From an uncultured Amylibacter sp. (GTDB taxonomy: Bacteria; Pseudomonadota; Alphaproteobacteria; Rhodobacterales; Rhodobacteraceae), in the NCBI GenBank assembly GCA_905182285.1, contig CAJJAY010000010.1:1-41894 (forward strand): DNA of 41,894 nt, written 5' to 3'. The translations under genes were made by a program, and so were the position numbers. Positions within the stretch are counted from its first letter, which is position 1. Every line of letters starts with the position of its first letter. Below are positions 1-41,894 of this stretch, piece after piece. The notes below the pieces were generated by a model. That model ran no database searches. It worked only from the letters and a program-made list of their open reading frames with translations, and was not told where the DNA came from.

Positions 1-213
1 TGACCGTGAAACTATATCATACACTCGTCAATTATTAATCGATTTAACTAAATAATTTAAGGTTAAAATGAGTTTTTTGAACTAATTCAAAAATTATAAT
101 TGTTTTTGGTATTGCATTTGAAATAGATAATTAAATAATAAATCTAATAAGCATCAAAATGAAAATTACACAAAACACTAAAGTCATTAATCTAGTTAGA
201 AGCAGCTATAAAA

Positions 214-288
<75 letters not shown>

Positions 289-302
289 ATTTGATTTGAT
301 GC

Positions 303-330
303 GTTTTATCTTAGTGCGTTGCAAAAGCAA
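303..330 (-). promoter_or_regulatory. putative sigma70-type promoter for tRNA-Thr
   Basis: On the minus strand, TTGCTT and TAAAAC are separated by 16 bases and end about 15 bases before the tRNA-Thr 5' end. The match to the -35/-10 consensus is only partial. The tRNA-Phe gene in this window has a similar upstream pair with the same TAAAAC -10 hexamer, which modestly supports the call. Confidence 0.3.
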
Positions 331-424
331 GAGTAATTTTATCTTGCTAAATATAATATCCTAAACCTTGCCATCATGACTTTTTGAATGCAAAACTATA
401 CATAAGTAATCCTGGAAAAATAGA

Positions 425-1333
425 ATGACGATTAACGTTTCAACACACCAAGCCGCAGAAGATGAACGCAACGATAACATTCTGATTTATGTAAACGGTA
501 AAATAGTTCCTAAAAATGAAGCCGTAGTTAGCGTCTATGATAGTGGTTTCATGCTTGGTGATGGCATCTGGGAAGGCTTGCGATTATACAATGGGAAATG
601 GGCGTTTCTGGATGAACATATAGATCGTCTTTTTGAAGCATCTATTGCGATTGATCTTAATATTAACATGAACCGTAATGGTGTAATTCAAGCATTAGAG
701 AACACACGTATTGCAAATAATATTACCTCAGATGCCCATGCAAGATTAATGATTACAAGAGGAGTTAAAAAGCGACCATTTCAGCATCCAAGTCTAAGTC
801 AATCAGGGCCAACATTTGTAATAATTATTGAACATTCAAAACCTAAATTACCTCGCCCTATTAACCTAGCAACAGTACCACATTTACGTGGTCTACCCAT
901 GACACAAGATCCAAAACTGAATTCGCATTCCAAGTTAAACTGCATACTTGCTTGCATTGCTGCAGAAAAAGCCGGAGCAGATGAAGCTCTTATGTTAGAT
1001 ATAAATGGGTTTGTTAATACAACAAATGCATGTAACTTTTTTATTGTTCGCAAAGGAGCTGTTTGGACTTCAACAGGTGATTACTGCATGAATGGCATCA
1101 CACGTCAAAAAGTAATTGATATATGCGCATCAAACGGCATCCCAATATTTGAGCGTAATTTTTCTTTAGTAGACACATACAGTGCAGATGAAGCTTTTTT
1201 AACTGGCACATTTGGCGCTCAAACACCTGTTGGTATGATCGATGGCAGAGTAATAGGCAGCGGTGAGCTGGGCCCTGTAGCAAAAGAAATACGATCACTA
1301 TATAAAGATTTAATTAAAGAAAAAACAAAATGA
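425..1333 (+). CDS. class IV PLP aminotransferase (branched-chain/D-amino-acid type)
   Basis: This 302-residue protein has the fold-type IV PLP aminotransferase pattern. It opens with a strand-rich segment (IYVNGKIVPKNEAVVSVYD), followed by GDGIWEGLR near residue 46. The likely PLP lysine is in the SKLN segment near residue 170, followed by the family hallmark ADEALMLD. The C-terminal cofactor-binding loop reads LTGTFGAQTPVG. It would transaminate an amino acid or 2-oxo acid in the cytosol; substrate cannot be read from sequence (IlvE, D-amino-acid aminotransferase and aminodeoxychorismate lyase share the fold). Its stop overlaps the start of the sulfotransferase-like gene by 4 bases (ATGA), so the two are probably translationally coupled. 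The same two domains are fused in plant branched-chain-aminotransferase-like proteins, which supports a shared function. Confidence 0.88.
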   Translation: MTINVSTHQAAEDERNDNILIYVNGKIVPKNEAVVSVYDSGFMLGDGIWEGLRLYNGKWAFLDEHIDRLFEASIAIDLNINMNRNGVIQALENTRIANNITSDAHARLMITRGVKKRPFQHPSLSQSGPTFVIIIEHSKPKLPRPINLATVPHLRGLPMTQDPKLNSHSKLNCILACIAAEKAGADEALMLDINGFVNTTNACNFFIVRKGAVWTSTGDYCMNGITRQKVIDICASNGIPIFERNFSLVDTYSADEAFLTGTFGAQTPVGMIDGRVIGSGELGPVAKEIRSLYKDLIKEKTK

Positions 1334-2028
1334 AAATTGCTATGTGGTCAGGACCTAGAAATCTTTCGACAGCGTTGATGTACTCTTTTGGATCGCGCGA
1401 AGACTTTACTGTTAGTGATGAACCATTTTATGCAGCATATCTAAATGCTACGGGTATCCAGCACCCGATGAATGATGAAATTTTAACCAACCAAGAGCAA
1501 AATCCAAGTAATGTTGCATTGCATTGTGTTGGCCCAAATCCAGAAAATAAAGAGCACTGGTATCAAAAACATATGTGCCAACATATGATTGAAGGATTTC
1601 CACTAGATTGGGCAAAAAAATGTGAAAACGTTTATCTAATTCGTCATCCTGCTCGAGTTATTGCAAGCTATTTAGTAAAACGTGAAAGGCCAAAAATTAA
1701 TGATATAGGCTTTATACAACAATATAATATTTTCAAAAAATTAGGTGGCATTATTATTGATAGCAATGATATTCGAAGCAACCCAGAAGAATCGCTGCAG
1801 AAGTTGTGTGATGCAATTAATTTACCATTTGATCTACAAATGCTGAATTGGCCACAGGGTGGACATAAATCGGACGGTATTTGGGCAAAACATTGGTATG
1901 GTTCTGTTTGGGATTCTACAGGTTTTGCAGGTGCAGAGGGCCCTCTTCCAGTATTAAATGGCGATATGAAGGCTTTATGTAAAAAAGCATTGCCATATTA
2001 CGAAGAGTTAAAAAAACTTTCCCTTTAA
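1330..2028 (+). CDS. sulfotransferase-like P-loop protein
   Basis: This 232-residue protein begins with WSGPRNLSTALMYSFGSR (about residues 6-23), a 5'-phosphosulfate-binding-like P-loop, and carries LIRHPARVIASY near residue 105, resembling the 3'-phosphate-binding segment of PAPS sulfotransferases. Members near aminotransferases are often annotated as sulfotransferase-family or branched-chain-aminotransferase-like. Whether it uses PAPS is unknown; it could be another nucleotide-dependent transferase or kinase. It starts inside the stop of the aminotransferase gene, so the pair is an operon. A compact length and the lack of a signal peptide suggest a soluble cytosolic enzyme. Confidence 0.75.
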   Translation: MKIAMWSGPRNLSTALMYSFGSREDFTVSDEPFYAAYLNATGIQHPMNDEILTNQEQNPSNVALHCVGPNPENKEHWYQKHMCQHMIEGFPLDWAKKCENVYLIRHPARVIASYLVKRERPKINDIGFIQQYNIFKKLGGIIIDSNDIRSNPEESLQKLCDAINLPFDLQMLNWPQGGHKSDGIWAKHWYGSVWDSTGFAGAEGPLPVLNGDMKALCKKALPYYEELKKLSL

Positions 2029-2112
2029 AGGCTAGTAATTCTATTTTTTAAATTTTTCACCAAATTAAGTACAATACTAGACGCATGGCAAAGCTTCCAT
2101 TACAACAAAACC

Positions 2113-2259
2113 ATGAGCAATGCAGAAGAACCAAAAGAAAAGAAAAAGTCATCAGCTACAATAAAAGCTGAAGCACGTGAAAAAAGGCTTAAAGAGCAGT
2201 TGCGTCAGAATATGCATCGGCGTAAGGCTCAAAAAAGAGCACGTAACACGCAAGACTAG
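2113..2259 (+). CDS. small basic hypothetical protein upstream of murA
   Basis: This 48-residue ORF runs from ATG to TAG and ends 13 bases before murA. The product is very rich in Lys, Arg, Glu and Gln, with a probable helical centre and the end RRKAQKRARNTQD. I recall similar short basic proteins in front of murA in Rhodobacteraceae, but that is memory, not a search. No catalytic motif is visible; a nucleic-acid- or ribosome-associated role would be a guess. An upstream ATG at 2085 is in another frame. The position and codon-like composition make it a likely real gene in the murA operon. Confidence 0.65.
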   Translation: MSNAEEPKEKKKSSATIKAEAREKRLKEQLRQNMHRRKAQKRARNTQD

Positions 2260-2272
2260 AGGATAATCGCAC

Positions 2273-3538
2273 ATGGATTCAATTATCGTACAGGGCAATG
2301 GCCCAGTATCAGGAGAAATCCCTATTTCAGGTGCAAAAAATGCAGCCTTAACACTCATGCCTGCAACACTACTAACTGATGAACCTGTAATTCTTACAAA
2401 CGTTCCTAGATTATCTGATATTAAGACTACAAACGAGTTACTTATTTCATTGGGGACTAAGATCTCCATGGAAGAAGATGGCCAAAAAATTACATTAACT
2501 ACTCAAGAGATAACAAGTCATCTTGCCCATTATGATATAGTTCGAAAGATGCGGGCCTCAATTTTAGTTTTGGGCCCGATGATTGCAAGGCATGGTATAG
2601 CTGCTGTTTCTCTTCCAGGGGGATGTGCTATTGGTGCACGACCAGTTGATATTCACTTGAAAGGCCTAGAGGCACTAGGCGTAGAATTAGATTTACGAAA
2701 TGGATATGTTCATGCAAGAGCACCTAAAGGTTTAAAAGGCGCAATTTACGAACTACCTTTTGCTTCAGTTGGCGCTACTGAAAACCTTTTAATGGCAGCA
2801 AGTTTAGCAACGGGAACTACAGTATTAAAAAACGTAGCTCGTGAACCTGAAATAGTAGATTTAGCTGATTTATTAAGATCAATGGGCGCAAATATAAATG
2901 GAGACGGATCTTCAGTTATCACAATAGAAGGCGTAACAAGTTTGCACGGCACTTCACATGAAGTTGTTACTGATCGTATTGAATTAGGCACTTATATGAT
3001 GGCACCACTTATAGCAGGCGGTAAAATAGAACTCTTAGGTGGCAAACGTAAAATCCTTGAAAGCTTTTGCCAAAAACTTGAAGAAGCAGGTGCTGAAATA
3101 ACTGAAAGTGAACGTGGTTTAATAGTTGCAAGGAAAAATGCTCACATTAGGGCAGTAGATGTAATTACAGAACCTTACCCTGGCTTCCCTACAGATCTTC
3201 AAGCGCAAATGATGGCGCTTCTTTGCACTGCTGATGGAAAATCAGTATTAAATGAAACTATTTTTGAAAATCGTTTTATGCATGCACCAGAATTGGTTCG
3301 AATGGGTGCTAATATTGAGGTTCAGGGTGGCACAGCGACTGTTACAGGAGTGAAAAACCTTCGTGGAGCTCCTGTTATGGCAACAGATTTAAGGGCTTCA
3401 GTTTCTTTAATACTGGCAGGCCTTGCTGCAAAAGGGGAAACTCGCGTAGCTCGTGTTTATCACTTAGATCGTGGATATGAAAAAGTTGTTTCCAAATTTC
3501 GTGCAATTGGTGCTAATATTGAACGATTAAAAGAATAG
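2273..3538 (+). CDS. murA: UDP-N-acetylglucosamine 1-carboxyvinyltransferase MurA
   Basis: MurA transfers enolpyruvate from PEP to UDP-GlcNAc in the first committed step of peptidoglycan synthesis in the cytosol. The 421-residue length matches the family. The N-terminus contains GAKNAAL (about residues 20-26), and the loop [11 protein letters not shown] carries the catalytic Cys118, the residue alkylated by fosfomycin. [11 protein letters not shown] and the C-terminal [18 protein letters not shown] are also typical. The gene lies 13 bases after the small basic ORF and 73 bases before hisD. The murA-hisD-UPF0262 order fits an alphaproteobacterium. Confidence 0.98.
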
Positions 3539-3611
3539 GTATAAGAATCTAAGAGTATATTACTGCGTGCAAATACATACATTTATAAATCAAAATAATT
3601 AAGGGCATAAT

Positions 3612-4928
3612 ATGCCAAATATTCTAAACACAGCCGATGAAAATTTTCATTCAGATTTTGAATCTTTACTTTTAACAAAACGTGAAGCTGATCAAGATGT
3701 TGATGATATTGTATCAAAGATCCTAGAAGACGTTAAAAATCATGGTGATAAAGCTGTTATTGAGTTAACCGCAAAATTTGACCGTTTAAACTTAACTTCA
3801 GAGACATTAGCTTTCTCTGAAATGGAAATTGACGCTGCAATTGCTAAAGTTCCAATTAAAGAACGACAAGCTCTAGAATTAGCTGCGAGTAGAATTCGCA
3901 ATTATCATGAACGTCAACTTCCTGAAGATGCGTGGTGGATTGGAGAACATGGTGAAGGGTTAGGATGGCGGTGGGGCCCAGTTGAGGCCGCAGGTTTATA
4001 TGTCCCAGGAGGATTAGCATCTTATCCATCTTCAGTACTTATGAATGCTATACCAGCTTCAGTAGCTGGTGTAGATAAATTATGTATTTGCGCTCCCACT
4101 CCTGATGGTAAATACAACCCACTAGTTCTTCTTGCAGCTAGATTATCTGGTGTAAAAACCGTTTATAGAATTGGTGGGGCGCAAGCTATAGGTGCAATGG
4201 CATATGGTACGGAAACTATAGAAAAAGTTGATACTATTACAGGTCCAGGCAACGCTTTTGTAGCCGCAGCAAAACGTCGGGTTTATGGTCATGTAGGAAT
4301 AGATATGATCGCTGGACCATCTGAAATTTTAATTATTGCAGATAAAGATAATAACCCAGATTGGATAGCAATAGATTTATTATCGCAAGCAGAGCATGAT
4401 AAAAATGCACAGTCGATATTAATAACCGATAATGAAAAGTTTGCTAAAGAAGTAATAAAGTCAGTTGAGAACCGTTTGAAAACATTAGAACGAAGAGATA
4501 TTGCCGAGCCATCTTGGAATGATTTTGGAGCAATAATCATAACAAAAGACTTAGATGAAGCCATAAAATTATCTGATAAATTAGCTCCCGAACATTTAGA
4601 AATATGTGTAGAAAACTCTGAAGAATTCTCTAAAAAAATCCGTCATGCTGGAGCCATTTTTATTGGCTCGCTAACTCCAGAAGCAATTGGTGATTATATT
4701 GGTGGGCCTAATCATGTTTTACCAACTGCTCGATCTGCTAGGTTTTCATCTGGCTTATCTGTACTTGATTTTATGAAGCGCACAACTTTATCCAAAATGA
4801 CACCTGCATCATTGGCAGCAATTGGACCAGCCGCAGAATTATTAGCTAAATCTGAAAGCCTAGAAGCACATGGCCTTTCAATACGAGAAAGACTTAACCA
4901 ATTAAATACAGACTATAAAGATAATTAA
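3612..4928 (+). CDS. hisD: histidinol dehydrogenase HisD
   Basis: HisD catalyses the last two steps of histidine synthesis, oxidising L-histidinol to L-histidine with two NAD+. The 438 residues carry the expected elements: the NAD-region [25 protein letters not shown], the zinc-ligand segment SQAEHDKNAQ, the catalytic Glu-His pair in LAPEHLEI, the Asp/His segment DYIGGPNHVLPT, and a C-terminal EAHGLS zinc-ligand histidine. It is the biosynthetic copy; a diverged paralogue is at 21982-23310. The UPF0262 gene starts on the base after its stop codon. Confidence 0.97.
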   Translation: MPNILNTADENFHSDFESLLLTKREADQDVDDIVSKILEDVKNHGDKAVIELTAKFDRLNLTSETLAFSEMEIDAAIAKVPIKERQALELAASRIRNYHERQLPEDAWWIGEHGEGLGWRWGPVEAAGLYVPGGLASYPSSVLMNAIPASVAGVDKLCICAPTPDGKYNPLVLLAARLSGVKTVYRIGGAQAIGAMAYGTETIEKVDTITGPGNAFVAAAKRRVYGHVGIDMIAGPSEILIIADKDNNPDWIAIDLLSQAEHDKNAQSILITDNEKFAKEVIKSVENRLKTLERRDIAEPSWNDFGAIIITKDLDEAIKLSDKLAPEHLEICVENSEEFSKKIRHAGAIFIGSLTPEAIGDYIGGPNHVLPTARSARFSSGLSVLDFMKRTTLSKMTPASLAAIGPAAELLAKSESLEAHGLSIRERLNQLNTDYKDN

Positions 4929-5399
4929 ATGTCATATTTAGTAGACATAATATTAGACGATAGCGCATTGCCAGAACCAACTCCTGAAATAGCGCAAGAA
5001 AGGCGTGTAGCAATATTTGATTTACTTCAAGAAAATGAATTCATTCTTTTAAGAGACGGTTCGCCAAAAGGGCCATATAAATTACTTCTAGGAATGCAAG
5101 ATAGACGGCTTGTATTTACAGTTACTACAACTAAAGATGAACCTGCAGGACAATTCATTTTATCTTTATCACCCTTAAAACAAGTGATTAAAGACTATTT
5201 TGCTATATGTGAAAGCTATTTCAAGGCCGTCACAACAATGCCACCTTCAAAAATTGAAGCTATAGATATGGGGCGAAGGGGTATACATGACGAAGGGTCC
5301 GAACAACTAAGAGAACGTTTGGAGGGTAAAGTTGAAACAGATAAAATGACTGCACGACGATTATTTACTTTAATCTGCGCTTTACATTACAGGGGATAA
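4929..5399 (+). CDS. UPF0262 family protein
   Basis: This 156-residue protein has features of the uncharacterised alphaproteobacterial UPF0262 family: a DI.LDDSALP.P.PE-like start, an ERRVAIFDLLEEN-type segment, FVLRDGSPKGPYKLL-like strands and a RRGIHDEGSE.LRERL segment near residue 115. No catalytic function is established for this family. It abuts hisD with no gap (TAA then ATG) and is followed two bases later by the phosphatase gene, so the three form one transcription unit. The conserved link to hisD is the only clue to its role. Confidence 0.85.
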   Translation: MSYLVDIILDDSALPEPTPEIAQERRVAIFDLLQENEFILLRDGSPKGPYKLLLGMQDRRLVFTVTTTKDEPAGQFILSLSPLKQVIKDYFAICESYFKAVTTMPPSKIEAIDMGRRGIHDEGSEQLRERLEGKVETDKMTARRLFTLICALHYRG

Positions 5400-5401
5400 A
5401 T

Positions 5402-5851
5402 ATGTCATTACCATCATCTGTATTATTTTGTTGCAATCATAACTCTGTCCGATCACCAATGGCAGAAGGCCTTATGAAATTACATGTGGGCAATAAAATA
5501 TATGTTCAATCAGCAGGTGTAGCGTCTGACAGAGAAATAGACGGTTTCTCGATATCAGTTTGTGATGAGGTTGGCGTACAACTAATCCAGCACAAGGCAC
5601 GTTCATTTAAAGAAATGGAAGAAATAGGTGAAGACTTAGATGGCTATGACTTAATAATTGCTCTTTCCCCTATAGCAAAAAAAATAGCTCTAGAAACTAC
5701 AATGAATAATGCTGTTGATGTTGAGTTCTGGGAGATTGGCGACCCGACTGCTGAAGGTGAAACACGAGAAGAAAAACTTTCTGCTTACAGAAGCATCCGA
5801 GATGAATTAAATGAACGAATTAAAAGTAGATTTCCACTAAATAGTACTTAA
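5402..5851 (+). CDS. low-molecular-weight protein-tyrosine-phosphatase-like protein
   Basis: The 149-residue product has the LMW-PTP P-loop near the N-terminus: Cys11-NHNSV-Arg17-Ser, matching CX5R(S/T). A C-terminal GDPTAEGE supplies the expected general-acid Asp-Pro. The fold is shared with arsenate reductases of the thioredoxin-coupled type, so either tyrosine dephosphorylation or arsenate reduction is possible; with no arsenic genes nearby I favour a phosphatase. It follows UPF0262 by two bases and ends three bases from the convergent upp gene. Confidence 0.85.
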   Translation: MSLPSSVLFCCNHNSVRSPMAEGLMKLHVGNKIYVQSAGVASDREIDGFSISVCDEVGVQLIQHKARSFKEMEEIGEDLDGYDLIIALSPIAKKIALETTMNNAVDVEFWEIGDPTAEGETREEKLSAYRSIRDELNERIKSRFPLNST

Positions 5852-5854
5852 AAT

Positions 5855-6487
5855 TTATTTCGTTCCAAACATCCTATCGCCAGCATCGCCTAAACCTGGC
5901 AAAATATAACCTATTTCATTTAATTTTTCATCTAAACTTGCAGTCACAATGGGTACATCAGGGTGGCGTTCTTTCATGAGTGCAACACCTTCAGGAGTTG
6001 CTAGCAAACATAAAAATCTAATATTTGTAGCGCCTGCCTCTTTCAACATATCTATGGCAGCGGCAGAAGAATTCCCTGTTGCAAGCATTGGATCAACAGC
6101 AATTACAAGTCTTTCTTCTAAATTACTTGGTACCTTAAAATAATATTTAACTGGCTTTAACGTTTCTTCGTCTCGATATAGCCCCACAAAACCTACTCTT
6201 GCTGAAGGTATTAAATCAAGTACACCATCCAATAATCCATTACCTGCTCTTAGTATTGAAACTAATGCAAGTTTTTTTCCTGCTATAACAGGAGAACCCA
6301 TTTCTTGCATAGGCGTCCTAATTGTTTTGTTTTCCATTCTTAAATTGCGTGTAACTTCATAGGCTAACAATTGGCTAGTTTCACGCATTAGCTGGCGAAA
6401 ATGATTACTAGAAGTTTTTTCATCACGCATATGAGTCAATTTATGCTTAACTAAAGGATGATCTACTACGGTTAAATGCTCTTGCAT
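5855..6487 (-). CDS. upp: uracil phosphoribosyltransferase
   Basis: Upp salvages uracil by condensing it with PRPP to give UMP. The protein has the PRPP loop [17 protein letters not shown] and the uracil-binding C-terminal segment [16 protein letters not shown] set the start at the ATG at 6487, giving 210 residues. A GGAGG Shine-Dalgarno lies six bases upstream of it and overlaps the alternative in-frame TTG at 6499, which is therefore unlikely to be used. It converges on the phosphatase gene with a 3-base gap and is divergent from infA. Confidence 0.96.
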
Positions 6488-6712
6488 GAATGCCTCCAAG
6501 GTATAAATAAAGTTTGCTTTGAATGATAAAAACTTTCAACCCCAAATACAAAAATATATTAACTAGAGTTAATATCTTTGATGTGATTTATAAACCTCAA
6601 ACTTATTCAAAACATACTAATTTCCGTGTTTTCACTTGATATTCTATCAAAACTAGCACATATGCCAACACAAGGTGAAATTTGCACCTAAATAACAACA
6701 TACGGAGACCAC

Positions 6713-6931
6713 ATGGCTAAAGAAGAACTTCTCGAATTCGATGGTGTCGTTGTAGAGCTTTTGCCCAATGCCACTTTTCGGGTAGAACTAGAAAACGGCC
6801 ATGAGATTATTGCTCACACAGCGGGTAAAATGCGGAAAAATCGAATTCGTGTACTTGCTGGAGACAAGGTTCAAGTTGAAATGACTCCTTATGATCTTTC
6901 AAAAGGTCGTATTAACTTCCGTTACAAATAA
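6713..6931 (+). CDS. infA: translation initiation factor IF-1
   Basis: This 72-residue protein is the standard length for IF-1, the S1/OB-fold factor that occupies the ribosomal A site during initiation. It reads [19 protein letters not shown] at the start and ends with GRINFRYK, both typical. It is preceded by about 225 bases with no gene and followed by maf, whose ATG lies 4 bases after its stop. The infA-maf-RNase E/G order supports a co-transcribed housekeeping block. Confidence 0.97.
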
Positions 6932-6935
6932 TCTA

Positions 6936-7520
6936 ATGAACTTAATACTTGGTTCTGCATCACCAAGACGTCTAGATCTGTTGGCACAAATTGGTGTCAT
7001 TGCTGACAAAGTTATAGCTGCAGATATTGATGAAACGCCACGCATTGGTGAACGCCCGAGGCCTTATGCAGATCGAATGGCTATATCAAAGTCAAAAGCA
7101 ATTAAATCAACCCAAAAAGATCTAGTTCTAACTGCAGATACAGTTGTGTCTGCAGGAATTCGTATTTTAGGAAAGCCTGAAAGCGAAGCCCAAGCAGTGG
7201 AATTTTTAAACTTACTTTCAGGCCGACGCCACCGCGTTACTACCGCAGTATCTTTACGAATAGGAGATCAAATTTGGTCTCGAAATATTACAACCAAAGT
7301 AAAGATGAAAAATCTTTCTGACATAGAAATTTCGGCTTATATTCGCTCTCAAGAATGGAAAGGTAAAGCCGGTGGATACGCAATTCAAGGTATTGCATCT
7401 GCTTTTATACCTTTCATATCAGGTAGTTATTCGAATGTTGTAGGATTACCACTTACTGAAACAGCAAACTTATTAATTGGTGCAGGATATAATATTTCAT
7501 ATGAAAGCAGTGCGATATGA
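6936..7520 (+). CDS. maf: Maf family nucleoside triphosphate pyrophosphatase
   Basis: Maf proteins hydrolyse dTTP, UTP or modified nucleotides to monophosphates. The 194-residue product starts MNLILGSASPRRLDLL, carries the catalytic-base motif LTADTVV near residue 65, and has the GKAGGYAIQG segment near residue 148. An ATG at 6891 in the same frame lies inside infA and gives a non-homologous extension, so I start at 6936. It overlaps the RNase E/G gene by 4 bases (ATGA). Confidence 0.95.
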   Translation: MNLILGSASPRRLDLLAQIGVIADKVIAADIDETPRIGERPRPYADRMAISKSKAIKSTQKDLVLTADTVVSAGIRILGKPESEAQAVEFLNLLSGRRHRVTTAVSLRIGDQIWSRNITTKVKMKNLSDIEISAYIRSQEWKGKAGGYAIQGIASAFIPFISGSYSNVVGLPLTETANLLIGAGYNISYESSAI

Positions 7521-8566
7521 AAAAGGGTCGAATTATAGTACTGGACAAAATAAATAAAAAATCTGCTGCTGCTTTATTAGTAAACGGTCAGCTTCATGAT
7601 CTTTTAATTGAAGCTAATAATAATTCACCGCAACCAGAAGCAATTTATCGTGGCCGAACAACCCTCCCCATGAAAGGGCAAAATGGTATTATATTAGATA
7701 TAGGGAATGGTCAAAAAGCATTTTTACGAAATGCTAAAGGTATACCTCAAGGTACTAATATGACTGTACAGGTTGCAACCCATGCTGAGGTTGGAAAAGC
7801 AACACCTGTCGTAAATAAATTAATTTTTAAAAGTCGATATTGTATTGTAACACCTGATGCTCCTGGATTAAATATTGCACGCTCAATAAAAGATGATGAT
7901 GAGCGCGAGCGCTTACTAGAAATAGTTCATGAACTATTGATTGATCGCACATCAAAATATGGATTAATAATTAGATCTTCAGCGATGGATGTCGATGCAA
8001 ATGCCATATCGAATGACATTAAAACAATGCTTAATTTAGCTGATAGTATTATGTCTCAAACAACTGGAGAACCTGGCCTTATAATGCCTGCACCAATAGC
8101 TGAAACGCGGGCTTGGAGAGACTGGGTAAATCCCGATCCTGATGAAGTTGTAAAAGAATCTAATAGTTTTGAGAATATGGGTATTTGGGATCATATTGAA
8201 AAACTCAAGCAAACCAAATCAATGCTTCCAAATGGTGCATCCATGATAATTGAACCTACATCTGCATTTGTCGCCGTTGATGTTAATACTGGCAATGATT
8301 TTTCTCTAAGTGCAGGGTTAAAAGCAAATTTAGCTGTAGCTAGAGAATTACCAAAACAACTGTCTTTACGTGGCCTTGGGGGACAAATAATAATTGATTT
8401 CGCACCATCCCCAAAGAAAGATCGTAAAATAATAGAAACCGCATTAAATGCATCTTTTAGAAAAGGAAACATTGATACTATTGTGGTTGGATGGACTACT
8501 TTGGGGAATTTTGAATTACAGCGAAAACGGGAAAGAATTCCATTAACAGAATTGCTTCAAGATTAA
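7517..8566 (+). CDS. short ribonuclease E/G family protein
   Basis: This 349-residue protein resembles the catalytic half of RNase E/G: an S1-like strand region (ILDIGNGQKAFLRNAKG, about residues 60-75), an RNase-H-like part and the DNase-I-like site with VAVDVNTG and QIIIDFAP, holding the two metal-binding aspartates. The CPxCxGxG zinc-link motif used by RNase E/G for dimer-tetramer assembly is absent, and there is no degradosome scaffold tail. It would cut single-stranded RNA 5' ends or rRNA precursors. It is coupled to maf by an ATGA overlap and overlaps the convergent TauE/SafE gene by 4 bases. A full-length RNase E may exist elsewhere. Confidence 0.85.
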   Translation: MKKGRIIVLDKINKKSAAALLVNGQLHDLLIEANNNSPQPEAIYRGRTTLPMKGQNGIILDIGNGQKAFLRNAKGIPQGTNMTVQVATHAEVGKATPVVNKLIFKSRYCIVTPDAPGLNIARSIKDDDERERLLEIVHELLIDRTSKYGLIIRSSAMDVDANAISNDIKTMLNLADSIMSQTTGEPGLIMPAPIAETRAWRDWVNPDPDEVVKESNSFENMGIWDHIEKLKQTKSMLPNGASMIIEPTSAFVAVDVNTGNDFSLSAGLKANLAVARELPKQLSLRGLGGQIIIDFAPSPKKDRKIIETALNASFRKGNIDTIVVGWTTLGNFELQRKRERIPLTELLQD

Positions 8567-9324
8567 ATAAAATTCCTCAGCAAACTAGCCATACTGATAA
8601 AAATAAGTAAAATTAAACAAAATTGTTTATAGAAATTTTGTAATTTAGGTGAAAATAATTTAAACCCAATAAATATTCCAACTAGTAATATAGGGATAAA
8701 TACCAACCCTCTTATTACTGCACGCATATCCATTATTCCATAAAATAGATGCCAAAAAATTGAAGTAAATATTCCAATAAATAAATACATCACAATTGCA
8801 CCTCGCATTGACCGTGGGTCTCTTTCGCTTGCTAATACATATAAAGCTACAACCATTCCTCCCACAGCAGCTATACCAGATGCAATACCTGCAACAATTC
8901 CCGCAGTATATAAAGCCATACGTGTACCCAAAATATTTGGAGCAAATTTGAATAACTGTATTGATGATAGAAATAGAATTAAAAAAAGTGCAGTAATTCT
9001 AGACGCTTCTACTGGGAGTGTGACAGTCACCAATAAACCAATTGGAAGTCCAATAATTGATCCAAAAGTTAGCGCCCATACAACAGGCATATTAGCGTCA
9101 CGAATACCACCACGTAGCATAACTATTCCAGCAATGGCTTCTAGAACTAGTACCATTGGTATAAGTTCTACTGTTGGTAATATTCCAGCCATGCTTGCAA
9201 CAACAATTGCCGATAAAGCAAAGCCTGAAAATCCTCTAACAATTCCAGCTAAAAAAATTGCTGAAATACAATATATAAATTGAATTTCTGTTAGCTGAAC
9301 AATTTCTGAGAAGTAGTTAATCAT
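8563..9324 (-). CDS. TauE/SafE (TSUP) family membrane transporter
   Basis: The 253-residue protein is strongly hydrophobic with about eight predicted membrane segments and repeated glycine-rich motifs typical of TSUP permeases (GIVRGFSGFALSAIV near residue 30, GIASGIAAVGGMVVALYVLA in the second half). Family members export sulfite, sulfoacetate or other organic anions, or import them. A GGAA element precedes the start. It is transcribed against its neighbours, between the RNase E/G gene and yacG. Its substrate is unknown; a link to sulfonate metabolism is possible but not shown. Confidence 0.85.
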   Translation of the reverse strand: MINYFSEIVQLTEIQFIYCISAIFLAGIVRGFSGFALSAIVVASMAGILPTVELIPMVLVLEAIAGIVMLRGGIRDANMPVVWALTFGSIIGLPIGLLVTVTLPVEASRITALFLILFLSSIQLFKFAPNILGTRMALYTAGIVAGIASGIAAVGGMVVALYVLASERDPRSMRGAIVMYLFIGIFTSIFWHLFYGIMDMRAVIRGLVFIPILLVGIFIGFKLFSPKLQNFYKQFCLILLIFISMASLLRNFI

Positions 9325-9410
9325 ACAATTTTCCTAGTTGTTTATGTTAATTACACAAGTTAAAAATAAAAAAAGCATCAGCTATGCCAATTATTTAAGG
9401 AAGAGAATTT

Positions 9411-9593
9411 ATGCCCTGCCCAATGTGTAATAAAGTCCAAGATAAAAAATACCGACCATTTTGTTCAAAACGTTGTGCAGATTTAGATTTAGGAAAATGG
9501 CTCACAGAGGCATACACAATTCCTGCCGTTGAGACAGATGATGAAGATAGTATTCCCACAGATTTCTCATCTAATGAAAGTAATTTGCATTAG
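9411..9593 (+). CDS. yacG: YacG-like zinc-binding DNA gyrase inhibitor
   Basis: The 60-residue protein has four zinc-ligand cysteines: Cys3, Cys6, Cys18 and Cys22, in the pattern CPxC-X11-CSKRC, followed by ADLDLGKWL. This is the YacG family; the E. coli protein binds GyrB and inhibits gyrase. The acidic C-terminal tail (ETDDEDS) is also usual. It lies just upstream of tRNA-Phe. A GGAAGAG element sits before the ATG. Confidence 0.93.
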   Translation: MPCPMCNKVQDKKYRPFCSKRCADLDLGKWLTEAYTIPAVETDDEDSIPTDFSSNESNLH

Positions 9594-9607
9594 TATGAAA
9601 ATTCCTC

Positions 9608-9636
9608 TTGCACCATTGGATACATAATCCTAAAAC
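9608..9636 (+). promoter_or_regulatory. putative promoter for tRNA-Phe
   Basis: TTGCAC and TAAAAC are spaced by 17 bases, ending 39 bases before the tRNA-Phe 5' end. The spacing is ideal and the hexamers are partial matches to the sigma70 consensus. The same TAAAAC hexamer precedes tRNA-Thr. Confidence 0.38.
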
Positions 9637-9675
9637 GCCTCAACCCATAATGACGATTTGATCATTAGAACCCAT

Positions 9676-9750
9676 GCCCGGGTAGCTCAGGGGTAGAGCA
9701 GTGGACTGAAAATCCTCGTGTCGGTGGTTCAAATCCGCCCCCGGGCACCA
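9676..9750 (+). tRNA. tRNA-Phe (anticodon GAA)
   Basis: The 75-nt sequence, including encoded CCA, folds as a cloverleaf. GCCCGGG pairs with CCCGGGC in the acceptor stem, the D arm reads AGCTCAGGGGTAGAGC, the anticodon loop CTGAAAA gives GAA, and the T arm contains GTTCAAATC. The anticodon stem has one apparent U-U mismatch. It follows yacG. Confidence 0.96.
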
Positions 9751-9874
9751 TTTAATCGCTCCATATGAACAGTTTGATCTATAACCTTAACTGTTGTTAA
9801 CTAAATGTTTCAATATAATCACCAATCACCAACAATCATTTTGCTTATAATACCAGAGACAACTTTTAAACCTT

Positions 9875-9904
9875 TTGACACTTGCATGAATCGTTTGGTT
9901 ATGT
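9875..9904 (+). promoter_or_regulatory. putative promoter of the betaine transporter operon
   Basis: A perfect TTGACA at 9875-9880 is followed after 18 bases by TTATGT at 9899-9904, a weak -10. The region 9751-10032 otherwise contains no gene. The in-frame extension of the binding-protein ORF back to 9805 lacks a signal-peptide-like start and is taken as non-coding leader. Confidence 0.35.
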
Positions 9905-9947
9905 TCCTCTATGTATGTTCTTCTCAAGGTGTCGGAGTTCTGCTTTT

Positions 9948-9966
9948 TTGCATCGCAATAATGCAA
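9948..9966. repeat. inverted repeat in the transporter leader, possible operator
   Basis: TTGCAT and ATGCAA form perfect 6-base arms around the 7-base spacer CGCAATA. It lies downstream of the proposed promoter and 67 bases before the binding-protein start, a reasonable position for a repressor site. The short arms in AT-rich DNA make chance possible. Confidence 0.3.
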
Positions 9967-10032
9967 ACTGAACCGAGAGACATGAGCAATAAAAGCCACA
10001 AATTTGGCAAAAGATTAAACAGGGAGACTATT

Positions 10033-11001
10033 ATGAAAATCAAAATGTTAGCGGCAAGCGCCGTTGTGGCACTTTCATTTGGTGCGACATCTGCATCAGC
10101 TGATTGTGGCGAAGTATCTATTACTGAAATGGATTGGGCTTCATCAGCCGTTGTAACTGCAGTTGCAAACTTTTTAATGACACAAGGTTACGGATGTGAC
10201 GTGCAGATTGTACCATCTTCAACAGTGCCTGCACTTACATCATTGGCTGAAACTGGCAAACCAGATCTTCTAACTGAAGTTTGGGCAAACTCCACACCAT
10301 CTTATGAGCCACTTTTAGCAGAAGGCAAACTAGTTGAGTTAACCAATGTTCTTTCAGACGGTGGAGTTGAAGCTTGGTGGATCCCAGCTTACTTAGCAGA
10401 ATCTAACCCCGAACTAACTACATGGGACGGCATCATGGCGAACCCAGCTGCTGTCGGTGGTAAATTCCACGATTGTCCATCAGGTTGGGCTTGTGACATT
10501 ATTAATAACAATAATTTGAAAGCTGCAGGCGCTGAAGCCGGCGGCCTTGAGCGTTTCCAACACGGTTCTGGAGAAACTTTACAAACCTCCATTGCAGCTG
10601 CCTATGCAGACAAAGCGCCATGGTTTGGATACTACTGGGCACCAACTGCTGTTTTGGGCAAGTACCCAATGGTACGTGTGGAAGTTCCAGCTTATAATGC
10701 AGATGCGCATGCCTGTAACGGTGACGTAGATTGTTCAAATCCTGGTTTCTCGGCATATCCTGCAGCTAAAGTTGTAACTGCTGCTTCAGGCGCTTTTATG
10801 GACCGCGAACCTGAAGTTGCTGCATTGATGAAAAACGTTACTTTCACAAACGCTCAAATGGGCGACGTATTAGCTTGGCGATTAGACAATAACGCATCCT
10901 ACGACGAAGCGGCCGTTTACTTTTTGACTACATATAAAGATGTATGGGGCGGCTGGTTGAGCGACGCTGCAAAAGGTAAATTGGCAGCTATATTGAACTA
11001 A
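10033..11001 (+). CDS. proX: glycine betaine/choline-type ABC transporter substrate-binding protein
   Basis: This 322-residue periplasmic protein has a signal peptide of about 22 residues ending ATSASA before DCGEV. The mature part resembles ProX/OpuAC-type quaternary-ammonium binding proteins: SITEMDWASSAVVT, PDLLTEVWANS, a cysteine pair in HDCPSGWACD, and many tryptophans suited to caging a trimethylammonium group. I choose the ATG at 10033 because GGGAG lies just before it and the signal peptide starts there. A strong hairpin separates it from the permease gene. Substrate could be glycine betaine, proline betaine, choline or DMSP; sequence alone does not decide. Confidence 0.9.
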   Translation: MKIKMLAASAVVALSFGATSASADCGEVSITEMDWASSAVVTAVANFLMTQGYGCDVQIVPSSTVPALTSLAETGKPDLLTEVWANSTPSYEPLLAEGKLVELTNVLSDGGVEAWWIPAYLAESNPELTTWDGIMANPAAVGGKFHDCPSGWACDIINNNNLKAAGAEAGGLERFQHGSGETLQTSIAAAYADKAPWFGYYWAPTAVLGKYPMVRVEVPAYNADAHACNGDVDCSNPGFSAYPAAKVVTAASGAFMDREPEVAALMKNVTFTNAQMGDVLAWRLDNNASYDEAAVYFLTTYKDVWGGWLSDAAKGKLAAILN

Positions 11002-11015
11002 TCAAGATTAAGATT

Positions 11016-11048
11016 GCCCGCGGACTATTTATAGGCCGCGGGCCTTTT
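11016..11048 (+). terminator. intercistronic hairpin with T-run
   Basis: GCCCGCGG at 11016-11023 and CCGCGGGC at 11036-11043 form a perfect 8-bp GC stem around a 12-nt loop, followed by CTTTT. It sits between the binding-protein and permease genes. It looks like a partial rho-independent terminator or mRNA-stabilising hairpin that would favour high expression of the binding protein over the membrane parts. Confidence 0.75.
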
Positions 11049-11067
11049 GACTAAGGGGAGAGTATTT

Positions 11068-12099
11068 ATGGCCACTTACGATTGGCTCTTTAACATGTTT
11101 GGACTGCGTAATTGGTGCGATGCCGATGCAACAAAAGGTCCTATGTCTATGGCCCAACTCTTGGCCAAAACTGGCAATGCTGCTCCTGAAGCAAGCTTTA
11201 CGATTGCTTTTCCCTCTTTGGATGAATTGAACAAAGCCTGTGGCCAAATTGCTCAAACACGTGATGTGATTAAAGGGCTAGAAAACGGATTTCTTGCAAT
11301 TCGCCCTGCCCTTCGTACTGTTTTGGACCCAATCACTCAACCTCTCTCATGGATGCTGGATGCCACACTTTACTTATTTACAACAGCCCCTTGGTTTTTA
11401 ATCATGGCAGCAATATTAATTGCAGTTTGGTATGCTACCTATTCTATCTCTGTTGTATTATTTAACGCATTTTGCCTATCATTTTTTGCGTTTGTTGATC
11501 ATTTTGAACCCGCAATGCAAACCTTTGCGGTTATTTTAGTCTGTACGATAATATCTGCCTTACTCGGAGTACCAATTGGAATCGCAATGTCAAAATACAA
11601 CCGTTTGCAAAAGGCCATCATTCCAGTTTTGGATCTGCTACAAACCTTACCTACCTTTGTTTACTTGATCCCACTTATATTTTTGTTTCCCATAGGAGAG
11701 TCACGTCTTTACGGTATCGCCATTGTTCTTTACGCAATAGTTCCAGTTATACGCCTTACCGATCTTGGAGTACGCTTAGTTGATAAAGACGTAGTCGAAG
11801 CTGGTAATGCTTTTGGAATGAGCCCAGCACAAAAGCTGAATAAAGTTGAGCTACCTCTTGCTTTACCTAATATAATGGCAGGCCTCAACCAAACCATTAT
11901 GATGAGTCTTGCCATGGTTGTAATTGCTTCAATGGTAACTGCACCTGGCCTTGGAGTACTCGTATTACGTGGCATTCGAAATCTTGAGCTTGGTGTTGGA
12001 TTAATGGCTGGGGTTTGCATTGTTCTTTTGGCTGTAATGCTGGACCGCACCTCAAAAGCTGCCCTGTCGCGTATCGACCGAACCAAAAGTGAAATGTGA
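11068..12099 (+). CDS. proW: betaine-type ABC transporter permease
   Basis: The 343-residue protein has a soluble N-terminal region of about 100 residues, then hydrophobic segments from about residue 105 onward. The ABC permease domain includes LQTLPTFVYLIPLIFLF and an EAA-like loop (EAGNAFGMSPAQKLNKVELP near residue 255) that contacts the ATPase. This is the ProW/OpuAB family. AAGGGGAG precedes the ATG at 11068; the alternative in-frame TTG at 11047 overlaps the hairpin T-run and is unlikely. It is followed 11 bases later by the ATPase gene. Confidence 0.93.
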   Translation: MATYDWLFNMFGLRNWCDADATKGPMSMAQLLAKTGNAAPEASFTIAFPSLDELNKACGQIAQTRDVIKGLENGFLAIRPALRTVLDPITQPLSWMLDATLYLFTTAPWFLIMAAILIAVWYATYSISVVLFNAFCLSFFAFVDHFEPAMQTFAVILVCTIISALLGVPIGIAMSKYNRLQKAIIPVLDLLQTLPTFVYLIPLIFLFPIGESRLYGIAIVLYAIVPVIRLTDLGVRLVDKDVVEAGNAFGMSPAQKLNKVELPLALPNIMAGLNQTIMMSLAMVVIASMVTAPGLGVLVLRGIRNLELGVGLMAGVCIVLLAVMLDRTSKAALSRIDRTKSEM

Positions 12100-12110
12100 A
12101 GGTTAAAATA

Positions 12111-13157
12111 ATGACACCAAAAGTAAGTCTCCGCGGACTCTATAAAATTTTCGGTTCTAACGACCAATCAGTGCTTCATCACGCAAAAGCAGGGATGAGC
12201 AAAGAAACCCTATTACTCTCCCACCAGCATGTCATGGGCCTGAAGGATATCAATGTAGAGATGCAGGCAGGTGAAATCACAGTTGTAATGGGGCTATCTG
12301 GCTCAGGAAAATCAACACTGATCAGGCACTTAAACCGCTTGATTGAACCTACTGATGGGGAAATTTTAGTAGATGGAGTGGACATCATGAAGCTGTCTAC
12401 ACTTGAATTGCGACAAATGCGTCAAAACAAAATGTCGATGGTCTTTCAGAAATTTGCTCTTTTACCCCATCGCACAGTTTTGCAAAATGCAGCTATGGCT
12501 CTCAACATTCAAGGTGCTACAACATCCGATCAAGAAGACGAGGCTCAAAAATGGCTAGATCGTGTAGGTCTTGGTGGGTTTGAAAACCATTATCCATCAC
12601 AGTTATCTGGCGGAATGCAGCAACGCGTTGGCATTGCTCGAGCATTGACGTCAAACTCAGACATTATGCTTATGGATGAGGCTTTCTCGGCACTTGATCC
12701 ATTGATCCGTACTGATATGCAGGATTTACTATTAGAGCTGCAAATAGAACTAAAAAAGACAATTGTATTTATTACTCATGATCTTGATGAAGCCTTAAAG
12801 TTGGCAGACCACTTGGTGATTTTAAAAGATGGAGCCGTGATACAACAGGGCGAACCTCAAAGTATTTTAATGGCACCAAGTGATCCCTACATTGAAGATT
12901 TTGTATCAGATATCAACCGCGCCAGAGTATTACGAATTCGCTCCGTGATGCAAAACATTACAGAGGGTAAATTTTCTGGAGACGTGAATGCCAACGACAA
13001 CCTTGAAAGCCTGATTGCAACTTCTGGCGGTGACACATCTTTGAGATATCGCGTAATGGAAAATGGTAAACCTGTTGGTGAACTTGACATGCGTGAGCTT
13101 GTCAAAGCTTTGGTACCACGAATATCAAGCTCTGAAACTGGTACGCGCTACCACTGA
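12111..13157 (+). CDS. proV: betaine-type ABC transporter ATP-binding protein
   Basis: This 348-residue ATPase energises the transporter. It has Walker A GLSGSGKST (about residue 60), the Q-loop FQKFALLPHRTV, signature LSGGMQQRVGIARAL, Walker B IMLMDEAFSALD and the switch histidine in VFITHD. The extended C-terminus is typical of the ProV/OpuAA family, but I see no clear pair of CBS domains. I use the ATG at 12111 preceded by GAAGG; an in-frame GTG at 12096 overlaps the permease stop. Its stop TGA directly abuts the stop of the convergent unknown gene. Confidence 0.93.
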   Translation: MTPKVSLRGLYKIFGSNDQSVLHHAKAGMSKETLLLSHQHVMGLKDINVEMQAGEITVVMGLSGSGKSTLIRHLNRLIEPTDGEILVDGVDIMKLSTLELRQMRQNKMSMVFQKFALLPHRTVLQNAAMALNIQGATTSDQEDEAQKWLDRVGLGGFENHYPSQLSGGMQQRVGIARALTSNSDIMLMDEAFSALDPLIRTDMQDLLLELQIELKKTIVFITHDLDEALKLADHLVILKDGAVIQQGEPQSILMAPSDPYIEDFVSDINRARVLRIRSVMQNITEGKFSGDVNANDNLESLIATSGGDTSLRYRVMENGKPVGELDMRELVKALVPRISSSETGTRYH

Positions 13158-13637
13158 TCAATGACACATACCCCTTGGATTATGTGTTGATATTATTGGT
13201 ATAGGGAATCTATCCAACATCAATCTGAGTCCGAGACCAATATGCTCAGCGTAGTTTACAATCTCTTTCGCCAAATCGCCAGAAACTAAATTATATGCCA
13301 AAAGTTCAGCATCTTTTACATTACCAATAGCAGCAAAAGATATTATGTTAGCTACAGCACTTTCATCACCACCAAAACATTTACAATTCAATTCATGGTG
13401 CATGATTTTCCTGCGCGATTGTGTTGCAAGCTTTAAATAAAACTCTTCAAACTGGTTACTATAATAAAGACCATGATCTTCGCCAAAAGCTAATAAAAAA
13501 TCTTTTTTAAGTGCTTCTCTTGTCTCTTTTGAACTTGCCATCATTCGGAAATATACAATTACAGACATCTCCAAAAGTGGTAGCTCATCCATCTGCCCAA
13601 CTGGAGCACCGCCCCTAAATTCTTGATGTATAGTCAT
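13158..13637 (-). CDS. hypothetical protein, 159 residues
   Basis: I do not recognise a named domain. The protein is soluble, mostly helical in appearance, and starts MTIHQEFRGGAPVGQMDELP. A central block around residues 65-95 reads ATQSRRKIMHHELNCKCFGG, with a Cys-x-Cys and nearby histidines that could bind metal, followed by GDESAVANIISFAA. A GGTGG element precedes the ATG. I have a vague memory of similar unannotated proteins in Rhodobacteraceae. It is convergent with and abuts the transporter ATPase, so it is transcribed separately. Confidence 0.7.
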   Translation of the reverse strand: MTIHQEFRGGAPVGQMDELPLLEMSVIVYFRMMASSKETREALKKDFLLAFGEDHGLYYSNQFEEFYLKLATQSRRKIMHHELNCKCFGGDESAVANIISFAAIGNVKDAELLAYNLVSGDLAKEIVNYAEHIGLGLRLMLDRFPIPIISTHNPRGMCH

Positions 13638-13788
13638 AATTCCACCCCATTAATAATAGTTTCGTGTTGACCAATCAATACCTTACTAATTTAGTCAACT
13701 ATTTATAAATCTACTATTTATCTGAGCTTGTCAACACACTTGAACATTTCCAATAATAAAAAATACATTTAATTAAAAAAATAAATTT

Positions 13789-13902
13789 TTAATTCAAAAT
13801 TTTGTCTGAAAGCAAATCAACAAATTTTCGCACCTTTAAAGGTAGAAACTGTTTATCCGAGTAAATAATGTTATTAAAACTTGGAAGCATGAGATAGCAA
13901 AT
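13789..13902 (-). pseudogene. LysR-type regulator C-terminal remnant
   Basis: On the minus strand this stretch reads in one frame as a 36-residue tail including YLMLPSFNNIIYSDKQF and LPLKVRKFVDLLSDKILN, then a stop. The pattern Y-x4-LPxKVRxFxDxL is the characteristic C-terminus of LysR regulators' effector domain. The frame is closed by a stop just upstream (around 13903-13908) and no rest of the gene exists before the SDR gene at 13950. So this appears to be a decayed or deleted regulator. An AT-only inverted repeat (AATTAAAAA/TTTTTAATT, 13771-13794) overlaps its end. The rest of the 13638-13949 gap shows nothing else. Confidence 0.5.
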
Positions 13903-13949
13903 TTAAGTGAAGTAAAATTTGCAAGATTAATCCGCTAATATTATAGCAA

Positions 13950-14657
13950 TCAACTAATTAACCAACCACCATCAACATCTACTGTCGTTCCAGTTACAAA
14001 CTTATTTTTAACCACAAACATAATACCTTCTGCCACTTCATCTGCTGTTCCAGCTCTCGGTATTAGATTATCTTTTGTCATATTCTCGTATAATTTTTCT
14101 CTATCAGGCCCTTTAAGGGTAACCATTGGGGTATTTATTGTTCCAGGTGATACAATATTAATTCTTATCCTAGGAGAAACTTCTTTTGCCACTGCTCGGG
14201 CCATTGCCTCTACTGCGCCACCAACAGATGAAAGTGCTATTTGTCCAAATTTACAATTTCTTCCTGGTGAACCCGATACAAGAGTAATTGAACCCCCATC
14301 AGTTAAATGCTTTGAACCATGGCGAACAACGTTTGCATATCCCCACAATTTATCAAAAGATCCTTTAAAACCATCCATATCCATTTCTAAAAATGGACCA
14401 ATTGCTCGTTTTCCACCAGTAGCTGAACTTATTAAAATATCAAAAGGAGCAAGCTTTTCTAAAAGTATCTCTACACCCACTTCATCTCTCACATCACAAG
14501 CTACAAATTTAACCCCATTTGGTAATTCTGATTTTTTTTCAGATGATCGACCTATAGCAACAACCTCTGCTCCAGCTTTTTCCAACATCTTAACACTTGC
14601 TAGACCAATCCCAGATGTGCCACCAAATACTATTGCTTTTTTATTCATAAAATCCAT
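13950..14657 (-). CDS. SDR-fold protein lacking the usual catalytic Tyr and Lys
   Basis: The 235-residue protein has the short-chain dehydrogenase Rossmann fold: the cofactor loop GGTSGIG at about residues 12-18, CDVRDE, and the C-terminal VSPGTINTPM and VDGGWLIS. The active-site serine region is present (SGSPG), but the usual YxxxK reads LSSVG, so Tyr and Lys are missing. It may bind NAD(P) without classic reductase chemistry, or use altered residues. It ends the long minus-strand island and is separated from the RraA-like gene by 33 bases. AAGGAT precedes the start. Confidence 0.85.
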   Translation of the reverse strand: MDFMNKKAIVFGGTSGIGLASVKMLEKAGAEVVAIGRSSEKKSELPNGVKFVACDVRDEVGVEILLEKLAPFDILISSATGGKRAIGPFLEMDMDGFKGSFDKLWGYANVVRHGSKHLTDGGSITLVSGSPGRNCKFGQIALSSVGGAVEAMARAVAKEVSPRIRINIVSPGTINTPMVTLKGPDREKLYENMTKDNLIPRAGTADEVAEGIMFVVKNKFVTGTTVDVDGGWLIS

Positions 14658-14690
14658 CTGAAGTATCCTTTTAAGTTACTATCAATTTTC

Positions 14691-15383
14691 TCACGTTCGA
14701 GCTTTCTCAAAATCATTCCAAGCAGCTTCAAATGCATTGAAATCAAAACCTTTTTTACGTGCTGGATCCAATACCAATTTTTCTGTTTCCTGCATTTTCA
14801 AAATAGAAGCTTCTAAACCGTCTATGACGTCAATAGGAACTACAACTGCACCATGTCTATCAGCATGTACTAAATCACCCGATTTAATATTCAACCCAAA
14901 AACATTTATTGGCTGGTTAACACTGCGAACATGCACAAACCCATGGCTTGGGCCTATACTTCCAGCAACAACAGGGAAGTCTTCTGCCATATCACCTAGA
15001 TCTCTCATTACGCCATTAGTAAGCGCACCTGACATACCGAAACCTTTATGGATAGTTGTATTTACTTCGCCCCAAAAGGCTCCAATGCAATTTGGATAAT
15101 CCAGATCTTCAACAACTGCAATTGACGGTTTAACACTTTCTGACATTGCTCTGTAATAGCTCATACGACGCTCTCTAATTACAGAAACTGCTTCTGTAGG
15201 TGGTTCAATTGCTGCTATTTGAGCAGTAATAGCATAGCCAACAATGACACCTTTTTCATCAGAGGCAAGCATAGTACCCCTCGTGAAGTCATTAAAACCT
15301 CGCTTACCTTGGGCAACCTCTATTGCATTACAAACTGTTGGAGTATCCACAGATTGTAATAAATTTAAAAGTGATATTTTCAT
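14691..15383 (-). CDS. RraA-like / HMG aldolase family protein
   Basis: This 230-residue protein belongs to the RraA-like superfamily, whose members include 4-hydroxy-4-methyl-2-oxoglutarate/oxaloacetate-type aldolases and the RNase E regulator RraA. It shows VDTPTVCNAIE at the N-terminus, GAFWGEVNTTIHKGFGMSGALTNGVMRDL around residues 100-130, and GDLVHADRHGAVVVP near residue 180, where the Arg-Asp metal and substrate residues lie. In a catabolic context an aldolase or decarboxylase role is more likely than RraA function. The ATG at 15383 overlaps the hydrolase stop (ATGA) and has GGAGG four bases upstream; the longer start at 15398 is not needed. Confidence 0.85.
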   Translation of the reverse strand: MKISLLNLLQSVDTPTVCNAIEVAQGKRGFNDFTRGTMLASDEKGVIVGYAITAQIAAIEPPTEAVSVIRERRMSYYRAMSESVKPSIAVVEDLDYPNCIGAFWGEVNTTIHKGFGMSGALTNGVMRDLGDMAEDFPVVAGSIGPSHGFVHVRSVNQPINVFGLNIKSGDLVHADRHGAVVVPIDVIDGLEASILKMQETEKLVLDPARKKGFDFNAFEAAWNDFEKART

Positions 15384-16075
15384 GTATCCTCCAGCCAACT
15401 AGCAAGCGCTATAGTTGTAATTTTAGGTTGTTCCAATGTTGGAAGATGGCCTGCATCTTCTATAATTTTTAATTTACTATTTTCTAAAAGAGTATGCATT
15501 AATTCATGACGCTCTAGTGGGCATAAAACATCATGCCTACCACAAAGTACTAAAGCTGGGCCTTTGTATGATCGTAATGTATTTTTTTGGTCAACCCGCT
15601 CTCGAAGCGCAATGGATTGACGGATAAATACATCGGGGCCAATATCAAGCGCCATATCCATGCAAAGCTTTAATATCTCAGTTTTTCTAACTCCATCAAA
15701 AAGGTAATTAGGCTTCATTTCATCACGAATAATTTCTTTGAGGTGCCCTTTTTTAATTGCATCTATTTGCGGCTGCCGCTGTTTTGCTACTTCAGGCAAC
15801 TCAGCCAGTGGATTTGTGTCAAGCAATGCTAACCGCTCTACCCTTTCTGGGGCTTGAGATAAAATTTCCATTGCTACTATCCCACCCATTGAAAGGCCTG
15901 CTAATGCAAAAACTGGTGGTGTATTATTTAAAATAACAGAGGCCAATTCGGAAATTGATTCATAATCAGAAATTTGTGAAAAATGCACTTCTCTTTGCTT
16001 GGATAACTCTTTTATTTGAGGGGCAAAAAGGCGTTCATCACACATCATTCCGGGAAGAAAAACAAGCGGTGTCAT
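15380..16075 (-). CDS. alpha/beta hydrolase
   Basis: The 231-residue protein has the alpha/beta hydrolase core without a cap of notable size. The nucleophile elbow is GLSMGG (Ser near residue 62), the acid is in GRHDVLCP and the catalytic histidine in AGHLPTLEQP near the C-terminus. It resembles enol-lactonase and esterase-type members. It would cleave an ester or lactone intermediate, or a C-C bond, of the pathway encoded by this island. It overlaps both neighbours by ATGA (MetE-like gene before, RraA-like gene after), so these three are translationally coupled. Confidence 0.88.
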   Translation of the reverse strand: MTPLVFLPGMMCDERLFAPQIKELSKQREVHFSQISDYESISELASVILNNTPPVFALAGLSMGGIVAMEILSQAPERVERLALLDTNPLAELPEVAKQRQPQIDAIKKGHLKEIIRDEMKPNYLFDGVRKTEILKLCMDMALDIGPDVFIRQSIALRERVDQKNTLRSYKGPALVLCGRHDVLCPLERHELMHTLLENSKLKIIEDAGHLPTLEQPKITTIALASWLEDT

Positions 16076-17196
16076 GAGGCTAAGGCAGCACCTTCAGATA
16101 GAGATTTGAGCTTCGCATAGGCAATTTGTGGGTCAACAGCTCCAAAACCAGCAAAAGTACCAAACCCACAGTCTGATCCTGCAATAACTCTGTCTTTTCC
16201 TACGATATCAGTAAAACGATCAATTCGCTGCGCAACAAGTTCTGGATGTTCAATGAAATTAGTTGTCGTATCAACTACGCCAGGGACTAATATCTTATTA
16301 TCAGGAATCTCAGACTTTCTATCTCTGAATACTGTCCATTCATGCGCATGTCTTGGGTTGGAGGTTTCAAATAATAAATATCCTGCATTTGCAGACATCA
16401 AAGTAGAAAACATTTTATCCATAGGAATATCACAACAATGAGGGCCTTCATAATTCCCCCAACAAATATGAATTCTAACTTTTTCTTCTGGCACATCCTT
16501 TAAAGCATAATTTAATGCTTCAACATGTGAAGCCGCAACTTTAAGAAATTCATCATCGCTTAAATCATTAAAAAGCATATGCCTTGAGAGAGCTAAATCG
16601 GGACAATCTAATTGCAGATCCAAGCCAGATGCGACAATTGTTTCATATTCTGCTTTCATGGCCTCCGCTAAAGCAGATAAGTATTCTTCCCGTGTTTTAT
16701 AAAAATCATTCTGTAAAAATAACGAGATTACTCCTGGAGAGGCTGCATTCATGAAACCTCTTGTTTTTCCATTAGCAGACATTGCAGCCTTTAAATTGCT
16801 AATATCTTTTTGTAATTCCCCTTGTCCCTTTGAAGAAACTGGCCCTGTACACATTGGTCTAGCATATTGAGGCGTACCTCCGTCATTCGCAAGGCGTTCC
16901 AAAAAAGTAGGGAACATCTTAAGGTCAGCAGGTGCATTTCGGGGGCTATCTCCAGAAAAACCTGTATAACGATCCTTTACATATGTTGCATAAGAAATTT
17001 TTGAAGTTTCACCATCACTAACTATATCAATTCCAGACTCTGTTTGTTTTTTAACGGTCTCATTAACAGCTTTTGTCATTGTTTTATCAAATAATGATTC
17101 ATCGTAAGAAACACCATTTTCGCGGGCAAATATAAAGTCAACAACCTCTTGAGATCTCGGAAGACTGCCAACGTGCGAAGTAAGAATTTTTGTCAT
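16072..17196 (-). CDS. MetE-core (cobalamin-independent methionine synthase II family) protein
   Basis: This 374-residue protein matches the catalytic C-terminal half of MetE without the N-terminal folate domain duplication. Candidate zinc ligands are His243 and Cys245 in RIHICWGNYEG, Glu277 in LLFETSN and Cys343 in AGSDCGFGTF. It starts ILTSHVGSLPRS. Family members include core methionine synthases and epoxyalkane:coenzyme M transferase, which activate a thiol with zinc. It may move a methyl or alkyl group between the pathway substrate and a thiol or folate. Context within a catabolic operon, not methionine genes, argues against housekeeping methionine synthesis. It overlaps the downstream hydrolase gene by 4 bases. 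Confidence 0.85.
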   Translation of the reverse strand: MTKILTSHVGSLPRSQEVVDFIFARENGVSYDESLFDKTMTKAVNETVKKQTESGIDIVSDGETSKISYATYVKDRYTGFSGDSPRNAPADLKMFPTFLERLANDGGTPQYARPMCTGPVSSKGQGELQKDISNLKAAMSANGKTRGFMNAASPGVISLFLQNDFYKTREEYLSALAEAMKAEYETIVASGLDLQLDCPDLALSRHMLFNDLSDDEFLKVAASHVEALNYALKDVPEEKVRIHICWGNYEGPHCCDIPMDKMFSTLMSANAGYLLFETSNPRHAHEWTVFRDRKSEIPDNKILVPGVVDTTTNFIEHPELVAQRIDRFTDIVGKDRVIAGSDCGFGTFAGFGAVDPQIAYAKLKSLSEGAALAS

Positions 17197-17216
17197 AATT
17201 TTTCTCTCAAATAATG

Positions 17217-18185
17217 TTAAATATTAGTCCATGTAGGCCCTGCAGGGTCATCATTAGATATCACACGATACATGCTTGCCTCTCCAGCCATAGAAGGTTC
17301 AAGTATATGTGAGAATCCAGCAGGTAAAATGCATGTATCACCTGGATTCAAAGTAACTGTTTCATTTTCCCACCTTAAAAACCAATGACCACGCATTGGC
17401 ATTAAAACAATTGAATGTTTAAATGTTAAGACTTCATTATGAAATGATCCTCGAGTAACAAAATCCACTTCAAAACCTGGCTTATCTGGCAAAACTGCAT
17501 CTTCACCAATTACTTTTATTGGAGACTTACCTGCCAAACCCATCAAATCTAGGTAGCGTGCTACATGCCTTGGGATCACATTTATAGCGAGCGGTTCTGG
17601 CATCTTCTTTAATTTTTCGCCTGACAATACGGGCATAGGTGAAACATCTGTAGGCAGCTTTTGCCCTTTTTTGCTATCATAAAGTTTTCCATTGTCTCCC
17701 AAGATTAAACCATGATCTGCGGCATCTTGAATAACTTGTGGAGCCCATGTGACACCACCTCCTGCATCATCACCACCTAAAACGGCCATAATCATTCCAT
17801 AATCTATTCCAATATTTTCAAAGCCCCGAAATATCCCAGTAGGAATATTTATTATATCACCTTCTTCTAATACTACTTCACCTGCGTCGCCCCATCTTCC
17901 CCAAAAAAATCTCCATCTGCCTTTAAGCACAAAAAAAACTTCAGCTGTGGTATGGCTATGCAAAGAGTTTCTACATCTTGGAGGTTGACCTGCTGCTCCT
18001 ATATTAAATCCAGGGGTATCTTTTATATGTACATGCTGATCAGGGCTTTCAGAAACACCACCTCCAATTATCGTGAAGTTTTCTTTTTGATCACTGCCAG
18101 GAGTATGTGCGTCAATAAAGGCAGTCTTACATGGGACTAAATCTCCATATCGAACGATACGCGCTTCTATTTCTAATGGTGTCAT
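17217..18185 (-). CDS. bicupin-domain protein
   Basis: The 322 residues hold two cupin domains. The first (about residues 70-150) has NSLHSHTTAEVFFVLKGRWRF with metal-type His-x-His and Glu, then GDIINIPTGIFRGFENIG. The second (about 230-310) has the pattern FKHSIVLMPMRGHWFLRW followed by LNPGDTCILPAGFSH, with fewer metal ligands. Bicupins of this kind include gentisate dioxygenase relatives, oxalate decarboxylases and isomerases, and non-enzymatic binders. The exact reaction is unknown. It is located between the MetE-like and SnoaL-like genes in the island. Confidence 0.85.
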   Translation of the reverse strand: MTPLEIEARIVRYGDLVPCKTAFIDAHTPGSDQKENFTIIGGGVSESPDQHVHIKDTPGFNIGAAGQPPRCRNSLHSHTTAEVFFVLKGRWRFFWGRWGDAGEVVLEEGDIINIPTGIFRGFENIGIDYGMIMAVLGGDDAGGGVTWAPQVIQDAADHGLILGDNGKLYDSKKGQKLPTDVSPMPVLSGEKLKKMPEPLAINVIPRHVARYLDLMGLAGKSPIKVIGEDAVLPDKPGFEVDFVTRGSFHNEVLTFKHSIVLMPMRGHWFLRWENETVTLNPGDTCILPAGFSHILEPSMAGEASMYRVISNDDPAGPTWTNI

Positions 18186-18189
18186 TTTA

Positions 18190-19158
18190 CTATCCTGTCT
18201 TCATCGCGATTTGTTTCCAAATCGAGGTTTCATCATATAAAGTATATTCACGGCGAATTCCCCATGGGCCAAATTCAACATGACTTGCTCCCATAACATG
18301 AACTTCTGCCCCAGTGGGTTTGCCAAAAGCGCCCCAACCTTCATGCTTTCCAGTCAAGCTCCATCGAATTGCAGATCTTGGAGACATCATTGGATCTTCT
18401 CGACCAATTTGATGGTCAATTGAAAATACAGACGTTGGAAATGCTGCACGTAACTTAGTCCAGAAATTATCGACACCATCTGTAGAATATAGTTCAACCC
18501 CTCCAGGATAGAATCCTGTAACTGCACGATCATATTCAGAAGGGATAACACTCAAATCAGCATTCATAATTTTATTTAAAATATCTGCATATTTAGAGCC
18601 CCATTTATTATCATTTCCATGGCCAGTATATGGCCCAACTTTATCAATTGATGGATGAAATGGTTTAATGCATTTTTCTGGGCCGCCTTCTCGAGCAATA
18701 AGATCTAAAGCATATTCTTTTGGATCCCAACCTAATTGGCGCACAACAGCTCCCTGATCTCTAATTAACCATTCATCATTAATTTGATTATTTATGGCAT
18801 GACAATCAGCTATAACCCTATATCGCAGCTTTTTTCCTGTTGCTTTTCCATATACTCCATCACCAAGATGCGTTGCAGTTGTTAAGATACGATGAGAGGA
18901 TAACATTCCTTCTTCAGGCGTACCTGACCAAATAACATCTTCGCCCAAAAGCCTGCGATCAGGGAATTCAGCAAGTGTTGACATAGTTGCGCCAATAACG
19001 CCTTCATTACCAAACACAATTGATCCAGGTGATCTAACTGGAATATCTTTAGAGTAATAATGATTAAGTGTAGCCAAACCTCTATCTTCCCAAATCTCTT
19101 TTGTAATTCCTAAAATATAATCAGGGAAATTTTTAAACTGGTCTGAGAAACCTTTCAT
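18190..19158 (-). CDS. SnoaL/NTF2-fold protein
   Basis: This 322-residue protein resembles the SnoaL-like, NTF2-fold family (polyketide cyclase/ester cyclase type), apparently two domains. The N-terminal one contains ITKEIWEDRGLATLNHYYSKD and later CHAINNQINDEWLIRDQGAVVRQLG; the C-terminal one ends WGIRREYTLYDETSIWKQIA. It differs clearly from the other three SnoaL-like proteins in the island. Such folds catalyse ring closure, dehydration, isomerisation or epoxide hydrolysis. The start at 19158 overlaps the LacI gene stop (ATGA) with GGA upstream; an ATG nine bases earlier has poor ribosome-site spacing. Confidence 0.8.
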   Translation of the reverse strand: MKGFSDQFKNFPDYILGITKEIWEDRGLATLNHYYSKDIPVRSPGSIVFGNEGVIGATMSTLAEFPDRRLLGEDVIWSGTPEEGMLSSHRILTTATHLGDGVYGKATGKKLRYRVIADCHAINNQINDEWLIRDQGAVVRQLGWDPKEYALDLIAREGGPEKCIKPFHPSIDKVGPYTGHGNDNKWGSKYADILNKIMNADLSVIPSEYDRAVTGFYPGGVELYSTDGVDNFWTKLRAAFPTSVFSIDHQIGREDPMMSPRSAIRWSLTGKHEGWGAFGKPTGAEVHVMGASHVEFGPWGIRREYTLYDETSIWKQIAMKTG

Positions 19159-20174
19159 GAGGTCCATCCTTTCGGTACTTTTGCAGAACTGCGAATAATC
19201 AAAGGGCTTTCAACCTTTATATGTCTTGGCTCTAGTGATGGGTTAGTAATTTTATCCAACATAAGAGAAACTGTTTCTTCAACCATAATATTTGAACGTT
19301 GGCGCATTGTAGTAAGATCATATGCAGCCAATGCAGCAGGCGGCACATCGTCGTAACCAATAACACTTACATCATCAGGAATTTTCAAGTTTAGTTCATT
19401 GCGCAATACATCCATTACAGCAAATGCCATGGAATCTTGCACAACAAAAACAGCGTCAGGATAATTTGGTTTGTTAAACATTTCTCTGGCAACTTCTTTT
19501 GCACGCTCCACAGTAAAATCGCCTAATGCATGTGCAGCTAATTGTTGATTTTCTTCCTTCAATCCCTCACGAAAACCCGCCTCACGATCTCGATGTGTTG
19601 ATGCACCTTCCCAACCACCAATATAAGCAATTTTTTTGTGCCCAGCAGCTAGTAGAAATTTGGATACAGTTTTACCACCCTCAAAATTGTCAGATGTAAC
19701 TGCTGAATGCTCTTTTGACTCTTGCGCTCTGTTAAAGAGCACAACTGGAACTCCTGCAGCTTCACAGCGCGCTGTAAGATCACTGGATATACTAACACTA
19801 GCAGCAATTATTCCATCTACCTGATAATCTAACAATCCATCAATAACGTGGTCAGTTGATTCACTATCATTTGATGCCATAAAAATCAAAACATGATAAC
19901 CAAGAGCTTGCAAAGCATTTGAAATTTTTTCTAATGCTACAGGATAAAAATAATTGTCCAAATAAGCTACAACAAGGCCAATAATTCTACTTTTTCCAGT
20001 AATCAATGAACGTGCTAATATATTTGGTCGATAGCCAAGTTCAATAGCGGCAGCGCGAACCTTTAGCATAGTCTTTGAACTAGCGGAGGCGCCAGGTGTA
20101 AACACCCTGCTTACAGCTGATTGGCTTACGCCAGCTAACTTAGCTACTTCAAGAGAGGTGACTCTATCTACCAT
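19155..20174 (-). CDS. LacI family transcriptional regulator
   Basis: The 339-residue protein starts with a LacI helix-turn-helix and hinge, VTSLEVAKLAGVSQSAVSRVF, followed by LGYRPNILARSLITGKS. The rest is a periplasmic-binding-protein-like effector domain (IIGLVVAYLDNYFYPVALEKI, IGYDDVPPAALAAYDLTTMRQ). It should bind a palindromic operator and release it on binding a small pathway ligand. A likely operator is at 28207-28226. I start at the ATG at 20174, whose A overlaps the SDR stop (TGATG), rather than the in-frame TTG at 20189. It lies inside the operon it probably controls, giving autoregulation. Confidence 0.95.
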   Translation of the reverse strand: MVDRVTSLEVAKLAGVSQSAVSRVFTPGASASSKTMLKVRAAAIELGYRPNILARSLITGKSRIIGLVVAYLDNYFYPVALEKISNALQALGYHVLIFMASNDSESTDHVIDGLLDYQVDGIIAASVSISSDLTARCEAAGVPVVLFNRAQESKEHSAVTSDNFEGGKTVSKFLLAAGHKKIAYIGGWEGASTHRDREAGFREGLKEENQQLAAHALGDFTVERAKEVAREMFNKPNYPDAVFVVQDSMAFAVMDVLRNELNLKIPDDVSVIGYDDVPPAALAAYDLTTMRQRSNIMVEETVSLMLDKITNPSLEPRHIKVESPLIIRSSAKVPKGWTS

Positions 20175-20932
20175 CAGCCTGCAGTCCAACCTCCATCAAC
20201 AATCAAATGAGTTCCAGTAACCAATGATGATGCATCAGAAGCCAGATAAACAGCAGCACCCATTATATCTTCCACCTCACCTATGCGTCCAAGTTTGATT
20301 TTTTGCTTTATTAGATTAGCTCTTTCCACATTATCAAAAGTTTCTTTTGTTAGGGGTGTTCGGATAAATGTTGGGCAAATAGTGTTAATACGGATATCAA
20401 ATGGGCCCCATTCAATTGACATGCTTTTAACCATACCTTCAATTGCATGCTTTGAGGCAGAATAAACCGTTCTATCAGTACCTCCAACATGACCCATTTG
20501 TGATGATATATGTATGATTGAACCACTTATTCTAGCAGTCTTCATGGCTTTTGCCGCATACACTGATAAAAAATATGCTGATTTTAAATTTAAGTCGATT
20601 ACAGCATCAAAATCTTCAGGCAATGTATCAAATGCTGGATTATGCCTTGCCATACCAGCAGAATTTATAACCACATCAAAAGGATCTAACATAAGCTTCT
20701 CTAAAGCATTCAAATTTGTTTGATCTAAAGCTAATGCCTCTGCATCAAAGCCTCTGGCATTTATTGATGAAACTGTTTTATTTAGAAGATCTATTCCACG
20801 TGATACACAAATTACTTTTGCTCCAGACTGTGCCATTGCAACTGCACAAGCTTGGCCAATTCCAGAAGATGCACCCGTAACCAATGCACGTTTTCCTTTT
20901 AATGAAAATGAGGGCAATGAGGGTAAAATCAT
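20174..20932 (-). CDS. short-chain dehydrogenase/reductase
   Basis: This 252-residue classical SDR has all the usual elements: TGASSGIG (about residues 18-25), NSAGMARH, the serine in IHISSQMG, the catalytic VYSASKHAIEG (YxxxK), and the C-terminal DASSLVTGTHLIVDGGWTAG. It would oxidise or reduce a secondary alcohol or ketone with NAD(P). Its position beside the HpsN-like dehydrogenase recalls the 2-dehydrogenases that act with HpsN on dihydroxypropanesulfonate, but that is analogy. It overlaps the upstream SnoaL gene by ATGA and the LacI gene by one base. Confidence 0.93.
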   Translation of the reverse strand: MILPSLPSFSLKGKRALVTGASSGIGQACAVAMAQSGAKVICVSRGIDLLNKTVSSINARGFDAEALALDQTNLNALEKLMLDPFDVVINSAGMARHNPAFDTLPEDFDAVIDLNLKSAYFLSVYAAKAMKTARISGSIIHISSQMGHVGGTDRTVYSASKHAIEGMVKSMSIEWGPFDIRINTICPTFIRTPLTKETFDNVERANLIKQKIKLGRIGEVEDIMGAAVYLASDASSLVTGTHLIVDGGWTAG

Positions 20933-21981
20933 TTACTTGCTCCAATTGGGTAAGAAACATTTACTGGAACACGTGCCTTGTTAAATTCTCGCAAACGCGC
21001 AAACACGTCAACGCCTAATTGATAATAGACATCAAGCAAATCAACCAGCACCCAGTTTTCACGGATTAAGTCACCTTCCACCCTCCAAAAATCTAAACTT
21101 CTCATCGTAATTTCTTGACCTGATGGGGCAATACCCAGCCAACCATCTCCTGTAACAGTCATTTGCATATTGGGCCATCCAGTAGCTACAACATAAGGCC
21201 CGTCCCCAAAAAAATCACATGTTAAATCACCAGTCGTGCCACCTTTGCGGTCAGGCAAAGCATTGAGAAATGGAATTTGATGCCAATTCCTAAAGCCTTC
21301 TAAACCTCGCATTGAACCAATACCTGCAGGTCCATACCAATTGAAAGATGGATGCCAGTATTTCTCAGATTGCATTATTTCAGGGCCACCTTCAGAAGGG
21401 TGCCGAGATAAATTAGTTAACATTCCGATTACTACATCTAAACTATTTGCAGATTGATTGAGCGTTCGATTTACAGAAATTAACCCATCTTGGCTGGCAG
21501 GCCCAGGTATAAACAATTCACGTCCCAAACTTGGTGACATTGGCCAAGCACCTGCTTGCATCATAAGTTCTGGGATATCCCATATTGATTGAACCTCCAC
21601 AATTTTGTCATCAACAAAACAATAAAACTCATGGAAACGCATGTGAACTAAATGTCCTGTTGGCGGTATGTCCAAAAATGGTGAGACAAATGTGCCAACA
21701 TACGAACCACAACAACCTACCCAATATTTATTACCAGCTGTTTGTCCACTGACAAGGATTGTATCTCTGCGCTCAATATCTGGAATTGCCTCTACCAAAG
21801 GAGCATAACAATTGTTATAAAATTCACTCTTTAAAACATCACCAAACGGATGACATATGTGAATTTTTACATCTATTGAAAATGTTTTTTCAATAAAAGA
21901 TCGCACAGCCAATTCATCAAAATCATACATTGCAGTTAAAAACGGCTTTATAATTTCCTGATTTTTCTGCGCGATATTCAT
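20929..21981 (-). CDS. two-domain SnoaL-like protein
   Basis: This 350-residue protein appears to contain two NTF2-fold SnoaL-like domains: about residues 5-155 (with GHLVHMRFHEFYCFVDDKIVE) and about 185-335 (WYGPAGIGSMRGLEGFRNWH, then DFWRVEGDLIRENWVLVDL). The end motif GDLIRENWVxxDLLDVYYQLGVDVF is shared with the proteins at 23310-23843 and 28331-29317. It is a close relative of the latter. The chemistry is unknown. It abuts the dehydrogenase gene with no gap and overlaps the SDR gene, so stoichiometric co-expression is likely. Confidence 0.82.
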   Translation of the reverse strand: MNIAQKNQEIIKPFLTAMYDFDELAVRSFIEKTFSIDVKIHICHPFGDVLKSEFYNNCYAPLVEAIPDIERRDTILVSGQTAGNKYWVGCCGSYVGTFVSPFLDIPPTGHLVHMRFHEFYCFVDDKIVEVQSIWDIPELMMQAGAWPMSPSLGRELFIPGPASQDGLISVNRTLNQSANSLDVVIGMLTNLSRHPSEGGPEIMQSEKYWHPSFNWYGPAGIGSMRGLEGFRNWHQIPFLNALPDRKGGTTGDLTCDFFGDGPYVVATGWPNMQMTVTGDGWLGIAPSGQEITMRSLDFWRVEGDLIRENWVLVDLLDVYYQLGVDVFARLREFNKARVPVNVSYPIGASK

Positions 21982-23310
21982 TTATTTTTCTACTTCACGA
22001 AAAGCAGCACCTTCACCATATGGAACGTTTATGCCTCCATACCTTCGCACTCGAATATTACATTGTTCCGCATGCCCTACAAATCCTTCTAACATGCACA
22101 ATCTACTCCCATATTCACCTACAAGTGTTGCAGCTTCATCAGTTAATATTTTTTGATATGAATGCGTTTTTAAAAACTTACCAACCCATAATCCACCAGT
22201 GTATCTGCCTGCTTTTTTTGTAGGTAAAGTATGATTTGTACCAATCACTTTATCACCATTTGAAACATTAGTTCGAGCCCCCAAGAACAATGCTCCATAA
22301 CAAGTCATTTTTTCTAAAAACCAATCATCTCGGTCAGTCATAACCTGTACATGCTCTGAAGCTATTTCGTTGGCAACTATTAACATCTCTTCATAAGTGT
22401 CACACAAAATAACTTCACCATAATCAGCCCAGCTTACAGAAGCAGTTTCTGCAGTTGGTAATATCTTAAGCAATCTATCAATTTCATTAAGTGTATCTTC
22501 AGCTAATTTGCGAGAATTAGTTAACAAAACTGCTGGACTATTATACCCATGCTCAGCTTGACCCAATAAATCTGTCGCACATAATTCTCCATCAACAGTC
22601 TCATCAGCAATAACCATAGTTTCTGTAGGCCCAGCGAATAAATCAATTCCTACACGACCAAAAAGTTGCCTTTTAGCTTCTGCTACAAATGCATTTCCAG
22701 GACCAACAAGCATATGGACAGGTTCTATACTTTCAGTGCCAATGGCCATTGCTCCAACTGCTTGAATTCCCCCCATTACATAAATTTCATGCGCACCACC
22801 TAGATGCATTGCAGCAATGACCGCTGCATTAGGCTTACCTTCAAAAGGTGGAGTACAGGCAATAATTCTAGGAACTCCAGCAACTGTTGCAGTAGCAATC
22901 GACATATGGGCTGAAGCAACCATAGGGAACTTCCCCCCAGGCACATAACAGCCAACAGATTGTACAGGAATATTTTTATGTCCTAAAATAACACCAGGGA
23001 TTGTTTCAATTTCAATATCAAGCATGCTATCTCTTTGTGCCTTGGCAAAATTTCGAACCTGTTCTTGGGCAAACTTAATATCTGAAAGTTCACGATCTGA
23101 TAAGGAAGCTATCAAATCAGATATTTCTTTTTCTGTAAGCTTAAAGTTTTCAGGCGAGTAGTTATCAAACTTTGCAGAAAGTTCACGTACTGCAGTGTCA
23201 CCATCAATTTCAATATTTTTTAATATTTCTTCAACAATAACTTTTGTTTTAGCATCGTCCTCAGCTCTTTCTGCATCTGGCTTACCGCTTTTAAGATATT
23301 CTATAGTCAT
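21982..23310 (-). CDS. HisD-family dehydrogenase resembling sulfopropanediol 3-dehydrogenase (HpsN)
   Basis: The 442-residue protein is homologous to histidinol dehydrogenase but of the catabolic subgroup. It keeps [11 protein letters not shown] and SEHVQV (zinc and catalytic residues), and a C-terminal [14 protein letters not shown] histidine. Around the substrate site it reads [24 protein letters not shown] and [11 protein letters not shown], as I remember for HpsN-type enzymes that oxidise a terminal CH2OH to a carboxylate in two NAD+-dependent steps. Biosynthetic HisD is elsewhere in the window. HpsN acts on (R)-2,3-dihydroxypropane-1-sulfonate; here the substrate may be that or an analogous diol. 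No sulfolactate-degrading enzymes are visible. It is coupled to the upstream SnoaL gene by TAATG. Confidence 0.85.
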
Positions 23311-23843
23311 TAATTACTCCCAATTTCAGGTGGGGTTTTCGTACCATTATCAAAAGCCTCCCAGCCATGTCCGTTAAAAACATCAATGCCTAATTGTGCA
23401 AGGACGTGAGGAAAATCAACCATTACCCAATTATCTGTAATTTTCCCATTTTCTACTTTCCAGAAATCCATATATCGGATTTGGATTTTTTTTCTTGTGG
23501 CTTCAACACCCATAAAAAGGCCTGAATGAATTGCTTCTTGGCGGCCGAATGCAGCAGCCCATTCACCCATATATAGTCGTGCTTCATCTATACAAACTTT
23601 TTCAGAAAATGCCGCTTGAAATGGTTTCTGCCAGTTTTCTTGAAATTCTTTTATTCCATTTTTCGTTCCACATCCGGCATTACCCATCCAGCTAAAGCCT
23701 TGGCTAAAAAATTCTCCAATATCAGCTATACGGTGATCATTTAGTCCATCCACCATATTTTCAATTACCGCACGAGTTTCCTCAGTTTTGGACATATCTG
23801 TATTTTGAGTTAACTCTGCTTGTTTTGGTCGTAACCCACTCAT
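23310..23843 (-). CDS. single-domain SnoaL-like protein
   Basis: This 177-residue protein is a single NTF2-fold unit. It has [19 protein letters not shown] near residue 50, then [35 protein letters not shown], matching the conserved end motif of the two-domain relatives in the island. It overlaps the permease stop by ATGA and shares one base with the dehydrogenase start (TAATG). An internal ATG at codon 17 is an alternative start. Its function may be binding, isomerisation or dehydration of the transported substrate. Confidence 0.83.
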
Positions 23844-24721
23844 CCTTTTACAGCTCCCGCAGTTAAGCCACTTACAATTTGGCGTTGAAAAAATAAAATT
23901 AAAATAAATAATGGAGCCGTCGCTGATACCACTGCAGCAACAGCAAACATTACATTACCCTCTGTTTGTGTTGTTCCTAAAAAACTTGCAATCTTTGGAA
24001 CCATTGTTTGATTAGCTTGGCTTAATAATGTGGCTGTTACAGTAAAATCATTATAAGCTAGAAGAAACGAGAATAAGCCTGTTGTTACAACTCCGGGCCA
24101 CATTACAGGAATAATTACGTGGCGAAATGCCTGAAAGCGAGTACACCCATCTACCATAGCGCTTTCATCTAAGTCTTTTGGTATATTAAGAAAAAAACTA
24201 TGTAACATCCATAATGTAAAAGGTTGATTTATTGCTACCATAACAATTATCGCAGTAGGAATATGCCCCCAAAGATTCCATTCAAAAAATGGAAGCAAAT
24301 ACCCTGAAACCAAAGTTATGTGAGGCATTGCTCTAAAGACTAATGCTAACATTAATAGATAAAATGCATATCTTTTTCCTGATCTCGCCAATGCATATCC
24401 ACCTAAAGTACCAAGCGTAAGTGAAATAATAACTACAGAAAATACAATAATTCCTGTGTTAATTGCAGCTAACCAAAAACTTTTTGTAATCCACGCACCG
24501 AAATAACCACTCCCTGTGAAAGCACCACCAGTTTCGACTTGTGTTCGAACTCCAGTAATAGCGTTTGTCCAATCCGCTTTTGAGAAAAAGTCGCCTTGGA
24601 CCTTAAAAGAACCCCAAAGCGTCCAGAAAAAAGGAAAGCTTGCTGCAATAATCCAAACTAAAACAAACCCCCATATTATCATATTTAAAACTGGCGAACG
24701 TCGCTGAGCTAAACTAGGCAT
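23840..24721 (-). CDS. CUT1-type ABC transporter permease (MalG-like)
   Basis: The 293-residue membrane protein has about six predicted transmembrane segments and the EAA loop ESAMVDGCTRFQAFRHVIIP near residue 205, as in MalG/UgpE-type sugar and polyol permeases. It pairs with the preceding permease. The ATG at 24721 shares a base with the stop of that gene (TGATG); an in-frame GTG sits one codon upstream. It ends with [11 protein letters not shown], a common MalG-type ending. Confidence 0.92.
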   Translation of the reverse strand: MPSLAQRRSPVLNMIIWGFVLVWIIAASFPFFWTLWGSFKVQGDFFSKADWTNAITGVRTQVETGGAFTGSGYFGAWITKSFWLAAINTGIIVFSVVIISLTLGTLGGYALARSGKRYAFYLLMLALVFRAMPHITLVSGYLLPFFEWNLWGHIPTAIIVMVAINQPFTLWMLHSFFLNIPKDLDESAMVDGCTRFQAFRHVIIPVMWPGVVTTGLFSFLLAYNDFTVTATLLSQANQTMVPKIASFLGTTQTEGNVMFAVAAVVSATAPLFILILFFQRQIVSGLTAGAVKG

Positions 24722-25752
24722 CACACAACCTTCCTATTAAATTCTCGCCATGTCCGAATTAGAACTGGTATTAATAAAACACTTACACCAATAATAGTTA
24801 GAACTGATGTTGCTCCTGCGGATCCAAAAAACTGATCTTCGTTATTAGAAATATCATTATAAATAATCCATGAAAGTGAAGTTGCATTTGCTTGAGCAGA
24901 AAAGCCTACTATTGGCTCAAATACTCGAAAATTATCCATTAACTGGATTAATAAAATAAATATAGTCAGTGGCATTAAGTGAGGAAGAACTACATATTTT
25001 GTGCGCTCCCAGCGTGATGCACCATCTATCATTGCTGCTTCAATAGTATCACTAGGAACAGTCTGTAGCCCTGCATAAAATACTATGAAAGCAAATGGAG
25101 ATGAATGCCATACGCCATAAACCATAAGCATTATCCAAGTAAGCAATGGTGATGCTTTTAAAGACAGATTTGGATCATCAAAAATTTCTTGCAGAATTGA
25201 GCCAATAATTCCTTGTGCATCAATCATCCAAAATAAAATTAAAGAACCGATGAGTGGTGTAACAATCATTGGTAGTAATGAAATAAAAATAGTTGGACCT
25301 TTCATAACCTTAGGCAAACTATTTACACCTAGTGCAATTAAAAAACCAAAAAATAAGACAAAAGGTGTGACTATAAATGTATATGTTAGAGTAAAAGCTA
25401 AAGCTCGGTAGAATGGTAAATTTAGGCTCATTGATATAAAACTTATAAAGCCTTCACTTTCAATCCAAGCCTGTTGAATTTCTTTAAATGCTAAGTGGTT
25501 TCGGTTTGTGTATGTCCCAAATCCATTAAACTTTCCAAGCGGGTTTTCTAATTTTAGTTTTTTTGTTTCTTCGACATCTATAACTAATTCTTTCTTACAA
25601 CCAAAAGGTCCACAGTTTTCAACTTCATTCAAAACTGCTTCATGCTCAATATGGAGTGATTGCACGACTACTGAAACAATAGGTAACGCAATAAATAACA
25701 ACATTGTTATTAAAGAAGGTAATATAAACCAAAAAAAAGTACGGTTTTTCAT
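24721..25752 (-). CDS. CUT1-type ABC transporter permease (MalF-like)
   Basis: This 343-residue membrane protein has an N-terminal transmembrane helix, then a long loop of about 90 residues with a cysteine pair (Cys47, Cys52), probably periplasmic, before the core permease domain. The EAA loop reads EAAMIDGASRWERTKYVVLP near residue 245. It matches MalF/UgpA-type permeases. It follows the binding-protein gene after a hairpin and is coupled to the second permease. The substrate is unknown. Confidence 0.92.
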   Translation of the reverse strand: MKNRTFFWFILPSLITMLLFIALPIVSVVVQSLHIEHEAVLNEVENCGPFGCKKELVIDVEETKKLKLENPLGKFNGFGTYTNRNHLAFKEIQQAWIESEGFISFISMSLNLPFYRALAFTLTYTFIVTPFVLFFGFLIALGVNSLPKVMKGPTIFISLLPMIVTPLIGSLILFWMIDAQGIIGSILQEIFDDPNLSLKASPLLTWIMLMVYGVWHSSPFAFIVFYAGLQTVPSDTIEAAMIDGASRWERTKYVVLPHLMPLTIFILLIQLMDNFRVFEPIVGFSAQANATSLSWIIYNDISNNEDQFFGSAGATSVLTIIGVSVLLIPVLIRTWREFNRKVV

Positions 25753-25778
25753 CTTGATCGCCAGAAATAATTTAAAAT

Positions 25779-25803
25779 AGGAGGAAGCATTACACTTCCT
25801 CCT
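25779..25803 (-). terminator. intercistronic hairpin between binding protein and permease
   Basis: AGGAGGAAG and CTTCCTCCT form a perfect 9-bp stem with a 7-nt loop, followed on the minus strand by ATTTTAAA. It lies between the binding-protein and permease genes. It is probably a partial terminator or RNA-stabilising element raising binding-protein expression, and it also buries a Shine-Dalgarno-like AGGAGG. Confidence 0.7.
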
Positions 25804-25809
25804 GTGAGT

Positions 25810-27045
25810 TTATTTTAAGAAACCTTTTTCTTTAGCAGCAGTAGTATAAGCAGCTTCAACATCTGCTAAAGCTTGCTCTGCACTCTCAGTACCTTGTAAG
25901 AAATCAGAAATTTCTCCACCTAGCGCACCATGTAAAGTTCCCATAAATGGCAACATTGGATAAGGTGCAGCACCATTAGCAGCAGTTTCAGAAACTCCAG
26001 CAGATGCAGGACTTGGCTTATAACCTTCAACTAACCATACAGCCGCATCATTATTTGCTTTAACCATGTCGGATGAAATTCCGTTCATTAAAGCAATAAA
26101 TGTTGCCTCTGCATCTTCGTCAGATACATTTGTAGAAATACCTATGCCATCCCACCAAAGTGTAGATGCAGGTCTTGCACCATTGCCCCACAATGGAGCA
26201 GACGAAAGAACAGTATTTGAAGATACACCATCTACTGAACCTTCTCCGTCAAGTACCGCGCTTCCTCTAGAGCCCCACATTGTTGCTAATGCTAAGTTTC
26301 CAGCTTCCCATTCTGCTTGAGTAGCGTTTGAATCATAAGTTAAAAAATCTGGATTTGAATAAGCAACAAGAGATTTAAGCATATTAAGAGTTGCAACACC
26401 ATGATCATTATTTATGGATACTTCAGCGGTTCCAGATTTAAATAAATCTGCACCTGTTCCCATGTACATATTCACAAATTCTTCACCTAAATTCCAACCT
26501 GCTTTAGTGTTTAAAGCAACAGGATATTCTAACAGTCCAGCACTTCGGATTGCATCAGCTGCAGAAATAACTTCTTCATAGGTTCCAGGTATATTGCTTA
26601 CACCAGCTTTTTCCAACATATCAGTTCTAGTAAATAAATGTTGGGCATTAGCCATAAATGCAACAGCCATAACTTTGCCATTTACCGTAATTAATTGGCT
26701 TTTATTTAATCCAGAGCCATGCTTTGCTACCAAATCATCAAGAGATCTTACTAAACCATCATTCATCAAAGTGACTAGCGTAGAATTTGATACTATTACA
26801 GAAGAATACTGTGATGGATTTGCAGTTAGTGCTGCAACCATTATATCTTTGTGGTCTTTTGTTAAATTGGTTTCAACTGTTACTCCATTACCTGCACACT
26901 TGGCAGCTTCTGCAGTTACAGCTTGAATTGCTGGGAAATCATTTGAAAGAATGCTGACATTACCGCCAGAAATTCCACAGTCAGCTATTGCTGAACTTCC
27001 CAAAAGCGCGAACGCTCCCGCGAATGTTATTGTCTTTAGAAACAT
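25810..27045 (-). CDS. CUT1-type ABC transporter substrate-binding protein
   Basis: This 411-residue protein has a signal peptide of about 21 residues ending SSAIADC. The mature region looks like an extracellular solute-binding protein of family 1 (UgpB/MalE type), with LVTLMNDGLVRSLDDL, ATMWGSRGSAVL and the C-terminal half containing TLWWDGIGISTNVSDEDAEA. It should capture the transported solute in the periplasm. GGGAG precedes the start. Its tryptophan and aspartate content does not identify the ligand. It is the second gene of the minus-strand island after the ATPase. Confidence 0.92.
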   Translation of the reverse strand: MFLKTITFAGAFALLGSSAIADCGISGGNVSILSNDFPAIQAVTAEAAKCAGNGVTVETNLTKDHKDIMVAALTANPSQYSSVIVSNSTLVTLMNDGLVRSLDDLVAKHGSGLNKSQLITVNGKVMAVAFMANAQHLFTRTDMLEKAGVSNIPGTYEEVISAADAIRSAGLLEYPVALNTKAGWNLGEEFVNMYMGTGADLFKSGTAEVSINNDHGVATLNMLKSLVAYSNPDFLTYDSNATQAEWEAGNLALATMWGSRGSAVLDGEGSVDGVSSNTVLSSAPLWGNGARPASTLWWDGIGISTNVSDEDAEATFIALMNGISSDMVKANNDAAVWLVEGYKPSPASAGVSETAANGAAPYPMLPFMGTLHGALGGEISDFLQGTESAEQALADVEAAYTTAAKEKGFLK

Positions 27046-27098
27046 AAGTTACTCCCTATTTTTGTTGTAGATACACTCAATAGAATATATCTTTTGGA

Positions 27099-27139
27099 CC
27101 CCTTTTTTTGGGGGATTATTTTAGGGGGCTAATCCCCTA
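27099..27139 (-). repeat. two adjacent G/C hairpins after the ATPase gene
   Basis: TAGGGG (27122-27127) and CCCCTA (27134-27139) form one stem that includes the ATPase stop codon. CCCC (27099-27102) and GGGG (27110-27114) flank a run of seven T's and form another. Because the arms can also cross-pair, two mutually exclusive folds are possible. A role in mRNA processing or differential expression of the binding protein is inferred. Confidence 0.45.
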
Positions 27140-28178
27140 TTCGACCACCTGTTTGATCATCAAACAAATGACAAATTCTTTTTGGCACTGATATACGAAC
27201 CATATCTCCTATCTGTGCACGGTAATCTTTTGCAGCTTTTACTGATACTAACTCTTTATTTACACGAACTGTAATCATTGTAGCATCACCTAGTAACTCC
27301 ATTGCAAAAACTGCTGCATGAATTTCACCACCATCTTTTACAATCGAAGCATCTTCAGCTCGGAAGCCTAATTGAATAGGCCCATCCATTTTAGTAAAAC
27401 CTGAAATCTTTATAAAATCGCCTTTAAAGGTTTTATTAACAATTTCACCTCGAACAAGGTTCATTGCAGGTGATCCTATAAAACTTGCAACAAATGAATT
27501 GGCTGGGTGATCATATATATCTGTGGGACTTCCTACTTGTTGAACAATGCCATCCTTCATTACCACAACTCGATCAGCAAGTGTCATGGCTTCGATCTGA
27601 TCATGGGTCACATAAATAGTTGTTACCTTTAACTCATGGCTTAAGTTTTTAATCTGAGCTCTTGTCGAAACTCTTAATTTTGCATCTAAGTTGGACAGCG
27701 GCTCATCCATCAGAAATACATTAGGCTCACGAACAATAGCGCGAGCCAGGGCAACTCTTTGTCTCTGCCCTCCTGATAATTCTGCAGGCTTTCGATGTAA
27801 GAATTCATCTAATTCTACCATTGAAGAAGCACGCATTACACGCTCTTCATGTTCAATTTCAGGTATTTTACGAACTTTTAATGGAAACCTTATATTTTCA
27901 TATACATTCATATTTGGGTAAAGTGCATAAGATTGGAAAACCATAGCTACATCTCGATCTTTTGGATCCAAATCATTAACACGCTTACCATCAATCATTA
28001 TATCACCATCAGTAGCATCCTCTAAGCCAGCAATCATACGCATGGTAGTAGTTTTGCCACATCCAGAAGGCCCTAAAAGTACCAGAAACTCTTGATCTTT
28101 TATGGTTAAATTAAGATTATCAACTCCAACAAAAGATCCCCATCTCTTTGATAAATTATGAAGTTTTATTTCTGCCAT
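27129..28178 (-). CDS. CUT1-type ABC transporter ATP-binding protein (UgpC/MalK-like)
   Basis: The 349-residue ATPase has Walker A GPSGCGKTT, the Q-loop FQSYALYPNM, signature LSGGQRQRVALARA, Walker B FLMDEPLSNLDAK and a C-terminal TOBE-like regulatory domain (about residues 235-345). This is the MalK/UgpC family. The start at 28178 has AGGGGG spaced well upstream and the family-typical AEIKLHNLSKRWG beginning; the longer ORF from 28241 would run through the LacI operator and is rejected. It is the first gene of the minus-strand island, divergent from a SnoaL-like gene. Confidence 0.95.
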   Translation of the reverse strand: MAEIKLHNLSKRWGSFVGVDNLNLTIKDQEFLVLLGPSGCGKTTTMRMIAGLEDATDGDIMIDGKRVNDLDPKDRDVAMVFQSYALYPNMNVYENIRFPLKVRKIPEIEHEERVMRASSMVELDEFLHRKPAELSGGQRQRVALARAIVREPNVFLMDEPLSNLDAKLRVSTRAQIKNLSHELKVTTIYVTHDQIEAMTLADRVVVMKDGIVQQVGSPTDIYDHPANSFVASFIGSPAMNLVRGEIVNKTFKGDFIKISGFTKMDGPIQLGFRAEDASIVKDGGEIHAAVFAMELLGDATMITVRVNKELVSVKAAKDYRAQIGDMVRISVPKRICHLFDDQTGGRIGD

Positions 28179-28206
28179 GCATTTCCCCCTAGTAGTCTGA
28201 GACCAC

Positions 28207-28226
28207 TTTTGCATACGTTTGCAAAA
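28207..28226. promoter_or_regulatory. LacI-type operator
   Basis: TTTTGCATACGTTTGCAAAA is a 20-base palindrome with a central CG and a single mismatched pair. This is the usual form of a LacI/PurR/GalR-family operator. It lies 29 bases before the ATPase start and in the divergent promoter region shared with the plus-strand SnoaL-like gene, so the LacI regulator at 19155-20174 may control both transcription units. Confidence 0.75.
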
Positions 28227-28330
28227 AAGATAGACTTTCATTTTTGTTTCTGCAACAATAAATTTATGTAAATAAGCCTCTTGCTCTATATTATTGATAT
28301 ATCGCTAAAAATAACGAAAAGAATTTATAT

Positions 28331-29317
28331 ATGTCTGGCTACCAAAGTGAAAAGCGCCTTATAATTGATTATTACAAAGCATTAGACTCAGCGCCTAGCT
28401 CTAGAATCACCCACGTTTTAGAGAGCTTTACTTCATCAAATTACATATGGCGAGGATTTCACCCCTTTGGTCTACAAACAGATATAAATCAAATTTCTGA
28501 AATATTTTGGAAGCCCTTTAAACAAGCTTTGACTAGCATGCAAAGGCGAGAAGATGTATTTTTTGCTGGTACCAATTTCATAGATAAAAATTCGTCTATA
28601 TGGGTTTGCTCCATGGGGCATTTAATAGGATTATTTGATTTTCCATGGTTGGGCATTAAACCAACAAAAAAATTAACAATGCTAAGATATGCAGAATTTC
28701 ATAAGGTCGAAAATGGAAAAATTTCTGAAACAGCATTTTATTTTGATATTCCACATTTAATGATTCAGGCCGGATATTCTCCATTTTCTGATCAAAAAGC
28801 AGCTCACATAATACAACCAGGGCCAGCTCCTCATGATGCACTACTTTTTTCTGACGCAGCCGTTGCTGAAAGTAAAAAAACAATGGATGCAATAAATTTT
28901 ATGATTGAAGATTTAGGCCAGTGGGATAGCGGATTACCATTGGTTGAGGAACTTGCACGTAGTTGGCATGATGATATGATTTGGTGGGGGCCCGCTGGAA
29001 TTGGATCGACCTATACAATTGAGAGATATGCTAAACAACATTCAGGACCTTTTCGTGCAGCATTTAGTGACAGAACTGGAACTGGTCATATAGCTCGGAT
29101 ATCTGAAGGAAATTATGGTGGTTTCTTTGGATGGCCAAATTTTACAGCAAAACCAACCGGTGGTTATTTAGACTTACCTCCCAGTAATCAAATTGGTGAA
29201 TTTCGAGTAATCGATATTTATCGCCGCGAAGGTGATAAATTAAAAGAAAATTGGGTATTCATAGATCTATTATATTTCTTTAAACAACAAGGCATAGACA
29301 TACTAAATAAGATTTAG
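28331..29317 (+). CDS. two-domain SnoaL-like protein, divergent
   Basis: This 328-residue protein is a close relative of the product of 20929-21981, with two NTF2-fold domains. It shares LTMLRYAEFHKVENGKISE in the first, WWGPAGIGSTYTIERY at the start of the second and the ending DKLKENWVFIDLLYFFKQQGIDIL. It is the only island gene on the plus strand and shares the divergent promoter and LacI operator. No strong Shine-Dalgarno is seen (AAAAGAA). It probably works on the same or a related substrate; duplication may reflect a heteromeric enzyme or two steps. Confidence 0.82.
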   Translation: MSGYQSEKRLIIDYYKALDSAPSSRITHVLESFTSSNYIWRGFHPFGLQTDINQISEIFWKPFKQALTSMQRREDVFFAGTNFIDKNSSIWVCSMGHLIGLFDFPWLGIKPTKKLTMLRYAEFHKVENGKISETAFYFDIPHLMIQAGYSPFSDQKAAHIIQPGPAPHDALLFSDAAVAESKKTMDAINFMIEDLGQWDSGLPLVEELARSWHDDMIWWGPAGIGSTYTIERYAKQHSGPFRAAFSDRTGTGHIARISEGNYGGFFGWPNFTAKPTGGYLDLPPSNQIGEFRVIDIYRREGDKLKENWVFIDLLYFFKQQGIDILNKI

Positions 29318-29438
29318 AAAAACATAAATGCTTTTCTCTATTAACTTTTAAACAACCAAGTAAAAAGATACTTAAACTTTACTCTATATAAATGTATAAT
29401 TTAAAATAAATTATTAGGCCTAGATTCATTTCAAAATT

Positions 29439-30137
29439 ATGCTGATTGAAAAACCAACATTTAAAGCAATTGCTGATCATGCATTACTTGTATCGTTTTC
29501 AAATGATTTCAGTGAAAGCGTGCATTCTTTAGTAGTAGCCTTAGATAATTCAATTAAATCAAATCCACCTATAGGGCTATTAGAAACAGTTCCAGCAATT
29601 GTTAATCTTTTAATAACATTTGACCCATTAATTACAGATCACATAATTATCCAAAAAAGTATTTTGGATAATATGAAAAGTATGAAAAAAAACAAATTTA
29701 AAGGTACTAAAAGGGATGTGCATATTTGTTATGAAGAAACCTTTTCTAAGGATCTGGAAACTATTTCAAAAATCTGTGGATTATCAAAAGATGAAGTAAT
29801 TAACGCTCACTTAAGTGGCAGTTACAATGTTCTTATGTATGGATTCTCGCCTGGATACGCATATCTGTCTGGTGTGTCTGATAAAATAAACATACCAAGA
29901 AAAACGTCAGCAATTCGTGATGTAGACGCTGGCAGTGTTATAATAGCTGGATCACAATGTTTAGTTACAACCTTAAATATGCCAACTGGGTGGTCAATAA
30001 TCGGTAGATCTCCCACCTTAATTCTCAGAAATAATATTAAAAAACCATTTCTTTTTGATGTTGGTGATCAAGTAAACTTTAAACGCATCGATATTGCTAC
30101 TTTTGAACAGCTCAAGAAAGCAAATCAATATGTATAA
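29439..30137 (+). CDS. pxpB: 5-oxoprolinase subunit PxpB
   Basis: The 232-residue protein is of the KipI/PxpB family. It has MYGFSPGYAYLSGV near residue 130, then the PRKTSAIRDVDAGSVIIAGS stretch and MPTGWSIIGRSP. With PxpC and PxpA it forms the prokaryotic ATP-dependent 5-oxoprolinase that opens 5-oxoproline to glutamate; alone the pair resembles the B. subtilis KipI/KipA regulators. The next gene overlaps it by 8 bases. No pxpA is seen in the window. Confidence 0.9.
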   Translation: MLIEKPTFKAIADHALLVSFSNDFSESVHSLVVALDNSIKSNPPIGLLETVPAIVNLLITFDPLITDHIIIQKSILDNMKSMKKNKFKGTKRDVHICYEETFSKDLETISKICGLSKDEVINAHLSGSYNVLMYGFSPGYAYLSGVSDKINIPRKTSAIRDVDAGSVIIAGSQCLVTTLNMPTGWSIIGRSPTLILRNNIKKPFLFDVGDQVNFKRIDIATFEQLKKANQYV

Positions 30138-31131
30138 GGTTGAATTCTCTATACCATTTGCCGGCCCACTTGTTACAATTCAAGACATGGGTCGACCTGG
30201 CAATATGCGCTATGGAGTTTCAGCATCTGGCCCAATGGATAGAGTCTCATTTGAAGCAGCAAATGCTGCACTTGGAAATGAGAAAAACCAAACAGCCATA
30301 GAAATATCACTAGGTGGGCTTATTTTACAATGCAAAGAAGGGCCAATAAGCATTGCAATTACAGGGGGTAATTTTACAATTGAATATCAAGATCAAAAAA
30401 TATCTTCTTGGACAGTTTTAACAATCCAAAAAGGAGAGCGGCTCTCAATTCGAGCCGGTGATGCAGGGAGTTGGGCATATTTAGCTTTCTCTGGGAAAAT
30501 CAATGCAAAAAATTGGCTTGGTAGCGATGCTACTCATTCAACATCTGGATTTGGTGGTGGCTTTTTAAAATCTGGCCAAAAAATTACTATCGACAATCCA
30601 TCAATCAAAGAAAATCGTATTGGAGCAATTTTAAAACCAGAATTTTATCTAAAGGGACCAATTCAGGCTGTTCTTGGACCTCAAGAACAGCATTTTATGA
30701 AGCCTTCTGTTGAACGTTTTACACGTGATATATTCGAAGTTTCTAAAAATTATGATAGAATGGGAATGCAGCTAAAGGGACCAAAATTGGAACTAAATAA
30801 TGCACTTTCAATACCTTCAGAACCAATTATTCGTGGATCTGTTCAAGTATCAGGCGATTGTACTCCAACTGTTCTTCTTGCAGATCACCAAACTACAGGT
30901 GGTTACCCAAAAATTGCTACAGTAATATCATCTGACATAGACCGCCTTTCACAATTAAGAGCTGGCGATACTTTTAAATTTTCATTAATTTCAAGTTCCC
31001 AAGCAATTAATATCACTAGAAAATTTCTATATAAAAAAGAAAAATATCTTCAAAAAATCTCTGTAGCTCGAGGAACTTTAGAACAACGCCTGATGAGCGA
31101 AAATCTAATTGGTGGGTATAAATATAATTAG
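30130..31131 (+). CDS. pxpC: 5-oxoprolinase subunit PxpC
   Basis: This 334-residue KipA/PxpC-type protein begins MYKVEFSIPFAGPLVTIQD, with GRPGNMRYGVSASGPMD at about residues 21-37. A QTTGGYPKIATVISSD block lies near residue 255, as in the carboxyltransferase-like subunit family. I use the ATG at 30130, which overlaps pxpB by 8 bases; the in-frame ATG at 30094 adds a non-homologous tail inside pxpB. It pairs with pxpB in one enzyme complex. Confidence 0.9.
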   Translation: MYKVEFSIPFAGPLVTIQDMGRPGNMRYGVSASGPMDRVSFEAANAALGNEKNQTAIEISLGGLILQCKEGPISIAITGGNFTIEYQDQKISSWTVLTIQKGERLSIRAGDAGSWAYLAFSGKINAKNWLGSDATHSTSGFGGGFLKSGQKITIDNPSIKENRIGAILKPEFYLKGPIQAVLGPQEQHFMKPSVERFTRDIFEVSKNYDRMGMQLKGPKLELNNALSIPSEPIIRGSVQVSGDCTPTVLLADHQTTGGYPKIATVISSDIDRLSQLRAGDTFKFSLISSSQAINITRKFLYKKEKYLQKISVARGTLEQRLMSENLIGGYKYN

Positions 31132-31201
31132 TTAATGCTTCACAATAATATTTTACATGTTAACTATCGATACAAAGTTTTTAGATAAAAGGAGCATTAA
31201 C

Positions 31202-31492
31202 ATGCCTAAAGGATACTTAGTTGCGAACATCCGAGTAAAAGACAAAGAAAAATTTGCATCTTTTTCAGGAATGGCTGGACCTGTTATAAAAGCACATGGT
31301 GGAAAAGTGCTTGCAAGGGGGCCAGGAGCAGAACGTCACGAAGGTAATGTTGAAGGTGTTGTCATGATGATTGAATTTGATAGTATCGATGCTGCAAGAA
31401 CATTTTATTTAAGTGATGAATATCAGCAAGCCAAATCAGTAAGAGATGAATGTTCTGAAACAGACTTAATGATTATCGAAGGTGCAGATTAA
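31202..31492 (+). CDS. DUF1330 domain protein
   Basis: This 96-residue protein matches the DUF1330 family (dimeric alpha-beta barrel): MPKGYLVANIRVKD at the start, GGKVLARGPGAERHEG in the middle and FDSIDAARTFYLSDEYQQAK near residue 65. No reaction is established for the family. AGGAG lies upstream of the ATG at 31202, and the earlier ATG at 31157 is not needed. It ends five bases from the convergent glycerate kinase gene. Confidence 0.88.
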   Translation: MPKGYLVANIRVKDKEKFASFSGMAGPVIKAHGGKVLARGPGAERHEGNVEGVVMMIEFDSIDAARTFYLSDEYQQAKSVRDECSETDLMIIEGAD

Positions 31493-31496
31493 TAAA

Positions 31497-32786
31497 TTAA
31501 GTTTCTGATTTACCAACAATAAGTAATTGTAAATCAGCAACATTAGTCCCCGTCGCTCCTGTAAAAATTAAATCACCAGAAATTCTTAACGCTTCATAAC
31601 TATCATTATTTTCCAGCAGCTTCTTTACTGATTTTTTATTATTTTTTATTCTTGATAAAGTGCCGTTATCAACCAAGCCTCCTGCTGCATCAGTAGGGCC
31701 GTCAATACCATCAGTTCCACCGCTAAGAAAACACCATTGTCGGTCAAATAAAATTTTGTCAGCTTCAATCGCAAAACGTATTGCAAGCTCTTGATTACGA
31801 CCACCCCTGCCATTTCCAATTAATTTTACAGTAGTTTCACCACCAAATGCGATTGCAAAAGATTCATCTTCTCTGAAAGATTTTATTTCCGCAATTATTT
31901 TATGCACTGCATCTTTTACATCACCTATTAAAGGATCTGCAATAATTTTTGCGCCTAAGTCTTTTGCCATTGCAGCTACACTATTAGCATTACCAGCAAT
32001 TAAATTTGCATCTAAATCATTTAACCTAATACTACCAAATGATGAATTTTCTAAATATTCACGAATTCTATTTGGTAATTTCGTAAATATACCTTCATTA
32101 ATTAATAATCTTCTTGCATCAGCAACAGATCCTAGAGGAGTTATACTTGGGCCACTCCCTACGACACTTAAATCATCTCCCAACACATCCGATAAAATAT
32201 AACTACAAACTTTTGCTGGGTATGCAAATTTAAGAACACCCCCTCCTTTTAAACGTGAAACAGACTGTCTTACTAAATTCATTTGGTAAATATCAAATCC
32301 AGATGAAAGCAAAATTTCATTTAATTTTATTTTGTCATGTAAATTAATAGCATTTACAGGAGCAGGTAATAAAGCCGATGCTCCACCACTTACGAGCATT
32401 ATGACAACATCGTCTTTTGTTGCTTTTTTCAATCTTTTAATTACTTCACGCCCAGCTAATAGCCCATCTTCACATGGTATAGGGTGGGATGCGCCCATTA
32501 CTACGCATCCCTCTACTTCAATAACATTTTCAAAATTTGTAACAGCAATAGCATTATAGTTAGCATTTTCTGGTAAATTATTGATTAAACAATTTGCCAT
32601 TTTGCATGCTGCTTTTCCAACAGAAACTACAATAAATTTTCCCTTTTTTGAAATAGCTGGAATAGGATTTATTTTAATCGCATTCGATAAAGCAATCTCA
32701 GGATCTGCTGCTTTAATACCAGCGTAAAATGCTTTTTCTGCATTTTCCCTGAAGGTATTTGATACAATGTTTTGAAAATTAGCCAT
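31497..32786 (-). CDS. gckA: glycerate 2-kinase (GckA/MOFRL type)
   Basis: In the serine cycle this enzyme phosphorylates D-glycerate to 2-phosphoglycerate. The 429-residue protein has the DUF4147/MOFRL architecture: VSVGKAACKMA near the N-terminus, LVSGGASALLPAP around residue 130, and the C-terminal MOFRL part with GNGRGGRNQELA and SGGTDGIDGPTDAAGG. The start shares one base with the malyl-CoA lyase stop (TAATG), so the two are coupled. The surrounding serine-cycle genes support this over the related type II hydroxypyruvate-linked kinases in other pathways. Confidence 0.93.
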   Translation of the reverse strand: MANFQNIVSNTFRENAEKAFYAGIKAADPEIALSNAIKINPIPAISKKGKFIVVSVGKAACKMANCLINNLPENANYNAIAVTNFENVIEVEGCVVMGASHPIPCEDGLLAGREVIKRLKKATKDDVVIMLVSGGASALLPAPVNAINLHDKIKLNEILLSSGFDIYQMNLVRQSVSRLKGGGVLKFAYPAKVCSYILSDVLGDDLSVVGSGPSITPLGSVADARRLLINEGIFTKLPNRIREYLENSSFGSIRLNDLDANLIAGNANSVAAMAKDLGAKIIADPLIGDVKDAVHKIIAEIKSFREDESFAIAFGGETTVKLIGNGRGGRNQELAIRFAIEADKILFDRQWCFLSGGTDGIDGPTDAAGGLVDNGTLSRIKNNKKSVKKLLENNDSYEALRISGDLIFTGATGTNVADLQLLIVGKSET

Positions 32787-33763
32787 TAGTTCGCAGCAAT
32801 CTGATTAGCTTTTTCAACTAAAACTTCTGCCTGACGTATGGATGCATAATCAATAAGTCGCCCATCTAATGATACTGCACCTTTACCTTCTGAAGCAGCT
32901 ATTTTCATAGCTTCAATTATCCTATTTGCTTTATCTACTTCTGACTCAGATGGACTCATTACTGTATTTGCAAGTGTAATTTGGCTTGGATGTATTGCCC
33001 ATTTACCCTCACAACCCAATACAGCAGCACGTTTAGCAGCAGCAATATATCCATCAGAATCCGAAAAATCACCAAATGGTCCATCGACAGGTCGCAAACC
33101 ATTTGCTCGGGCAGCCACAACCATTCTAGAGATAGCATAATGCCACATATCACCCCAATGAATTTGTCTTGCATTATCTTCATCTGGGTCGGTTAAAACA
33201 GAATAATCAGGATTAACGCCACCAATAATTGTGGTACGAGCACGAGTGCTTGCAGCATAGTCAGCAACACCAAAATGTAGGCTTTCATTTCGCTTAGAAG
33301 CTGAGGCTATTTCATGTACATTTTGCATACCTAAAGCTGTTTCAATTATATGTTCAAAACCTATCCTTTTTTTGTACCCTTTTGCATCCTCAATTTGTGT
33401 CACCATCATATCAATTGCATAGACATCCGCGGCCGTTCCAACTTTAGGAATCATAATCAAATCTAGCCTTGTACCAGCCTGTTCGACTACATCAACAATA
33501 TCTCTGTACATGTAATGAGTATCCAGTCCGTTGATCCGGATCGACATAGTTTTAGTTCCCCAGTCAATGTCATTTAAGGCTTCAATTATGTTTTTTCTTG
33601 CCTGTTCTTTATCTGCTGGTGCAACGGCATCTTCCATGTCTAAAAATATAACATCTGCTGAAGATTTTGCAGCCTTTTCAATCATTTGCACGTTACTACC
33701 TGGTACAGCAAGTTCGCTTCTATTTAACCTTGCTTTTGCCGGTTCTATTGTGTGAAAACTCAT
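32786..33763 (-). CDS. mcl: malyl-CoA lyase (HpcH/HpaI, CitE-like)
   Basis: Malyl-CoA lyase splits L-malyl-CoA into acetyl-CoA and glyoxylate, closing the serine cycle. The 325-residue protein starts with the family NRSELAVPGSN and DVIFLDMEDAVAP, has the IMIPKVGTAADV strand near residue 110, IGFEHIIETALGMQN near 145, and GCEGKWAIHPSQI near 250, with metal-binding Glu and Asp in place. Beta-methylmalyl-CoA activity is possible too. It is followed by glycerate kinase and preceded by a LuxR-type regulator gene on the same strand. Confidence 0.93.
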   Translation of the reverse strand: MSFHTIEPAKARLNRSELAVPGSNVQMIEKAAKSSADVIFLDMEDAVAPADKEQARKNIIEALNDIDWGTKTMSIRINGLDTHYMYRDIVDVVEQAGTRLDLIMIPKVGTAADVYAIDMMVTQIEDAKGYKKRIGFEHIIETALGMQNVHEIASASKRNESLHFGVADYAASTRARTTIIGGVNPDYSVLTDPDEDNARQIHWGDMWHYAISRMVVAARANGLRPVDGPFGDFSDSDGYIAAAKRAAVLGCEGKWAIHPSQITLANTVMSPSESEVDKANRIIEAMKIAASEGKGAVSLDGRLIDYASIRQAEVLVEKANQIAAN

Positions 33764-33863
33764 ATTTTTTTACCCCTATATTTTATCGTTCCTGATAGGG
33801 TTGGATTTGAAAACAGATTATTTAGGTGTTTGTCAACACATTTTTTTTACAGAAATTTTAAAA

Positions 33864-34532
33864 TTAATTAGTTCGAAGTGCCATTCCACCTTCAGGTTCG
33901 TGCAGCTGATCTAATCGTCTTGAATAGAAAAATGATATAGCTTGTGAGCGATTTTTTATACCTAATTTTTCATATAAATTTGAGAGATGAAATTTGACCG
34001 TGTTTATCGAAATTGTCATGCTATCAGCTAACTCTTTATTTGATGAGCCATCAGCAAGTAATTGTAAGATCATTCTTTCGCGTTTTGTGAGCATAAACAA
34101 TGGATCATCTTGTAGTTCGCGAACATCCATAAATGGAAAAACCATCTTTCCTGAAGCAACCGTTATCGCCGTCTCCAATAGTTCATCCACAGTTTGTTCG
34201 TCATTACAAAATCCAGCCGCACCTGCAGCTAGTGCTCTGCGCGAAACATCAAGAGAATGGTTTTGGGAATAAACTAAAATTTTTGGAGCTGATGGATTTT
34301 CACGCAAGACCTCTATAATTTTTTCTCCGCCCAATTGCGGCAAAGTCCAACAAATAATTCCTAAATCCACTGGAACACGCAAAACAGTTGATAAAAAATC
34401 TTCAGCAGTAGTGACGGTTGAAATGAGAGAAATTCTTTGATCAGATGAAAATTTCTCAGACATAGCTGATAAAATCATGGGATTCGACTCAGCTAAAACA
34501 ACCTTAATTTGATTTTTTATATTAAAACTCAA
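33864..34532 (-). CDS. LuxR-type regulator with degenerate receiver domain
   Basis: The 222-residue protein has an N-terminal receiver-like domain (about 8-125) and a C-terminal LuxR/GerE helix-turn-helix (about 150-205: LTKRERMILQLLADGSSNKELA, NTVKFHLSNLYEKLG). The phosphorylation site is missing: the expected Asp is Cys61 in IICWTLP, the acidic pocket is ES (15-16) instead of DD, and the conserved Lys is replaced in AGFCND. So it likely senses a ligand or protein. The start is TTG, 10 bases after GGAGG. It lies divergent from the sga operon and is a likely serine-cycle regulator. Confidence 0.9.
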   Translation of the reverse strand: MSFNIKNQIKVVLAESNPMILSAMSEKFSSDQRISLISTVTTAEDFLSTVLRVPVDLGIICWTLPQLGGEKIIEVLRENPSAPKILVYSQNHSLDVSRRALAAGAAGFCNDEQTVDELLETAITVASGKMVFPFMDVRELQDDPLFMLTKRERMILQLLADGSSNKELADSMTISINTVKFHLSNLYEKLGIKNRSQAISFFYSRRLDQLHEPEGGMALRTN

Positions 34533-34553
34533 TTGTATAATTCCTCCAGTAAG

Positions 34554-34591
34554 CTATGAAAAACCTACCCATTTTCAGACACTTTTCATAG
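34554..34591. repeat. inverted repeat CTATGAAAA/TTTTCATAG
   Basis: Perfect 9-base arms at 34554-34562 and 34583-34591 are separated by 20 bases, between the LuxR-type regulator and sga. The spacing suits binding of a dimeric regulator to two half-sites on one helix face, but chance in AT-rich DNA is possible. Confidence 0.4.
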
Positions 34592-34597
34592 ATTTAG

Positions 34598-34627
34598 TTA
34601 AAAACCATACCTAAGTATAGTTTTTAA
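34598..34627. promoter_or_regulatory. 30-base dyad, candidate operator of the serine-cycle genes
   Basis: TTAAAAACCATAC (34598-34610) and GTATAGTTTTTAA (34615-34627) are 13-base arms with one mismatch and a 4-base spacer. The dyad lies in the shared promoter region of the regulator gene and the sga operon, about 100 bases before sga. It is the best candidate binding site for the LuxR-type protein. Confidence 0.6.
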
Positions 34628-34724
34628 ACCACCCATTTGGCAAGCCCATAACGGTAGTTTAGCATGTTGTGCCATTTTTATGGATATGCTCTTTTTAAGA
34701 TAACAACCAAATGGAGCGATTTAA

Positions 34725-35972
34725 ATGACTGATAGTAATATTTTTCCACAACTTGAAATTCCAAACACACTTGCAGCGGGTCCTGGGCCTGGCAACACTG
34801 ATGCGCGAGTTTTAGCAAGGTTTGCAAGTGCCGGAATAGCAGACCACATGCATGAAACAGTTTTACGAGGAATGGTTGAATGTAAATTCATGCTGCGTGA
34901 TTTGTTTGGCACAAAAAATATTCATACATTTGGTGTCGCTGGAACGGGTTGGAGTGGCTTAGACTGTATGTTCAGTGCAGTTATGCCAGGCGATACAGTT
35001 GTTGCTTTTTCAAATGGTACTTTCTCAGGTATTGATGCTTTAACTATACGAATGAAAGCTGCAACTAGAGAAGAGTTAGCTAAAGATAGTTTAAATCCTA
35101 CAGCAGCCAGCGTTACAGTAATTGAAATACCTCACGGACAATCAGTTACTGGAGATATGGTTGAAGCCGCTTTGAAAGAGCATAAACCAAAATGGGCATT
35201 TATGGCACATTGGGAAACTGGATCAGGGCGCATAAACGATCTTCAAGGGTTTTCAGATGCATGTGTCAAACATAATGCCTTAGGCCTTATTGATGCAGTT
35301 TCGTCATTAGGAGTTGAAGACTTTGCTATAGATGATTTTAAAGGCGTTGCGGGATGGGCTTCATGCCCACAAAAAGGCGTAATGTGCTTACCATTAACTT
35401 ATGCCCCAGTCAGTTTCACAGACAAATATATTGAAGTTCTAATAGCTTCAGGAAGTTATTCCTATGTTCACCACCCAATTATGGAAGCTAGGCATTGGGG
35501 AATAGTAGACGGACAAGATGTCGAAAAGGGTGGATATCATAGAACTCATTCAGGATATGCAGTTGCAGCACTTCATGAAGCCTTAAGAATTACACTTCAA
35601 TATGGTCTATCCAAAAGAGCAGATGATTATATTTTTCATGAAAATGCATTAAGAAAAGCTATAGTCTCAATGGGCTGCAACGTTACATCTAATATGACAA
35701 GTTTGTTGGTATTAAATTTACCTGAGAATATGTCAGGACGTGAAATGGAATTAGTTCAAGCGTGCAGAGCGGAAAACTTTGGCATTTGGCCAACACTGTC
35801 TTCACCAGTCCAAGTACGAATTGGCATCCTAAATCAACTCACACAATCTGCGATTACAGAAATTGTAAACCGCTTTGCTATAGCAATGAACCGAATGGGT
35901 GCAAATCTAAATATTGATAATATTAATGATGACTTAGAAACATATTATAATCAGGCGATTGCAGCACAATAG
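34725..35972 (+). CDS. sgaA: serine-glyoxylate aminotransferase
   Basis: This class V PLP aminotransferase converts serine plus glyoxylate into hydroxypyruvate plus glycine. The 415-residue protein begins with the family [19 protein letters not shown], has HWETGSG near residue 165, the cofactor Asp in LIDAVSSLG and the Schiff-base Lys in [10 protein letters not shown] near residue 220. It is the first gene of the plus-strand serine-cycle operon; GGAGCG precedes the start. Alanine-glyoxylate activity is possible, but the neighbours fix the likely role. Confidence 0.95.
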
Positions 35973-35983
35973 GAGAAATTCAG

Positions 35984-37183
35984 ATGGATATTCATGAATA
36001 TCAAGCCAAAGAGATCTTAAGTGATTTTGGAGTTAAAGTTCCTAATGGGGGATTAGCCTATAGCCCTGAACAAGCTGCTTATCGAGCACGCGAAATGGGT
36101 GGTGATAAATGGATTATAAAAGCTCAAGTTCACGCAGGTGGCCGCGGCAAAGCTGGTGGAGTAAAGCTTTGCTCAACTGATAACGAAATAATAGAAGCTG
36201 CTTCTTCGATGTTGGGGCGTAAACTTGTAACCCATCAAACAGGACCTGAGGGAAAAGGTATATATAGATTATATGTCGAAGCAGGTGTGCCTATTGATCG
36301 CGAAATTTATCTTGGATTTGTTCTTGATCGTACAACACAAAGAATAATGATTGTTGCATCTTCTGAAGGTGGAATGGAGATTGAAGAAATATCAGATGAA
36401 AGACCTGAGTCAATTGTTAGAGCATCTATAGATCCAGCTGTTGGGTTGGTTGAGTTTCAAGCACGGGAAATAGCATTCAAACTAGGAATTGAACCTTCCC
36501 TTACTCAATACATGGTTAAAACATTAATGGGTTGCTTTAATGCATTTCGTGATTTGGATGCAACGATGATAGAAATTAATCCACTAGTAGTGACAAAAGA
36601 TAATCAAATTATGGCATTAGATGCCAAAATGACATTTGATGATAATGCGTTGTTCAGACACCCAAAAATATCTGAACTACGTGACAAAAGCCAAGAAGAC
36701 CCAAGAGAAAGCAATGCTGCTGATAGAGGTTTAAGCTATGTAGGTCTAGACGGAAATATTGGCTGCATCGTTAACGGTGCTGGTTTAGCTATGGCAACAA
36801 TGGATACTATTAAATTATCAGGAGGTGAGCCTGCAAACTTTTTAGATATCGGAGGTGGGGCAACACCAGAAAGAGTTGCAAAAGCATTCCGCTTGGTAAG
36901 ATCAGACACAAAAGTAGAAGCTATTTTAGTTAATATTTTTGCTGGAATAAATAGGTGTGATTGGGTGGCTAAAGGTGTCGTCCAAGCACTAAAAGACGAT
37001 CCAATCAATATTCCTGTAATTGTTCGGCTTTCAGGCACAAATGTTGAAGAAGGGCAAAAAATTCTTGCAAATAGTGGGTTGCCAATAATCAGAGCTGCGA
37101 CACTAAAAGAAGCTGCTGATAGAGCAGTCTCGGCCTGGAAAGCTGACCAACCAACAATTACTAAACTGAAAGCAATCTCATGA
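35984..37183 (+). CDS. mtkA: malate-CoA ligase beta subunit
   Basis: The protein has an ATP-grasp fold like SucC. The 399 residues start [17 protein letters not shown], with [17 protein letters not shown] near residue 46, [19 protein letters not shown] near 200 and the C-terminal [14 protein letters not shown]-like and FANIFGGI-like segments (here [16 protein letters not shown]). SucC has the same features, so the name rests on context: it lies between sga and hydroxypyruvate reductase. MtkAB forms malyl-CoA from malate, ATP and CoA. GGAGAA precedes the ATG; its stop overlaps mtkB by 4 bases. Confidence 0.9.
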
Positions 37184-38058
37184 GTATTTTTATTGATGAA
37201 AAAACAAAAGTTCTTGTCCAGGGAATTACTGGAAAAATGGCACGATTCCACACAAAAGAAATGATCGAATATGGCACCAATGTGGTTGCAGGTGTTACAC
37301 CAGGCAAAGCCGGAGAAATAGTAGAAGGAGTTCCTGTTTTTGATACTGTAAAAGATGCAGTGCAAGCAACAGGCGCAGAGGCTAGTCTGGTTTTTGTTCC
37401 ACCTCCATTCGCCGCAGATTCTATAATGGAAGCAGCTGACGCTGGTATAAAATATTGTGTAAGTATTACTGATGGTATTCCAGCTCAGGATATGATGCGA
37501 GTAAAGCGATATATGAAACGTTATCGCCAAGAAAACAGGATGGTTTTAACAGGTCCAAATTGTGCAGGGACTATATCACCTGGAAAAAGCTTTTTAGGCA
37601 TAATGCCACCTCATATTTATAAAAAGGGACCTGTTGGAATAGTTGGCCGGTCAGGGACACTTGGTTATGAAGCAGCTTCACAACTTGCCACTCTAGACAT
37701 AGGGGTATCAACCTCAGTTGGTATCGGAGGCGATCCAATAAATGGCTCATCATTTAGAGATATTTTGGAGTTATTTGAAAATGACCCTGAAACTACTATC
37801 GTTGCATTAATTGGAGAAATTGGTGGGCCCCAAGAGGCAGAAGCTGCTGAATATATTCGCGACCATATGACAAAGCCTGTTGTAGCATATGTAGCCGGAT
37901 TAACCGCACCAAAAGGTAGAACAATGGGTCATGCAGGCGCTATTATTTCTGCTTTTGGTGAAAGTGCCAGTGAAAAAGTAGAGATATTATCTGCAGCTGG
38001 AGTAACAGTAGCTGAACATCCCTCAGTAATCGGCGAAACAATTGCTAATTTAATGTAA
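37180..38058 (+). CDS. mtkB: malate-CoA ligase alpha subunit
   Basis: This 292-residue SucD-like subunit has the CoA-binding Rossmann start ([19 protein letters not shown]), [11 protein letters not shown] near residue 126, [10 protein letters not shown] near 155 and the phosphohistidine motif MGHAGAIIS near 250. With MtkA it makes malyl-CoA, the substrate of the lyase encoded at 32786-33763. It overlaps mtkA by ATGA, and the reductase gene follows 11 bases later. Confidence 0.92.
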
Positions 38059-38069
38059 GAGGTCTCTCA

Positions 38070-39041
38070 ATGACAAAACCAAAAATACTTGTATCAAGAC
38101 GCTGGCCTCAGGCAGTTGAGGATGTAATGAAACAAAAATATGATGTTACATTCAACATATCAGATGAGCCACTTTCAACCACTGCATTTAAAGAGGCCTT
38201 ATCAGTTTATGATGCTATTTTACCAACTGTGACTGATAAAATCAGTTCTGATGTCTTTGAAGTAAAAAATCCACGTACAAAAATTTTTGGTAATTATGGT
38301 GTAGGTTATTCACACATAGATATACCGGCTGCTAAAGCTGCTGGTATTACGGTTAGTAATACTCCAGATGTATTATCTGATTGTACGGCTGATATTACAT
38401 TAACTTTAATGTTAATGGCTGCAAGGCGCGCCGGTGAGGGTGAGCGAGAAGTAAGGAGCGGCAATTGGTCAGGATGGCGACCTAACCATCTAATAGGAAC
38501 ACGAATAACCGGAAAAACATTGGGTATTATTGGTTATGGACGTATTGGGCGCGAAGTTGCAAAACGAGCTCACTTTGGTTTTGGCATGAAAATCATTGTT
38601 CAAAATAGATCAAAAATTAATAATGATGTTCTTATACGAACAAATGCTCAACAAGTTGATAATCTTGATGAGCTTCTTGAAAAATCTGATTTCATTTCGC
38701 TTCATTGTCCTGGTGGAACAGAAAACAAACATCTTATAAGTTCAAAGCAATTTAAAAAAATGAAAAATACTGCAATTTTGATTAATACAGCTCGAGGCGA
38801 AGTTGTTGATGATGAAGCTTTAATTTCAGCACTTAGAGAAAATCAAATTGCTGCAGTTGGATTAGATGTTTTTAATGATGAGCCAAATATAAACCCAGGT
38901 TTATTAAAATTTCAAAATGCTATTTTACTTCCTCATTTAGGCAGTGCAACTCAAGAAACACGTGAAGCTATGGGTTTTCGAGTTTTAGATAACATTGCAG
39001 ATTTCTTTGAAGGTAAAGTACCCAGAGATCGGGTTGCATAA
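38070..39041 (+). CDS. hprA: hydroxypyruvate/glyoxylate reductase
   Basis: This 323-residue D-isomer-specific 2-hydroxyacid dehydrogenase reduces hydroxypyruvate to D-glycerate. It has the cofactor loop GIIGYGRIGREVAKRA near residue 150, the catalytic Arg in NTARGEVVDDEAL, Glu in VFNDEPNINP and His in LLPHLGSAT. NADH or NADPH preference is not decided. Its product feeds the glycerate kinase encoded at 31497-32786. Its stop shares a base with the ppc start (TAATG). Confidence 0.93.
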   Translation: MTKPKILVSRRWPQAVEDVMKQKYDVTFNISDEPLSTTAFKEALSVYDAILPTVTDKISSDVFEVKNPRTKIFGNYGVGYSHIDIPAAKAAGITVSNTPDVLSDCTADITLTLMLMAARRAGEGEREVRSGNWSGWRPNHLIGTRITGKTLGIIGYGRIGREVAKRAHFGFGMKIIVQNRSKINNDVLIRTNAQQVDNLDELLEKSDFISLHCPGGTENKHLISSKQFKKMKNTAILINTARGEVVDDEALISALRENQIAAVGLDVFNDEPNINPGLLKFQNAILLPHLGSATQETREAMGFRVLDNIADFFEGKVPRDRVA

Positions 39042-41764
39042 TGGTAAGTCAAGTTCATACATTATCTATAGAAGTTGCCAAAAAAGCTGAAATATTTGGT
39101 AAAAATACACATTACAGTAGTTGGTTACGACATTTATTATGGACACTATTATGTGAAGTCGCAGAAAGACGGGCACCAGATATAATTCCTGTTTTAGCAG
39201 ATAAAAATATTCTTAAAGAAACAGATAATGATTTGAGGCAAAATTTTCTTCATGCAACGAACATATGGTTTCACTTATTACGAATTGCTGAAGAAAATAT
39301 CTTAGTTCGCGCTCGACGTAAGATCGAAAGTGAACGCGGGCAAGATGCAGTAAAAGGAACTTTTGCTAGCACTTTTAAACGCCTTAAAGAACATAATATT
39401 GATTTAAGTAAAATTCCTAATGATGTTTTCAAGACCCAGATTTCCCCAACTATAACAGCTCATCCAACTGAGGGGAAAAGAGAAACTATACTTGACATAC
39501 ACAGAAGAATTTACCGTGCAATTGTTGACTTAGAGTCAACTCGTTGGACCCCATTTGAACGAGAAAAGCATATTGAGAATTTAAGAAATGAAATTGATAT
39601 GCTTTGGCTAACAGGAGAACTTCGTTTAGAGAGGCCAACTCCTGCTGAAGAAATTAATTGGGCAAATAGATTTTTCAAAAATGCAATTTTTCAGGCTCAA
39701 ATAGATGTAGATGAACGGTTTAGAAGAGCGTTAGTTGGCATTAAACCTATTAAAGAAAAAATTTTCCCTTCAATACAATTTCATTCATGGGTTGGCGGTG
39801 ACCGGGATGGCCACATAAAAGTGACTGCACAAATTACTAAACAAGCAATAACTGCAAACAAAAAAACTGCGATCGATGCAATAAGAAATAAATTAAATAC
39901 TGCAATAAAAAATATCTCTGTAAGTGCCTATAGTCATTCTTTTGATCAAAATACTCTAGTATCTCTTTCAAGCATTGTTATGAGGTCTGGCATGTTACAA
40001 TACATTTCCAAACGTAACCAAGGTGAGGTATTTCGCAAGTCATTAACAGCAATGGATTTCCGCCTTGAAGCAATAATTAATCCAAGAAATGGTGCTATAC
40101 CATATGCTTCATGTGAAGAATTTAGAAAAGATATAGATTTAATTGATAAGATACTATCTTCTGCTGCCAAAGAAATCTCAAATCAATATATTAGACCTAT
40201 TCAAGCGCTTCATTCAGCATGTGGCTTTAGGACTATGTCATTAGATATTCGACAAAATAGTGATGTCACAACTGATGCTATATCTGACATTTGGTCACAT
40301 CTTAATTTAGAAAAAATTGAATACGGGACTAATGAGTGGTCAATAAGAATTCAGAACGAATTAAAATCTGCACAAATAATCAACCCTAAAGTAGGAGATT
40401 TAAAAGAAACTACTTTTGAACTACTCGAATTATTTTCAGTCATAAAAGAGTCTAGGAATAGTGTAGATCCAATGTGTTTAGGTTCATTTATTTTATCAAT
40501 GACACGCTCAGAAGATGACTTATTAGGAATCATGTTGATTGCCAGATATGCTGGACTTTCATCAGGACCATCAGGGTCTGACATAATTGACCTAAAACTT
40601 GTTCCATTATTTGAAACAATCGACGACTTACGAGCAGCACCAAATATTTTAAAAAATTATCTTTCTATGCCAATAATAAAACGCTCAATGAAAGAATTTA
40701 ATTCATCTCAAGAAATAATGTTAGGCTATTCTGACTCAAATAAGGATGGAGGATTTATATGTTCTACTTGGGAAGTAAATAAAGCTCAAAAAAATATTGT
40801 CAGTGTCATGAATGACATTGGAACAGGTGTAAGCTTTTTTCATGGCAGAGGTGGATCAGTAAGTCGTGGAGGCGCACCAACTGGAAGAGCAATTGCAGCA
40901 CAACCTGCAGGAAGTATTGGAAAATGCTTTAGAATAACTGAACAAGGAGAAGTAGTTTCATCGAAATTTGCAAACCGTGGAACCGCAACACACCAACTTG
41001 AATTACTTACATCATCTGTACTTTTTCATCAAATATATTCCAATAATGAGCCTGAGTTAGTAGCAACTCCAGAGTATGATGAGGCATTAGAAGCTTTATC
41101 AGGAGTTTCTCAAGCTCATTACCGAAATCTATTGGAGACAGATGGTTTTATAAATTACTTTGAACAGGCTAGTCCAGTAAAAGAGCTTGCTAAACTCAAT
41201 ATTGGATCGCGCCCACAAACAAGGTTTGGGGCTTCATCATTAGATGACTTACGAGCTATTCCATGGGTATTTGCTTGGTCTCAAAATCGTCATCTAATTA
41301 CTGGATGGTATGGTTTTGGCTCAGCTATTGAGACTTTTAGATCATACCGTGGTGAAGCTGGCGACGCCACATTAAAATTAATGTTCAGAGAAGCTAGAAT
41401 CTTTAGATTAATAGTTGATGAAGTTGAAAAATCAATTTATTTAACCGATCTAGATATAGCCAAAAAATATGCCGAATTAGTTAAAGATAAAACTACGAGA
41501 GATCAAATCTTTAATAAGATTAAAGATGAATATAGACGTACAGTTAATATGTTAATCTGGCTAAGCAAAGATAAAACAATTGCAAAACGTTTTCCTATTT
41601 TACAATCTCAAATCAAACGTAAAGATCCGTTATTACAACAATCCCATGCTTTACAAGTTTCATTACTTAAAGAGCACCGAAAATCGAACACCAATGAACA
41701 CATTTCACCATGCCTGTTGCAAAGTATGAATTGCATTGCAACAGGACTAGGTTGGACAGGATAA
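39041..41764 (+). CDS. ppc: phosphoenolpyruvate carboxylase
   Basis: PEPC fixes bicarbonate onto PEP to make oxaloacetate, the C3-to-C4 step of the serine cycle. The 907-residue protein has the diagnostic motifs: TAHPTEGKR near residue 138 (catalytic His), GGDRDGH near 250, GYSDSNKDGG near 565, and FHGRGGSVSRGGAPTG near 600, which carries a catalytic arginine. The C-terminus ends GLGWTG, an end with glycine as in the family. Regulation by allosteric effectors is not visible from sequence. It starts one base into the hprA stop and is followed by glyA. Confidence 0.96.
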   Translation: MVSQVHTLSIEVAKKAEIFGKNTHYSSWLRHLLWTLLCEVAERRAPDIIPVLADKNILKETDNDLRQNFLHATNIWFHLLRIAEENILVRARRKIESERGQDAVKGTFASTFKRLKEHNIDLSKIPNDVFKTQISPTITAHPTEGKRETILDIHRRIYRAIVDLESTRWTPFEREKHIENLRNEIDMLWLTGELRLERPTPAEEINWANRFFKNAIFQAQIDVDERFRRALVGIKPIKEKIFPSIQFHSWVGGDRDGHIKVTAQITKQAITANKKTAIDAIRNKLNTAIKNISVSAYSHSFDQNTLVSLSSIVMRSGMLQYISKRNQGEVFRKSLTAMDFRLEAIINPRNGAIPYASCEEFRKDIDLIDKILSSAAKEISNQYIRPIQALHSACGFRTMSLDIRQNSDVTTDAISDIWSHLNLEKIEYGTNEWSIRIQNELKSAQIINPKVGDLKETTFELLELFSVIKESRNSVDPMCLGSFILSMTRSEDDLLGIMLIARYAGLSSGPSGSDIIDLKLVPLFETIDDLRAAPNILKNYLSMPIIKRSMKEFNSSQEIMLGYSDSNKDGGFICSTWEVNKAQKNIVSVMNDIGTGVSFFHGRGGSVSRGGAPTGRAIAAQPAGSIGKCFRITEQGEVVSSKFANRGTATHQLELLTSSVLFHQIYSNNEPELVATPEYDEALEALSGVSQAHYRNLLETDGFINYFEQASPVKELAKLNIGSRPQTRFGASSLDDLRAIPWVFAWSQNRHLITGWYGFGSAIETFRSYRGEAGDATLKLMFREARIFRLIVDEVEKSIYLTDLDIAKKYAELVKDKTTRDQIFNKIKDEYRRTVNMLIWLSKDKTIAKRFPILQSQIKRKDPLLQQSHALQVSLLKEHRKSNTNEHISPCLLQSMNCIATGLGWTG

Positions 41765-41779
41765 ACAAGGAGTGATAAA

Positions 41780-41894
41780 ATGAATAATACAGTACGAGAT
41801 GCGGGCTTTTTCACAGAAGAGCTATCACAACGAGATCCAGAGCTATTTGGCTCCATAACATCTGAGTTAGGTCGTCAACGTGATGAGATAGAAC
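41780..41894 (+). CDS. glyA: serine hydroxymethyltransferase, 5' end only
   Basis: The window ends 38 codons into this gene. AAGGAG lies 7 bases before the ATG. The start (FFTEELSQRDPELFGSI and then ELGRQRDEIE) is typical of the SHMT N-terminus. SHMT transfers C1 from methylene-THF to glycine to form serine, the entry step of the serine cycle, which fits its place at the end of this operon. Confidence 0.85.
   Translation, partial: MNNTVRDAGFFTEELSQRDPELFGSITSELGRQRDEIE

Follow-up and report, generated by a model that had tools for sequence, protein, structure and literature searches.

Overall, the genes at 13950-28178 of the window (the whole 41,894-nucleotide stretch of DNA that was analysed) and a divergent SnoaL gene at 28331-29317, which we count with them, belong together: a LacI-type operator-like palindrome marks the members of the set, whether clustered or scattered. 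We lean towards reading the cluster as a LacI-controlled catabolic regulon that would import a carbohydrate- or cyclitol-like compound, turn its terminal CH2OH into an acid by oxidation and finish with an aldol cleavage. The set recurs in many Rhodobacteraceae, in rhizobia and in a few Gammaproteobacteria-labelled records. The proposed regulon, which has sharp boundaries and a predicted operator of its own, is found in HTCC2255, other marine Rhodobacteraceae, rhizobia and, in a diverged form, two small genomes of 1.4 and 1.6 Mb, which hints at a common natural compound whose breakdown route has no description among the literature matches listed. The operator and the cultured carriers, among them Marivita, Roseibium and Paracoccus alcaliphilus DSM 8512, open the substrate question to direct testing.

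The open reading frames and families called in an earlier note on this DNA were borne out by Pfam and NCBIfam matches. The 15 genes at 13950-28178 all lie on the minus strand and are closely coupled. From the importer ATPase gene to the SDR2 gene, the 14 junctions measure +83, +57, -4, -4, -1, 0, -4, -16, -13, +4, +20, -4, -19 and +33 bases (eight overlaps, one zero and five gaps). If LacI and RraA are started at their first Met codons (20174 and 15383, respectively), -16 becomes -1 and -19 becomes -4. The description of the genes as joined by 1-4 base overlaps or tiny gaps is apt except where gaps of 20-83 bases occur.

The LacI-family regulator (19155-20189; 64/80 loci) has a LacI HTH and a periplasmic-binding-like domain. 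Between the divergent ATPase and Sno4 genes, TTTTGCATACGTTTGCAAAA at 28207-28226 matches the LacI-type operator-like palindrome exactly and is kept in HTCC2255. This even palindrome, with a CG centre and upstream of its predicted target genes, is likely the LacI operator of the cluster. The divergent arrangement of Sno4 with the operator is repeated in relatives. Among 24 genomes, near-exact copies adjoined set genes in 21 of 23 cases, with none in eight of the genomes; when diverged forms were included, all 23 sites among 34 genomes did so, the exact form being absent from 18 of these. The backward-motif control gave 0 sites in both scans. In scattered sets, the same motif is borne by a lone bicupin gene, by a lone MetE gene with an HpcH aldolase gene and by SBP-permease-SnoaL loci. 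The two near-exact sites away from the set were in genome G258, near genes resembling, by eye, another LacI-linked sugar or inositol region, and on contig 20 of genome G033, where no related genes were found.

A search for the gene set across genomes, proposed in the earlier note as a check, showed that it recurs; we compared 80 loci, plus named plasmids. This recurrence and the operator-like palindrome common to the set back the earlier claim that these genes form one functional unit and have a LacI regulator of their own, and the gene set is thus more than a chance grouping. In a class sample of 289 genomes, a close bicupin gene was present in 17, of which 15 had a close MetE-like gene (adjacent in 13) and 14 a close HisD-superfamily dehydrogenase (HDH). 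That independent genes were assembled locally, sharing no pathway, is hardly credible: parts of the set are indeed absent or elsewhere in some genomes, but those located elsewhere through the operator were the missing set genes, and the co-occurrence across the 289 genomes also speaks against it. The set is patchy: of 33 genomes in the genus, 10 have the bicupin, counting the one that the window comes from. Within the flank, no close HDH was present at 20 of the 80 loci and no MetE gene at 32; in some of these cases a contig ended or the set was scattered. Many genomes that lack a close bicupin contain members of the wider MetE family (49 at E <= 1e-100).

Two elements of the earlier picture fell away in this comparison. 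SDR2 (13950-14657), listed there as part of the unit, was present at only 1/80 loci (HTCC2255) and is probably a local addition outside the core. The suggestion that the MetE-like protein feeds a nearby serine cycle fared no better, since serine-cycle genes were seen adjoining the cluster in the window and, judged by order and length, in HTCC2255, and a glycerate-kinase relative was found at 1/80 other loci (L088). SDR2 and these serine-cycle neighbours both seem to be particular to the genus. Genes for an amidase, a GMC oxidoreductase (by annotation in one case, by eye otherwise) and a PNPOx-like protein are occasional neighbours and give no substrate clue.

The HDH (21982-23310; 60/80 loci) had been called HpsN-like, and its homology to HpsN stands. 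Its best solved relatives are DHPS 3-dehydrogenases (E 1e-111), and Q251, H254, D353, H413, E319 and H320, invariant across 15 aligned sequences, retain the HpsN zinc and catalytic set, given as Q248, H251, D352, H411, E318 and H319 in CpHpsN numbering (PMC11382572, partial text). Lys354, matching HpsN Lys353, is also kept. On this basis, together with HpsO ranking fourth among the relatives of SDR1, the cluster might be a variant pathway for DHPS or another C3-sulfonate, with the HDH as HpsN, SDR1 as HpsO and the ABC importer taking up the sulfonate. We consider this very unlikely. According to the same partial text, the HpsN motif is GRY[A/S]H, its final residue being the sulfonate-binding His126. 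The window HDH instead has GKFPM, and of 92 distinct close HDHs 83 have GKFPM, four GKYPL and three GKYPM, two having no recognised motif; GRY[A/S]H occurs in 0 of the 90 with one. No sulfolyase (SuyAB, Xsc, CuyA) was found among the listed family matches of the cluster proteins. Furthermore, HTCC2255 has a separate hpsNOP-like operon (a GRYAH enzyme, then an SDR, then a zinc-type alcohol dehydrogenase), and Paracoccus p77023 bears both HDH types, the GRYAH one adjoining D-cysteine desulfhydrase and taurine-transporter genes. Motif, gene context and the separate operon thus rule against the earlier guess of DHPS-like sulfonates, and the compound is probably not DHPS.

GSAPL, the HisD motif in the available part of PMC11382572, is absent from the window HDH, but it is also absent from the HisD-type gene at 3612-4928, which has GLASY. 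The NCBIfam hisD model (cut-off 243.8 bits) puts the window HDH (424.9), the gene at 3612-4928 (529.7) and the GRYAH enzyme (435.5) all above cut-off, so it does not separate the types. GKFPM marks a branch of the HisD superfamily whose members, annotated as histidinol dehydrogenase, could pass for HpsN when DHPS genes are surveyed. Smaller units, too, contain close HDHs, accompanied by an SDR, an HpcH-type aldolase or both, by a LacI-type or other regulator and by a TAXI-type TRAP transporter; such units support oxidation followed by aldol cleavage.

For the regulon that we favour, the family assignments suggest an order of events. The importer has the CUT1 composition: an SBP_bac_1 solute-binding protein (25810-27045), two permeases identified by family matches (A, 24721-25752; B, 23840-24724) and a UgpC/MalK-like ATPase with a TOBE domain (27129-28178; Pfam ABC_tran and TOBE_2, NCBIfam UgpC subfamily above cut-off). 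The ATPase start is placed at 28178 (MAEIKL), a longer ORF beginning at 28241. This importer would bring in a small polyhydroxylated, carbohydrate- or cyclitol-like compound. The HDH would then convert a CH2OH beside an O- or N-bearing carbon to COOH in a four-electron oxidation, and SDR1 (20174-20932; 53/80 loci), which lies near KduD, gluconate dehydrogenases and HpsO, would oxidise a secondary alcohol. Finally, an RraA- or HpcH-type aldolase may yield pyruvate or oxaloacetate plus an aldehyde. RraA-type aldolases/decarboxylases have a catalytic Arg-Asp pair; the RraA-like protein (14691-15398; 42/80 loci) scored above the Pfam RraA-like cut-off, and GVMRD was read by eye in its sequence alone.

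A rival possibility, which we consider tenable but doubtful, is that the compound broken down is a sugar, sugar acid or polyol of O-methylated or deoxy type, by way of lactone opening, oxidation and aldol cleavage, with MetE demethylating and the SnoaL proteins acting as dehydratases or isomerases on keto-sugars. The CUT1 importer fits, the distant solved relatives of its binding protein being mostly sugar-binding proteins, as do the KduD and gluconate dehydrogenase relatives of SDR1 and the Amidohydro_2 and HpcH/HpaI genes that relatives have next to the same operator. The regulator also fits, most characterised LacI-family members sensing sugars (PMC4052901, partial text). However, no sugar kinase, enolase- or IlvD-type dehydratase or glycoside hydrolase appeared among the Pfam matches of the set, and four SnoaL proteins and a bicupin would be unusual for a sugar route.

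All four SnoaL proteins reported earlier are present, and three of them are tandem two-domain proteins: Sno2 (20929-21981; 46/80 loci) and Sno3 (18190-19167; 57/80 loci) by Pfam, Sno3 also by its model, and Sno4 (28331-29317, plus strand; 5/80 loci within flanks) by alignment with Sno2. Sno1 (23310-23843; 35/80 loci) has a single domain. The predicted Sno3 structure (pLDDT 92.6) contains the two alpha+beta cone folds expected of a tandem SnoaL protein, and Foldseek matched it to IdmH (E 6e-8, target TM 0.78). No polyketide synthase was found among the family matches of the set. The tandem proteins might carry out cyclisation, ring-opening, dehydration or retro-aldol chemistry, an assignment that is among the least certain, as are those of the next three proteins.

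The 3-His/1-Glu metal site of cupin dioxygenases consists of HxHxxxE in motif 1 and a His in motif 2. The bicupin (17217-18185) departs from this pattern: H76, H78 and E82 of motif 1 are invariant, but Arg120 stands at the motif-2 His position in 16/16 and 23/23 aligned sequences. Searching its sequence against solved structures gave nothing significant (best E 0.033). Its first domain is poorly modelled (mean pLDDT 64.8; residues 17-53 and 58-81 below 50), so the Foldseek matches of the model to 3-hydroxyanthranilate, quercetin and salicylate dioxygenases and oxalate decarboxylase are weak hints only. Isomerisation or oxidative cleavage could be its role. The PcaD-like alpha/beta hydrolase (15380-16075; 37/80 loci) might open a lactone or a beta-dicarbonyl. 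In the core-MetE-like protein (16072-17196), which co-occurs with the bicupin, H243, C245, E277 and C343 are invariant in 13 sequences; we take them, by reference to E. coli MetE, to be the zinc ligands His, Cys, Glu and Cys. It is a probable zinc thiol alkyltransferase, and methyl or alkyl transfer to a thiol is possible.

These proteins also allow a more specific and distinctly improbable proposal, in which the regulon is a candidate ring-cleavage pathway for mycosporine/gadusol-type UV sunscreens. In such compounds a six-membered enone ring carries a hydroxymethyl carbinol as well as a methoxy group. MetE-like demethylation would give a reductone, and the HisD-like enzyme would convert the hydroxymethyl group to a carboxylate. 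Ring opening would fall to the bicupin, SnoaL and hydrolase proteins, and the RraA-like aldolase would act on a 4-carboxy-4-hydroxy-2-oxo acid, the kind cleaved by some relatives. Bacteria form 4-deoxygadusol from shinorine and porphyra-334, according to a review (PMC3083659, partial text).

As the earlier note supposed, no described pathway with the same set emerged among the literature matches listed from gene-set and substrate searches, nor did the listed homarine literature contain anything resembling it. The cluster nevertheless resembles known systems in parts. Its SnoaL proteins share the NTF2 fold with SnoaL-type polyketide cyclases and Lsd19, but differ in their tandem domains and their catabolic-type operon with an importer. 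Epoxyalkane:CoM transferase, like the methionine synthases, is a MetE-superfamily thiol alkyltransferase. The MetE-like protein has the putative zinc ligands H-x-C, E and C of this superfamily intact, whereas its similarity to solved members is weak (profile E 2e-9) and it adjoins a bicupin in a regulon. With hpsNOP of Roseobacteraceae and Cupriavidus pinatubonensis, the cluster shares a HisD-superfamily dehydrogenase and SDR pair with zinc and catalytic residues kept; unlike hpsNOP, it has GKFPM rather than GRY[A/S]H and a CUT1 ABC importer with LacI, and lacks the zinc-type alcohol dehydrogenase and, among its family matches, a sulfolyase. The 54 regulator groups that PMC4052901 leaves without an assigned sugar pathway may include an earlier prediction of the same regulon. 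Compared with the LacI-family local sugar regulons described there, the cluster has a local regulator, an even CG-centred palindrome and an adjoining ABC importer and dehydrogenases in common, while its predicted targets differ in including several SnoaL proteins, a bicupin and a MetE-like protein.

The minus-strand genes from 28178 down to 13950 encode, in this order, an ABC ATPase, a solute-binding protein (SBP), two permeases, the SnoaL/NTF2-fold protein Sno1, a HisD-superfamily dehydrogenase (HDH, 21982-23310), Sno2, the short-chain dehydrogenase SDR1 (20174-20932), a LacI regulator, Sno3, a bicupin, a core-MetE-like protein (MetE), an alpha/beta hydrolase, an RraA-like protein and SDR2 (13950-14657). 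Sno1 has one NTF2 domain and Sno2 and Sno3 have two each; the fourth SnoaL protein, the two-domain Sno4 (28331-29317), is divergent from the minus-strand genes. The 14 junctions comprise eight overlaps of 1-19 bases, one junction of 0 bases and five gaps of 4-83 bases, and the overlaps shrink to 1-13 bases when the LacI and RraA genes are begun at their first Met. The ORFs, families and spacing described earlier held with small corrections. The genome containing the window is 1.9 Mb and 84% complete.

A search across genomes showed that the conserved gene set recurs. The bicupin was matched at E <= 0.001 in 15 of 61 genomes of the first sample (own genome included, two matches weak) and in 10 of 33 genomes within the genus; the set is therefore patchy. 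In HTCC2255 the operon is complete, its 15 genes being ordered as in the window and 81-96% identical, and Sno4 is present too. The order on a Paracoccus alcaliphilus plasmid is that of the window without MetE and SDR2, and on a Ruegeria plasmid it is nearly that of the window, with MetE, one extra NTF2 protein and no adjoining RraA. When the bicupin alignment was run against species genomes, at least 545 relatives were confirmed. Among the best 80 of these, with flanks of up to 10 kb, identity thresholds of our own setting and some contigs ending early, we counted LacI at 64 loci, HDH 60, Sno3 57, SDR1 53, MetE 48, Sno2 46, RraA 42, the permeases 42 and 40, the ATPase 39, SBP 38, the hydrolase 37, Sno1 35, Sno4 5 and SDR2 1. 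By record titles, the hosts of these 80 were mostly Rhodobacteraceae and Hyphomicrobiales, with two Granulosicoccaceae and one Marinobacterium MAG.

In a class-wide sample of 289 genomes, matches were found to the bicupin in 22 (E <= 1e-60), MetE in 49 (E <= 1e-100) and HDH in 39 (E <= 1e-150). The close subsets, whose cut-offs were our own and picked after the match lists were seen, numbered 17 (E <= 1e-114), 15 (E <= 1e-185) and 20 (at least 74% identity). Close bicupin occurred together with close MetE in 15 genomes (Fisher 3e-23) and with close HDH in 14 (Fisher 1e-16), values to be read with genomes not independent and cut-offs post hoc. In 13 genomes 0.9-2.0 kb separated bicupin from MetE; in two they were on separate contigs. 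Close HDH occurred without close bicupin in six genomes, five of which were fetched. Three of these five had HDH and few other set genes; the remaining two had a diverged form (G295, 1.4 Mb; G197, 1.6 Mb). Best matches in G295 covered the permeases, SBP, all four types of SnoaL protein, MetE (54%), RraA (33%), bicupin (31%), HDH (75%) and an SDR (39%), with no LacI or ATPase found in that stretch by this comparison. G197 carries a shorter set close to a contig end (LacI 31%). Pfam confirmed the RraA-like protein in G295 and the cupin in G197.

An operator-like palindrome, TTTTGCATACGTTTGCAAAA, lies at 28207-28226 between the ATPase and Sno4 genes and occurs once in the window. The pattern TTTGCANACGTNTGCAAA, which it matches with zero mismatches, was matched twice in the window when up to 3 mismatches were allowed (0.58 expected), and two or more times in 13 of 100 shuffles. 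LacI regulators typically use even palindromes with a central CG, according to a passage in PMC4052901. At many of the fetched loci, similar palindromes (up to 3 mismatches, scanned without a control) precede an ATPase, SBP, HDH, SnoaL or bicupin gene. Five of these loci have a bicupin alone (L053, L060, L063, L069 and L081), and no such palindrome was found at some other lone-bicupin loci, such as L076, L088 and L092. The 47 distinct sites in the fetched loci, both strands counted, gave the consensus ATTTTTGCATACGTATGCAAAAAT. Searched in whole genomes at up to 1 mismatch, an 18-base pattern occurred at 23 sites, spread over 16 of 24 genomes (none in the other 8; backward-read pattern 0); 21 of the sites adjoin set genes or genes found with the set. 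For the exact 16-base pattern, 16 of 34 carrier genomes gave 23 sites altogether (none in 18; control 0), and all 23 adjoin set genes if diverged forms are counted, among them a 45% HDH (G343) and a 26% SBP (G349). The two samples overlap by one genome (G033 = G329).

The strongest evidence that MetE, the bicupin and the SnoaL proteins serve one purpose comes from scattered palindrome-bearing loci. G003 and G027 have a second such locus with SBP, permeases and two SnoaL genes; G033 has separate palindromes at MetE with an HpcH/HpaI gene and at a lone bicupin; in G008 one palindrome is flanked by an Amidohydro_2 gene, with an amidase next, and an SDR1-like gene. Together with recurrence and co-occurrence, this supports well the earlier note's proposal of one functional unit with its own regulator. 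We consider the finding real, with sharper bounds than that note could know.

Just past the cluster, the window carries a glycine-betaine-type ABC importer (OpuAC, permease and ATPase; 9805-13157), at whose place HTCC2255 has an ATPase gene and ORFs of similar length. Beside SDR2, a 159-aa protein (13158-13637; conserved in HTCC2255 at 89%) matched nothing in Pfam or NCBIfam at E <= 0.001. After Sno4 come PxpB- and PxpC-like (5-oxoprolinase subunit) and DUF1330 genes (29439-31492), likewise in HTCC2255; no PxpA was found among the proteins scanned. Serine-cycle-type genes adjoin the cluster at 31497-41764 (glycerate kinase, HpcH lyase, aminotransferase, CoA ligase subunits and hydroxyacid dehydrogenase; scanned up to the last ORF but one) and, judged from order and length, also in HTCC2255.

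In the alignment, the four putative zinc ligands of the MetE-like protein are invariant. The bicupin, whose structure model is not reliable, keeps HxHxxxE, and Arg replaces the motif-2 His in every aligned sequence. The Sno3 model, a tandem of NTF2 domains, is confident and resembles SnoaL-type proteins as well as Lsd19, the latter fitting poorly across both domains (rmsd 15-17). The hydrolase is PcaD-like, scoring under the PcaD model's cut-off, and SBP is distantly related, mostly to sugar-binding proteins. A ring-cleavage pathway for mycosporine- or gadusol-type UV sunscreens, suggested by enzyme families and the structures of such compounds, seems very improbable. In the open-access literature (main texts), none of the papers listed for the gene set and candidate substrates describes the set, and searches by annotation name gave no hit; a prediction of it may already exist. 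In an ISME J study covering HTCC2255 with its sister species, a table names a cupin protein and a text passage a carbohydrate ABC transporter of substrate unknown there; either may or may not belong to the set (PMC10203303).

The closest solved relatives of HDH are DHPS 3-dehydrogenases, and its zinc and catalytic residues are retained. According to a passage in PMC11382572, HpsN has the motif G-R-Y-A/S-H, its last residue being the sulfonate-binding His126, and HisD has G-S-A-P-L; the corresponding motif here is G-K-F-P-M. GKFPM occurs in 83 of the 92 distinct relatives that are at least 60% identical, GKYPL in 4 and GKYPM in 3 (2 not recognised); among nine more distant relatives, GRYPL occurs in 5, GRFPL in 2 and GRYAH in 1 (1 not recognised). 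Two HDHs were detected in the window genome, both on this contig: the cluster HDH and a HisD-type gene (3612-4928; motif GLASY, 37% identical). The hisD model gave the latter 529.7 bits vs 424.9 for the cluster HDH; it passes every HDH type and is therefore not decisive between them.

Close HDHs elsewhere (in Sulfitobacter, in Marinovum and, as an additional GKFPM gene, in G002) accompany an SDR and/or an HpcH/HpaI-type gene, a TAXI-type TRAP transporter and a LacI or other regulator. We read these smaller units, with their SDR or aldolase, as the core chemistry of oxidation then aldol cleavage. We infer an order in which CH2OH would be oxidised to COOH, a secondary alcohol would then be oxidised and aldol cleavage, with RraA as the putative aldolase in the window, would come last. 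The G002 locus (L202:8228-14456) comprises a GKFPM-type HDH, an HpcH/HpaI-type aldolase, a TRAP permease, an NMT1-like binding protein and a LacI-like regulator. On the Paracoccus alcaliphilus plasmid p77023 (L021:24434-30960), a GRYAH HDH, a D-cysteine desulfhydrase and taurine-type transporter genes lie near the GKFPM cluster.

The suggestion that the substrate is DHPS-like was not borne out, since HDH has G-K-F-P-M where HpsN has G-R-Y-A/S-H. We conclude that HDH is an HpsN relative for which the name DHPS dehydrogenase is unsuitable. We rejected that name also because HTCC2255, which has three HDH types (GLASY, GKFPM and GRYAH), keeps a separate GRYAH gene, followed by an SDR and then a zinc-type alcohol dehydrogenase, an order like that of hpsNOP, with gene names given by resemblance.
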